From an uncultured Xylophilus sp. (GTDB taxonomy: Bacteria > Pseudomonadota > Gammaproteobacteria > Burkholderiales > Burkholderiaceae_C), in the NCBI GenBank assembly GCA_913776965.1, contig CAJYQL010000097.1:1-52532 (forward strand): 52,532 bases of DNA. Reading direction: 5' to 3'. The position numbers and the translations under genes are program-made. A model generated the notes under the pieces. That model saw nothing but the letters and a program-made list of their open reading frames with translations. It was not told the origin of the DNA and searched no databases. Positions 1 to 52,532 of the stretch are shown here, piece by piece (the stretch's first letter is position 1; each line of letters opens with the position of its first letter).

Positions 1-848
1 GCGCGGGCAACGACTTCGTCGTGCTCGACGAGACGCAGGGGCCGCTCGGCCTGTCCGCCGCGCAGTACCGCTTCCTCGCCGACCGCCATTTCGGCGTCGG
101 CGCCGACCAGGTGCTGTCGGTACGGCCGCCGCCGTCGCCCGACGTGGACTTCGAATACGTCATCCACAACGCCGACGGCGGCGAGGTTGAGCAGTGCGGC
201 AACGGCGCGCGCTGCTTCGCCCGCTACGTGCACCAGCGCGGCCTGACGGCGAAGGAGGTGATCCGCGTCGCCACCCGGGCCGGCACCATCGCGCCGCGGC
301 TCGATGCCGACGGCCGGGTGACGGTCGACATGGGCGCACCGGTGTTCGCGCCGGAGCAGGTGCCGTTCGACGATGCCGGCCTGTCGCCCCAGGCCGACGG
401 TGGGTGGCAGAAATGGCCGCTCGCGCTCGGTACGCGGGCGGATGATGCTATCGTTTCCGTAGCAATCCTGTCGATGGGCAATCCGCACGCGGTGCAGCTG
501 GTCGACGACGTGGACACCGCGCCGGTCGCCGAACAGGGCCCGTCGATCGAGCACCATCCCCGCTTCCCGAACCGGGTCAACGCCGGCTTCCTGCAGATCG
601 TCGACCGCGGCCGGGTGCGGCTGCGGGTGTACGAGCGCGGCGCCGGCGAAACGCTCGCCTGCGGCACCGGCGCCTGCGCAGCGGTGGTCGCCGGCATCCG
701 GCTCGGCCTGCTCGACGACCGCGTGAACGTCGAGACCCGCGGCGGCCGGCTCACCATCGCCTGGGCGGGCGGCACGGCACCGGTCCTGATGACCGGCCCG
801 GCCGTCACCGTCTTCGAAGGCCAGATCGACATTCCCGAGACCCTATGA
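1..848 (+). CDS. dapF: Diaminopimelate epimerase, 5'-truncated by window edge
   Basis: DapF interconverts LL- and meso-diaminopimelate, the last epimerisation before lysine and the source of the meso-DAP used by MurE further along this window. The frame is open from the first bases (AGNDFVVLD, the family's N-terminal signature), so only about ten N-terminal residues are missing. Both catalytic cysteines are visible, in EQCGNGARC and ACGTGACA, as is the SMGNPHAV motif. The stop overlaps the ATG of the DUF484 gene by 4 bases, so the two are probably coupled. Odd point: the stretch encoding about [19 protein letters not shown] (positions 409-465) is a copy of the interspersed two-hairpin repeat, read in frame as a loop before SMGNPHAV. 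The family assignment is certain. Confidence 0.96.
409..465 (-). repeat. Two-hairpin repeat, family 1, copy A (inside dapF)
   Basis: GCTATCGTTTCCGTAGCA (447-464) is identical over 18 bases to 8391-8408 in the hslV-hslU gap. Flanking GC-rich sequence is compatible with the diverged second hairpin. It is read through in frame within dapF. Confidence 0.65.
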
Positions 849-1570
849 CCGTTCCTTCCTCCCCCGCCTCCGATTCCGCCACCGCCGTCCCGCCGATCAC
901 CGAGGACGACATCGCCCACTTCCTGGCCAACACGCCCGACTTCTTCGAGCGCCATGCCGAACTGCTGGCCGAGGTGCAGCTGACCAGCCCGCACGGCAGC
1001 CGCGCGGTCAGCCTGCAGGAACGCCAGGCCACGATGCTGCGCGAGAAGATCAAGGGCCTGGAGCACCGGATCATGGAGATGGTCCGGCACGGCCACGAGA
1101 ACACGCTGATCGCCGATCGTTTCCAGCGCTGGGCGCTGGAACTCGTCGCCACCCGCGACGCCGTTGCACTGCCGGCCCGCATCGTCGAGCAGGCGCAGGA
1201 GCAGTTCCTGGTGCCGCAGGCGGCGATCCGCGTCTGGGACGTGGCGGCCGCCCATGCCGGCGCGCCGTTCGCCCAGGACGTGGGCGCCGACCTGCGGACC
1301 TTCGCCGCCTCGCTCGGCGAGCCGTACTGCGGGCCGAACCGCGGTTTCGAGGCGGTGCAGTGGCTCGACCGGCCGGCCGAGGCCGCGTCGCTCGCGCTGC
1401 TGCCGCTGCGTGCGCCGGTGTCGACAGGCGCGGCCGGCGGCGGCGCGGTGTTCGGCCTGCTGGTGCTCGCCTCGGGCGAGGCCGGGCGCTTCGACACCAC
1501 CATGGGCACCGACTTCCTGCAGCGCATGGCCGCCCTGGCCAGCGCCGCGCTGACCCGGCTGCAGGGCTGA
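845..1570 (+). CDS. DUF484 family protein
   Basis: A 241-residue protein of the DUF484 family, whose members commonly sit between dapF and xerC in proteobacteria; the same order is seen here. The N-terminal part (about residues 18-75) has the family pattern [16 protein letters not shown] followed by an amphipathic, probably coiled-coil stretch ([19 protein letters not shown]). The C-terminal two thirds resemble a GAF-like fold, consistent with what is known of DUF484. No enzymatic motif, signal peptide or membrane segment is visible. Its ATG overlaps the dapF stop. The biochemical function is not established; linkage with xerC suggests a housekeeping role but proves nothing. Confidence 0.88.
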
Positions 1571-1575
1571 GCGGC

Positions 1576-2637
1576 ATGCGGCCGACGGACGACGCGACAC
1601 CGGCGGCCTCCCGGCCCGTCTCTGCGTCCACTTCTCCGTCGGTCTCTTCGCCCGTTGCAGCGCCCGCGCCCGCGCCGGTCGATCCGCTGGTCGTCCGCTA
1701 CCTCGACCATGTGCGCTACGAGAAGCGCCTGGCCGACCGCACCACGACGCTCTACACCCTCGACCTGGAAAAGCTCGCCGCCGCCTGCGCCGCCGCCGGC
1801 ATCGCGCCCGCCGCCGCCACCCAGGCCCACATCCGCCGCTTCGTCGCGCAGATGCATGCATCGGGCCGCAGCGCCCGCGGCATCGCGCTGATCCTGTCGG
1901 GCTGGCGCAGCTTCTACACCTGGCTGGGGCGGGAGGGCCTGATCGCCCAGAACCCGGTGCAGACCGTGCGCGCGCCGAAGGCGCCCAAGCCGCTGCCGAA
2001 GGCGCTGCCGGTGGACGAGGCGATGCAGCTCGCCGATTTCTCCGCGCCCGCCGGCGAGGACGAGCAGGACGCCTGGCTCGACCTGCGCGACGCCACCATC
2101 GTCGAGCTGTTCTACGGCTGCGGCCTGCGGGTAGGCGAGTTGGTCGCGCTGGACGCGACCGCCTCGGCCGCCGCCCAAGCCGCCGGCCGGGGCTGGATCG
2201 ACCTGGCCGACGGCATGGCGCACGTCCGCGGCAAAGGCCGCAAGTGGCGCGCGGTGCCGATCGCCGGCAAGGCGGCGGAGGCGGTCGCGCTCTGGCTGCC
2301 GGTGCGCGCCTCCGGCCTGCCGGCCGACGCCGCCGACCAGCCGGCGCTGTTCCCCGGCCGGCGCGGCACCCGGCTCACGCCGCAGGCGGTCTGGCAACGG
2401 CTGCGCGGCCGCAGCGCCGCCGCCGGCCTGGCGACGCCGGTGCATCCGCACATGCTGCGCCACTCCTATGCGAGCCATCTGCTGCAGTCCAGCGGCGACC
2501 TGCGGGCGGTCCAGGAACTGCTCGGCCACGCCAGCATCGCCGCCACACAGGTCTACACCCGGCTCGACTTCCAGCACTTGGCACGCATCTACGACGCCGC
2601 CCATCCGCGGGCGGGCGTCAAGCTATCGAAAAAATAG
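1576..2637 (+). CDS. xerC: Tyrosine recombinase XerC
   Basis: XerC, with XerD, resolves chromosome dimers at dif. The 353-residue protein has the SAM-like N-terminal core-binding domain (about residues 35-135) and the catalytic domain. All catalytic residues are seen: R185 (GCGLRVGEL), K220 (RGKGRKWR), H292 and R295 (HPHMLRHSY), H318 (LLGHAS) and nucleophile Y327 (QVYTRLDF). The frame is open further upstream, but ATG 1576 lies just after the DUF484 stop and gives an about 35-residue Pro/Ser/Ala-rich tail before the conserved region. The last residues (KLSKK) and the TAG stop are supplied by an interspersed repeat (2622-2675). Context (dapF-DUF484-xerC) marks it as the housekeeping recombinase and not a phage or island integrase. 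Confidence 0.96.
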   Translation: MRPTDDATPAASRPVSASTSPSVSSPVAAPAPAPVDPLVVRYLDHVRYEKRLADRTTTLYTLDLEKLAAACAAAGIAPAAATQAHIRRFVAQMHASGRSARGIALILSGWRSFYTWLGREGLIAQNPVQTVRAPKAPKPLPKALPVDEAMQLADFSAPAGEDEQDAWLDLRDATIVELFYGCGLRVGELVALDATASAAAQAAGRGWIDLADGMAHVRGKGRKWRAVPIAGKAAEAVALWLPVRASGLPADAADQPALFPGRRGTRLTPQAVWQRLRGRSAAAGLATPVHPHMLRHSYASHLLQSSGDLRAVQELLGHASIAATQVYTRLDFQHLARIYDAAHPRAGVKLSKK

Positions 2638-2675
2638 CGCGCTGCGCAGGTGATGCCTGCGCAAAAGGCACTTTT
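2622..2675 (+). repeat. Two-hairpin repeat, family 1, copy C (xerC end)
   Basis: The best-formed copy. Hairpin 1: GCTAT, loop CGAAAAA, ATAGC (2622-2638). Hairpin 2: TGCGCAGG, loop TGATG, CCTGCGCA (2643-2663). It ends in AAGGCACTTTT. The xerC stop codon (2635-2637) lies within hairpin 1. It could also work as a weak terminator between xerC and rlmI. Confidence 0.8.
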
Positions 2676-2699
2676 CCTTCTCATATTGCCCGTTCTGCC

Positions 2700-3887
2700 A
2701 TGAAAACCCTGCGTCTGCGCGAAGGCAAGGAGCGCTCGCTCCTGCGCCGCCATCCCTGGATCTTCGAATCGGCCATCGCCAAGGGCGGCGCCGACAGTGG
2801 CGAGACGGTGCGGGTCGAATCGCACGACGGCCGCTTCCTCGCCTGGGCCGCGTTCAGCCCGAGCTCGCGCATCCGCGCCCGCGCCTGGAGCTTCGACGAG
2901 GCGCAGCGCATCGACGCCGCCTTCTTCCAGGCGACGCTGGAGCGCGCCATCGCCGCCCGCGCCTGGTTCGACATCCGGAGCGACGGCCTGCGGCTGGTCC
3001 ACGGCGAATCCGATGGCCTGCCGGGCCTGGTGGTGGATCGCTACGGCGACGTGCTGGTCGCGCAGTTCGGCTCGGCCGGCGCCGAACGCTGGAAGGGTGC
3101 GATCGCCGACGCGCTGGTGCGCATCACCGGCTGCCGCCAGCTCTACGAGCGGTCGGACGCCAGCGTCCGGGCACTCGAAGGCCTGCCCGCCGCCACCGGC
3201 TGGCTGCGCGGCGACCCGGCGGCGCCGACCGAACTGACGATCCGCGAGCACGGCTGGCAGCTGACGCTCGACGTGGCCGAAGGGCACAAGACCGGCTTCT
3301 ACCTGGACCAGCGCGACAGCCGCCACCGCTTCTACGAGACCACCCGCCGACGCGGCTTCCAGCGGGTGCTCAACTGCTACTGCTACACCGGCGGCTTCAC
3401 CATCGCGGCGCTGGCCGGCGGGGCCGGGCATGTCACCTCGATCGATTCGTCGGCACCGGCGCTGGCCCGTGCGGCGGCGCACGTCGCGCTCAACGGCTTC
3501 GACGCGGCCCGGGCGGAGTTCCTCGATGCCGACGTGAATGCCTCGCTGCGCCGCTTCGCGCAGGAGGGCCGGCGCTTCGACGCGATTGTGCTCGACCCGC
3601 CCAAGCTCGCACCGACCGCCGCCCATGCGGACCGCGCCGCCCGCGCCTACAAGGACATCAACCGGATCGCGCTCGGGCTGCTGGAGCCGGGCGGCGTGCT
3701 GTTCACCTATTCCTGCTCGGGCGGCATCCCGCCGGAGCTGTTCCACAAGATCGTCGCCTCGGCCGGTGCCGACGCCGGGGTGGACGGCTTCATCGCCGAG
3801 CGGCTGATGGGCGCGCCCGACCATCCGATGACGCTCGCCTTCCCCGAAGGCGACTATCTCAAAGGATTGGTTGTCGTCCGACGCTGA
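2700..3887 (+). CDS. rlmI: Class I SAM-dependent rRNA (cytosine-C5) methyltransferase, RlmI family
   Basis: A 395-residue protein with an N-terminal PUA-like domain (about residues 1-75; LRLREGKERSLLRRHPWIF is typical) followed by a Rossmann methyltransferase. The SAM motif is NCYCYTGGFTIAAL with the acidic SIDSS following, and motif IV is LDPPKLAP. A cysteine in TYSCSGG (about residue 339) matches the catalytic cysteine of RlmI, which methylates C1962 of 23S rRNA in E. coli. ATG 2700 is chosen because the family's N-terminus starts there; longer frame upstream overlaps xerC and is not conserved-looking. The gap from xerC is occupied by a repeat element. RlmI is the best match; a close COG1092 paralogue cannot be excluded. 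Confidence 0.88.
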   Translation: MKTLRLREGKERSLLRRHPWIFESAIAKGGADSGETVRVESHDGRFLAWAAFSPSSRIRARAWSFDEAQRIDAAFFQATLERAIAARAWFDIRSDGLRLVHGESDGLPGLVVDRYGDVLVAQFGSAGAERWKGAIADALVRITGCRQLYERSDASVRALEGLPAATGWLRGDPAAPTELTIREHGWQLTLDVAEGHKTGFYLDQRDSRHRFYETTRRRGFQRVLNCYCYTGGFTIAALAGGAGHVTSIDSSAPALARAAAHVALNGFDAARAEFLDADVNASLRRFAQEGRRFDAIVLDPPKLAPTAAHADRAARAYKDINRIALGLLEPGGVLFTYSCSGGIPPELFHKIVASAGADAGVDGFIAERLMGAPDHPMTLAFPEGDYLKGLVVVRR

Positions 3888-3910
3888 CACGGCCCGGCCG
3901 TCGCTACACT
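3884..3910 (+). promoter_or_regulatory. Weak candidate promoter for the CobW-family gene
   Basis: CTGACA (3884-3889, five of six to the -35 consensus) and TACACT (3905-3910, four of six to the -10) are separated by only 15 bases, short of the optimum. The position fits a leader of about 40 bases before ATG 3957. Low confidence. Confidence 0.25.
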
Positions 3911-3956
3911 GCCGCGTTGCTTTCCCCGCCGGCCGCTGCGCCGGCCACGTCCCGCC

Positions 3957-5012
3957 ATGGCCCTGATCCCCGCCACCATCCTCACCGGCTTCCTCGGCTC
4001 CGGCAAGACGACGCTGCTCAAGCGCATCCTGTCGGAGAACCACGGGCAGAAGATCGCCGTCATCGAGAACGAGTTCGGCGAAGAGAACATCGACAACGAC
4101 ATCCTCGTCACCGAGTCGAAGGAACAGATCGTCCAGATGAGCAACGGCTGCGTCTGCTGCACGATCCGCGAGGACTTGCGCGAGGCCCTGCAGCTGCTGG
4201 CCGCGAAGAAGCGTAAGGGCCTGCTCGACTTCGACCGCGTGGTGATCGAGACCACCGGCCTCGCCGACCCCGGCCCGGTCGCGCAGACCTTCTTCATGGA
4301 CGAGGAGATTGCCGAGAGCTACCTGCTCGACTCGATCCTGACCCTGGTCGATGCCAAGCATGCCGGGCAGCAGCTCGACGACCGCCAGGAGGCGCGCCGC
4401 CAGGTCGGCTTCGCCGACCAGCTGTTCCTGAGCAAGACCGACCTGGTCGCGCAGGACGCGACCGATGCCCTGATCCACCGCCTGAAGCACATGAACCCGC
4501 GGGCGCCGGTCAAGGCGGTGCATTTCGGCGAGGTGCCGATCGCCGACGTGTTCGATCTGCGCGGCTTCAACCTGAACGCGAAGCTCGACATCGACCCGGA
4601 CTTCCTGAAGGACGACGGCCACGACCACCACGACCACGACCATGCGCATGGCGAGCACTGCGACCATCCGTCGCACAAGCACGACCACGGCCACGGCCAC
4701 CACCATGCGCACGACGACGACGTGAAGAGCTTCGCCTTCAAGTCGGACCGTCCGTTCGACCCGGCCAAGCTCGAGGACTTCCTGGGCGCGATCGTCAACA
4801 TCTACGGCCCGCGCATGCTGCGCTACAAGGGCGTGCTGCACATGACCGGCACCGACCGCAAGGTGATCTTCCAGGGCGTGCACCAGCTGATGGGCAGCGA
4901 CCTCGGACCCGCGTGGGCCGAGGGCGAGACGCGCACCAGCAAGATGGTCTTCATCGGCATCGACCTGCCCCGCGACATCCTGCTGCAGGGCCTGGAACAG
5001 TGCCTCGCATGA
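3957..5012 (+). CDS. CobW/COG0523-family GTPase, putative metal chaperone with His-rich stretch
   Basis: A 351-residue G3E GTPase. The Walker A motif (GFLGSGKTT, residues 11-19), the metal-binding CxCC motif (C65-V-C67-C68 in SNGCVCCTIR) and the NKxD-like SKTD motif (about residue 159) define the family. Around residues 220-257 there is a stretch of alternating His and Asp with about 18 histidines, followed by the CobW C-terminal domain. Family members deliver or allocate metals, Zn in several studied cases (YeiR/ZNG1-type), but subfamilies also serve cobalamin or nitrile hydratase; none of those genes is nearby. dksA begins about 90 bases downstream. A zinc-related role is inferred from the CxCC motif, the histidines and the adjacent zinc-finger-poor DksA. 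No clear Zur box was recognised upstream. Confidence 0.9.
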   Translation: MALIPATILTGFLGSGKTTLLKRILSENHGQKIAVIENEFGEENIDNDILVTESKEQIVQMSNGCVCCTIREDLREALQLLAAKKRKGLLDFDRVVIETTGLADPGPVAQTFFMDEEIAESYLLDSILTLVDAKHAGQQLDDRQEARRQVGFADQLFLSKTDLVAQDATDALIHRLKHMNPRAPVKAVHFGEVPIADVFDLRGFNLNAKLDIDPDFLKDDGHDHHDHDHAHGEHCDHPSHKHDHGHGHHHAHDDDVKSFAFKSDRPFDPAKLEDFLGAIVNIYGPRMLRYKGVLHMTGTDRKVIFQGVHQLMGSDLGPAWAEGETRTSKMVFIGIDLPRDILLQGLEQCLA

Positions 5013-5038
5013 CCGCGTTTTCGTGCCGACCCTGCCTA

Positions 5039-5044
5039 TACAAT
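5039..5044 (+). promoter_or_regulatory. Candidate -10 element for dksA
   Basis: TACAAT (five of six to the sigma-70 -10 consensus) lies in the short CobW-dksA gap, about 60 bases before the dksA GTG. No good -35 is visible; the AT-rich TATACAAT stands out in very GC-rich surroundings. Confidence 0.35.
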
Positions 5045-5103
5045 CGCGCCCCGACCAAGTCCGGGCCCCGGAACCAACACCCATTTCGCCGAGGAGCCAG
5101 AGC

Positions 5104-5820
5104 GTGAAAGCCCAGCCGAGCAAGACCCCCGCCAAGAGCGCCGCGCCCGCCGTTGAACCTGCTGCAGCCAAGGCCGCAGCGCCGGCCGCCGAGAACGCCG
5201 GAGGCACGTCCGAGATCGTGCGCAGCACCCGCCCGTCCTCGCGCCTGACCCAGCTGACCGTGCCGTCGATGGCCTCGTCCGCGGTCGCCTCCACCGCCGC
5301 CAAGGCCAGTTTCTCCACCCGCCCCAATGCACCCGCGCCCGCGCCGGTGGTCTACACGCCGGCCAAGAAGGACCCGAAGCTGGCGCAGAACTGGAAGACC
5401 AAGTCGGCCGAGGAACTGACCGATGCCGAAGTCATGGCGATGCCCGACGGCGAGTACATGAACGAGAAGCAGGTCGCCTTCTTCCGCCGCAAGCTGGTCC
5501 AGCTGAAGCAGGACATGCTCAACAACGCCGGAGAGACGACCGAGCACCTGCGCGAGGACACGGTAGTGGTGCCCGATCCGGCCGACCGCGCCACGATCGA
5601 GGAAGAGCACGCCCTGGAGCTGCGCACCCGCGACCGCGAACGCAAGCTGCTGAAGAAGATCGAGCAGTCGATCGCCCGCATCGATGCCGGCGACTACGGC
5701 TACTGCGACGAGACCGGCGAGCCGATCGGCGTCGGCCGTCTGCTGGCGCGGCCCACCGCCACGCTGTCGCTCGAGGCCCAGCAGCGCCGCGAGCTCAAGC
5801 AGAAGATGTTCGGGGACTGA
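5104..5820 (+). CDS. dksA: RNA polymerase-binding transcription factor DksA, one-cysteine form with long N-terminal extension
   Basis: DksA binds the RNA polymerase secondary channel and works with ppGpp, which SpoT in this window makes and degrades. The C-terminal 130 residues match DksA: the coiled-coil with acidic tip, then the globular end YGYCDETGEPIGVGRLLARP. Classical DksA has four zinc-binding cysteines in CxxC...CxxC; here only the first remains and the second pair reads SLEA, so zinc is probably not bound. The first about 110 residues are Ala/Pro/Lys/Ser-rich and look disordered; the total of 238 residues compares with 151 in E. coli. GTG 5104 is chosen because GAGGAG precedes it closely; an upstream GTG at 5023 in the same frame is less likely. 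One-cysteine DksA proteins are common in alpha- and betaproteobacteria. Confidence 0.9.
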   Translation: MKAQPSKTPAKSAAPAVEPAAAKAAAPAAENAGGTSEIVRSTRPSSRLTQLTVPSMASSAVASTAAKASFSTRPNAPAPAPVVYTPAKKDPKLAQNWKTKSAEELTDAEVMAMPDGEYMNEKQVAFFRRKLVQLKQDMLNNAGETTEHLREDTVVVPDPADRATIEEEHALELRTRDRERKLLKKIEQSIARIDAGDYGYCDETGEPIGVGRLLARPTATLSLEAQQRRELKQKMFGD

Positions 5821-5872
5821 GCCTCGGCGCAGGCAACCGCAGCAGCCTTCGCAGCCGACGTTTCCTGCATCC

Positions 5873-7639
5873 ATGAACGGCAAGGACGACGCCCGCGGAC
5901 TGTTCGGCAGGATGGTGCGCTTCGTGCGCAATCCGCTGGCCGACCCCGACGCCGACCTGCCGACCGAGCCGCCGCCCGATTCCACCCACGGCCGCCAGCT
6001 GCTGCGCGAGCTGATGGAGCGCCGCCGGCGCAATGACTTCGTCCGCCGCCGCGAGTTCGACCAGCTCCGGCGCATCCGGCGCAGCGGTGCCGGCGTCGCG
6101 GCCCCGGGCGAAGGCGAGACCCGGCTGTCGCTGTTCGACAGCGGCTTCAGCACCCGCAGCGGCAACCGCGCCCTGACGCTCCAGAAGATCGACGAGATCG
6201 AGGAGCAGATGTCGCAGCAGTGGTGGAAGAACCGCCCCACGCGGCGCACCGAACGTGCGGCCCTGGCGCCGCGCCCGTCGCCGCCGTCGGTCCTGCCGCC
6301 CCTGCCCGACCCATCGCCGGACAAGCCCCTGCCGCCGGCCGGCCCGGCGTCCGTGCCGGCACCGCCGACGACTGCCTTCCACGATCCGGCGCCGAGCTTC
6401 GCACCCACCGCCTACGAGGAAGTGCCGGCGCCGCCGGCGCACGTCGCGGAAACCGTCCTCGACCTGGAACTGCCCGATGCGGCCACCACGCTCACCGGCA
6501 GCGAGCCGACCCTGCCGCCGGACGGCGCCGACGACCGGCTGCGCGGCTTCGTGCATCCGCCGACGATGGAAGAGGCTGCGATCCAGTTCGCCAATGCCGA
6601 GGCCGAGGCCGCCGAACAGTCGCTCTGCGGCCTGATCGACGGCGGTGCCGACGACCAGGAAGGCGTCTGGCTGGCGCTGTTCGACCTCTACCGCGCCAGC
6701 GGCCGGCCCGACCGTTTCGAGGCCGCTGCCATCGCTTTCGCCGAACGCTTCGGCCGTTCGCCGCCGGCCTGGTTCGCGCTGATGGAGCCCGGTGCGGCGA
6801 TCGCACTGCCCGCCGCAGCGCCGGTGCCGCAGGGCGCACAGGAGGACCACCACTGGCGCTGCCCGACGGCGCTGGGCGCCGAGGCGCTGGTGCCGCTGGA
6901 GCGCGCTACCGCCGCGCCGTCGGCCGTCTGGTGGCTCGACTGGTCCGGGCTGGTCGCCATCGCGCCCGGGGCCGCGCTGCCCTTGCAGGCGCTGCTGGCC
7001 CGCTGGAGCGTGCAGCCGATCGCGCTGCGTTTCGTCGCGGCCGACACGCTGCTCGCCGTGCTGCAGGCCGCCACGCCGCCCGGCGATCCGCAGGTCGATC
7101 CGGCCCTCTGGACGCTGCGGATGGAGGCGCTGCGCCTGCTGGGCGAGCCGGAGACCTTCGATGCCGTGGCGCTCGACTACTGCATCACCTACGAGGTCTC
7201 GCCGCCGTCCTGGCATGCGGTGGCCTGCGACTGCCGTGCCGTCGCGGCCGGCATGGCGCCGGAGCCCTCGGCCGCGGTGCAGGCGGCCGCACGGGCCGGT
7301 GCCGATCCGCGCGCCGGCGGCTTCGCGGTGGATGCGCCGCCGATGGAAGGCCGGCCGTTGCAGCTCGCCGGTGTGATCGCCGGGGCCGAGATGGCGGACG
7401 TGCTGGCCCGGATCGACCGGGCGATCGCGCAACTGCCGCCCGCTGCGCCGCTGGTGCTGGACTGCGAGGCGCTGGTGCGGGTCGATTTCGCCGCCGCCGG
7501 CACGCTGCTCGGCTGGGCGAGCACCTGGGAGGCGGACGGCCGCCCGGTGCGTTTCGAGCGGCTCCACCGCCTGGTCGCCGCCTTCTTCAACGTGGTGGGC
7601 ATCGGCGAATGCGCCCTGGTACTGGCCCGCGAGGACTGA
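5873..7639 (+). CDS. STAS-domain protein of unknown function
   Basis: A 588-residue protein. The N-terminal 120 residues are basic and probably helical ([20 protein letters not shown]...), then comes a Pro/Ala-rich linker (about residues 125-215), a middle part with helical-repeat character (about 220-300 and 385-470), and at the C-terminus (about 490-585) a STAS-like domain ending [22 protein letters not shown] domains bind partner proteins or nucleotides; the conserved Asp/Ser region here reads [15 protein letters not shown], without an obvious phosphorylatable serine in the usual place. There is no membrane segment. It lies between dksA and hslV; I recall a similar gene in that place in Comamonadaceae. 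The role is unknown. ATG 5873 is the first start after dksA; the frame is open upstream but overlaps dksA. Confidence 0.75.
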
Positions 7640-7648
7640 CCCTGCGCG

Positions 7649-7676
7649 GTTGAAGAAGCGCTTCCGGCCCCCATCT
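7649..7676 (+). promoter_or_regulatory. Candidate sigma-32 (heat-shock) promoter of hslV
   Basis: GTTGAAG (7649-7655) and CCCCATCT (7669-7676) match the sigma-32 elements CTTGAAA and CCCCATnT (the latter perfectly), with a 14-base gap between GTTGAA and CCCCAT. Known biology supports it: hslVU is a heat-shock operon. The -10 ends only 9 bases before the hslV ATG, so the transcript would have almost no leader. Confidence 0.6.
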
Positions 7677-7685
7677 GCGGCGGCT

Positions 7686-8252
7686 ATGGAACAGTCCCGC
7701 GAATCTCCCGTCTTCCACGGCACCACCATCCTCAGCGTCCGTCGCACCACGCCCCAGGGGGTGCAGGTGGCGATCGGCGGCGACGGCCAGGTGACCCTCG
7801 GCAACATCGTCGTCAAGGGCACCGCCCGCAAGGTGCGCAAGCTTCACCACGACCGGGTGCTGGCCGGTTTCGCCGGCGCCACGGCCGACGCGTTCACGCT
7901 GTTCGAGCGCTTCGAGGCCAAGCTGGAGAAGCACCAGGGGCAGCTGACCCGCGCCGCGATCGAGCTGACCAAGGAATGGCGCACCGACCGGGTGCTGCGC
8001 CGGCTGGAGGCGATGCTCGCGGTGGCCGACCGCACCGCCTCGCTGATCATCACCGGCAACGGCGACGTGCTGGAGCCGGAGCAGGGCATCGTCGCGATCG
8101 GCTCGGGTGGCGCCTACGCGCATTCGGCGGCGAAGGCGCTGCTGGACCACACCGACCTGGCGCCGGCCGACATCGTGAAGAAGTCGCTGGAGATCGCCGG
8201 CTCGCTGTGCATCTACACCAACATGAACCACACGATAGAACGCCTCGACTGA
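7686..8252 (+). CDS. hslV: ATP-dependent protease HslVU, proteolytic subunit HslV
   Basis: HslV is the proteasome-like peptidase of the cytoplasmic HslVU heat-shock protease. The 188-residue precursor carries 12 residues ([12 protein letters not shown]) before TTILSVRR; the first Thr of that pair is the catalytic N-terminal nucleophile, so the preceding residues must be removed. Many betaproteobacterial HslV have about six residues there (MEQFHG-like, from memory), so this propeptide looks expanded. The core GGDGQVTLG and the C-terminal [12 protein letters not shown] are typical. ATG 7686 is preferred over TTG 7650, which overlaps the heat-shock promoter. hslU follows after 178 bases of repeats instead of the usual short spacer. 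Confidence 0.95.
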
Positions 8253-8345
8253 CCCCAGGCTGCGCGCTGGCGCGCTCCGCCCACCCCCTTGCAGGGGGCA
8301 CCACCGGCGGACCGGCGGAGCCGGATCCGCGGTGGTTCCGGGAGA
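8253..8345 (+). repeat. GC-rich interspersed repeat, family 2
   Basis: Directly after the hslV stop lies about 93 bases with several nested inverted repeats: GCTGCGCGCTGGCGCGC near the start, CCCCCTTGCAGGGGG (8284-8298), and CCGGCGGACCGGCGG followed by GATCCGCGGTGGTTCC. I recall a very similar intergenic element being frequent in Comamonadaceae genomes; this is memory, not a search. Only one copy occurs in this window. Confidence 0.6.
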
Positions 8346-8348
8346 TCA

Positions 8349-8410
8349 GGTGCTTTTGGGGCTCCAGCGCTTATCCGGGCTGCGCGTGCAGCTATCGTTT
8401 CCGTAGCAAA
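8349..8410 (-). repeat. Two-hairpin repeat, family 1, copy B (hslV-hslU gap)
   Basis: Complete copy in minus orientation. GCTATCGTTTCCGTAGCA (8391-8408) is identical over 18 bases to the copy inside dapF (447-464). The rest (CCAGCGCTTATCCGG...TGCGCG) forms the second, weaker GCGC-based hairpin. It ends 20 bases before the hslU ATG, and so forms most of the hslU leader if hslU has its own transcript. Confidence 0.75.
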
Positions 8411-8430
8411 CCTCTTTTTTCGGATCTGCC

Positions 8431-9789
8431 ATGTCCTTTTCGATGACCCCGCAGGAGATCGTCTCCGAACTCGACCGCCACATCGTCGGCCAGCAGCAGG
8501 CCAAGCGGGCGGTCGCCATCGCGCTGCGCAACCGCTGGCGGCGCCAGCAGGTCGACGAGAAGCTGCGCCACGAGATCACGCCGAAGAACATCCTGATGAT
8601 CGGCCCGACCGGCGTCGGCAAGACCGAGATCGCGCGCCGGCTGGCCCGGCTGGCCGATGCGCCGTTCATCAAGGTCGAGGCGACCAAGTTCACCGAGGTC
8701 GGCTACGTCGGCAAGGACGTGGACTCGATCGTGCGCGATCTGGTCGAGGTGGCGGTCAAGCAAACCCGCGAGGCCGAGATGAAGAAGCACCGGCTGCGCG
8801 CCGAGGACGCCGCGGAGGACCGCATCCTCGACGTGCTGCTGCCGCCCGCCCGACCCACCGGCAGCGCCGCCGAATCGGTCGCCGCCGCGGCACCTGCGCC
8901 GGACGGCCCCGCGCGCCAGGCCTTTCGCAAGAAGCTGCGCGAGGGCCAGCTCGACGACAAGGAGATCGAGATCGACCTGGCCCAGCCGCCGAAATCGGTG
9001 GAGATCATGGGCCCCGCCGGCATGGAGGAGATGACCGAGCAGTTGCGCGGCATGTTCGGCCAGCTCGGCGGCGGCAAGCGCCACACCCGCAAGCTGCGCA
9101 TTGCCGAAGCGCTGCGCCTGCTGGCCGACGAGGAAGCCGCCAAGCTGGTCAACGAGGAGGAGTCGCGCGCCCGCGCGGTCGCCAACGCCGAGCAGAACGG
9201 CATCGTCTTCATCGACGAGATCGACAAGGTCACCGGCCGCAGTGGCGAAGGCGGCGGCAGTGGCGGCGAGATCTCGCGCCAGGGCGTGCAGCGCGACCTG
9301 CTGCCGCTGGTGGAGGGCACGACTGTCTCGACCAAGTACGGCATGGTCAAGACCGACCACATGCTGTTCGTCGCCTCCGGCGCCTTTCACCTGAGCAAGC
9401 CGAGCGACCTGATCCCGGAACTGCAGGGCCGCTTCCCGATCCGGGTCGAGCTGCAGTCGCTGTCGGTGGAGGACTTCGAGGCGATCCTGACGCAGACCCA
9501 TGCGTCGCTGGTCAAGCAGTACCAGGCGCTGCTGGCGACCGAGGGCGTGACGGTGGACTTTGCGTCCGACGGCATCACCCGGCTGGCCCGTATCGCCCAC
9601 GACGTGAACGAGTCCACCGAGAACATCGGCGCCCGGCGGCTGGCGACCGTCATGGAGCGGCTGCTCGACGAGGTGAGCTTCGATGCAGCCAAGCTCGCGG
9701 GCCAGACGGTGACGGTCGATGCGGCCTATGTGGACGCCCGGCTGGCCGAACTGAGCCGCGACGAGGACCTGTCGCGTTACATCCTCTGA
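8431..9789 (+). CDS. hslU: ATP-dependent protease HslVU, ATPase subunit HslU
   Basis: HslU is the hexameric AAA+ unfoldase that feeds substrates to HslV. The 452-residue protein has Walker A GPTGVGKT (residues 58-65), the GYVGKD pore-loop motif (about residue 91), Walker B IVFIDEID (about 258-264), an arginine finger region GRFPIRVEL (about R334), and a C-terminal tail SRYIL of the kind that docks into HslV. The intermediate (I) domain spans roughly residues 110-240. It pairs with hslV upstream, but the pair is split by two repeat elements, so separate or reduced expression relative to hslV is possible. Confidence 0.97.
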
Positions 9790-9810
9790 GCCGGGGTGCC
9801 CGGATCGCCG

Positions 9811-9839
9811 GTGCGGCGGCCGTACGACGCCCGCCGCAC
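9811..9839 (+). terminator. Stem-loop after hslU without T-run
   Basis: GTGCGGCGG (9811-9819) pairs perfectly with CCGCCGCAC (9831-9839) across an 11-base loop, about 20 bases after the hslU stop. There is no T-tract, so it may stabilise the 3' end or act with Rho and not as a classical intrinsic terminator. Confidence 0.4.
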
Positions 9840-9952
9840 GCTCAACCTTCACTTTGACAGACCCGTCTAAGTACTTCATCCGGAACGTTTTTCCGACGGT
9901 TACGACCTGATGAAATTGCCCTAAGTCTTTGATTTCAAAGTCAAAGTTGGTG

Positions 9953-9978
9953 AGGCGCCGCATGCGGCGCCTTTTTTT
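9953..9978 (+). terminator. Rho-independent terminator upstream of mraZ
   Basis: AGGCGCCG, a CATG loop and CGGCGCCT, followed by seven T residues. It separates hslVU transcription, or a possible short RNA starting after the TTGACA at 9854, from the dcw cluster. Confidence 0.8.
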
Positions 9979-9985
9979 CCTGCTA

Positions 9986-10024
9986 CAGTGCAAAAAAGTG
10001 CAATTAGGTGGGAAAAAGTGCCCT
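9986..10024 (+). promoter_or_regulatory. MraZ operator: four GTG boxes at 10-base spacing
   Basis: GTG occurs at 9988, 9998, 10008 and 10018, each preceded by A/G-rich and followed by C or G and A-rich sequence (AGTGC, AAGTGC, GGTGGG, AAGTGC). A 10-base period places all boxes on one DNA face. MraZ is known to bind such repeated GTG-containing boxes in the dcw promoter and to autoregulate. The boxes lie 65-100 bases before the mraZ start. Confidence 0.75.
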
Positions 10025-10086
10025 CGAACGCCTTTTCCGCCTGCACCGCCAACAAGCACTGATTTCGATTCCGGGGGTTATCCGTC

Positions 10087-10515
10087 GTGTTCCAAGGGGC
10101 CTCGTCGCTGAGTCTCGATGCCAAGGGGCGGCTGTCCGTCCCGACGCGTCACCGCGACGTCCTGGGCGCGACGGCGGCCGGGCAGCTCACCATCACCAAG
10201 CATCCGCACGGCTGCCTGATGGTGTTTCCCCGCCCCGAATGGGAGAAGTTCCGCGAGCGCATCGCCGCGCTGCCGATGTCCGCTCAGTGGTGGAAGCGGA
10301 TCTTTCTCGGCAATGCGATGGACGTGGAGATGGACGGCACCGGCCGGGTGCTGGTGTCGCCCGAACTGCGCGCCGCCGCCGGCATCGAGAAGGACGCCGT
10401 CCTGCTCGGCATGGGCAACCATTTCGAGCTCTGGGACAAGGCGACCTACGACCGGCAGGAAGCCGAAGCCATGCAGGGCGAGATGCCCGACGTCTTCAAG
10501 GAGTTCTCGTTTTGA
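10087..10515 (+). CDS. mraZ: Transcriptional regulator MraZ
   Basis: MraZ is the first gene of most dcw clusters and an AbrB-like (SpoVT fold) DNA-binding protein that represses its own operon by binding GTG boxes. The 142-residue protein has two related MraZ halves: the first around [18 protein letters not shown] and the second around [20 protein letters not shown]. The start is GTG at 10087, where homology begins. The putative operator lies just upstream (9986-10024). AAGGAG near its 3' end (10498-10503) serves as ribosome binding site for rsmH. Confidence 0.96.
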
Positions 10516-11441
10516 GCGCCGCGGAGCCGGCCGTGTTCGGCCATACCACGGTGCTGCTCGACGAGGCGGTCGACGGGCTGGTGCACGATGCCGACGGCCA
10601 CTACGTGGACGCCACCTTCGGCCGGGGCGGACATTCGCGGGCGATCCTGGCGCGGCTGTCCGCTGCCGGCCGCCTGACCGCCTTCGACAAGGATCCGGAT
10701 GCCATAGCGGCGGCGGGGGAGCTGCGGGATGCCCGCTTCTCCATCCGGCACCAGGGTTTCCGCCACCTGGGGGAGCTGCCTCCGGGCAGCGCTGCCGGGG
10801 TCCTGATGGACCTCGGCATCAGCTCCCCCCAGATCGACAACCCCGCACGGGGTTTTTCTTTTCGTTTCGACGGCCCGCTCGACATGCGCATGGACACCAC
10901 GCGCGGCGAGAGCGTGGCCCAATGGCTGGCCACCGCCGGGGTCCAGCAGATCGCAGAGGTGATACGTGACTACGGCGAAGAACGGTTTGCTGGCCCCATT
11001 GCAAAGGCGATTGCAGCTCGCCGACAGGAAAGGGGCCCTCTTTCAACCACCGCCGAACTGGCCGAACTCGTGGCTGGCACGGTCAAAACCCGCGAGCCGG
11101 GCCAGAACCCTGCAACGCGCACATTTCAGGCTTTTCGGATTTTCATCAACGCCGAGCTTGAAGAGCTGCAACAGGCCCTGACGGCGAGCCTGTCGGTGCT
11201 CGCACCGGGCGGGCGGCTGGCGGTGATCAGCTTCCATTCGCTGGAAGACCGGATCGTCAAGACCTTCATCGCGCAGCACTCCAAGGAGGTCTACGACCGC
11301 CGGGCGCCGTTCGCCGCACCGCAGCCGATGCGGCTGCGCGCGCTGGAGCGGATCAAGCCGGGCGCAGCCGAGGTCGCGGCCAACCCGCGCGCCCGCAGCG
11401 CCATCCTGCGCATCGCAGAGCGCACCGAGGTGCGCGCATGA
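10512..11441 (+). CDS. rsmH: 16S rRNA (cytosine(1402)-N(4))-methyltransferase RsmH
   Basis: RsmH (MraW) methylates N4 of C1402 in 16S rRNA. The 309-residue protein shows [13 protein letters not shown], the SAM-binding [15 protein letters not shown], the family's [10 protein letters not shown], and the C-terminal [21 protein letters not shown] choose TTG 10512, which overlaps the mraZ stop (TTGA) and has AAGGAG 8 bases upstream; GTG 10533 is an in-frame alternative that would remove seven residues. Overlap with mraZ implies translational coupling. Confidence 0.95.
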
Positions 11442-11466
11442 GCGCCGCGACGCGAGAGGCCCGCAC

Positions 11467-11778
11467 ATGACACGGCTGTCCATCGTGCTGCTGATCGCGG
11501 TGCTGGCGAGCGCCTTCTACCTGGTGCACACCCAGTACGAATCGCGCCGTCTCTTCACCGCCCTGGAGAAGGCGACGGCCGAGGCGCACCGGCTCGATGT
11601 GGAGCACGACCGGCTGCAGGTGGAAAAGCGCGGCCAGGCGACCCCGCTGCGGGTCGAGAAGCTCGCCCGCGACAAGCTCCAGATGAAGGCCGCTACCCCG
11701 GCCATCACCCAGTACGTCGCGATGCCCGACGGCGCCGCGACCACCGCGGTCGCGCCGCAGGAAGGGGGCCGTCCATGA
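11467..11778 (+). CDS. ftsL: Cell division protein FtsL
   Basis: FtsL is a small bitopic protein that joins FtsQ and FtsB at the septum and helps activate FtsWI. The 103-residue product has one N-terminal membrane segment (RLSIVLLIAVLASAFYLVH, about residues 3-22) with a very short cytoplasmic tail, followed by a periplasmic heptad-rich coiled coil (about 25-60) and a Pro/Ala end. Position between rsmH and ftsI is diagnostic, since the sequence itself is poorly conserved. It overlaps ftsI by 4 bases (ATGA). Confidence 0.93.
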   Translation: MTRLSIVLLIAVLASAFYLVHTQYESRRLFTALEKATAEAHRLDVEHDRLQVEKRGQATPLRVEKLARDKLQMKAATPAITQYVAMPDGAATTAVAPQEGGRP

Positions 11779-13526
11779 GCCGCAGCCGCAGCGTTCAGTA
11801 CACCACCAGCCCGCTGCTCGCGAGCAAGACGCCGGTCTGGCGCAGCAAGTTCATCGTCGCGGCGATCGCGCTCGGCTTCGTCGGGCTGGCCGGCCGCGCG
11901 GCCTACGTGCAGGTGATCGGCAACGACTTCTACCAGCGCCAGGGCGAGGTGCGCTTCGCCCGCACGCTCGAACTGCCGGCCAACCGCGGCCGCATCCTGG
12001 ACCGCAACGGGCTGCTGCTGGCGTCCAGCGTGATCGCCCCCAGCATCTGGGCGATCCCCGAGGACGTGGACCGCGACGATCCGGCGGTGCGGGCCAAGCT
12101 GAAACAGGTCGCGCGCCTGCTGGAGATGACGCCGGCCGCGCTCGACAAGAAGCTCGCCGACGAGGACAAGACCTTCGTCTGGATCCAGCGCCAGGTCGAC
12201 GAGCCGATCGCCAAGCAGATCGCCGCGCTCGACATCAAGGGCATCTACCAGCGCAAGGAATACAAGCGCCAGTATCCCGAGGGGGAGTCGGCGGCGCACA
12301 TCGTCGGCTTCACCAACGTCGAGGACCGCGGCCAGGAGGGCATCGAGCTCGCCTTCAACCAGGAGCTCGGCGGCAAGGCCGGCTCGCGGCGCGTGATCAA
12401 GGACCGGCTCGGCCGTATCGTGGAGGGCGTGGGCGAGACGGTCCCGCCGGTCGACGGCAAGGACATCCAGCTGTCGATCGACAGCAAGGTCCAGTTCTTC
12501 GCGTACCAGAAGCTGCGCGACCAGGTGATCGCGCAGAAGGCCAAGGCCGGCAGCGTGGTGGTGCTCGACACCGTGACCGGCGAGATCCTGGCACTCGCCA
12601 ACTACCCGAGCTACGTGCCCGACAAGCGGCAGAACCTGACCGGCGAACAGCTGCGCAACCGTGCGCTCACAGACACCTTCGAGCCCGGCTCGACGATGAA
12701 GCCGATCACCATCGCGACCGCGATGGAGCTGGGCCGGGTCAAGCCGCAGACGCTGATCGACACCTCGCCCGGCCGGTTGACGGTGACCGGCTCGACCATC
12801 ACCGACACGCACAACTACGGTATGCAGACGGTCGAGGGCGTGATCCAGAAGTCGAGCAACGTCGGTGCCACCAAGGTCGCGCAGAAGATGACGCCGCACG
12901 AGATGTGGGACAGCTTCTCGGCACTCGGCTTCGGGCAGAAGCCGCAGATCGCCTTCCCCGGCACGGTCAGCGGCCGACTACGGCCCTGGAAGACCTGGAA
13001 GCCGATCGAGCAGGCGACGATGTCGTACGGCTACGGCCTGTCGGCGAGCCTGTTCCAGATGGCGCGCTCGTACACCGCCTTCGCCCACGACGGCCAGATC
13101 ATCCCGGCCACCATCCTGAAGAGCGACCAGCCGGCCGTCGGCACGCAGGTGTTCACGGCGCAGAACGCGGCCTCGGTTCGGCACATGCTCTGGCTCGCCG
13201 CCGGACCGGGCGGCACCGGGCAGAAGGCGCAGACGGTCGGCTATTCCATCGGCGGCAAGTCGGGCACCGCGCGCAAGCAGGCGGGCAAGGGCTATGCGGC
13301 GGGCAAGTACCGCTCCTGGTTCACCGGCATGGCCCCGATCGAGAAGCCGCGCATCATCGTCGCGGTGATGGTGGACGAGCCCAACGCCGGCTCCTACTAC
13401 GGCGGCACGGTCGCCGGTCCGGTGTTCGGCGAGGTGGTGCAGCAGACGCTGCGCATGCTGGGCGTGCCGCCCGACATGGCGGTCAAGCCGCAGATCGTCG
13501 CCCAAGAGGTCGAGGAATCCTTCTGA
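11775..13526 (+). CDS. ftsI: Septal peptidoglycan transpeptidase FtsI (PBP3)
   Basis: FtsI cross-links septal peptidoglycan and partners FtsW, also encoded here. The 583-residue protein has one N-terminal membrane helix (about residues 29-50), a pedestal domain with NRGRILDRNG, and a class B transpeptidase domain. The active-site motifs are S306-T-M-K309, S360-S-N362 and K495-S-G-T. The first follows FEPGSTMKP, as usual. The stop overlaps the murE ATG (TGATG). Beta-lactam acylation of S306 is expected from the family. Confidence 0.97.
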   Translation: MSRSRSVQYTTSPLLASKTPVWRSKFIVAAIALGFVGLAGRAAYVQVIGNDFYQRQGEVRFARTLELPANRGRILDRNGLLLASSVIAPSIWAIPEDVDRDDPAVRAKLKQVARLLEMTPAALDKKLADEDKTFVWIQRQVDEPIAKQIAALDIKGIYQRKEYKRQYPEGESAAHIVGFTNVEDRGQEGIELAFNQELGGKAGSRRVIKDRLGRIVEGVGETVPPVDGKDIQLSIDSKVQFFAYQKLRDQVIAQKAKAGSVVVLDTVTGEILALANYPSYVPDKRQNLTGEQLRNRALTDTFEPGSTMKPITIATAMELGRVKPQTLIDTSPGRLTVTGSTITDTHNYGMQTVEGVIQKSSNVGATKVAQKMTPHEMWDSFSALGFGQKPQIAFPGTVSGRLRPWKTWKPIEQATMSYGYGLSASLFQMARSYTAFAHDGQIIPATILKSDQPAVGTQVFTAQNAASVRHMLWLAAGPGGTGQKAQTVGYSIGGKSGTARKQAGKGYAAGKYRSWFTGMAPIEKPRIIVAVMVDEPNAGSYYGGTVAGPVFGEVVQQTLRMLGVPPDMAVKPQIVAQEVEESF

Positions 13527-15076
13527 TGGCCGCCCCCGCGCTCCCGCCGCTCGACGGCGCCGGCGACGCCGTGGCCTGGCTGCGCGCGCGCGTGACCGGT
13601 ACGCTGCAGACCGACAGCCGCCGCGTCGGCCCGGGCGACGGCTTCATCGCCTGGCCCGGCGCCGCGACCGACGGCCGGGCCCATGTGCGGGCCGCCTTCG
13701 CGCAGGGCGCGGCGGCCTGCCTGGTGGAGCACGACGGCGCCGACGCCTTCGATGTCGGCACCGGCGACGTCGCCGCGCTGGCGGGCCTGAAGGCCGCGAC
13801 CGGCCCGATCGCGGCCGATTGGTTCGGCCGGCCGTCCGACCGGCTCGACCTGCTCGCGGTCACCGGTACCAACGGCAAGACCACCACCACCTGGTGGCTG
13901 GCGCAGGCGCTATCGAAAGTAGAGCACGCTGCGCAGACCCGGTGTGCGCTGGTAGGCACTTTGGGCACCGGAATCCCGCCGCAGGTCGACTACAACGGCC
14001 TGACCACTCCCGACCCGGTGCTGCTGCAGCGGGTGCTGCGCGGTTTCGTCGATGCCGGCGCTGGCGCCTGCGCGATCGAGGCCTCGTCCATCGGCATCGC
14101 CGAGCGCCGGCTCGACGGCTGCCGCATCCGCGTCGGCATCTTCACCAATTTCACCCAGGACCACCTCGACTACCACGGCACGATGGAGGCCTACTGGCAG
14201 GCCAAGGCCGGGCTGTTCGACTGGCAGGGCCTGCAGGCGGCGGTGGTCAACGCCGACGACGCAGCCGGCGCCGACCTGGCCCGCACACTGGCAGCCCGGC
14301 CGCTCGACCTCTGGACCTTCTCCTGCGGTGGCGCGGGCGCCGACACCGCACGGCTGCGCGCCGAGGCCATCGGCTACGGCAGCGACGGCCTGCGCTGCGT
14401 GGTGGTGGAGGGTGAGGATCACCAGCCGCTCGCCACCCGCGCGATCGGCCACTACAACCTCTACAACCTGCTCGGCGTGGTCGGCACGCTGCGGGCGCTG
14501 GGCGTGCCGCTCGCCGCGGCGGTCGCGGCCTGCCACGGGCTGGGTGCGGTTCCGGGCCGGATGGAATGCGTGGTGCGCGACGGCGCGCCGCTGGTCGCGG
14601 TGGACTATGCCCACACCCCCGACGCGATCGCGCAGGCGCTCGCCGCGCTGCGGCCGCTGGCCGACGAGCGCGGCGGCGCCCTGGTCTGCGTGTTTGGCTG
14701 CGGCGGCGACCGCGACGGCAGCAAGCGCCCGCGCATGGCCGCTGCGGCGGCCGCCGGCGCCGACAAAGTCTGGCTGACCAGCGACAACCCGCGCCGCGAG
14801 GACCCTCTGGCGATCCTGGCGCAGGCGGCGGCCGGACTGCCGCCCGGTCACCCGACGCAGCAGGAGCCCGACCGCGCGCGCGCCATCGCCGCCGCGATCG
14901 CCGCGGCCGGTCCGCACGACGTGGTGCTGCTCGCCGGCAAGGGCCACGAGGACTACCAGGAGATCGCCGGCGTGCGGCGCCCGTTCTCGGACCGTGCGGA
15001 GGCCGAACGGGCCCTCGCAGCCTACCGGTCCGGCACGGCGGCACGGCACGACGCCGCACAGGAGACCGCGCGATGA
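13526..15076 (+). CDS. murE: UDP-MurNAc-L-Ala-D-Glu:meso-diaminopimelate ligase MurE
   Basis: MurE adds meso-DAP to the UDP-MurNAc dipeptide in the cytoplasm. The 516-residue protein has the N-terminal UDP-binding domain, the ATP loop GTNGKTTTTW (about residue 114), the carbamylated-lysine region (YWQAKAGLF), and the C-terminal ligase domain with the meso-DAP selecting motif DNPRREDP. Gram-negative context and DNPR support DAP over lysine. Odd feature: residues about 128-146 (SKVEHAAQTRCALVG) are encoded by a copy of the family 1 repeat (13909-13965), just after the ATP loop. The start ATG 13526 overlaps the ftsI stop; the stop overlaps murF by 4 bases. Confidence 0.97.
   Translation: MAAPALPPLDGAGDAVAWLRARVTGTLQTDSRRVGPGDGFIAWPGAATDGRAHVRAAFAQGAAACLVEHDGADAFDVGTGDVAALAGLKAATGPIAADWFGRPSDRLDLLAVTGTNGKTTTTWWLAQALSKVEHAAQTRCALVGTLGTGIPPQVDYNGLTTPDPVLLQRVLRGFVDAGAGACAIEASSIGIAERRLDGCRIRVGIFTNFTQDHLDYHGTMEAYWQAKAGLFDWQGLQAAVVNADDAAGADLARTLAARPLDLWTFSCGGAGADTARLRAEAIGYGSDGLRCVVVEGEDHQPLATRAIGHYNLYNLLGVVGTLRALGVPLAAAVAACHGLGAVPGRMECVVRDGAPLVAVDYAHTPDAIAQALAALRPLADERGGALVCVFGCGGDRDGSKRPRMAAAAAAGADKVWLTSDNPRREDPLAILAQAAAGLPPGHPTQQEPDRARAIAAAIAAAGPHDVVLLAGKGHEDYQEIAGVRRPFSDRAEAERALAAYRSGTAARHDAAQETAR
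13909..13965 (+). repeat. Two-hairpin repeat, family 1, copy D (inside murE)
   Basis: GCTATCGAAA, CGCTGCGCAG and AGGCACTTT are each identical, in the same order and spacing class, to the copy after xerC (2622-2675). The whole element is translated as part of MurE without frameshift or stop. Confidence 0.75.
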
Positions 15077-16500
15077 CGCCACCCGCCCAGATGATGACCC
15101 TGGAGCAGGCTTTCGCCTGGACCGGCGGCATGCGCCTCGTCGGCAATGGCGCGCTGCCGATCGCCCGGGTGCACACCGACACCCGCACCCTGCAGCCCGG
15201 CGACCTGTTCGTCGCGCTGCGCGGCGAGCGCTTCGATGCCAACGACTTCCTGGCCGAAGCGCATGCCAGCGGCGCCGTGGCCGCGATCGCCCACGGCGGC
15301 CTGGAAGCCGCCGGCCTGCAGGGCATCCAGGTGCCGGACAGCCGCGCCGCGCTGGCCGCATTGGCCGCGGGCTGGCGCATGCAGTTCGACCTGCCGCTGG
15401 TGGCAGTCACCGGCAGCAACGGCAAGACCACGGTCACCCAGATGGTCGCCTCCATCCTGCGCGCCGCGCACGGCGATGCCGCCTTCGCCACGCAGGGCAA
15501 TTTCAACAACGACGTCGGGGTGCCGCTCACGCTGCTGCGGCTGCGCGCGGCGCACCGGGCGGGCGTGGTCGAGCTGGGCATGAACCATCCGGGCGAGATC
15601 GCGGTGCTGGCCCATATCGCCCGCCCGACCGTCGCCCTGGTCAACAACGCGCAGCGCGAGCACCAGGAATTCATGCACACCGTCGAGGCGGTCGCGCTGG
15701 AGAACGGCGCGGTGCTGACCGCCCTGCCGAACGAGGGCATCGCGGTGTTTCCCGCCGACGACGCCTTCGCGCCGGTCTGGCGCACCCTGGCCGCCCAGCG
15801 GCGCTGCCTGACCTTCGCCGAGGACGGCACCGCCGACCTGTGGCTGCGCGACGCCGTCTGGGAGGGCGACGCCTGGTCGGTCGAGGCGCACACGCCCGCC
15901 GGCCCGCTCGCGTTCCGCCTCGCGGTCGCAGGCCGCCACAACCTGCGCAACGCGCTGGCCGCGGCCGCCTGCGCGCTGGCCGCCGGTACGCCGCTGGCCG
16001 CCGTCGCCGCCGGCCTCGACGCCTTCGCGCCGGTCAAGGGCCGTTCGCGCGCGGCACGGCTGACGGTCGAAGGCCGCAGCCTGACCCTGGTGGACGATAC
16101 CTACAACGCCAACCCCGACTCGGTCCGCGCCGCGATCGACGTGCTCGCCGACCTGCCCGGCCCGCGCCTGCTGGTGCTGGGCGACATGGGCGAGGTGGGC
16201 GAGCAGGGTCCGGCGTTCCATGTCGAGGCCGGCGCCTATGCGCGCCAGCGCGGCATCGACCGGCTGTTCGCCTTCGGCCCGCTCTGCGCGTCCGCGGTGC
16301 AGGGCTTCGGCGGCGACGACGGCGCCGCGGTCCATTTCGACACCTTCGCCGCGCTGGACGCGGCGGTCGCCGGCGCCATCCCGCAGGTGGCCAGCGTGCT
16401 GGTCAAGGGATCGCGCTTCATGCAGATGGAGCGCGCGGTGCAGGGCATCGAAAGCCGCGCCGCCGCTCCATCCGCCACCACCCCCGATTCGCCGGAGTAA
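15073..16500 (+). CDS. murF: UDP-MurNAc-tripeptide:D-alanyl-D-alanine ligase MurF
   Basis: MurF attaches D-Ala-D-Ala (made by DdlB in this cluster) to complete the UDP-MurNAc pentapeptide. The 475-residue protein has the N-terminal domain with [17 protein letters not shown], the ATP loop [12 protein letters not shown] (about residue 113), the [11 protein letters not shown] motif, and [14 protein letters not shown] in the C-terminal domain. ATG 15073 overlaps the murE stop. A 46-base gap to mraY holds a 15-codon mini-ORF (16509-16556). Confidence 0.97.
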
Positions 16501-16546
16501 ACGACGCGATGTTTCCTGTTTCCCTCTCGTTTTTCGGAGCTGCCGC

Positions 16547-17725
16547 ATGCTGCTGAGCCTGGCCCAGTGGCTGCAGACGCTGTCGCCCGATTTCGGGACG
16601 CTGCGGCTGTTCCAGTACCTAACCTTCCGCGCCGTGATGGCCGCCATGACCGCGCTGCTGATTGGACTGGCGGCCGGCCCGTTCGTGATCCGCCGGCTGA
16701 CCGCGCTGAAGATCGGCCAGCCGGTGCGCGGCTACGGCATGCAGACCCATCTGGTCAAGAGCGGCACGCCCACCATGGGCGGGGTGCTGATCCTGCTGGC
16801 CATCGCGATCTCCACGCTGCTCTGGTCCGACCTGAGCAACCGCTTCGTCTGGATCGTCATGGTCGTCACCGGCGGCTTCGGCGCGATCGGCTGGGCCGAC
16901 GACTGGCGCAAGGTGGTCCACAAGGACCCGGAGGGCATGCGCTCGCGCGAGAAATACATGTGGCAGTCGCTGATCGGCCTGATCGCGGCGCTCTACCTGG
17001 TCTTCAGCATTTCCGAGAACTCCAACTGGCGGGTGATCGAGCTGTTCGTCACCTGGGTGCGCTCCGGTTTCGACGTGAACCTGCCGCCCAAGGCCGGCCT
17101 GCTGCTGCCGTTCTTCAAGGAAGTGAGCTATCCGCTCGGCGTGATCGGCTTCGTGGTGCTGACCTACCTGGTGATCGTCGGTTCGAGCAATGCGGTCAAC
17201 ATGACCGACGGCCTCGACGGGCTGGCGATCATGCCGGTGGTGATGGTCGGCTCGGCGCTGGGCATCTTCGCCTACGTGACCGGTAGCGCGACCTTCTCCC
17301 GCTACCTGCTGCTGCCGACCATTCCAGGGGCGGGCGAACTGCTGGTGTTCTGCGCCGCGATGGCGGGCGCCGGCCTGGCGTTCCTCTGGTTCAACACCCA
17401 TCCGGCGCAGGTCTTCATGGGCGACGTCGGTGCACTGGCGCTGGGCGCGGCGCTCGGCACCATCGCGGTGATCGTGCGCCAGGAGATCGTGCTCGCGATC
17501 ATGGGCGGCATCTTCGTCGCCGAAGCGGTGTCGGTGATGCTGCAGGTGACCTGGTTCAAGTACACCCGCAAGCGCTACGGCACCGGCCGGCGGCTGCTGC
17601 TGATGGCGCCGCTGCACCACCATTTCGAAAAAGCCGGCTGGAAGGAGACGCAGGTGGTCGTGCGTTTCTGGATCATCACCATGCTGCTGTGCCTGGTCGG
17701 GCTGTCGACCCTGAAGCTGCGCTGA
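16547..17725 (+). CDS. mraY: Phospho-N-acetylmuramoyl-pentapeptide-transferase MraY
   Basis: MraY transfers phospho-MurNAc-pentapeptide to undecaprenyl phosphate, making lipid I in the inner membrane. The 392-residue protein has about ten hydrophobic segments. Active-site motifs are [25 protein letters not shown] and [11 protein letters not shown] 16547 is chosen because [10 protein letters not shown] is the family N-terminus; a 10-base overlap with the mini-ORF upstream might couple translation. Confidence 0.97.
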
Positions 17726-17732
17726 GCACCGC

Positions 17733-19466
17733 ATGAAGCATCTGCAGGATCTTCCCGTTCTGGTGCTCGGCCTGGGCGCCTCCGGCCTGGCCATGGCGCG
17801 CTGGTGCGCCCGCCACGGCGCACGGGTGACCGTGGCCGATACCCGCGAGGCGCCGCCCCAGCGGGCCGCGCTGCAGGCCGAGGTGCCGGATGCGGTGTTC
17901 GTCCCCGGTCCGTTCTCCGACGCGCTGGTGCAGGGCGCTGCGATGCGGGCGGTGTATGTCTCGCCCGGCCTGTCGCCCCCCGCCACCGCGCCGGTGCTGG
18001 AGGCCGCGCGTGCGGTGGGCCTGCCGGTCGGCGGCGAACTGGACCTGTTCGCCCGGGCGCTGGCCGATCTGCGCGAGGCGGATCGGCCGTCGGCCGATGC
18101 AGAGAACGACACCGATGCGGTGTCGGAGGCCGCGTCGGTTTCGGCGGATGCCATCATGGACGCGCCGCTGCCCGCAGCCGACGTTGACGCCGTCGCTGAT
18201 GCCGATGCCGTGCATGCAGATACGGAAACGGACACTGAAACGGACACGGACCCGGCCGACGCCCCCGCCGCACTGGAACCGCCGCAGGCGCCCGCGCCCG
18301 GCTACCGGCCGGCAGTGCTGGCGATCACCGGCACCAACGGCAAGACAACCGTCACCTCGCTCACCGGCCAGCTGGTCGAACGCGCCGGCAAGACGGTCGC
18401 CGTGGCCGGCAACATCGGCCCGACGCTGCTCGACACGCTGGCGGCGCACCTCGATGCCGGCACGCTGCCGCAGGTCTGGGTGCTCGAGCTGTCGAGCTTC
18501 CAGCTCGACGGCGTGCAGGGCTTCGAACCCACCGCCGCGACGGTGCTCAACCTGACCCAGGACCATCTGGACTGGCACGGCGACATGGCCGCCTACGGCG
18601 CGGCCAAGGCCCGCATCTTCGGCGCGCACGGCTTGATGGTGCTCAACCGCGAGGACCCGGCGGTGATGCGCATGCTGCCGCCGCCGGTCAAGGCCAAGCT
18701 GCGGGCACCGCAGGAGCGGCCGCACATCACCTTCGGTGGCGACATGCCGCAGCGCCCGGGCGACTTCGGCATCGAATCGGTCAACGGCATGGCCTGGCTG
18801 GTGCGCGCCCAGGAGGCCGACGAGACCCGCAAGCGGCGACGCGGCGGCGATGCGGCCGACGAACTGCACATCCAGCGCCTGATGCCGGCCGACGCGCTGC
18901 GCATCCGCGGCCGGCACAACGCGGTCAACGCGCTGGCGGCCTTAGCGCTGGCGCAGGCCGCCGGGTGCCCGCTGGCGCCGATGCTCTACGGCCTGCGCGA
19001 GTACCGCGGCGAGCCGCACCGGGTGGAACCGGTCGCGGTGATCGACGGCGTCGAGTACTTCGACGACAGCAAGGGCACCAACGTCGGCGCCACCGTCGCC
19101 GCGCTGCAGGGCCTGGGCGCCGAGCGCCGCATCGTGGCGATCCTCGGCGGCGACGGCAAGGGCCAGGACTTCGCGCCGCTGGCCTCGCCGGTCGCGCTGT
19201 ACGCCCGTGCGGTGGTGCTGATCGGCCGCGACGCGCCGCTGCTGCGCGCGGCGCTCGACGGCACCGGCGTGCCGATGGACGACGCGGCGACGCTGCCCGA
19301 CGCGGTGGAGGCCGCCCGCCGCCGCGCGCACGCCGGCGACGCAGTGCTGCTGTCGCCCGCCTGCGCGAGCTTCGACATGTTCACCGGCTACGAGCACCGG
19401 GCACGGGTCTTCTGCGACACCGTCGCCGCGATGGCCGACGATGCACTGGCCGGAGGTACGGCATGA
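17733..19466 (+). CDS. murD: UDP-MurNAc-L-alanine:D-glutamate ligase MurD with acidic insert
   Basis: MurD adds D-glutamate to UDP-MurNAc-L-Ala. At 577 residues it is far longer than E. coli MurD (438). The N-terminal domain ([16 protein letters not shown]) and [11 protein letters not shown] are followed by a low-complexity insert (about residues 113-189), rich in Asp, Ala, Glu, Thr and Val and containing a [10 protein letters not shown] run. After it comes the ATP loop [13 protein letters not shown] (about residue 195), the ligase core with [11 protein letters not shown], and the C-terminal [12 protein letters not shown]. All catalytic motifs are intact, so the insert is probably a tolerated, disordered interdomain linker. 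The stop overlaps ftsW by 4 bases. Confidence 0.95.
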
Positions 19467-20743
19467 GCGCGGTCCCCGAATCCCGCGGCCTCGGCGGCCG
19501 CATCGCCGGCTGGTTCGGCAGCCTGTCGCAGGCGGCGGGCGACGCCCTGCCGGTGCGCATCGGCTCGTCGGAATATGCCCGCACCCAGACCGCCCCGGCG
19601 CGGCTGCTGGGCTTCGACCAAGCGCTGCTCTGGGTCACGGTCGCGCTGCTGGCCTGGGGCCTGGTGATGGTCTATTCCGCCTCGATCGCGATGCCGGACA
19701 ACCCGCGCTTCGGCCGGCTCGGCTACAGCCAGACCTATTTCCTGACGCGCCACGTGGTGGGCCTGCTGCTCGGCTTCGTGGCGGCGGTGCTGGCGTTCCA
19801 GATTCCGGTGCGCACCTGGGAGCGGGCGGCGCCCTGGCTCTTCATCCTGTCGCTGCTGCTACTGGTGCTGGTGCTGGTGCCGCACGTCGGCCGCAGCGTC
19901 AACGGCGCGCGCCGCTGGCTGCCGCTGGGCATCATGAACTTCCAGCCGTCGGAACTCGCCAAGCTGGCGATCGTGCTGTATGCGGCCGACTACATGGTGC
20001 GGAAGATGGAGGTCAAGGAGCGCTTCTTCCGTGCGGTGCTGCCGATGGGCCTGGCCGTCGCGATCGTCGGCGTGCTGCTGCTGGCCGAGCCCGACATGGG
20101 CGCCTTCATGGTCATCGCCATCGTGGCGATGGGCATCCTGTTCCTCGGCGGCGTGAATGCCCGCATGTTCTTCCTGATCGCGGCGGTCCTGCTGGTCGCC
20201 TTCGCCACGATGGTGATGGCGAGCCCCTGGCGGCGCGAGCGGATCTTCGCCTACCTCGACCCGTTCAGCGAGGCGCATGCGCTAGGCAAGGGCTACCAGC
20301 TGTCGCATTCGCTGATCGCGATCGGCCGCGGCGAGGTCTTCGGCGTCGGGCTCGGCGGCAGTGTCGAGAAGCTGCACTGGCTGCCCGAGGCGCACACCGA
20401 CTTCCTGCTGGCGGTGATCGGCGAGGAATTCGGCCTGGTCGGCGTGGTCTGCGTGATCGGCCTGTTCCTCTGGATGACCCGCCGCATCATGCACATCGGG
20501 CGCCAGGCCATCGCGCTCGACCGGGTGTTCGCCGGGCTGGTGGCACAGGGCATCGGCATCTGGGTGGGTTTCCAGGCGTTCATCAACATGGGCGTGAACC
20601 TGGGCGCGCTACCGACGAAGGGCCTGACGCTGCCGTTCATGAGCTACGGCGGCTCGGCGATCCTGATGAACCTGGTGGCGGTGGCGATAGTGCTGCGGAT
20701 CGACTACGAGAACAGAGTGTTGATGCGCGGGGGGCGGGTCTGA
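19463..20743 (+). CDS. ftsW: Septal peptidoglycan glycosyltransferase FtsW
   Basis: FtsW is the SEDS-family polymerase that works with FtsI at the division site. The 426-residue protein starts with an about 50-residue cytoplasmic tail, then about ten membrane segments. SEDS motifs are present: [37 protein letters not shown] and [20 protein letters not shown] 19463 overlaps the murD stop; the stop shares bases with the murG start (TGATG). Confidence 0.96.
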
Positions 20744-21807
20744 TGGCGAAGACCGCACTCGTCATGGCCGGCGGCACCGGCGGCCACATCTTCCCGGGCA
20801 TCGCGGTCGCCGAGGCACTGCGTGCGGAGGGCTGGCAGGTGCACTGGGTCGGCGCGCCCGCGCCCAGCATGGAGGCGCGCCTGGTGCCGCCGCGCGGCTT
20901 CGCGTTCGAGCCGGTCGCCTTCGGCGGCGTGCGCGGCAAGGGGCCGGTCACGCTCGCGCTGCTGCCGTTGCGGCTGCTGCGCGCCTTCTGGCAGAGCCTG
21001 GCGCTGGTGCGCCGGGTGAAGCCCGACGTCGCCATCGGTCTGGGCGGCTACATCGCGTTCCCCGCCGGCCTGATGGCCGTGCTGAGCTGGAAGCCGCTGG
21101 TGGTGCACGAGCAGAACTCCGTCGCCGGCCTGGTCAACCGCATCCTGGCACTGGTCGCCGACCGGACCTACACCGCTTTCCCCGGCGTGCTGAAGACCGG
21201 CGAGTGGATCGGCAACCCGCTGCGCGCCGCGTTCACGCAGCAGCCGGCGCCGGCCGAGCGCTTTGCCGGCCGCAGCGGCCCGCTGCGGCTGCTGGTGGTC
21301 GGCGGCAGCCTGGGCGCCGCGGCGCTCAACGAGGTGGTGCCGCAGGCCCTGGCGCTGCTGCCTGAGGCACAGCGGCCGCAGGTCCTGCACCAGAGCGGCG
21401 AAAAGCAGATCGATGCGCTGCGGGCCCACTACGCCCGCGCCGGCGTGGCGGCCGAACTCACCCCCTTCATCGACGACACCGCCCGCGCCTTCGCCGACGC
21501 CGACATCGTGGTCGGCCGGGCCGGCGCCAGCACCGTCACCGAGATCGCCGCCGTCGGCGCGGCCGCGCTGTTCGTGCCGTTCCCGCATGCGGTGGACGAC
21601 CACCAGACCGCCAACGCCCGCTTCCTGGCCGATGCCGGTGCGGCCTGGCTGGTGCAGCAGCGCGACCTCACCCCGCAGGGCCTGGCCGACCTGCTGCGCG
21701 GCCTGACCCGCGACGAACTCCGCACCCGCGCCGAGCGCGCCCGGGCCTTGGCCAAGACCGATGCGGTCGGCGCGATCGTGGCCGCCTGCCAGGAACTGAC
21801 GACGTGA
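20743..21807 (+). CDS. murG: UDP-GlcNAc:undecaprenyl-PP-MurNAc-pentapeptide transferase MurG
   Basis: MurG converts lipid I to lipid II on the inner face of the cytoplasmic membrane. The 354-residue GT-B enzyme shows the N-terminal glycine loop [17 protein letters not shown], the acceptor-side motif [14 protein letters not shown], and the donor-binding [15 protein letters not shown] with [13 protein letters not shown]. It lies between ftsW and murC with overlapping junctions on both sides. Confidence 0.97.
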
Positions 21808-23240
21808 AGCACGCCATCCGCCATATCCATTTCGTCGGCATCGGCGGTGCCGGCATGAGCGGCATCGCCGAGGTGCTGTCCAACCTGGGTTACACCGTCT
21901 CGGGCTCCGACCTGTCGGACGGCGCCACGCTGCAGCGGCTGCGGGCGCTCGGCATCCGGACCTGCGTCGGCCACGACGCGGCCCATCTGGGCGCGGCCGA
22001 CGCGGTCGTCACCTCGACCGCAGTGCAGGCCAGCAACCCCGAGGTCGTCGCCGCACGCGCCCGCAAGATCCCGGTGGTGCCGCGCGCCGTGATGCTCGCC
22101 GAGCTGATGCGGCTCAAGCAGGGCATCGCCATCGCCGGCACCCACGGCAAGACCACCACCACCAGCCTCGTCACCAGCGTGCTCGCCGAGGCCGGGCTCG
22201 ACCCGACCTTCGTGATCGGCGGCAAGCTCAACAGCGCCGGTGCCAACGCACGGCTGGGGCAGGGCGACTACATCGTGGTGGAGGCCGACGAATCCGACGC
22301 CTCCTTCCTCAACCTGCTGCCGGTGATGGCGGTCGTCACCAACATCGACGCCGACCACATGGAAACCTACGGCCACGACTTCGGCCGGCTGAAGGGTGCC
22401 TTCGTCGATTTCCTGCACCGCATGCCGTTCTACGGCGCGGCAGTGCTGTGCATCGACGACCCGGCGGTGCGCGAGATCGCGCCGCAGGTGACCTGCCCGG
22501 TGACCAGCTACGGCTTCTCCGAGGACGCGCAGGTCCGGGCGGTGGACGTGCGGCCCGATGCCGGCCGCATGCGGTTCACCGTGCAGCGGCGCACCGGCGA
22601 GGCGCTGCCCGACCTGGACATCGTGCTCAACCTGCCGGGCGAGCACAATGTGCTGAATGCGCTGTCGGCGATCGCGATCGCCGGACGGCTCGACATTCCC
22701 GACGCGGCGGTGCAGAAGGCGCTCGCCGGCTTCCACGGCGTGGGCCGCCGTTTCCAGCGCTACGGCGAACTGCCCGCAGCCGGCGGCGGGACGTTCACCC
22801 TGATCGACGACTACGGCCACCACCCGGTGGAGATGGCCGCCACCCTGTCGGCCGCGCGCGGCGCCTTTCCGGACCGCCGGCTGGTGCTGGCCTTCCAGCC
22901 CCACCGCTACACCCGCACCCGCGACTGCTTCGAGGACTTCGTGAAGGTCATCGGCCAGTACGCCGACGCGGTGCTGCTGGCCGAGGTCTATGCCGCCGGC
23001 GAGGCGCCGATCGCCGCCGCCGACGGCCGCACCCTGGTGCGGGCACTGCGCCTGGCCGGCCGGGTCGAGCCGGTGTTCGTCGATGCCGTCGCCGCGATGC
23101 CGCAGGCCATCGTCGAACGCGCGCGCGACGGCGACGTGGTGATCTGCATGGGCGCGGGCTCCATCGGCGCGGTGCCGGGTCAGGTCGTGGAATTGCTACG
23201 AAATAAAGAGCAGGATATGAAGCAGGGACGGGCGCAATGA
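21804..23240 (+). CDS. murC: UDP-N-acetylmuramate:L-alanine ligase MurC
   Basis: MurC adds the first amino acid, L-Ala, to UDP-MurNAc. The 478-residue protein starts with GTG overlapping the murG stop. Motifs: [16 protein letters not shown] for UDP binding, [12 protein letters not shown] (ATP loop, about residue 111), [10 protein letters not shown], and the C-terminal DDYGHHPVE. Its last about 16 residues ([15 protein letters not shown]) are encoded by a diverged family 1 repeat, which also covers the ddlB start. Confidence 0.97.
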
Positions 23241-23250
23241 GCGTTTTTGG
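23193..23250 (+). repeat. Two-hairpin repeat, family 1, copy E (murC-ddlB junction, diverged)
   Basis: TTGCTACGAAATAAAGAGC at its start resembles the TTGCTAC...TAGC end of other copies, and GGGCGCAATGAGCGTTTTT resembles GGGCGCA...GATTTT of copies F and G. It supplies the end of murC and the ATG of ddlB. The similarity is lower than for other copies, so the call is tentative. Confidence 0.45.
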
Positions 23251-24226
23251 TCAAGAATCGCGGTCGTTCGGCAAGGTCGCGGTGCTGATGGGCGGCGCGT
23301 CGGCCGAGCGGCAGGTGTCGCTGATGTCGGGCGGCGGCGTGCTGGAGGCGCTGCGGGCGCGCGGCGTCGACGCCCACGCCTTCGATCCCGCCGAGCGCGA
23401 TTTGTCGTTGTTGAAGGCCGAGGGCTTCGAACGCTGCTTCATCGCCCTGCACGGCCGCTTCGGCGAGGACGGCACGGTGCAGGGCACGCTCGAACTGCTC
23501 GGCATCCCCTACACCGGCCCGGGCGTGCTGCCGTCGGCGATCGCGGTGGACAAGGTCATGACCAAGCGCCTGTGGCTGGCCGACGGCCTGCCGGTGCCGC
23601 GCTACGTCCGCCTGGCCGCCGGCCAGCAGGATGCGGCGCAATTGCAGGCGGTACCGGACGTGCTCGGCCTGCCGCTGATCGTCAAGCCGCCGCGCGAGGG
23701 TTCTTCCATCGGCGTGAGCAAGGTGCGTGAGGCCGGTGCGCTCGGCGATGCGGTCGCGCTGGCCGGCCGCTACGACCCGGACGTGCTGTGCGAGGAATTC
23801 ATCGACGGCGAGGAATACACCTGCCCGGTGCTCGGCACCGGTGCCGACGCCCGCGCGCTGCCGGTGGTGCGCATCGTGGCGCCCGGCGGCCTGTACGACT
23901 ACCAGAACAAGTACTTCACCGACGACGTGCGCTACGACTGCCCGAGCGGCCTGCCAGCGGCGGAGGAAGCCGAACTGCAGCGCCTGGCGCTGGCCGCCTA
24001 CCGCGCGCTCGGCTGCCGCGGCTGGAGCCGTGCCGACTTCATGGTGCGTGCGAGCGACCGCCGGCCATTCCTGATCGAGATGAATACCTCGCCGGGCATG
24101 ACCTCGCATTCGCTGGTGCCGATGTCGGCCCGCGCCGCCGGCATCTCCTACGAGGACCTGTGCCTGCGCATCCTGGCGTCGGCCAGCCTCGACTACTCGG
24201 CCGCGCAGCGCGCCGCGAAAGCCTGA
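23237..24226 (+). CDS. ddlB: D-alanine:D-alanine ligase DdlB
   Basis: DdlB makes the D-Ala-D-Ala used by MurF. The 329-residue ATP-grasp enzyme shows [33 protein letters not shown], the omega-loop-like [14 protein letters not shown], and the metal-binding [18 protein letters not shown] near the C-terminus. ATG 23237 overlaps the murC stop by 4 bases and falls inside a repeat copy. ftsQ starts 4 bases after the stop. Confidence 0.96.
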
Positions 24227-24230
24227 CGCG

Positions 24231-25091
24231 ATGGCCGATACGCTGCCCCAGCCGTTCGACGTACGCCTGATGAACGTGACCGCCGCGGTCCTGTTCGTCG
24301 GCTGCGCCGGCCTGCTGCTGGCCGCGGGCGGCTGGTGGGTGCTGCGGCATCCGGCGTTCGCTATCGGCAGCATCACCGTCGACGGCAGGCTCGCCCACCA
24401 CAACGCCGTCACGCTGCGCGCCAACGTGGCGCACAAGCTGGCGGGCAACTTCTTCACCGTCGACCTGCCGGCCACCCGGGCGGCCTTCGAATCGGTGCCG
24501 TGGATCCGCCGTGCCACCGTACAGCGCGAATTCCCCAACCGGCTGCATGTGCGTCTCGAGGAACACGAACCGGTGGCGCTGTGGGGCCCCGAGAGCGGCT
24601 CCGCGATGCTCAACACCCATGCCGAGGTGTTCGAGGCCAACGTGGCGGAGGTCGAGGGCGACGACCTGCCGCGCCTCTCGGGCCCCGACGGCCATGCGCC
24701 CGAAGTGCTCGCGATGTACCGGACCCTGTCGCCGGCCTTCGAGCCGCTCGACGTGTCGATCGAGGCGCTGTCGCAGTCCGGCCGCGGCAGCTGGCGCGCC
24801 ACGCTCGATACCGGCGCCGAGATCGACTTCGGCAGCGGCACGCCGCAGGAACTGCTGCAGCGCACCCGACGCTTCGTCAGCACGCTGACCGCCGTCACCG
24901 CCAAGTACGGCCGCCGCGCCGAGGCGCTGGAATCGGCCGACCTGCGCCACGCCGACGGCTATGCGCTGCGGCTGCGCGGCGTCTCGGTCATGACGCCCGA
25001 AGCCGCTGCCGCCGCCCAGCGCGCGGCCGAAGCCAAGGCCAAGGCGCGGGCGGCCCGCGCCGCGGCGCCCGCCACTCCGAAAAACAGGTGA
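24231..25091 (+). CDS. ftsQ: Cell division protein FtsQ
   Basis: FtsQ is the bitopic hub of the divisome that recruits FtsB and FtsL. The 286-residue protein has a short cytoplasmic tail, one membrane segment (about residues 17-38, AAVLFVGCAGLLLAAGGWWV), a POTRA domain beginning FAIGSITVDG, and the beta domain. The end is an Ala/Lys/Arg-rich tail of about 30 residues, probably disordered. It sits in the usual place between ddl and ftsA. An 11-codon mini-ORF (25100-25135) separates it from ftsA. Confidence 0.94.
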   Translation: MADTLPQPFDVRLMNVTAAVLFVGCAGLLLAAGGWWVLRHPAFAIGSITVDGRLAHHNAVTLRANVAHKLAGNFFTVDLPATRAAFESVPWIRRATVQREFPNRLHVRLEEHEPVALWGPESGSAMLNTHAEVFEANVAEVEGDDLPRLSGPDGHAPEVLAMYRTLSPAFEPLDVSIEALSQSGRGSWRATLDTGAEIDFGSGTPQELLQRTRRFVSTLTAVTAKYGRRAEALESADLRHADGYALRLRGVSVMTPEAAAAAQRAAEAKAKARAARAAAPATPKNR

Positions 25092-25140
25092 GGACCGCCA
25101 TGACCGCACCGCACACAACGAGCCCTGAGGGTTGAGAGCA

Positions 25141-26370
25141 ATGTCGAAAGAGTACAAGGACCTGGTCGTCGGACTGGACATCGGCACCGCCAAGGTGAGG
25201 GCGGTGGTGGCCGAGGTGCTACCGGGCGGCGAACTCAAGCTCGCCGGCCTGGGCGTGGCGCCGAGCAACGGCCTGAAGCGCGGCGTGGTGGTCAACATCG
25301 ACGCCACGGTGCAGTCGATCCAGCAGGCCCTGAAGGAGGCCGAGCTGATGGCCGACTGCAAGATCACCCGGGTCTACACGGGCATCACCGGCAGCCACAT
25401 CCGCGGGCTCAACTCGAGCGGCATGGTGGCGATCAAGGACAAGGAAGTCACGCCGGCCGACGTGGCGCGGGTGGTGGAGACCGCCAAGGCGATCAACATC
25501 TCGACCGACCAGCGGCTGCTGCTGGTCGAGCCGCAGGAATTCGTGATCGACGGCCAGGACGTGCGCGAGCCGATCGGCATGAGCGGCATCCGGCTGGAAG
25601 CCAAGGTGCACATCGTCACCGGTGCGCAGAGCGCGGCCGAGAACATCATCAAGTGCGTGCGCCGCTGCGGCCTCGACGTCGATCAGCTGATGCTCAATCC
25701 GCTCGCCTCCAGCCAGGCGGTGCTGACCGACGACGAGCGCGAGCTGGGCGTGGCGGTGGTCGACATCGGCGCCGGCACCACCGACGTGGCGATCTTCACC
25801 AACGGCGCGATCCGCCATACCGCGGTGATCCCGATCGCCGGCGACCTGATCACCAGCGACATCGCGATGGCGCTGCGCACCCCCACCAAGGACGCTGAGG
25901 ACATCAAGGTCGAAGCCGGCTACGCCAAGCAGCTGCTGGCCGACCCCGAGGCGCAGGTCGAGGTCCCCGGCCTCGGCGACCGCGGCCCGCGCATGCTGAG
26001 CAAGCAGGCGCTGGCCGGCGTGATCGAGCCGCGCATCGAGGAGATCTTCTCCCTCGTGCAGCAGGTCATCCGCGATTCCGGCTACGAGGAGATGCTGTCG
26101 TCCGGCATCGTGCTGACCGGCGGCAGCGCGGTCATGCCCGGCATGGTCGAGCTCGGCGAGGACATCTTCCTCAAGCCGGTGCGCCGCGGCCTGCCCAAGT
26201 ACCGCAGCGCGCTGGCCGACATGGTCAGCCAGCCGCGCGCAGCCACCGTGATGGGCCTGATGGAAGAGGCCCGGCTCGCACGCATGCGCGGCTTCAAGGT
26301 CGCGCAGAAGCACGGTTCCGTGAAGACGGCCTTCGGCCGCTTCAAGGATTTCATCGTCGGGAATTTTTGA
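25141..26370 (+). CDS. ftsA: Cell division protein FtsA
   Basis: FtsA is the actin-like protein that ties FtsZ filaments to the membrane. The 409-residue protein has the phosphate loops VVGLDIGTAKV (residues 8-18) and VVDIGAGTTDVAIF, the adenosine motif VLTGGSAVMPGM, and the C-terminal amphipathic helix GRFKDFIVGNF used for membrane binding. ATG 25141 is chosen over TTG 25132 because GAGGGTTGAGAG precedes it and MSKEYKDL is the family start. Confidence 0.96.
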   Translation: MSKEYKDLVVGLDIGTAKVRAVVAEVLPGGELKLAGLGVAPSNGLKRGVVVNIDATVQSIQQALKEAELMADCKITRVYTGITGSHIRGLNSSGMVAIKDKEVTPADVARVVETAKAINISTDQRLLLVEPQEFVIDGQDVREPIGMSGIRLEAKVHIVTGAQSAAENIIKCVRRCGLDVDQLMLNPLASSQAVLTDDERELGVAVVDIGAGTTDVAIFTNGAIRHTAVIPIAGDLITSDIAMALRTPTKDAEDIKVEAGYAKQLLADPEAQVEVPGLGDRGPRMLSKQALAGVIEPRIEEIFSLVQQVIRDSGYEEMLSSGIVLTGGSAVMPGMVELGEDIFLKPVRRGLPKYRSALADMVSQPRAATVMGLMEEARLARMRGFKVAQKHGSVKTAFGRFKDFIVGNF

Positions 26371-26444
26371 CGCCGTTGCCATGAGTTACCCGCTCGTTTC
26401 CGGCTGCGCGCGCGACAATGCCTGTTCGATGCGACGATGGCGAT

Positions 26445-26463
26445 GGCGGCCCACCGGGCCGCC
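26445..26463 (+). promoter_or_regulatory. Strong hairpin in the ftsA-ftsZ leader
   Basis: GGCGGCCC and GGGCCGCC pair perfectly across a 3-base ACC loop, about 85 bases before the ftsZ ATG. A pyrimidine-rich run (CCCCCTTTTTTGTTTT, about 26505-26520) follows 40 bases later, too far for a standard terminator. It could tune read-through or mRNA stability between ftsA and ftsZ. The 176-base gap otherwise holds no gene. Confidence 0.4.
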
Positions 26464-26546
26464 GTGGCCGCCCTGGTCCTTCAGCTCCCCCTGATCGTTC
26501 ACACCCCCTTTTTTGTTTTCAGCCGTCCAGATTCCAGGAGTTCCCC

Positions 26547-27761
26547 ATGTCCATCGAAATGATCGAAGTCGAAGAGTTCAACCAGGGCACGCAGATCAAG
26601 GTGATCGGTGTCGGCGGCGGCGGCGGCAATGCCGTCGAGCACATGATCCAGCGCGCCGTGCAGGGCGTGGAATTCGTGTGCGCCAACACCGACGCGCAGG
26701 CCCTGGGCCGCAGCGCCGCGCACCGCACCATCCAGCTCGGCCAGAGCGGCCTGGGTGCCGGCGGCAAGCCCGACAAGGGCCGCGAGGCGGCCGAGGCGGC
26801 GGTGGACGACATCCGCTCGGCGATCGAAGGCGCGCACATGCTGTTCATCACCGCCGGCATGGGCGGCGGCACCGGCACCGGCGCCGCGCCGGTGATCGCA
26901 CGCGTGGCCAAGGAGATGGGCATCCTGACCGTCGGCGTGGTCACCAAGCCGTTCGAGTTCGAAGGCGGCCGCCGCATCCAGCATGCCGACGCCGGCCTGT
27001 CGGAACTGGAAACGAACGTCGATTCGCTGATCGTGGTGCTCAACGAGAAGCTGCTGGAAGTGCTGGGCGACGACGTAACCCAGGACGAAGCCTTCGCCCA
27101 CGCCAACGACGTGCTGAAGAACGCGGTCGGCGGCATCGCCGAAATCATCAACGTGCCGGGCCATGTGAACGTCGACTTCGAGGACGTGCGCACCGTGATG
27201 GGCGAGCCGGGCCGGGCCATGATGGGCACCGCTGTCTCGGAAGGTCCGGACCGTGCGCGCATCGCGGCCGAGCAGGCCGTCGCCTGCCCGCTGCTCGAAG
27301 GCATCGACCTGTCGGGCGCCAAGGGCGTACTGGTGCTGATCACCGCCGCCAAGGGCAGCCTGAAGCTGGCCGAATCCAAGCTGGCGATGAACACCATCCG
27401 CGCCTATGCCTCGCCCGACGCGCAGGTGATCTACGGCACCGCGTACGACGACAGCCTGGGCGAGCAGATCCGGGTGACCGTGGTCGCCACCGGCCTCTCG
27501 CGCCAGAGCCAGCAGCGCCGCACCGCGCCGCCGCTGCAGGTGCTGCGCACCGGCACCCACGACGTGCCTTTCAACCTGCCGGTCGGCACCGCAGGCGGCG
27601 CGCTCGCCGGCGGCGCCGCGGCGCAGGACTACGGCAACATGGCCGTGCCGAGCGTCTGGCGCACCAATCGCGCCCAGGCCTCGGCGCGCGTCGATGCGCT
27701 GGCGTCGGGCGGCATGGACGACCTGGAGATCCCGGCCTTCCTGCGCAAGCAGGCGGACTGA
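26547..27761 (+). CDS. ftsZ: Cell division protein FtsZ
   Basis: FtsZ is the tubulin-like GTPase that builds the division ring. The 404-residue protein has IKVIGVGGGGGNAVEHM, the tubulin signature GGGTGTGAAPVIA (about residues 106-118), the T7-loop region NVDFEDVRTVM, and a C-terminal peptide DDLEIPAFLRKQ that binds FtsA and other partners. ATG 26547 has AGGAG (26535-26539) 7 bases upstream. A strong terminator follows, so ftsZ ends the dcw transcript apart from read-through to lpxC. Confidence 0.98.
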   Translation: MSIEMIEVEEFNQGTQIKVIGVGGGGGNAVEHMIQRAVQGVEFVCANTDAQALGRSAAHRTIQLGQSGLGAGGKPDKGREAAEAAVDDIRSAIEGAHMLFITAGMGGGTGTGAAPVIARVAKEMGILTVGVVTKPFEFEGGRRIQHADAGLSELETNVDSLIVVLNEKLLEVLGDDVTQDEAFAHANDVLKNAVGGIAEIINVPGHVNVDFEDVRTVMGEPGRAMMGTAVSEGPDRARIAAEQAVACPLLEGIDLSGAKGVLVLITAAKGSLKLAESKLAMNTIRAYASPDAQVIYGTAYDDSLGEQIRVTVVATGLSRQSQQRRTAPPLQVLRTGTHDVPFNLPVGTAGGALAGGAAAQDYGNMAVPSVWRTNRAQASARVDALASGGMDDLEIPAFLRKQAD

Positions 27762-27787
27762 CCCGCACGGTCGATCTCGGCGACGCC

Positions 27788-27811
27788 AACGGCCTCTTCG
27801 GAGGCCGTTTT
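27788..27811 (+). terminator. Rho-independent terminator after ftsZ
   Basis: AACGGCCTC, a TTCG tetraloop and GAGGCCGTT form a perfect 9-bp stem followed by TTTT; the stable tetraloop is typical for bacterial terminators. It lies 26 bases after the ftsZ stop. Confidence 0.85.
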
Positions 27812-27897
27812 CCATGGCGCCGGCAACGGGCGTCCTTTACCGGTCGCCGCTATCCCGGCGATAAATCCGTGCACGCCCGTGGCGAAAGGCGTCTCCC

Positions 27898-27903
27898 TAG
27901 AAT
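27898..27903 (+). promoter_or_regulatory. Candidate -10 element immediately before lpxC
   Basis: TAGAAT (five of six to the -10 consensus) ends 6 bases before the lpxC ATG. No convincing -35 and no Shine-Dalgarno sequence is seen, so if used it would give a leaderless or nearly leaderless mRNA. Confidence 0.35.
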
Positions 27904-27909
27904 CCCCGC

Positions 27910-28833
27910 ATGCTCCAGCAACGTACCTTGAAGACGCTGACCCGCGCGGTCGGCGTCGGCCTGCACAGTGGCCAGCGGGTCGAACTGACGCTGCGGCCCG
28001 CGCCGCCCGATACCGGCATCGTGTTCCGCCGGGTGGACCTGCCGGAGCCGGTGGACATCCCGGTCTCGACGCGGGCGGTGACCGACACGCGGCTGGCCTC
28101 GACCCTCTCGACCGGCAACGCCAAGGTGTTCACCGTCGAGCACCTGATGTCGGCCTGCGCCGGCCTGGGGCTCGACAACCTGTATGTCGACATCACCGCC
28201 GAAGAGGTGCCGATCCTCGACGGCTCGTCCTCGTCGTTCGTGTTCCTGCTGCAGAGCGCAGGCATCGTGGTGCAGAACGCGCCCAAGCGGTTCATCCGGG
28301 TGCTGCGGCCGGTGGAGGTGCGCGAAGGCCAGGGCGCGTCCACCAAGTGGGCGCGGCTCGACCCGTACCACGGCTACAAGCTGAGCTTCGAGATCGACTT
28401 CGACCATCCGGCGGTGGACTCCACCGGCCAGCGGGTGGAATTCGACATGGGCGCCGGCAACTACATCCGCGATATCGCGCGCGCCCGGACCTTCGGCTTC
28501 ACCCGCGACGTGGAGATGATGCGCTCCAGCGGACTCGCGCTCGGCGGCGGGCTCGACAACGCGATCGTCCTGGACGACTACAAGGTGCTCAATACCGGCG
28601 GCCTGCGCTACGACGACGAGTTCGTGAAGCACAAGATCCTGGATGCGATCGGCGACCTGTACTGCGTCGGCCGGCCGCTGCTGGCCGCCTACAGTGCCTT
28701 CCGCTCCGGCCACGGCATGAACAACCAGCTGCTGCGCGCGCTGCTGGCCGACGAGGCGAACTACGAGATCGCCACCTTCTCCGACGAGCGCCAGGCGCCG
28801 CGCGGCTTCGCGCAGATCGCCCGGGCCTGGTAG
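27910..28833 (+). CDS. lpxC: UDP-3-O-acyl-N-acetylglucosamine deacetylase LpxC
   Basis: LpxC catalyses the committed step of lipid A synthesis. The 307-residue zinc enzyme starts [21 protein letters not shown]. The zinc ligands are H in [14 protein letters not shown], and H and D in [11 protein letters not shown]; the catalytic base region is [11 protein letters not shown]. It follows ftsZ, as in many proteobacteria. It shows the strand identity and arrangement of a cell envelope cluster, behind the ftsZ terminator. A 58-residue membrane protein follows after 21 bases. Confidence 0.97.
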
Positions 28834-28854
28834 GCACCGGACGGACCGACCGCC

Positions 28855-29031
28855 ATGCTGCTGTTCCGCTGGGCCGTGATGTTCCTGCTGCTCGGCTCGG
28901 CCGTGTGCTTCGCCTTTTTCATCGGCACCGGCGACCACCGCTGGCGGCGGCGCGGGCTGATCATCCTGAAATGGACGGTGATCGCCGCGCTCGCCTTCTT
29001 CGGCGTGCTGGTGCTGGAACGGCTGGCGTAG
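28855..29031 (+). CDS. Small two-segment inner membrane protein
   Basis: A 58-residue open frame beginning MLLFRWAVMFLLLGSAVCFA and ending GVLVLERLA. Two hydrophobic segments (about residues 6-23 and 37-54) flank a short loop with an arginine cluster (HRWRRR), predicting a hairpin with the loop in the cytoplasm. It follows lpxC by 21 bases on the same strand, so co-transcription is likely. I recall unnamed small proteins at this place in Comamonadaceae. The function is unknown; a link to LpxC control or envelope assembly would be speculation. Confidence 0.7.
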   Translation: MLLFRWAVMFLLLGSAVCFAFFIGTGDHRWRRRGLIILKWTVIAALAFFGVLVLERLA

Positions 29032-29032
29032 C

Positions 29033-29055
29033 GCGGCGCCGGCACCGGCCGCCGC
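29033..29055. terminator. GC-rich hairpin between convergent genes
   Basis: An imperfect inverted repeat (GCGGCGCCGG against CCGGCCGCCGC, one bulge) lies between the stop of the small membrane protein and the porin stop on the other strand. No T-run; it may act in both directions. Confidence 0.35.
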
Positions 29056-29079
29056 GACGGGTGCCCGCTCCGACCCGCG

Positions 29080-30186
29080 TCAGAACCGGTGACGCACCCC
29101 GACCGTATAGCCGTTGCGCGACTTGGCGCCGTTGGCCGCGCCGTTCGCACCGTTCAGGCTGACGTCGCCGCTCAGGCGGGTGGCGTCGGCCTCGATATAC
29201 ACGTCGGTTCGCTTGGAGAACGCATAGTCCGCCGCCGCGGTCAGGAAGCGGGCACGGCCGTCGGCGTTCGAGGTCGGGCCGGACTGCCGCGCGTAGAAGT
29301 AGTGGGCGCCCAGGTTGAGCTGGGGCGTGACCTGGTAGCCGACGCCCAGCTTGGCGATCTCGCGCTTGTCGGCCGCGAGGAAGGCCGGACCGCCGAAGCC
29401 GCCGTTCATGCCGCCGCCCCAGAAGGCCGACAGCACCGCGCGGTCGGTGGCGGTCAGGCCTGCATCGACCTTGTTCTGGCCGTAGCCGGTGTTGAAGTAC
29501 CAGGGGCCGACACGGTAGGAACCGCCGAGCGTCCAAGCCTCGATCTTGCGGCCCGAGCCGAACTGGTAGTTCTGGTAGCCGACGCCGGCGGCGATCGGTC
29601 CCTGGGCATAGCGCAGGTAGCCGCCCCGGGTCATACCGCCGGTCGGGCTCCGCTCGGCGGCCGAGGCCTGCAGCGCACCGCGGAACGGGCCGACTTCGAT
29701 CAGGTACTTCGCCATGTTGTCGGCGCGTGCGCCGAGGGCGAAGCCGATCTCGGGCTTGTAGGCGTCGAAGTAGGGGGAGTAGGGATAGGACGCGTAGGTG
29801 CTGGTCACCAGGTCGAACAGCACGTTGTACTGCCGGCCGAGGGTGATGCGGCCGAAACTGGCGCTCTGCAGACCAACCCACGACTGCTGGAAATAGGGTG
29901 TCGTCGGCAGGCCGGTGTCGGCGCCGAAACGGTTCTCCAGGTTGGCCAGCGCCTTCAGGCCGCCGCCCATGTCCTCGGTCACGTTGATGCCCCAGCGGCT
30001 CTGCGACATGCCGCCGCCCATGAGTTGGGTGACGGTGCCGCGGTTGGACCCGGCCGACCCTTCGTTGTTGGTGTGGCGCACCGCCGCGTCGACGATGCCG
30101 TAGATCTGCACGCTGGACTGGGCGAAGGCCGGTGCGGCGGCCGACAGGCCGAGGACGCCGGTGGCCAAGACCGTCTTGATCTGCAT
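29080..30186 (-). CDS. Gram-negative trimeric porin (Burkholderiales type)
   Basis: A 368-residue outer membrane porin for passive uptake of small polar solutes. A Sec signal peptide (MQIKTVLATGVLGLSAAAPA, cleavage after AFA) precedes SSVQIYGIVDAAVRH, the start of the first strand in this family. Alternating hydrophobic strands, aromatic girdles and the C-terminal VGVRHRF ending in Phe (needed for outer membrane insertion) are present. ATG 30186 is chosen because it begins the signal peptide; an upstream TTG would add 11 residues with no purpose. It lies downstream of ruvC on the same strand, but with 128 bases between. Substrate cannot be told from sequence. Confidence 0.92.
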   Translation of the reverse strand: MQIKTVLATGVLGLSAAAPAFAQSSVQIYGIVDAAVRHTNNEGSAGSNRGTVTQLMGGGMSQSRWGINVTEDMGGGLKALANLENRFGADTGLPTTPYFQQSWVGLQSASFGRITLGRQYNVLFDLVTSTYASYPYSPYFDAYKPEIGFALGARADNMAKYLIEVGPFRGALQASAAERSPTGGMTRGGYLRYAQGPIAAGVGYQNYQFGSGRKIEAWTLGGSYRVGPWYFNTGYGQNKVDAGLTATDRAVLSAFWGGGMNGGFGGPAFLAADKREIAKLGVGYQVTPQLNLGAHYFYARQSGPTSNADGRARFLTAAADYAFSKRTDVYIEADATRLSGDVSLNGANGAANGAKSRNGYTVGVRHRF

Positions 30187-30265
30187 GATTTGTCGCTTTC
30201 TGTGTGAATCGGTATCCAACTTTCGCGCGCCGTGTGGTGCGACGCTTCCGCGATTTCCCTAGATC

Positions 30266-30285
30266 GCTGTCGCACAGTCGACAGC
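30266..30285. promoter_or_regulatory. Palindrome between ruvC and the porin gene
   Basis: GCTGTCG and CGACAGC, 7-bp perfect arms with CACAGT between, lie 80 bases upstream of the porin start and 30 bases after the ruvC stop. No T-run on either strand, so an operator for the porin is as likely as a transcript end for ruvC. Confidence 0.35.
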
Positions 30286-30314
30286 AAGAGCCGATTCCGC
30301 AGGCGTGTCTGCCG

Positions 30315-30863
30315 CTAGTAACTGCGCCCGTTCCGGTACATCGCGTGCTGTCGGCGTTGTAACGGCGCAACTTCTTCCAGCCGCGCCATCGCCTGGCCCG
30401 CATGGGCGTGCACCACCGCGAGGCCGAGCGCATCGGCGGCGTCCGGCCCCGGGAGGGCCGGCAACTGCAGCAGCCGGCGCACCATCTCCTGCACCTGCGC
30501 CTTGGCGGCGCGGCCGTGGCCGACGACGGCCTTCTTCATCTGCAGGGCGGTGTACTCGGCCACAGGAAGGTCGCGCGACACCAGGGCGGTGATGCAGGCC
30601 CCGCGTGCCTGTCCGAGCAGCAGGGTGGACTGCGGGTTGACGTTGACGAACACGATCTCCACCGCCGAGCTGTCGGGCTGGTAGCGCTCGGCCACCTCGC
30701 GCACGCCGTCGTAGAGCACCTTGATCCGGCCCGGCAGGTCGCCGAGCGGCAGGTGGGTGGTGCGGATCGTGCCGCTCGCGACATAGCGCAGGGCATGACC
30801 GTCGAGGTCGAGCACGCCGAAGCCGGTGGTCTGCAGACCGGGGTCGATACCGAGAATACGCAT
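30315..30863 (-). CDS. ruvC: Holliday junction resolvase RuvC
   Basis: RuvC cuts Holliday junctions with RuvAB during recombination repair. The 182-residue protein has [15 protein letters not shown] with the first catalytic Asp (D7), the Glu in SAVEIVFVN (about residue 68), and the C-terminal acidic pair in [16 protein letters not shown]. ruvA and ruvB are not adjacent here. A family 1 repeat (30873-30930) lies directly upstream and so occupies its promoter or leader region. Confidence 0.96.
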
Positions 30864-30872
30864 GCGAGGGGT

Positions 30873-30930
30873 TTGCTACTGAATCGATAGCGAACTGCGC
30901 AGGTGCAGCGGGCGCAAAGGGCGGATTTTG
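30873..30930 (+). repeat. Two-hairpin repeat, family 1, copy F (ruvC-kinase gap)
   Basis: GCTACTGAATCGATAGC forms the first hairpin (GCTA/TAGC), and TGCGC...GCGCA the second. The 23 bases 30894-30916 are identical to 42108-42130 in copy G, 11 kb away. It fills most of the 84-base gap between ruvC and the sensor kinase gene. Confidence 0.8.
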
Positions 30931-30947
30931 TCGAAAAAGATGTCGGC

Positions 30948-33404
30948 TCAGCCGGCCGACGGCCGCGCCATGATGCCGTTCACCTTGGCCACGAGCTGTT
31001 CCGCACCGAACGGCTTCACCAGCAGTTCCATCGCCTGCCCGAGGAAGCTGGCGCGCATCGTGGCCTGCTCGGCGTAGCCGGTCATCAGCACGATGCGAAT
31101 GCCGGGCAGCCGTTCGCGGGCGTAGTCGGCGAGCTGCCGGCCGTTCGGGCCGGGCAGGCCCATGTCGGTCAACAGAAGGTCGAAGCGTAGCGCGCCCGAC
31201 AGCAGCGTCATGCCCTCGCTGCCGTCGGCGGCCTCCATCACTTGGTAGCCCTGTTCCTGCAGCAGGTCGACCACCAGCTGCCGCACCACCGCATCGTCCT
31301 CGACCACCAGCACCGATTCGGGCCGCGAATCGGACGGCTCGGCGGCCGCGCCCAGCAGGGCGGCGTCGCGCACGATGGCCGCGAAGCCGGTGCTGCGCGG
31401 CAGGTAGAGCTTGACGGTGGTTCCCTCGCCGACGGTGCTGTCGATCGCCGTATAGCCGCCGGACTGGCGGGCGTAGCCGTAGATCATCGACAGGCCAAGG
31501 CCGGTGCCCTGGCCGATCGGCTTGGTGGTGAAGAACGGGTCGAAGGCCTTGGCGATCACGTCCTCGGTCATGCCGACGCCGGTGTCCTGCACCGCCACCC
31601 GCAGGTAGTCGCCGGGCTCCAGCCCGCGCACGCCGGCGACCGCCTTGTCGGTCAGCGTCAAGTTCTCGGCGACCACGGTCAGCGTGCCGCCGTCGGGCAT
31701 GGCGTCGCGGGCGTTGATCGCGAGGTTGAGGATCGCGTTGTGGAACTGGGGCAGGTCGGTGATGGCCGGCCACAACGCCGGCTGCAGCTCGAAGCGCAGT
31801 GCGATGTTCTCGCCGACCGTGCTGCGCAGCATGCCTTCGAGCTCCAGCAGCGCCTCGGCGATGTCCACCGCCTTGGAGTCGAGCGGCTGGCGCCGCGAGA
31901 AGGCGAGCAGCCGCTGCGTCAGGCTGGCGGCGCGCTGCGCGGAGGACAGGCCGGCCGCCGCATAACGCTCCACCCCGTCGAGTTCGCCGGCCTGCGCGCG
32001 GCGCTGGATCAGCTGCAGCGGCACGACGATGCCCTGCAGCATGTTGTTGAAATCGTGCGCGATGCCGCCGGTCAGCTGGCCGATCGCTTCCATCTTCTGC
32101 GACTGGCGCAGCTGCTCCTCGGTCTGTGCCAGGGCCTCCGCGCGCTCCCGCTCGGCGGTCACGTCGCGGCCCACCGCGTAGAGGCGGCCGGTCTCGTGCT
32201 CGTGCGTCGCCACCCAGGCGATCGCGCGATAGCGGCCGTCGGCATGGCGCATCCGGACGGTGAAGGCGATGGACGTGTCGCCCTCGGCGCTGCCGAGCGC
32301 CGTCGCGGCTTCGGCGACGTCGTCGGCGTAGAGCAGGGCGGACAGGGCGCCGCCGGCAAGCGTCTTTTCCGCATGTCCGAGGACCTGCGTCCAGGCCGGG
32401 TTCAGCGCCTCTAGCCGGCCCGCGCCGTCGATGATCGCCTTCAGGTAGGGCGAGCTGCGCCACCAGCGCGCCAGTTCGCGGCTGCGCTCTTCCACCCGCG
32501 CTTCGAGGGTGTCGGCCAGCTCCTGCAGCCGCTGCCGTGCCAGGTGCTCGGCGGTGACGTCGTTGCCTTCGACGAAGATGCCGTCCATCTCGCCCGCGGC
32601 ATTGCGCACCGGCTGGTAGAGGAAGTTCAGGTAGTGCAGCCGCTCTGCAGTGCCGGGCAGGGCGATGCGGACCGGTACGCCGGCGCCGACGTACGGCACG
32701 CCGGTCCGGTAGACCTGGTCGAGCAGTTCGACGAAACGCTGGTCGACCAGCTCCGGCAGCATCTCGCGGATCGTGCGGCCGGTCGGGTCGCGCTGGCGCA
32801 TCAGGCGCCGGCAGGCGGCGTTGGCCATCTCCACCCGGTGGTCCGGGCCGCGCAGGAAGGCGATGAAGCTGGGCGCCTGCTCGAAGAGTTCCTGCAGGCG
32901 GCCGAATTCCGCCGACCGCGCCTGGCGGGCGTGCACCTCGTGGGTGGTTTCGCGGCAGGCGCAGAACACGCCGGCGACGACGCCTTGTTCGTCGCGCACC
33001 GGCGTGTACGACAGGGCGAAATGCGCCCGCTCCGGGTAGCCGTTGCGCAGCACGGTGTAGGCGGCGTCTTCCTGGTGAATACCTTCGCCGTCGAGGACGC
33101 GGCGCAGGACCGGTACCAGTTCCGGCCAGACCTCGGGCCAGACATCCCGGAACGGCCGGCCGAGTGCCGCCGGATGCCGCTGGCCCAGGATGCGTGCGTA
33201 GCCGTCGTTGTAGAGCAGCGTGCATTCCGCGCCCCAGATCAGCCGCATCGGCTGCTCCGCCCCCAGCATGATGCCGACCACCGTGCGCAGCGGATGCGGC
33301 CAGCTCATCGGGTCGCCGAGCGGCGTACTGCGCCAGTCCAGCGAGCGCATCTGTGCGCCGACCGCGCCGCCGCCGGCCAGGAAGTTCGCGTCGGATTCGG
33401 GCAT
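30948..33404 (-). CDS. PAS-domain hybrid sensor histidine kinase
   Basis: An about 818-residue hybrid kinase without membrane segments, so probably cytoplasmic. Three PAS-like sensor regions are seen (about residues 25-150, 160-285 and 310-430), the second and third separated by a coiled coil ([20 protein letters not shown]). The phosphoacceptor histidine is in [11 protein letters not shown] (about residue 450), as in the HisKA group that includes RegB/NtrB-like kinases. The ATPase has [19 protein letters not shown] and [12 protein letters not shown] receiver domain (about 697-818) has VVEDD, the phosphorylated Asp in [10 protein letters not shown] (about 746), and the Lys in LVKPFG. No DNA-binding response regulator is adjacent. 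GTG 33422 would add six residues. The signal is unknown. Confidence 0.88.
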
Positions 33405-33493
33405 GGGGTGGAGGGAGGGCACGGGGGACGGGAGGGGCGGCGGTCATTACATCATGCGATCCGACCGCCGGTGTTTCGTGCCACAGTGCGCCG

Positions 33494-34063
33494 ATGAGCA
33501 AGGCCTTCACCCGCGAAACCGACGCGCCCGAGGACGACGACGGCCCCGAGGCCGGACTGCCGCCGCTGCCGGCCGGCAGCCGCAACTACATCACCCGCGC
33601 CGGCTACACCCGGCTGCGCGACGAACTGCTGCAGCTGATCGACGAGGAGCGGCCGCGCATCGTCGAGATCGTGCACTGGGCGGCCAGCAACGGCGACCGG
33701 TCGGAGAACGGCGACTACCTCTACGGCAAGAAGCGGCTGCGCGAGATCGACCGGCGCATCCGCTTCCTCACCAAACGGCTGGAGATCGCCGAGGTGACCG
33801 ATCCGGCGGTCCACCACGGCAGCGACCAGGTGTTCTTCGGGGCGACGGTGGACTACGCGATGGACGACGGCGAGGAGCGCACCGTCACCATCCTGGGCAT
33901 CGACGAGGCCGACACGCAGCGTGGCGAGGTGAGCTGGGTGTCGCCGGTCGCGCGGGCCCTGCTGAAGTCCCGCGAGGGCGACACGGTGCGGTTGATGACG
34001 CCGGCCGGCTGGCGCGACATCGAGGTGCAGGCGGTACGCTACCCTGCGGCGGCGCCGGCCTGA
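33494..34063 (+). CDS. greB: Transcription elongation factor GreB
   Basis: GreB stimulates RNA cleavage by backtracked RNA polymerase through the same secondary channel used by DksA. The 189-residue protein has an about 30-residue acidic/proline N-terminal addition, then NYITRAGYTRLRDELLQL, the coiled coil with the acidic tip (ASNGDRSENGDYLYGKKRL, tip D/E residues), and the FKBP-like C-terminal domain (VTILGIDEAD, SWVSPVARALL). GreB is preferred over GreA because of NYIT and the RRIRFLTKRL pattern. Its last 25 bases overlap the 3' end of spoT tail to tail. Confidence 0.94.
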   Translation: MSKAFTRETDAPEDDDGPEAGLPPLPAGSRNYITRAGYTRLRDELLQLIDEERPRIVEIVHWAASNGDRSENGDYLYGKKRLREIDRRIRFLTKRLEIAEVTDPAVHHGSDQVFFGATVDYAMDDGEERTVTILGIDEADTQRGEVSWVSPVARALLKSREGDTVRLMTPAGWRDIEVQAVRYPAAAPA

Positions 34064-36315
34064 GGCGCCGGGCGGATCCGGCGGGTCCGCAGCACCTGCG
34101 GCGTGCGCGCCAGGTTGCGCAGGGCGGCTTCCAGGTGCGCCGCATCGCGCACCTCGATCACGAAGCGCAGGTCGGTCGTGTCCAGCCCCGCTTCCTCGCC
34201 CATATCCACATGGGTGATATCGACCTCGGCCCGGGCCAGTTCGGCCGACACCCGGGCGAGCACGCCCTTGCGGTTGGTGACGGTGACGACGATGCCGGTC
34301 TCGAACAGCCGGACCGGCTCGTCGGCCCATGCCACCGCGATGAAACGCTCGCTGTCCTTGTACTGCAGCCGCGCGGCGACGGCGCAGTCGGCGGTGTGGA
34401 CCGTCAGGCCCTCGCCACGGCCCAGATAGCCCAGGATCGCATCGCCCGGCACCGGCCGGCAGCACTTGGCGTACTGCACCGAAGCCCCTTCGCTGCCGTC
34501 GAGCGTGACCGCCCCCTGCGACACCTTCTCGTGCGAGGAGTAGCGCTCGCGGGTCAGCAGCAGCGCGTCGGGCCGTGCGCCGCCGCCTTCGGTCATCAGC
34601 ACCACCAGCCGCTTGGCGACGATGCTCGCGATGCGCTTGCCGAGGCCGATGTCGGTCAGCAGCTCGGCACGGTCGCGGCTGCCGGTGAAACGCAGCAGCT
34701 TGTCCCAGGTCGGCTGCTGCGCCGGCGACTCGTCCGGCAGCGCCTCGATGCCTTCGGCACGCAGGGCCTGGGTCAGCAGCTTCTCGCCGAGCGTGCGGGA
34801 CTCGTCCTGCTCCAGCGTCTTCAGGTAGTGGCGTATCTTCGAGCGTGCCCGGCCGGTGCGCACGAAGCCTAGCCAGGCCGGGTTGGGCGTGGACACCGGC
34901 GCGGTGATCACCTCGATCACGTCGCCGTTCTTCAGCTCGGTGCGCAGCGGCACCTGCTCGCCGTTGATCTTGGCCGCGACGGTGCGGTCGCCCACGTTGG
35001 TATGGATCGCATAGGCGAAGTCCACGACCGTGGCACCGCGCGGAAGCGCCATGATCTGGCTCTTGGGCGTGAAGACGTAGACCGCGTCGGGAAACAGGTC
35101 GACCTTGACGTGGTCCCAGAACTCGGCGGCGTCACGGGTCTCGTGCTGGATGTCGAGCAGCGACTGCAGCCAGCGGCTGTCGAGCCGCTCCGACGCCTCG
35201 GTCGGCTCGTCGCCCTTGTAGAGCCAGTGCGCCGCGACGCCCGACTCGGCCACCACGTGCATTTCCTCGGTCCGCATCTGGAACTCGATGTTGATGCCCG
35301 ACGGACCGACCAGCGTGGTGTGCAGCGACTGGTAGCCGTTGACCTTGGCGATCGCGATGTGGTCCTTGAACTTGCCGGGCACCGGCTTGTACATCTGGTG
35401 CAGCAGGCCGAGCGCGGTGTAGCAGTCGGTCACGCCCGGCACGATGATGCGGAAGCCGTAGATGTCGGTCACCTGGGCGAAGCTCAGGTGCTTGTCGGTC
35501 ATCTTGCGGTAGATGGAATAGAGCGTCTTCTCGCGTCCGGCGATGCGCATGCGCATGCCGGCAGCGGTGAAGACGGCGTCCACTTCCGCCTGCACCTTCT
35601 GCAGCAGGTCGCGGCGGCGGCTGCGGGCCTTGGCGACCGCCTTGGCCAGCGTGGCCTGGCGCCAGGGATGCAGGTAGCGGAAGGCGAGGTCCTGCAGTTC
35701 GCGGTAGGTCTGGTTCAGGCCGAGCCGGTGGGCGATCGGCGCGTAGATCTCGAGCGTCTCGGAGGCGATGCGGCCCCACTTGGCGCGGGGCATGTCGCCC
35801 ATGGTGCGCATGTTGTGGGTGCGGTCGGCGAGCTTCACCAGAATCACCCGCACGTCGCGCGCCATCGCGAGCAGCATCTTACGAAAGGACTCGGCCTGGT
35901 TCTCCTCGCGGGTGTTGAACTGCAGCTTGTCGAGCTTGGTCAGCCCGTCCACCAGTTCCGCCACCGGCGCGCCGAAACGCTCGATCAGCTCCGGCTTGGT
36001 GACGCCGCAGTCCTCCATCGCGTCGTGCAGCAGCGCCGCCATCAGTGCTTGGGCGTCGAGCTTCCAGGTGGCGCACTGGGCGGCCACCGCGATCGGATGG
36101 GTGATGTAGGGCTCGCCGCTGTTGCGCAGCTGGCCGAGGTGCGCCGCGTCGGCGAACCGGTAGGCCTGGCGGACCTGCTCGATGCCCTCGGGCCCCAGGT
36201 AGTCGAGGCTGGCGGTCAGGGTCGCGAAGCTGGCGGCGGCCGCATTCGCCGCGGCAGCGGCCGAGGCGGGGGGTTTGGAGCCGGCAGGGGTGGTCGTGTG
36301 CAGCGCCGCGGTCAT
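34039..36315 (-). CDS. spoT: Bifunctional (p)ppGpp synthetase/hydrolase, RelA/SpoT family
   Basis: This 758-residue Rel-type enzyme makes and degrades the stringent-response alarmone. Order: an Ala-rich N-terminus (1-35), the HD hydrolase domain with H97-D98 in LLHDAMEDCG, the synthetase with AGREKTLYSIYRKM and GYQSLHTTLVGPSG, the TGS domain (VFTPKSQIMALPRGATVVD), and the C-terminal ACT domain (VTNRKGVLARVSAEL). The intact HD motif means hydrolysis is retained, so SpoT-like and not a hydrolase-dead RelA. Order gmk-rpoZ-spoT matches E. coli and Burkholderiales. Its product ppGpp acts with DksA. A terminator lies between rpoZ and spoT, so spoT may have its own promoter. Confidence 0.96.
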   Translation of the reverse strand: MTAALHTTTPAGSKPPASAAAAANAAAASFATLTASLDYLGPEGIEQVRQAYRFADAAHLGQLRNSGEPYITHPIAVAAQCATWKLDAQALMAALLHDAMEDCGVTKPELIERFGAPVAELVDGLTKLDKLQFNTREENQAESFRKMLLAMARDVRVILVKLADRTHNMRTMGDMPRAKWGRIASETLEIYAPIAHRLGLNQTYRELQDLAFRYLHPWRQATLAKAVAKARSRRRDLLQKVQAEVDAVFTAAGMRMRIAGREKTLYSIYRKMTDKHLSFAQVTDIYGFRIIVPGVTDCYTALGLLHQMYKPVPGKFKDHIAIAKVNGYQSLHTTLVGPSGINIEFQMRTEEMHVVAESGVAAHWLYKGDEPTEASERLDSRWLQSLLDIQHETRDAAEFWDHVKVDLFPDAVYVFTPKSQIMALPRGATVVDFAYAIHTNVGDRTVAAKINGEQVPLRTELKNGDVIEVITAPVSTPNPAWLGFVRTGRARSKIRHYLKTLEQDESRTLGEKLLTQALRAEGIEALPDESPAQQPTWDKLLRFTGSRDRAELLTDIGLGKRIASIVAKRLVVLMTEGGGARPDALLLTRERYSSHEKVSQGAVTLDGSEGASVQYAKCCRPVPGDAILGYLGRGEGLTVHTADCAVAARLQYKDSERFIAVAWADEPVRLFETGIVVTVTNRKGVLARVSAELARAEVDITHVDMGEEAGLDTTDLRFVIEVRDAAHLEAALRNLARTPQVLRTRRIRPAPQAGAAAG

Positions 36316-36377
36316 TCGTCAAATGTAGCGCGGGGTACAAGACCGTATTGCATCCGCGTTTAACGGGAACGGAAACA

Positions 36378-36403
36378 AAAAAGGCACCGCGTTGCGGTGC
36401 CTG
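36378..36403 (-). terminator. Rho-independent terminator after rpoZ
   Basis: On the minus strand CAGGCACCGCAACGCGGTGCC is followed by TTTTTTGTTT: an 8-bp stem (AGGCACCG with CGGTGCCT) and a short loop, then a T-run. It lies about 25 bases past the rpoZ stop and about 65 bases before spoT, so it should attenuate gmk-rpoZ transcripts before spoT. Confidence 0.82.
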
Positions 36404-36425
36404 GCGGCGGGGCGATCGACGCGCG

Positions 36426-36626
36426 TCAGGGCACGCGCTTGAGCATCTCGATACCGACCTTGCCGTCGGCGATCTCGCGCAGGGCGGTCACGCCCGGCTT
36501 GTTCTTGCTCTCGATCTTCGGCGCATGGCCCTGGCTCAGCATGCGCGCCCGGTAGGTCGCGGCGAGGACGAGTTGGAACCGGTTGGGGATCTGCGTCAGG
36601 CAGTCTTCGACGGTGATGCGGGCCAT
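36426..36626 (-). CDS. rpoZ: RNA polymerase omega subunit
   Basis: The 66-residue omega subunit helps assemble RNA polymerase and forms part of a ppGpp binding site in E. coli. [20 protein letters not shown] is the family signature, with the conserved RARMLSQG and [12 protein letters not shown] good ribosome binding site (GGAG, 9 bases upstream on the minus strand) supports the start. It lies between gmk and spoT. Confidence 0.97.
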
Positions 36627-36665
36627 GGGATATCTCCAGGAGAAAAAGGGGCGGCTGCCGGACGG

Positions 36666-37289
36666 CTAGGGAGCGATGCCGAGCGACTGGAAGGTGTCGG
36701 CCCGGGAGCGGCGCTGGGCGGCGAACTTGAGGCGCTGGGCGTGAACCACGGCTTTCAGGTCGAAGAGCGCGCGCTCGAATAACTCATTGATTATAACGAA
36801 GTCGAATTTGCAGGCCTGGGCCATCTCCTCGGCCGCGTTCTGCAGGCGCAGCTCGATGATGTCGGGCGCATCCTCGCCGCGGCGCTCCAGCCGGGAGCGG
36901 AGTTCCTCCCAGCTCGGCGGCAGGATGAAGATCAGCACCGCGTTGGCAAAGGCCTGCTTGATCTGCACCGCGCCCTGGAAATCGATCTCCAGGATCACGT
37001 CGGCGCCCTGGGCGATCCGGTCCTCGATCGCGCGCTTGGAGGTGCCGTAGCGTTGGCCGTGGACATGCGCCCATTCGACGAAGGCGTCGTTAGCCACCAT
37101 CATGTCGAATTCGCCGTGCGAGACGAAGAAGTATTCCCGGCCGTGATGTTCCTGGCCGCGCGGCGGCCGGGTGGTGTGCGAGATCGACAGCTGCACACCC
37201 GCATCCAGCTCCATCAGCGCCTTCACGAGGCTCGATTTGCCGGCCCCGCTGGGCGCGGCCACGACGAAGAGGTTTCCGGGATAGTCCAT
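36666..37289 (-). CDS. gmk: Guanylate kinase
   Basis: Gmk phosphorylates GMP to GDP. The 207-residue protein has the P-loop [36 protein letters not shown] for GMP binding, and [19 protein letters not shown] 37289 is chosen because [10 protein letters not shown] abuts the first strand; the frame extends 20 residues upstream without conserved character. It is transcribed away from the catabolic island, whose promoter lies in the 152-base gap. Confidence 0.97.
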
Positions 37290-37375
37290 GGTGCAGGCCG
37301 GGCGGGGGAGGGTGGGAACGAGGCGGGAGAAAGGGCCCGTATTTTGCACGCACGTCCCGGGCGCCTCTTCGCCAA

Positions 37376-37409
37376 TTTAGTTGACAACTAAACTATTGAC
37401 GCATAGATT
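37376..37409 (+). promoter_or_regulatory. Promoter of the catabolic island with overlapping 17-bp palindromic operator
   Basis: TTTAGTTGACAACTAAA (37376-37392) is a perfect palindrome around one central base. Its middle contains TTGACA (37381-37386), a consensus -35; TAGATT (37404-37409) is a fair -10 after a 17-base spacer. GAGGG (37428-37432) is a ribosome site 9 bases before the ATG at 37442. Palindromes of this kind and place are typical for MarR repressors, and a MarR gene lies in the operon. The region is AT-rich compared with its surroundings. Confidence 0.75.
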
Positions 37410-37441
37410 GGCTGCATCTTGGCGCCCGAGGGCTGTTCACC

Positions 37442-39802
37442 ATGAAGATCGTCTGCATCGGCGGAGGCCCCGCCGGCCTGTATTTCGCGCTGCTCATGAA
37501 GCTGCAGAACCCGGCGCACGAGATCCGGGTGGTGGAGCGCAACCGGCCCTACGACACCTTCGGCTGGGGCGTGGTGTTCTCCGACCAGACGCTGGGCAAC
37601 CTGCAGGCGGCCGACCCGGTTACGGCGGCGCAGATCCTTGACGCGTTCAACCACTGGGACGACATCGAGGTGCACATCGGCGGCCACCGGGTGCGCTCGG
37701 GCGGCCACGGCTTCTGCGGCATCGGGCGCAAACGGCTGCTCAACATTTTGCAGGCACGCTGCGAGCAACTCGGCGTGCATCTGGTCTTCGAGACCGATGT
37801 ACAGGACGACACCGCCTATGCCGACGCCGACCTGATCATCGCCGCCGACGGCCTGAACAGCCGCATCCGCACCAAATACGCCGCCACCTACCAGCCCGAC
37901 ATCGACCTGCGCCTGTGCCGCTTCGTGTGGCTCGGCACGACGAAGCTGTTCGACGCCTTCACCTTCGCGTTCCAGAAGACCGAACACGGCTGGTTCCAGG
38001 CGCATGCCTACCGCTTCGACGACAAGACCTCCACCTTCATCGTCGAGGCGCCCGAGCACGTGTGGCGCGCCGTCGGCCTGGAGACGATGGAGAAGGAGGA
38101 GGCCATCGCCTTCTGCGAAAAGCTCTTCGCCGAGCAGCTCGACGGCCACCCGCTGATCTCCAACGCCGCCCACCTGCGCGGCTCGGCCCAGTGGATCCGC
38201 TTCCCGCGGGTGGTCTGCGGCCGCTGGGTGCACCACAACGGCCATGCGCCGGTGGTGCTGATGGGCGACGCGGCCCATACCGCGCATTTCTCGATCGGCT
38301 CGGGCACCAAGCTGGCGCTGGAGGATGCGATCGAGCTGGCCCGCTGCATCGGCCGCCAGCCGGGCGATCTGAGCGCCGCGTTGGCCGACTACGAGGCGGT
38401 GCGCAGCGTCGAGGTGCTGCGCATCCAGAACGCAGCGCGCAATTCGACCGAGTGGTTCGAGAACGTCGACCGCTATGCCAGCCTGCCGCCCGAGCAGTTC
38501 GCCTATTCGCTGCTGACCCGCAGCCAGCGCATCAGCCACGAGAACCTACGGCTGCGCGACAAGGGGTACGTCGAGCGCTACGAGGACTGGATCGCCGAAC
38601 GCGCCGGCCTTCCGCGCGGCACCGCGACACGCGCCACGCCGCCGATGTTCACGCCCTTCACCCTGCGCGGCGTGACGCTGAAGAACCGCGTCGTCGTGTC
38701 TCCGATGGCGCAGTACTCCTGCGTCGACGGCCTGCCCGCCGACTACCACCTGATGCACCTGGGCGCCCGCGCCATGGGCGGTGCGGGCCTGGTCTTCGCC
38801 GAGATGACCTGCCCCTCGCCCGACGCCCGCATCACGCCCGGCTGCCCCGGCCTGTGGAACGAGGCGCAGCGCGACGGCTGGAAGCGCATCGTCGATTTCG
38901 CCCATGCCCACAGCACCGCGAAGATGGCGATCCAGCTCGGCCATGCCGGCGCCAAGGGCGCCACGCGGCTGGCCTGGGACGGCATCGACCAGCCGCTGCC
39001 CGAGGCCGACCGCTGGCGGCTGCTGTCGGCTTCGCCGCAGCAGTACCTCGACGGAGTGAGCGACTGGTCGCACGCCATGACCGCCGCGGACATGGACCGC
39101 GTCCTGCGCGACTTCGTGCAGTCCACCCGCTGGGCCGACGAGGCCGGCTTCGACTGGCTGGAATTCCACTGCGCGCACGGCTACCTGTTCAGCAGCTTCA
39201 TCTCGCCGCTGACCAACCAGCGCACCGACGAGTACGGGGGATCGCTGGAAAACCGGCTGCGCTATCCGCTGGAGGTATTCACCGCGATGCGTGCCGCCTG
39301 GCCCGAACACAAGCCGATGTCGGTCCGGATCTCGGCGCACGACTGGGTCGCGGGCGGCATCACGCCCGACGACGCGGTGGAGATCGCGCGGGCCTTCAAG
39401 GCCGCCGGTGCCGACATGATCGACTGCTCGTCGGGCCAGGTCAGCAAGAAGGAGAAGCCGGTCTACGGCCGGATGTTCCAAACGCCGTTCTCCGACCGGG
39501 TGCGCAACGAGGCCGGCATTGCCACCATCGCGGTCGGCGCCATCTCGGAAGCCGACCATGTCAACAGCATCGTCGCGGCCGGCCGGGCCGACCTGTGCGC
39601 GGTGGCGCGGCCGCACTTGGCCAATCCGGCGTGGACGCTGAACGAGGCGGCGCGTATCGGGTATTTCGACGTGGCCTGGCCCAAGCAGTACCAGGCCGGC
39701 AAGGTGCAGCTGGAGCGCAACCTGGAGCGGGAGCGCGCCCAGGCCGCGCAGGCCTCGGCGATGACACCGGCGCAGCGAGCCCGCGAAGCGGAGGCCGGCT
39801 GA
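37442..39802 (+). CDS. Bifunctional 2-aminobenzoyl-CoA (anthraniloyl-CoA)/salicylyl-CoA monooxygenase-reductase
   Basis: A 786-residue fusion. The N-terminal half (1-about 385) is a class A flavin monooxygenase: FAD loop [15 protein letters not shown], the ADG motif in [13 protein letters not shown] and the GD motif [14 protein letters not shown]. The C-terminal half (about 400-770) is an old-yellow-enzyme reductase: [30 protein letters not shown], and [18 protein letters not shown]. This domain pair is that of 2-aminobenzoyl-CoA monooxygenase/reductase of Azoarcus evansii (EC 1.14.13.40), which hydroxylates and then reduces the CoA-bound ring without ring-cleaving dioxygenases. Related proteins are also named salicylyl-CoA 5-hydroxylase. 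It is the first gene behind the palindromic promoter, and the SDR gene overlaps its stop. Substrate (amino versus hydroxy) cannot be fixed from sequence; the RidA and formamidase-like genes favour anthranilate. Confidence 0.88.
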
Positions 39803-40578
39803 TGGGGGCGTCGCTGCAGGGCCGCCACGCGGTCGTCACCGGCGCGGGACGGGGCATCGGCGCGGCGATCGCCGAGCGCCTAGCGGCCGAGGGCGCGGTG
39901 CTCACGCTGCTGGGCCGCAACCTCGACACGCTGCAGGCGCTGGCCGCGCGGCTGCCGGCGTCGGCTCGGGCGCTGCCGGTGGCCTGCGACATCACCTCGG
40001 ACGCGAGCGTGACGGAGGCCTTCGCTGCGGCGCGGGCCGCGTCCGGACCGGTCGCGGTGCTCGTCAACAACGCCGGCCAGGCCGAGAGCGCGCCCTTCCA
40101 CCGGATCGACGCCGACCACTGGCAGCGCATGCTGGAGGTGAACCTCACCGGCACCTTCCGCTGCATCCAGGCGGCGCTGCCGGACCTGCTCGCGGCCGGG
40201 GCGGGCCGCATCGTCAACGTCGCGAGCACCGCCGGGCTGCGCGGCTACGCCTATGTGGCGGCCTATGCCGCGGCAAAGCACGGCGTGGTCGGCCTGACCC
40301 GCTCGCTGGCGCTGGAACTGGCCGCCAAGGGCATCACCGTCAACGCGGTCTGCCCGGGCTACACCGACACCGACATCGTCCGCGACAGCGTGGCGCGCAT
40401 CGTCGCCAAGACCGGCCGTAGCGCCGAGGCGGCGCAGGCCGAGTTCGTTCGCGGCAACCCGCAGCGCCGGCTGGTCGCGCCGGCCGAAGTGGCCGACACG
40501 GTCGCTTGGCTCTGCGGCGACGGCGCGGCGGCGGTCACCGGACAGGCGATCTCGGTCTCCGGCGGCGAGGTGATGTGA
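39802..40578 (+). CDS. SDR family oxidoreductase, probable hydroxyacyl-CoA dehydrogenase
   Basis: A 258-residue short-chain dehydrogenase. NAD(P) motif VTGAGRGIGAAIAERL (TGxxxGIG), NNAG in VLVNNAGQAES, catalytic Ser in VNVASTAG and YxxxK in YAAAKHG. C-terminal PGYTDTDIV and the last strand ITVSGGEVM-like (ISVSGGEVM) are standard. The gene overlaps the monooxygenase/reductase stop, so the two are made together. In the pathway it would oxidise a hydroxy group formed after hydration of the reduced ring-CoA; this is inferred from the neighbours. The residue after the second strand (GRN) hints at NADP or NAD equally. Confidence 0.88.
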   Translation: MGASLQGRHAVVTGAGRGIGAAIAERLAAEGAVLTLLGRNLDTLQALAARLPASARALPVACDITSDASVTEAFAAARAASGPVAVLVNNAGQAESAPFHRIDADHWQRMLEVNLTGTFRCIQAALPDLLAAGAGRIVNVASTAGLRGYAYVAAYAAAKHGVVGLTRSLALELAAKGITVNAVCPGYTDTDIVRDSVARIVAKTGRSAEAAQAEFVRGNPQRRLVAPAEVADTVAWLCGDGAAAVTGQAISVSGGEVM

Positions 40579-40579
40579 C

Positions 40580-41218
40580 ATGGGCCGCCCCGTTCCGCTC
40601 GTACTTGCCTCCGTTCCCGCGCCGGTCCTCGACGACGACCGCATCGGGCACGAGGCCCGGGCCGTCGCAGGCGACCACATCGACCTGAAGATCTGGCTGC
40701 GCCTGCTGGCCTGCAGCACCCAGATCGAGCAGCAGATCCGCCAGCGGCTGCGCACCCGCTTCGGCACCACGCTCGCGCGCTTCGACTACCTGGCGCAGCT
40801 GCAGCGCCACCCGGACGGCCTGCGCATGAACGCGCTGTCGCGCTACCTGATGGTGACCGGCGGCAACATCACCGGCCTGACCGACCAACTGGCCAAGGAA
40901 GGCTTGGTCGAGCGGGTCGATGATCCGGAGGACCGGCGTTCCTGGCGGGTGACGCTCACCGCCCGCGGCTGCACCGAATTCGCCGCGATGGCCACCGAGC
41001 ACGAGGGCTGGCTCGCCGGCATGTTCGCGGAGCTGGCGCTGGCCGACAAGGAAACGCTGTACGACCAACTCGGCCGGCTGCGCGTGCTGCTGGCCCGCCA
41101 CGAAACCGCGCACGACGCCGCGCCCGACCACCCTGACGCCGCGCCGCCCGCCGCTGACGCGCCGGCGCCGCGCGCCGCTCGCAAGACCCCGACCCCCCGC
41201 AGGAGACCCGCCCCGTGA
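40580..41218 (+). CDS. MarR family transcriptional regulator
   Basis: A 212-residue protein with a MarR winged helix. The core (about residues 35-165) includes [16 protein letters not shown], recognition region [20 protein letters not shown], and the wing [15 protein letters not shown]. Both ends are extended; the last 45 residues are Ala/Pro/Arg-rich. MarR proteins are usually ligand-released repressors of their own catabolic operons; here the likely ligand is the aromatic acid or its CoA ester. The perfect palindrome at 37376-37392 is the obvious candidate target, with 43389-43412 a second possibility. The gene lies inside the operon, and its stop overlaps the crotonase GTG. Confidence 0.9.
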
Positions 41219-42069
41219 CCGCATCCGCCATCGATCCCGCACTGCTCGCCGGCAACCGCCAGGCCCTCGCCGGCTACCAGGCGACCCATTTCCTCTGGAG
41301 CGTGGCCGACGGTGTCGGCACCATCACCCTCAACCGGCCCGAGCGCAAGAACCCGCTCACCTTCGATTCGTACGCCGAACTGCGCGACCTGTTCCACCGC
41401 CTGCGGCAGGCGACCGACGTGCATGCGGTGGTGCTGCAGGGCGCCGGCGGCAACTTCTGCTCGGGCGGCGACGTGCACGAGATCATCGGCCCGCTGGTGC
41501 AGCTGAAGGCGCCCGAGCTGCTGCTGTTCACCCGCATGACCGGTGCGCTGGTGTCGGAGATGCGGCACTGCCCGCAGCCGATCGTCGCGGCCATCGACGG
41601 CGTCTGCGCCGGGGCCGGCGCGATCATGGCGATGGCGTCGGACCTGCGGCTCGGCACTACGCGCAGCAAGACCGCCTTCCTGTTCAACCGCGTCGGCCTG
41701 GCCGGCTGCGACATGGGCGCCTGCGCGATCCTGCCGCGCATAGTCGGCCAGGGCCGGGCGTCGGAGCTGCTCTACACCGGCCGCGCGCTGCCGGGCGACG
41801 AGGCCGAGCGCTGGGGCTTTCTGAACCGCCTGTGCGAGCCCGACGCGCTGGCCGCCGAGGCGCAGAAGCTGGCGCAGGACATCGCCGCCGGCCCGACCTT
41901 CGCCAACGGCATCACCAAGACGATGCTGCACCAGGAATGGGCGATGACGGTGGACCAAGCGATCGAGGCCGAGGCCCAGGCCCAGGCGCTCTGCATGCTG
42001 ACCGGCGACTTCGACCGCGCCTACCGCGCCTTCGTGGACAAGCGGCGGCCGGTGTTCGAAGGTAACTGA
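41215..42069 (+). CDS. Enoyl-CoA hydratase/isomerase (crotonase) family protein lacking the usual Glu pair
   Basis: A 284-residue crotonase-fold protein. The oxyanion-hole segments are visible: [15 protein letters not shown] and [17 protein letters not shown]. By eye alignment with enoyl-CoA hydratase, the two catalytic glutamates (E144 and E164 of the rat enzyme) are replaced, in GAIMAM and in [10 protein letters not shown]; an Asp in GCDMGAC may serve instead, as in other crotonases with SGCDxG. The reaction could therefore be hydration, isomerisation or ring hydrolysis of a cyclic CoA intermediate. GTG 41215 overlaps the marR stop. A family 1 repeat follows before the acyl-CoA dehydrogenase. 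Confidence 0.87.
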
Positions 42070-42086
42070 CGGCCCCCGCTGCGCGT

Positions 42087-42144
42087 TTGCTCACTTTTCG
42101 ATAGCTGACTGCGCAGGTGCAGCGGGCGCAGAAGCACGATTTTC
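42087..42144 (+). repeat. Two-hairpin repeat, family 1, copy G (inside catabolic operon)
   Basis: Located in the 114-base gap between the crotonase and acyl-CoA dehydrogenase genes. Bases 42108-42130 are identical to 30894-30916 (copy F). TTTTCGATAGC and GATTTT at the ends also match other copies. It shows that the element also lies within the accessory region. Confidence 0.8.
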
Positions 42145-42183
42145 ATCATAAAGCCGGCTTCCGGCCGGCCACGGAGACACCCG

Positions 42184-43368
<1,185 letters not shown>

Positions 43369-43388
43369 GGTGATCCCGCTGGCCTGCC

Positions 43389-43412
43389 AATTGCTTTAAG
43401 CCTAAAGTAATT
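43389..43412. promoter_or_regulatory. 24-bp palindrome before the CoA ligase gene
   Basis: AATTGCTTTA and TAAAGTAATT form 10-base arms with one mismatch around AGCC. It lies in an AT-rich island 40 bases before the ligase ATG, without a T-run, so an operator is more likely than a terminator. It differs from the palindrome at 37376 except for the TTTA/TAAA halves, so a second binding protein or a diverged MarR site is possible. Confidence 0.5.
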
Positions 43413-43451
43413 CCCGGTTCCGACCGCTTCGCACCAAAAGGGGTTTTTCGC

Positions 43452-45137
43452 ATGGCCAGCGCGCACATCGACACCTTCGCCCGTGACCGGCTGCCGCCGC
43501 TCGAGGCGCAGCCCGTCTACCGCTTCGACCTGCCCGAACTGCAGTTCCCGGCGCAGCTGAACTGCGCGACCGAACTGCTCGACCGTGCGGTCGCCGACGG
43601 CCGCGGCGACCGGCTCTGCATCCAGGGGGCCGGCGTGCGCTGGACCTATGCCGACCTGCAGGCGCAGGCCAATCGGATCGCGAACGTGCTGGTGCACGAC
43701 ATGGGTCTGGTGCCCGGCAACCGGGTGCTGCTGCGGGCGCCGAACACGCCGATGCTGGCGGCCTGCTGGTTCGCGGTGATGAAGGCGGGCGGCATCGCGG
43801 TGGCGACCATGCCGCTGCTGCGCGCCAAGGAACTGCAGGCGATCGTCGACAAGGCGCAGGTCACCCATGCGCTGTGCGACTTGCGCCTGGCCGACGAGCT
43901 GCGCACTGCGGCCGAGGCCTGCCCGGTGCTGCGGCAGGTTCGCCATTTCCACGACCCGTCGGCGAACGGCCTGGAGGCGGCGATGGCCGCGCAGCCGGCG
44001 CAGTTCGACACGGTCGACACCGCCGCCGACGACACCTGCATCCTCGCCTTCACCTCCGGCACCACCGGCGTGCCGAAGGCGACGATGCACTTCCACCGCG
44101 ACGTGATGGCGATCTGCGCTTGCTGGCCGCGCCATGTGCTGCGCGCCCACGAGGACGATGTCTTCATCGGCAGCCCGCCGATGGCCTTCACCTTCGGACT
44201 CGGCGGGCTGCTGCTGTTCCCGATGGCGATCGGCGCGTCCACCGTGCTGCTGGAGAAGGCCTCGCCCGCGCAGCTGATCGACGGCATCCGCGACTACGGC
44301 GCGACGGTGCTGTTCACCGCCCCGACCTCCTACCGCACGATGGCGGCCGACGGCGAAGCGCTGCGCGCCGGCACGCTGCGCCGCTGCGTGTCCGCCGGCG
44401 AAGCGCTGCCGGCCGCGACCCGCGCGCTGTGGAAAGAGGCGACCGGCATCGAACTGATCGACGGCATCGGCGCGACCGAGCTGCTGCACATCTTCATCTC
44501 GGCCGACGAGGCCCATGCCCGCCCGGGCGCCACCGGTGTGGCGGTGCCCGGCTACCGCGCCCGGATCGTCGATGCCGAGGGCCGGGCGCTGCCGCCCAAC
44601 ACCGTCGGCCGGCTCGCGGTGCAGGGCCCGACCGGCTGCCGCTACCTGGACGATGCGCGCCAGGCGCAGTACGTGCAGGACGGCTGGAACCTGACCGGCG
44701 ACGCCTACCGGATGGACGAGGACGGCTACTTCCACTACCAGTCGCGCACCGACGACATGATCATCTCGGCCGGCTACAACATCGCCGCGCCGGAAGTGGA
44801 GGAGGCGCTGCTGCAGCATCCGGCGGTGGCCGAATGCGGCGTCATCGGCGTGCCCGACGAGGAGCGCGGCCAGATCGTCAAGGCCTTCGTCGTCCTGCGC
44901 CCCGGCCATGCCGGCGAGGACGCGACCGCCCGCCTGCTGCAAGACTTCGTCAAGCAGACCGTGGCTCCGTACAAATACCCCCGTGCCATCGCCTTCGTGG
45001 CCGGTCTGCCGCGCACCGAAACAGGCAAACTCCAGCGCTTCCGCCTGGGCCGCGACGACACGGCCCCGGCACCGATTCCCGCCACCGCCGTGTCCGGCAT
45101 CGCCTCCCGCTCCACCGACAGAAAGGTCGCACCATGA
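43452..45137 (+). CDS. Aryl-CoA ligase, probable 2-aminobenzoate:CoA ligase
   Basis: A 561-residue ANL-family ligase that would activate the imported aromatic acid with ATP and CoA. Core motifs: P-loop FTSGTTGVPKATMHFH (about residue 200), GIGATELLHIF, TGDAYRMDEDGYF, and the hinge RTDDMIISAGYN. The adenylation lysine is in RTETGKLQRF near residue 525. The N-terminus (SAHIDTFARDRLPP) resembles, from memory, 2-aminobenzoate:CoA ligases of the benzoate:CoA ligase group (abmG of Azoarcus evansii). AAGGGG lies 8 bases before ATG 43452. The stop overlaps the binding-protein gene by 4 bases, tying activation to uptake. Confidence 0.88.
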   Translation: MASAHIDTFARDRLPPLEAQPVYRFDLPELQFPAQLNCATELLDRAVADGRGDRLCIQGAGVRWTYADLQAQANRIANVLVHDMGLVPGNRVLLRAPNTPMLAACWFAVMKAGGIAVATMPLLRAKELQAIVDKAQVTHALCDLRLADELRTAAEACPVLRQVRHFHDPSANGLEAAMAAQPAQFDTVDTAADDTCILAFTSGTTGVPKATMHFHRDVMAICACWPRHVLRAHEDDVFIGSPPMAFTFGLGGLLLFPMAIGASTVLLEKASPAQLIDGIRDYGATVLFTAPTSYRTMAADGEALRAGTLRRCVSAGEALPAATRALWKEATGIELIDGIGATELLHIFISADEAHARPGATGVAVPGYRARIVDAEGRALPPNTVGRLAVQGPTGCRYLDDARQAQYVQDGWNLTGDAYRMDEDGYFHYQSRTDDMIISAGYNIAAPEVEEALLQHPAVAECGVIGVPDEERGQIVKAFVVLRPGHAGEDATARLLQDFVKQTVAPYKYPRAIAFVAGLPRTETGKLQRFRLGRDDTAPAPIPATAVSGIASRSTDRKVAP

Positions 45138-46324
45138 AGTCCGTTTCCGCATCGTCGCTCAAGCCCCTCGCCGCCGCTGTTCTCGCAGCGCTCGCCCTGT
45201 CCGCCCAGGCCGCGGACGCGGTCAAGGTCGGGCTGCTCAGCACGCTTTCCGGCCCGGGCGCCGGGCTGGGCATCGACATCCGCGACGGCTTCCAGCTGGC
45301 GATGAAGCACGGCGGCGGCAAGCTCGGCGGCCTGCCCGCCGAGGTGGTGGTGGCCGACGACCAGCAGAGCCCCGACGTGGCCCGCCAGACCGCCGACCGG
45401 CTGATCAAGCGCGACAAGGTCGACTTCATGACCGGCGTGGTGTTCTCCAACGTGATGCTCGCCGTCGGCGCGCCGACGTTCGCCTCCAAGACCTTCTACA
45501 TCAGCGCCAACGCCGGCCCGTCGCAGTACGCGGGCGAGCAGTGCAACCCCTACTTCTTCAGCGCCAGCTACCAGAACGACAACCTGCACGAGGCGGTCGG
45601 CAAGACGGTGACCGACAAGGGCTTCAAGCGCGTTGCGCTGCTGGCGCCCAACTATCCCGCCGGCAAGGACGCGCTGGCCGGCTTCAAGCGCTTCTACAAG
45701 GGCGAGGTGCTGATGGAGGCGTACACGCCGCTCAACCAGCTCGACTACGGCGCCGAGATCGCCAAGATGCGCGCTGCCAAGCCGGATGCGGTCTACATCT
45801 TCCTGCCGGGCGGCCTGGGCATCAACTTCATCAAGCAGTTCGTCGGCTCCGGCCTCTCGAAGGACATGACCCTTTTCGGCCCGGGCTTCTCGGCCGACGA
45901 GGACGTGATCAAGGCGGTCGGCGAGCCGATGCTCGGCATGTTCAACAGCTCGCTCTGGGCGCACGACCTGGACAACGCCGCCAACAAGAAATTCGTCGCC
46001 GACTTCCAGAAAGAATACGGCCGGCTGCCGTCGCTCTATGCAGCGCAGGGCTACGACGCGGCCCGGCTGATCGACGGCGCGGTGCGCGACGTGAAAGGCA
46101 GGATCGAGGACAAGGCTGCCGTCCGCAAGGCGCTGGAGGCGGCGCGCTTCGAGTCGGTGCGCGGACCGTTCAAGTTCAACACCAACCATTTCCCGATCCA
46201 GGATTACTACCTGCGCGTGATCACCAAGGACAGCCAGGGCCGGGTCACCAACCGCACGCTCGGCACCGTGTTCAAGAACCATGCGGACGCCTACGTCGGC
46301 GCCTGCAAGATGCCGGCGGCCTGA
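45134..46324 (+). CDS. ABC transporter substrate-binding protein (branched-chain amino acid/aromatic acid type)
   Basis: A 396-residue periplasmic type 1 binding protein of the LivK family. The signal peptide (MKSVSASSLKPLAAAVLAAL..., cleavage after SAQA) is followed by VKVGLLSTLSGPGAGLGIDI and a Leu/Ile/Val-binding fold. Members of this family carried in aromatic-acid gene clusters bind aromatic acids and not amino acids. It is co-transcribed with two permeases and two ATPases downstream and overlaps the ligase upstream, so its ligand is most likely the ligase substrate. Confidence 0.93.
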   Translation: MKSVSASSLKPLAAAVLAALALSAQAADAVKVGLLSTLSGPGAGLGIDIRDGFQLAMKHGGGKLGGLPAEVVVADDQQSPDVARQTADRLIKRDKVDFMTGVVFSNVMLAVGAPTFASKTFYISANAGPSQYAGEQCNPYFFSASYQNDNLHEAVGKTVTDKGFKRVALLAPNYPAGKDALAGFKRFYKGEVLMEAYTPLNQLDYGAEIAKMRAAKPDAVYIFLPGGLGINFIKQFVGSGLSKDMTLFGPGFSADEDVIKAVGEPMLGMFNSSLWAHDLDNAANKKFVADFQKEYGRLPSLYAAQGYDAARLIDGAVRDVKGRIEDKAAVRKALEAARFESVRGPFKFNTNHFPIQDYYLRVITKDSQGRVTNRTLGTVFKNHADAYVGACKMPAA

Positions 46325-46329
46325 CGCGC

Positions 46330-47250
46330 ATGAGCGGCGTGCTGGTTCTGGAGCAGTCCCTGAACGGGCTGCAGTTCGGGCTGATGCTGTTCCTGCTGGC
46401 CGCCGGCCTGACGCTGGTGTTCGGCATCATGGACATGATCAACCTGGCGCACGGCTCGCTCTACATGGTGGGCGCCTACCTGATCGCCACCGCGGCCGCC
46501 GCTTCGGGCTCCTTCTGGATCGGCCTGGGCGCGGGTGTCGTCGGCACCGCGCTCGTCGGCATGCTGCTGGAGGTGACCGTGCTGCGCCGCCTCTACAAGC
46601 GCGACCACCTGTCGCAGGTGCTCGGCACCTTCGCGATCCTGCTGATGGCCAACGAGGGCGTGCGCATGATCTGGGGCTCGCAGCCGGTTGCGCTCAACCC
46701 GCCGGCCAGCCTGTCGGGCCCGATCGAGCTGCTGCCGGGCTTCTCCTATCCGGCCTATCGGCTGCTGATCATCGGCGTGGGTCTGGCGGTGGCGGCGCTG
46801 CTCTACGTGCTGGTCACGCGCACCCGCATCGGCATGCAGGTGCGCGCCGGCGCCTCCAACCGCGAGATGGCGCTGGCGATGGGCACCAACGTGCAGCGGC
46901 TCTTCACCGCGGTGTTCGGCCTGGGCGCGGCGCTCTGCGCGGCGGCCGGCGGCATGCTCGGGCCGCTGCTGGCGGTGCAGGTGGGCATGGGCGAGAGCAT
47001 CCTGATCCTCGCCTTCGTGGTGATCGTGATTGGCGGCATCGGCTCGATCCGCGGCGCGCTTTTCGGCGCACTGCTGGTCGGCGTGGTGGACACCGCCGGC
47101 CGCACGCTGATACCGCTGGCCTTCGGCGCCTGGCTGGGGCCGGAGGCGGCCGGCAGCGCCGGGCCGGCGGTGGCATCGATCCTGATCTACCTGCTGATGG
47201 CCGCGGTGCTGTTCTGGAAACCGCGCGGGCTGTTCCCGGCGCACGGATGA
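46330..47250 (+). CDS. ABC transporter permease, LivH type
   Basis: A 306-residue inner membrane permease with about eight hydrophobic segments. LNGLQFGLMLFLLAAGLTLV and NLAHGSLYMVGAYL at the N-terminus are LivH signatures, and the EAA-like loop is around RAGASNREMALAMGTN. It starts 5 bases after the binding-protein stop. Confidence 0.94.
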   Translation: MSGVLVLEQSLNGLQFGLMLFLLAAGLTLVFGIMDMINLAHGSLYMVGAYLIATAAAASGSFWIGLGAGVVGTALVGMLLEVTVLRRLYKRDHLSQVLGTFAILLMANEGVRMIWGSQPVALNPPASLSGPIELLPGFSYPAYRLLIIGVGLAVAALLYVLVTRTRIGMQVRAGASNREMALAMGTNVQRLFTAVFGLGAALCAAAGGMLGPLLAVQVGMGESILILAFVVIVIGGIGSIRGALFGALLVGVVDTAGRTLIPLAFGAWLGPEAAGSAGPAVASILIYLLMAAVLFWKPRGLFPAHG

Positions 47251-47263
47251 AGGGCCCGACCGC

Positions 47264-48277
47264 ATGACGACGACGATTCCATCCCCCGCGGGCGCCCGGT
47301 CCGTACCGGTGCCGGACGCGGCGCCCGCCGGCCTGCTCGACCATGCGCTGCGCCCGCGCTGGACGGTGCCGGTGCTGCTCCTGCTGGCCGTGCTGCCGTT
47401 CGCCGCGCGGGCGATCGGCGAGGACTTCTATATCGGCCTGGCGACCCGCATCCTGATCTTCGCGCTCGCCGCCACCAGCCTCAACCTGGTGCTCGGCTTC
47501 GGCGGCATGGTGAGCTTCGGCCACGCGGCCTTCATCGGCATGGGCGCCTATGCGGTCGGCATCCTGATGCAGCAGGGTATCGCGTCTGCCTGGATCGCCT
47601 GGCCGGCGGCGGTGCTGGCGAGCGCGCTGTTCGCCTTCGCGGTGGGGGCCGTCAGCCTGCGCACCCGGGGCGTCTACTTCATCATGATCACGCTGGCCTT
47701 CGCGCAGATGCTGTTCTACCTGATGGTGTCGATCAAGGCCTGGGGCGGCGAGGACGGCCTGACGCTGGCGGGCCGCTCGGTCCTCGGCGGCGGTGTCGAT
47801 CTGGCGGACGACACCCGCTTCTACTACGTGGTCCTGGTGCTGTTCGTGCTGGCCTTCCTCGGCATCCAGCGGCTGCTCAATGCCCGCTTCGGCCATGTAC
47901 TGCAGGCGATCCGCGAGAACGAGACCCGCATGGGCGCCATCGGCTTTCCGGTCTACCGCTACCAGCTGGCGGCCTTCACGCTGGCGGGCGCCATCGCGGG
48001 CCTCGCCGGCGCGCTGCTGGCCAACCAGTCGAGCTTCGTCAGCCCGTCGCTGCTGCAGTGGAACCAGTCGGGCCTGCTGCTGGTAATGGTGATCCTCGGC
48101 GGCGTCGGCCATGTCTGGGGCGGCTTTATCGGCGCGGTGGTGTTCCTGCTGCTGGAGGAAATCCTGGCGGCCTACACGATCCACTGGCAGTTCGGCCTGG
48201 GGGCGGTGCTGCTGCTGGTGGTGCTGGTGGCGCCGCACGGCCTGGCCGGGCTGCTGCAGCGCAGGAGGAGCGCATGA
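47264..48277 (+). CDS. ABC transporter permease, LivM type
   Basis: A 337-residue permease with an about 35-residue cytoplasmic N-terminus and about nine membrane segments. LVLGFGGMVSFGHAAFIGMG is the LivM signature and AIRENETRMGAIGFPVYRY the ATPase-contact loop. Overlaps livG by 4 bases. Confidence 0.94.
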   Translation: MTTTIPSPAGARSVPVPDAAPAGLLDHALRPRWTVPVLLLLAVLPFAARAIGEDFYIGLATRILIFALAATSLNLVLGFGGMVSFGHAAFIGMGAYAVGILMQQGIASAWIAWPAAVLASALFAFAVGAVSLRTRGVYFIMITLAFAQMLFYLMVSIKAWGGEDGLTLAGRSVLGGGVDLADDTRFYYVVLVLFVLAFLGIQRLLNARFGHVLQAIRENETRMGAIGFPVYRYQLAAFTLAGAIAGLAGALLANQSSFVSPSLLQWNQSGLLLVMVILGGVGHVWGGFIGAVVFLLLEEILAAYTIHWQFGLGAVLLLVVLVAPHGLAGLLQRRRSA

Positions 48278-49052
48278 GCACGCGCGCCGACACGCCACCG
48301 CTGCTGCACATCGACGGGCTGGTCAAGCGCTTCGGCGGGCTGGTCGCCACCGACCATGCGCAGATCGCCGTGCAGCCCGGCGAAATCCATGCGCTGATCG
48401 GCCCGAACGGCGCCGGCAAGACGACGCTGATCCACCAGATCTCCGGCACCCTGGCGCCGGACGCGGGCCGCATCCTGTTCCGCGGCGAGGACATCACCCG
48501 GCTGCCGATGCCGCAGCGGGTGCTGCGCGGCCTGGCGCGGTCCTACCAGATCACCAGCATCTTCCGCCGGCTGTCGGTGCTCGACAACGTGGCGCTGGCG
48601 GTGCAGGCGCGCGAGGGCAGCAGCATGCGCTTCTGGCAGGCCGCGCGCAGCGAGCGCGCCCGCTATGCGCAGGCGGCGGCCGTCGTCGAGCGGGTCGGGC
48701 TGGCCGCGCAGATGCATGCGGTCGCCGGCGCGCTGGCGCACGGCGAGCAGCGGCAGCTGGAGGTGGGCCTCGCGCTCGCCACCGCGCCGCAGCTGCTGCT
48801 GCTCGACGAGCCGATGGCCGGCATGGGCCCCGACGAATCCGAGCGCATGGTGGCGCTGCTGCAGTCGCTGCGCGGCGAAGCCACGGTGCTGCTGGTGGAG
48901 CACGACATGGATGCGGTGTTCCGCCTCGCCGACCGCATCTCGGTGCTGGTGTTCGGCCGGGTGATCGCCTGCGGCACGCCGGACGACATCCGCGGCAACG
49001 CCGAGGTCCGCCGCGCCTACCTGGGCGACGAAGCCGCCGAGGAGGCCGCCGC

Positions 49053-49056
<4 letters not shown>
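48274..49056 (+). CDS. ABC transporter ATP-binding protein, LivG type
   Basis: A 260-residue ATPase. Walker A GPNGAGKTTL (about residue 46), the signature region appears as AHGEQRQLEVGLALA (degenerate, as in many LivG proteins), Walker B LLLLDEPMAGM and H-loop LLVEHDMDAV. GAGGAG precedes ATG 48274. Confidence 0.95.
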
Positions 49057-49816
<760 letters not shown>

Positions 49817-49820
<4 letters not shown>

Positions 49821-50287
49821 CGCAGCTCGCCTTCGCCGACCCGACGGTGGTGTTCGCGCAACCGCTGCGCATCCGCTTCGCCCACTGCGACCCGGCGGGC
49901 ATCGTGTTCTTCCCGCAGTACTTGGTGCTGCAGAACGGGCTGGTCGAGGACTGGTTCACCGACGGCCTCGACATCAACTACGCCGACCTGCTCGGCCGCC
50001 GGCGCGTCGGCGTGCCGATCGTGCAGTTGCAGTGCCAGTTCCAGGCGATCAGCCGGATGGGCGACGCGGTGCGGCAGACGGTCGGCATCGAGCGCGTCGG
50101 CCGCAGCTCGCTGACGCTGGTGCTGCAGTGCCGCGGCGACGACGGCCTGCGCATGCAGTCGCGCCAGGTGCTGGTCACCACCGATCTCGATACCCACAAG
50201 GCTGTGCCGCTGCCCGATGACCTGCTGGCGGCCCTGCGCGGCCTGCCGCAGGGCAGCGACCCACCGACGACGACCGACCGGAGATAA
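49817..50287 (+). CDS. Acyl-CoA thioesterase, 4-hydroxybenzoyl-CoA thioesterase family
   Basis: A 156-residue hot-dog-fold thioesterase. RIRFAHCDPAGIVFFPQY contains the catalytic Asp of the 4HBT family, in the same setting as Pseudomonas 4-hydroxybenzoyl-CoA thioesterase (DCDPAGIV). It probably releases CoA from dead-end aryl-CoA or a pathway product, protecting the CoA pool. Coupled to livF by ATGA; RidA follows after 4 bases. Confidence 0.9.
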
Positions 50288-50291
50288 CCCG

Positions 50292-50684
50292 ATGCAGACC
50301 CTTCTTCCCCCCGGCTGGCCCCGTCCGCGCGGCTATGCCAACGGTGTCACCGCCCGCGGTCGCATGGTGTTCGTCGCCGGCATGATCGGCTGGGATGCTG
50401 ACGGCGTTTTCCACACCGACGACCTGGCCGGTCAGGTGCGCCAGGCGCTGCAGAACGTGGTCGCGGTGCTGGAGGCCGGCGGCGCGAAGCCCGAGCACAT
50501 CGTGCGCATGACCTGGTACGTGACCGACCGCAAGGCCTACGTCGCCGCCTATCCCGAGATCGGCAAGGCGTTTCGCGAGCTGATCGGCAGCTTCAACGCG
50601 GCGATGACGGCAGTCGAGGTGTCGGGCTTGGTCGAGGACCGGGCGAAGGTCGAGATCGAGGTTACGGCCGTCGTACCGGACTGA
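50292..50684 (+). CDS. RidA family enamine/imine deaminase
   Basis: A 130-residue RidA (YjgF/Rid) protein. Family features: FVAGMIGWDADG, QVRQALQNVVAVLEAGGAK, and the Arg in HIVRMTWYVTD, the position of the catalytic Arg in deaminating RidA proteins. RidA hydrolyses reactive enamine/imine intermediates to ketones and ammonia. In an anthranilate pathway, the amino-cyclohexenone CoA intermediate would give exactly such an enamine, so its presence supports a nitrogen-bearing substrate. Confidence 0.9.
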   Translation: MQTLLPPGWPRPRGYANGVTARGRMVFVAGMIGWDADGVFHTDDLAGQVRQALQNVVAVLEAGGAKPEHIVRMTWYVTDRKAYVAAYPEIGKAFRELIGSFNAAMTAVEVSGLVEDRAKVEIEVTAVVPD

Positions 50685-50694
50685 GGCGGTCGCC

Positions 50695-51561
50695 GTGCTC
50701 CCGCTGTACCGCGACTTCACGACGCAGGAACAGATCGACGCGCAGTACGACACCGCGATCCCGGTGGCCGACCGCGCGGCCGAGCTGCGCCACTACGCGG
50801 AGCGCAGCGCCCATGCGCGTGCCACGCTGCGCTGCATTCTCGACGTGCCCTACGGCCCGACCCGGGCCGAGTCGCTCGACATCTTTCCGGCGGACCGTCC
50901 GGGCGCGCCGGTGTTCGTCTTCATCCACGGCGGCTACTGGCGCGCGCTGTCGTCCAAGGAATTCAGCTGCGTGGCGCTGGGCCTGCAGCGGCGCGGCATC
51001 ACGGTGGTGGTGCCCGACTATGCGCTGTGCCCGGCGGTGACGGTCGGCGAGATCGTCCGGCAGATGCGCGCGGCCTGCGCCTGGGTCCTGCGCCAAATCG
51101 AAAACCACGGCGGCGATCCGCGCCGGGTGGCGGTGGGCGGCAGTTCCGCCGGCGCCCACCTGGCTGCGATGTGCCTGCAGACCGAATGGGACGCCGACTA
51201 CGGTCTGCCGCAGGACCCGTTCGCCGCCGCGGTGCTGGCGAGCGGCCTCTACGACCTGGCGCCGCTGCGCTGGAGCTGGCTGCAGCCCAAGATCCAGCTG
51301 ACCGAAGGCGACGTGCGCCGCCTGTCGCCAATCCATGGCGTGCGGTCCTGCGCCACGCCGGTAATGCTCACCTGGGGCGGCCGCGAGCAGGCCGAGTTCG
51401 CGCGGCAGTCGCTCGCCTGGCGCGATGCCTGGACGGCGGCGGGCAACGCATCGTCGCTGCTGGACCAGCCCGACGCCCACCACTTCTCGGCGATCCACGG
51501 CTTCGAGGCGCCGGACAGCCCGCTGTGCGACTGGCTGGCGAACGTCCTGCAGCAGGGCTGA
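50695..51561 (+). CDS. Alpha/beta hydrolase, kynurenine formamidase-like
   Basis: A 288-residue alpha/beta hydrolase. FVFIHGGYWRAL is the HGGxW oxyanion motif that typifies arylformamidases of the AFMID group; nucleophile Ser in VGGSSAGAHLA (GxSxG), acid probably in the region around HGVRSCATPVMLTWGG, and the catalytic His in PDAHHFSAI near the end. Family enzymes hydrolyse N-formylkynurenine or N-formylanthranilate; either would deliver anthranilate precursors to this pathway. GTG 50695 begins 10 bases after ridA. Carboxylesterase activity is an alternative. Confidence 0.82.
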   Translation: MLPLYRDFTTQEQIDAQYDTAIPVADRAAELRHYAERSAHARATLRCILDVPYGPTRAESLDIFPADRPGAPVFVFIHGGYWRALSSKEFSCVALGLQRRGITVVVPDYALCPAVTVGEIVRQMRAACAWVLRQIENHGGDPRRVAVGGSSAGAHLAAMCLQTEWDADYGLPQDPFAAAVLASGLYDLAPLRWSWLQPKIQLTEGDVRRLSPIHGVRSCATPVMLTWGGREQAEFARQSLAWRDAWTAAGNASSLLDQPDAHHFSAIHGFEAPDSPLCDWLANVLQQG

Positions 51562-51582
51562 CGCCGGGACCGACTCCCGGCG
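51562..51582. terminator. Hairpin between the island and yicC
   Basis: CGCCGGGA and TCCCGGCG form a perfect 8-bp stem with a CCGAC loop, directly after the hydrolase stop and 8 bases from the yicC stop on the other strand. It lacks a T-run but sits where both convergent transcripts end. Confidence 0.5.
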
Positions 51583-51589
51583 GAGCGCC

Positions 51590-52513
51590 TCACTCCAGGT
51601 TCTGCACCTGCTCGCGGATCTGCTCGATCAGCACCTTCATGTCGACGCTGATCCGCGTCAACTCCAGCGCGGCGGACTTTGAGCCCAGCGTGTTGGCTTC
51701 GCGGTGCAATTCCTGGATCAGAAAGTCGAGCCGCTTGCCGAGTTCGCCGCCCTTGCCGAGCAGCCGGTCGATCTCGTCGAGGTGGGAGTCGAGCCGGGTG
51801 ATCTCCTCGGCCACGTCGATGCGGATCGCGAAGGCGGTCGCTTCCGACAGCGCGCGGTCCTGCGCGGCTTCCGGCAGCACGGTGCCTTCGCCGAGGGCCA
51901 TCGCCTCGCGCCAGCGTTCCATGAAGCGCTGGCGCTGCTGTTCCACCAGCTGCGGCACCAGCGGTGTGGCCTGGGCGGCCAGGGCGCGCAGCTGGGCGAC
52001 GCGGTCGCGCAGCATCGCGGCCAGGCGCGCGCCTTCGCGTTCGCGTGCGGCCTGCAGGTCGGCGATCGCCTGGTCGGCGAGCGCCATCAGGCTGGCGCTC
52101 CAGTCGTAGGGGCGGCCGCGGTCCTGTTCGGCCGCCGAGAAGCGCAGCACTTCGGCGACCGACAGCGGCACCGCGCCCGGCAGCCAGGCGCGCACCGCAT
52201 CCTGCAGTCCGTTGAGCCGTTGCAGCATGCGGACCGACGGGTCGGGCAGGGCGGTGTCCGCATCGGTCTCGATGGCGGCACGCACCTCGACCTTGCCGCG
52301 CTTGATGCGGGTGGTGATGCGTTCGCGCAGGGCCGCCTCGTGGCTCCGCAGCTCGTCCGGCAGCCGGAAGGCGATGTCGAGGAAGCGGCTGTTGACCGAG
52401 CGGATCTCGAGTCCGAGCCGGCGTGCCGGCCCGGCGCGGCCGTCGCCTTCGGCACCGGCTGCGGGGCCGGTGTCCTGGACGCTGGCGTAGCCGGTCATGC
52501 TGTAGACTGCCAT
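51590..52513 (-). CDS. yicC: YicC/YloC family endoribonuclease
   Basis: A 307-residue YicC-family protein, starting MAVYSMTGYASVQ and ending with the conserved acidic region (KMLVEQIREQVQNLE-like, here DMKVLIEQIREQVQNLE). DFLIQELHREANTLGSKS is the family signature. YicC proteins are endoribonucleases that affect stationary-phase RNA turnover in E. coli. In many betaproteobacteria yicC directly precedes gmk on the same strand; here the same orientation is kept but the catabolic island of 14 kb lies between. The start lies 20 bases from the window end. Confidence 0.94.
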   Translation of the reverse strand: MAVYSMTGYASVQDTGPAAGAEGDGRAGPARRLGLEIRSVNSRFLDIAFRLPDELRSHEAALRERITTRIKRGKVEVRAAIETDADTALPDPSVRMLQRLNGLQDAVRAWLPGAVPLSVAEVLRFSAAEQDRGRPYDWSASLMALADQAIADLQAAREREGARLAAMLRDRVAQLRALAAQATPLVPQLVEQQRQRFMERWREAMALGEGTVLPEAAQDRALSEATAFAIRIDVAEEITRLDSHLDEIDRLLGKGGELGKRLDFLIQELHREANTLGSKSAALELTRISVDMKVLIEQIREQVQNLE

Positions 52514-52532
52514 GAGAATTCTGGAAGGTTGG

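Follow-up and report, generated by a model that had tools for sequence, protein, structure and literature searches.

A dispersed two-palindrome element of Comamonadaceae genomes as a candidate DNA recognition motif

A two-palindrome element that occurs seven times in the 52,532-nt stretch of uncultured Xylophilus DNA analyzed here (the window) reads more as a DNA recognition tag than as a simple jumping repeat. The reading we favor, which we consider plausible though short of probable, is that the element serves genome-wide as a recognition motif in double-stranded DNA, upheld in place and not just inserted, most likely as an uptake-sequence-like tag of self DNA. The analysis points to it through the hundreds of copies, the purK and rsmB copies without length change, sites shared across genera, dialects, an all-or-none occurrence among genomes, and a scarcity in low-GC DNA that comes mostly from one contig. 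Whatever its function, a 65-base sequence held at the same codons of essential genes across genera, with dialects, shows a genomic force beyond insertion alone.

The core of the element consists of palindrome 1, GCTAY(N7)RTAGC, followed by palindrome 2 (∼19 bases) and GGC..ATTTT. With a weak third part (ATTTC..GAAA), it measures ∼65 to 70 bases, longer than the ∼55 bp of the preliminary description, and its conserved positions extend over ∼65 columns. Palindrome 1 spans CTAY to RTAG; RTAG is present in 70 of 76 copies and GTAG in 16. Of the 52 copies in the contig sample, the center of palindrome 1 is exclusively A/T in 48, and the tail reads TTT in 27 and AAA in 9 (one or the other in 36). 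The half-site rule of palindrome 1 gave a P value of 7.5e-5 in the 76 copies, a set partly drawn with a pattern favoring the rule, and of 0.034 in the 52 contig-sample copies.

A covariance model in the dialect of this genome (R1) was built from 76 copies, including six of the seven window copies and excluding the diverged copy at 23193. All seven copies listed by the preliminary description are present and match R1 (worst E value, 9.8e-5; Table 1), and the identical stretches of 18 and 23 bases that it reported between pairs of copies are found in the sequence. The two minus-strand copies are those at 409 and 8349. Palindrome 1 of the copy at 2617 supplies the TAG stop of the tyrosine-recombinase gene that it overlaps.

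Table 1. Copies of the element in the window
Coordinates	Strand	Placement	Score and basis	Position in other genomes
389..468	-	Antisense within dapF (21-848 +); palindrome 1 at 447-463	R1 44.9 bits; DAP_epimerase (Pfam)	Place and strand common to G009, G010, G016, G021
2617..2696	+	Overlaps 3' end of tyrosine-recombinase gene (1711-2637)	R1 56.8 bits; Phage_integrase (Pfam)	
8333..8412	-	Between hslV-like proteasome-subunit gene (7686-8252) and hslU-like AAA ATPase gene (8431-9789)	R1 61.6 bits; Pfam	Copies in reversed orientation in G009, G010, G016, G021
13904..13983	+	Sense, within Mur ligase gene (13526-15076; taken as murE)	R1 42.1 bits; Pfam	Position common to G005, G009, G010, G016, G021
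23190..23269	+	Diverged; spans end of Mur ligase gene (21804-23240; taken as murC) and start of ddl (23237-24226)	R1 28.5 bits, E 9.8e-5; Pfam	Position common to Acidovorax, Comamonas granuli, Delftia acidovorans, Polaromonas, Simplicispira
30870..30949	+	Directly upstream of ruvC (30315-30863 -), antisense to ruvC	R1 63.7 bits; RuvC (Pfam)	Place and strand common to G002, G006, G009, G021 (one-flank mapping each)
42084..42163	+	Between enoyl-CoA hydratase gene (41215-42069) and acyl-CoA dehydrogenase gene (42184-43368)	R1 62.8 bits; Pfam	

The earlier expectation of hundreds of copies per genome is borne out, since 58 copies in 547.5 kb correspond to ∼430 per genome. In 400 kb obtained after R1 was built (stretches L166 to L185), 41 copies scored at least 26.8 bits; two of these are training copies again, which leaves 39 new ones. 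An HMM of the copies used for R1 gave no match of at least 15 bits in Markov-simulated sequence of equal size or in 144,676 bases of the congeners G003 and G004. The occurrence of the element is not explained by chance. The covariance-model scan of this genome and its relatives that the preliminary description had proposed found many copies here and 1 and 0 matches in G003 and G004, respectively. Ten low-GC 10-kb segments hold 2 copies, compared with 49 in 44 other segments (P = 0.002), with nine of the ten lying on one contig and low GC being a mere proxy for foreign DNA.

Among 100 genomes of the family, 32 have at least 15 matches (element-rich), 68 have 0 to 2 (element-poor), and none has 3 to 14. 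The element is found in several genera of the Comamonadaceae, in agreement with the preliminary description. G003 and G004 sit in a clade that is otherwise element-rich, which suggests that they lost the element. Palindrome 2 is clade-specific, and its arms change jointly: changes on both sides were counted in 88 cells, compared with 40.7 ± 5.8 after shuffling (0/500). Leave-one-out assignment to clade dialects was correct for 71 of 76 copies; among 25 in-gene copies picked by hand, just 15 fell into the dialect group to which they belong. Few dialect shifts lie behind this covariation of palindrome 2. Within the genome, an RNA hairpin was rejected: RNAalifold gave 2 pairs, and pair counts gave no covariation.

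Placement relative to genes was assessed with a crude gene caller. The preference for genic sites proposed earlier did not hold up, as 42 of 52 copies were classed as outside genes or at gene ends although 81% of the sample was called coding. Of the 42 extragenic copies, 17 lie between convergent genes, where 4 to 5 are expected. At least 10 of the 52 are in genes, one of the 10 covering just the last codons of an HlyD-type gene; this count is a minimum because the copy in codons 13 to 34 of proA (L045:16605) was called intergenic. No orientation relative to genes is fixed. An RNA-level element (a transcription terminator or an mRNA processing hairpin) would suit the excess between convergent genes, the T run that comes after the GC-rich palindrome 2, and the pairing retained across dialects, but we consider it improbable. 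Copies occur within leuS, murE, dapF, purK, and other genes in both orientations, where a terminator would be harmful, and intrinsic terminators belong at transcript ends and not within genes. Moreover, 9 of 52 copies have AAA in place of the TTT tail, covariation is absent within the genome, and an Rfam search of the window at gathering scores returned no match.

At purK and rsmB, the copies show no gap and no length change against homologues with solved structures (PDB), and the alignments with relatives are likewise gapless, except in G015, where purK has gained 10 residues by an insertion close to the site. The corresponding segments of leuS, gspF, and proA are equal in length in G003 and G004. 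Because of these equal lengths, simple insertion is not supported, on sequence comparison, for in-gene copies without length change. Two other sites differ. The murE site measures 80 to 89 nt in element genomes and 68 nt in G003 and G004, i.e., it is 12 to 21 nt (4 to 7 residues) longer, in a comparison that gave no alignment for the copies at 30870 and 42084. DapF of this genome exceeds its two best PDB matches by ∼10 residues, so the dapF copy was dropped as a clean in-place case and the argument rests on purK and rsmB. Rickettsia palindromic elements also place palindromes within coding sequence, but as in-frame insertions. Ancient insertions of that type would fit the copies in open reading frames and the longer MurE and DapF, and both of these sites are compatible with them; we nevertheless find this origin very improbable, since it is contradicted at purK and rsmB and most copies are classed as extragenic.

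Codon usage at the purK site is among the arguments for upkeep in place. Model matches at the element codons of purK occur in nine of the 12 element-rich genomes compared and in none of the five element-poor ones. GC3 at these codons is 0.24 to 0.48 in the nine genomes with a model match, 0.57 to 0.71 in G001 and G002, where palindrome 1 alone is visible, 0.76 to 1.00 in the five element-poor genomes, and 1.00 in G009; the remaining purK gene has 0.78 to 0.96.

The preliminary description had regarded the element as REP- or MITE-like, and of this the dispersal in hundreds of copies stands, while simple insertion of in-gene copies does not, given the unchanged lengths of purK and rsmB. A non-autonomous element of this kind, moved in an ancestor by an enzyme since lost here, with the in-gene copies as survivors adjusted by selection, is somewhat unlikely in our judgment. 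The dispersed copies, mainly outside genes and at gene ends, would fit it, and the CTAY-to-RTAG palindrome 1 is reminiscent of a hairpin preceded by its guide and cleavage site. As in REP/RAYT (REPIN) systems, the palindromes are dispersed, the stem is clade-specific, and RTAG stands ahead of it. The comparison of empty and filled sites supports mobility for one intergenic copy, L045:5637, whose site is near-empty in G003 and G004 (6 and 10 nt). The opposite orientations at hslV-hslU also look like a new insertion or replacement, and they count against upkeep in place. However, no mobilizing enzyme was found, in line with the preliminary description, which named none, and PF01797 is absent from this genome and from the congener G001, which leaves the RAYT-like transposase that it had envisaged near the copies without a counterpart in this genome. 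Y1 is present in 27 of 32 element-rich and 46 of 68 element-poor genomes of the family (P = 0.09; n = 100), which is no significant association, and absent in 5 of the 32 rich ones. RAYT was accordingly rejected as the mover. An R1 match, in the dialect of this genome, lies near 1 of 12 Y1 loci (L155), and 11 of the 12 carry a different motif, TCTGACCC. In addition, GTAG is not conserved, and the in-gene copies without insertion differ from REPINs.

Conserved positions could also reflect binding sites of a chromosomal protein (nucleoid, segregation, or repair), each under selection. Orthologous positions are conserved across genera without a fixed orientation, both palindromes suit dimer binding, and the A/T-only center and the TTT or AAA tail fit as well. 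Still, every dialect change would require hundreds of sites to follow, the spacing of copies shows no regularity (coefficient of variation [CV], 1.1), and no candidate protein was found; we therefore think such sites unlikely.

Under the recognition-motif reading, a trans-acting recognizer would exist, and copies that fit it would be favored through biased copying (molecular drive), as for the DNA uptake sequences of Neisseriaceae and Pasteurellaceae. The likeliest recognizer would be the type IV pilus uptake machinery, in which case the element would tag self DNA for transformation. Where a lineage lost the recognizer, its sites would be lost: coding sites would revert to GC-rich codons, and intergenic sites would vanish. 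More tentatively, and with some doubt, the element may represent a third class of uptake signal besides those of Neisseriaceae and Pasteurellaceae, this one belonging to the Comamonadaceae: a ∼65-base two-palindrome tag with dialects. Its upkeep would have reshaped essential enzymes (purK, rsmB, leuS, mur genes, and dapF) at the level of codons and residues, and its loss would remove hundreds of sites from a genome.

Uptake words are ∼9 to 12 bases long, and the USS with flanks reaches ∼30. The element differs in its ∼65 conserved columns and two palindromes, and its uptake role is a prediction. The pairing of palindrome 2 kept across dialects also counts against an uptake word, which does not require it. 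Substitution without insertion, as at DUS, is seen at purK, rsmB, leuS, gspF, and proA and not at murE, and DapF is longer. The element nonetheless shares with the DUS of Neisseriaceae and the USS of Pasteurellaceae the hundreds of copies, in-gene sites without insertion, gene-end sites, dialects, and naturally competent relatives (portions of PMC3630211 and PMC4212676); DUS are described with dialects, intragenic sites, and terminator-paired sites (PMC3630211, in part). No recognizer was found, ComEC being the uptake gene searched. ComEC (PF03772) is present in 31 of 32 element-rich and 63 of 68 element-poor genomes (P = 0.66), with G063 element-rich and lacking a match, and was discarded as a discriminating gene.

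Competence in the family has been studied in relatives. Verminephrobacter eiseniae withstands competition from foreign DNA and takes DNA up selectively, by a signal left unnamed in the consulted part of the source, and type IV pili are required in this species; Acidovorax temperans is transformable solely by DNA of its own species (PMC4212676, same part). The latter may reflect recombination instead of uptake. The element is a concrete candidate for the signal that lets Verminephrobacter, and possibly also Acidovorax, select self DNA. In the literature searched, mostly non-subscription, neither the element as a whole nor any uptake sequence in Comamonadaceae was found to be described. Parts of it may have been seen before: spaced motifs were reported in 2017 as word pairs in Acidovorax ebreus TPSY (GCTTAT(N)5AAGCG, 114 copies) and Polaromonas naphthalenivorans CJ2 (ATAGCT(N)22CAAAAG, 125 copies), many between convergent genes, and the available part of that report leaves them unexplained and gives neither dialects nor in-gene sites (PMC5217627). 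The TPSY motif agrees with palindrome 2 as it reads in the common dialect, and the CJ2 motif fits the stretch from palindrome 1 onward. In our reading, which compares the published motif words, both are parts of the element, which may thus account for these motifs.

All seven copies of the two-palindrome element reported for the window are present in the sequence, and all are matched by R1, a covariance model built from 76 copies of the window's own genome. The alignment of these copies is mostly without gaps and describes an element of about 65 to 70 bases, which runs from palindrome 1, GCTAY(N7)RTAGC, through a short linker to palindrome 2, GCGC...GCGC, followed by GGC..ATTTT and a weak GAAA. 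Palindrome 1 (columns 10 to 18 of A2) often has only one intact half, TCG on the left or CGA on the right, and the two half-site flips are about equally common. The preliminary description had expected hundreds of copies per genome, and we estimate approximately 430, based on 58 R1 copies of at least 26.8 bits in 547.5 kb (7 in the 52.5 kb of the window and 51 in the remaining 495 kb); 39 of these 58 were not in the training set and come from stretches sampled after R1 had been built. An HMM of the same copies found 52 copies at 20 bits in 548 kb; neither Markov-simulated sequence nor the 145 kb scanned from the congeners G003 and G004 gave a match of at least 15 bits. Whole-genome scans of these two congeners at E 0.01 returned one match and none, respectively.

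The nearest named relatives of the Ddl protein of the window's genome are Variovorax, Hydrogenophaga, and Acidovorax (∼76% identity), which therefore places it in the Comamonadaceae. Among 100 genomes of the family, here a grouping that may be wider than the Comamonadaceae, the multi-dialect model R2 (E 0.001) found at least 40 matches in 26, 15 to 39 in 6, 1 or 2 in 10, and none in 58; genomes with at least 15 are called element-rich and those with at most 2 element-poor. Because G003 and G004 both lack the element inside an element-rich clade, we infer that it was lost wholesale from both. Of 80 ddl neighborhoods scanned in named genomes, 17 gave a match at E 0.01, including Acidovorax (9/9), Polaromonas (4/7), Comamonas (1/2), Delftia (1/2), Simplicispira, and one weak match among 3 Rhodoferax loci, while none was found in the 12 Variovorax loci. 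Among 10 relatives, some of whose stretches do not extend to all sites, the same place and strand were shared at dapF (4), murE (5), murC/ddl (4), and upstream of ruvC (4). Within the window's genome, low-GC windows hold 2 copies in 10, versus 49 in 44 others, with 9 of the 10 on one contig. A 72-kb low-GC stretch there, which looks like a genomic island, has no copy of at least 20 bits.

By crude gene calls, which called 81% of the sample coding and missed at least one in-gene copy (proA), 42 of 52 copies lie outside genes or overlap gene ends and 10 lie within genes. Genic sites are tolerated, as had been proposed, but a preference for them is not supported. Seventeen of the 42 extragenic copies fall between convergent genes, where 4 to 5 are expected; co-directional genes flank 18 and divergent genes 7. 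In four copies, an overlap of 17 brings the upstream gene's stop codon into palindrome 1. In-gene copies occur in either orientation, and the reading frame stays open. Word pairs that fit parts of the element have been described in Acidovorax ebreus and Polaromonas naphthalenivorans, with intergenic copies between convergent genes in 44/107 and 34/101 cases, respectively, and are left unexplained in the portion of the report that presents them (PMC5217627). Going by the published words, we read these pairs as probably the same element.

Features and element copies with their locations
Feature	Location	Details
In-gene copies	rsmB, DUF3025 gene, M1 peptidase, outer-membrane efflux gene, dprA, purK, leuS, dapF, murE	
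In-gene copy	HlyD-type gene	last codons
purK copy	window's genome	R1, 38.4 bits
purK copy	G005, G006, G008, G010, G015, G016, G020, G021	R2, 20.9-64.2 bits
Low-GC stretch, 72 kb	G000:C25, about 65-137 kb (L035-L170)	ArsB, AAA ATPase, DDE transposase
ComEC domain	G009:C1:1836740-1837544	three short pieces
Y1 (RAYT-type, PF01797) genes	L154-L165, near 1.5-2.6 kb	mostly ∼234 aa, start MARLPRL...
Second dispersed repeat	window 8253-8344	adjoins hslV-hslU copy

The contrast of empty and filled sites that a mobile element would leave was found for one intergenic copy, whose sites are near-empty in G003 and G004, and not for the purK and rsmB copies, which show no insertion. Since the orientation of the hslV-hslU copy also varies among genomes, copies between genes do undergo turnover. 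Alignments of PurK and RsmB to the two best solved homologues of each have no gap over the residues encoded at the element, and codon alignments recovered the orthologous stretch in 17 genomes (12 element-rich and 5 element-poor). By model matches, 9 of the 12 element-rich genomes have the element at the purK codons and 6 have it in rsmB (the window's genome, G006, G009, G010, G016, and G021), versus 0 of 5 element-poor genomes for either gene (G003, G004, G011, G013, and G019). In purK of the other element-rich genomes, palindrome 1 alone is visible by eye in G001 and G002, and the codon alignment of G009 has no element; a 10-residue insertion adjoins the element in G015. GC3 at the purK element codons is 0.24 to 0.48 in the nine genomes with the element, versus 0.76 to 1.00 in element-poor ones, and 0.78 to 0.96 in the rest of the gene. 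Orthologous segments of leuS, gspF, and proA are equal in length in the congeners found. Two results point the other way: in genomes with the element, murE is longer by 12 to 21 nt, and DapF exceeds its best PDB matches by about 10 residues, although its length is equal in G003 and G004.

Because the element persists as GC-poor codons in genes with GC3 near 0.9, and does so at matching codons in different genera, it follows that it needs active upkeep. As the agent we infer biased uptake with recombination, similar to that of a DNA uptake sequence (DUS), which would maintain the element and would account for its in-place origin, dialects, and wholesale loss, as well as its scarcity in low-GC DNA and its placement at gene ends. 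The dialects concern palindrome 2, which reads GCGCAGG..CCTGCGC or a variant in the window's genome, GCCCAGG..CCTGGGC in G005 and G006, GCCGGCG..CGCCGGC in G001 and G002, and GCGCTTG..CAAGCGC in other genera. Changes on both sides occupy 88 cells, versus 40.7 ± 5.8 when shuffled, among 62 chosen copies that are related sequences with few underlying shifts; no covariation was found within the window's genome. In leave-one-out tests, group assignment was correct for 71 of 76 copies, but for only 15 of 25 hand-chosen in-gene copies. The element departs from known uptake words in its length and in the preserved pairing of palindrome 2, and a binding site of a chromosomal protein is an alternative that we regard as rather unlikely. 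For DUS-like uptake, precedents among relatives are selective uptake in Verminephrobacter eiseniae and transformation of Acidovorax temperans by same-species DNA only, the signal being named for neither in the part of the source that describes them (PMC4212676). A ComEC search of the family genomes did not tell element-rich from element-poor ones. The fragmented ComEC match of G009 appears as if the gene were broken or the sequence frameshifted, in a genome that is also without the purK copy.

Two other repeat families were encountered. In 11 of the 12 Y1 loci, the Y1 gene lies directly upstream of one that we take to be gltB. These 11 loci also contain TCTGACCC motifs, which suggests a separate Y1/REP system. 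The second dispersed repeat of the window is unrelated to the element and has the core CCCCCTTGCAGGGGG; dozens of copies are among the matches listed over G001, G002, G005, and G006.
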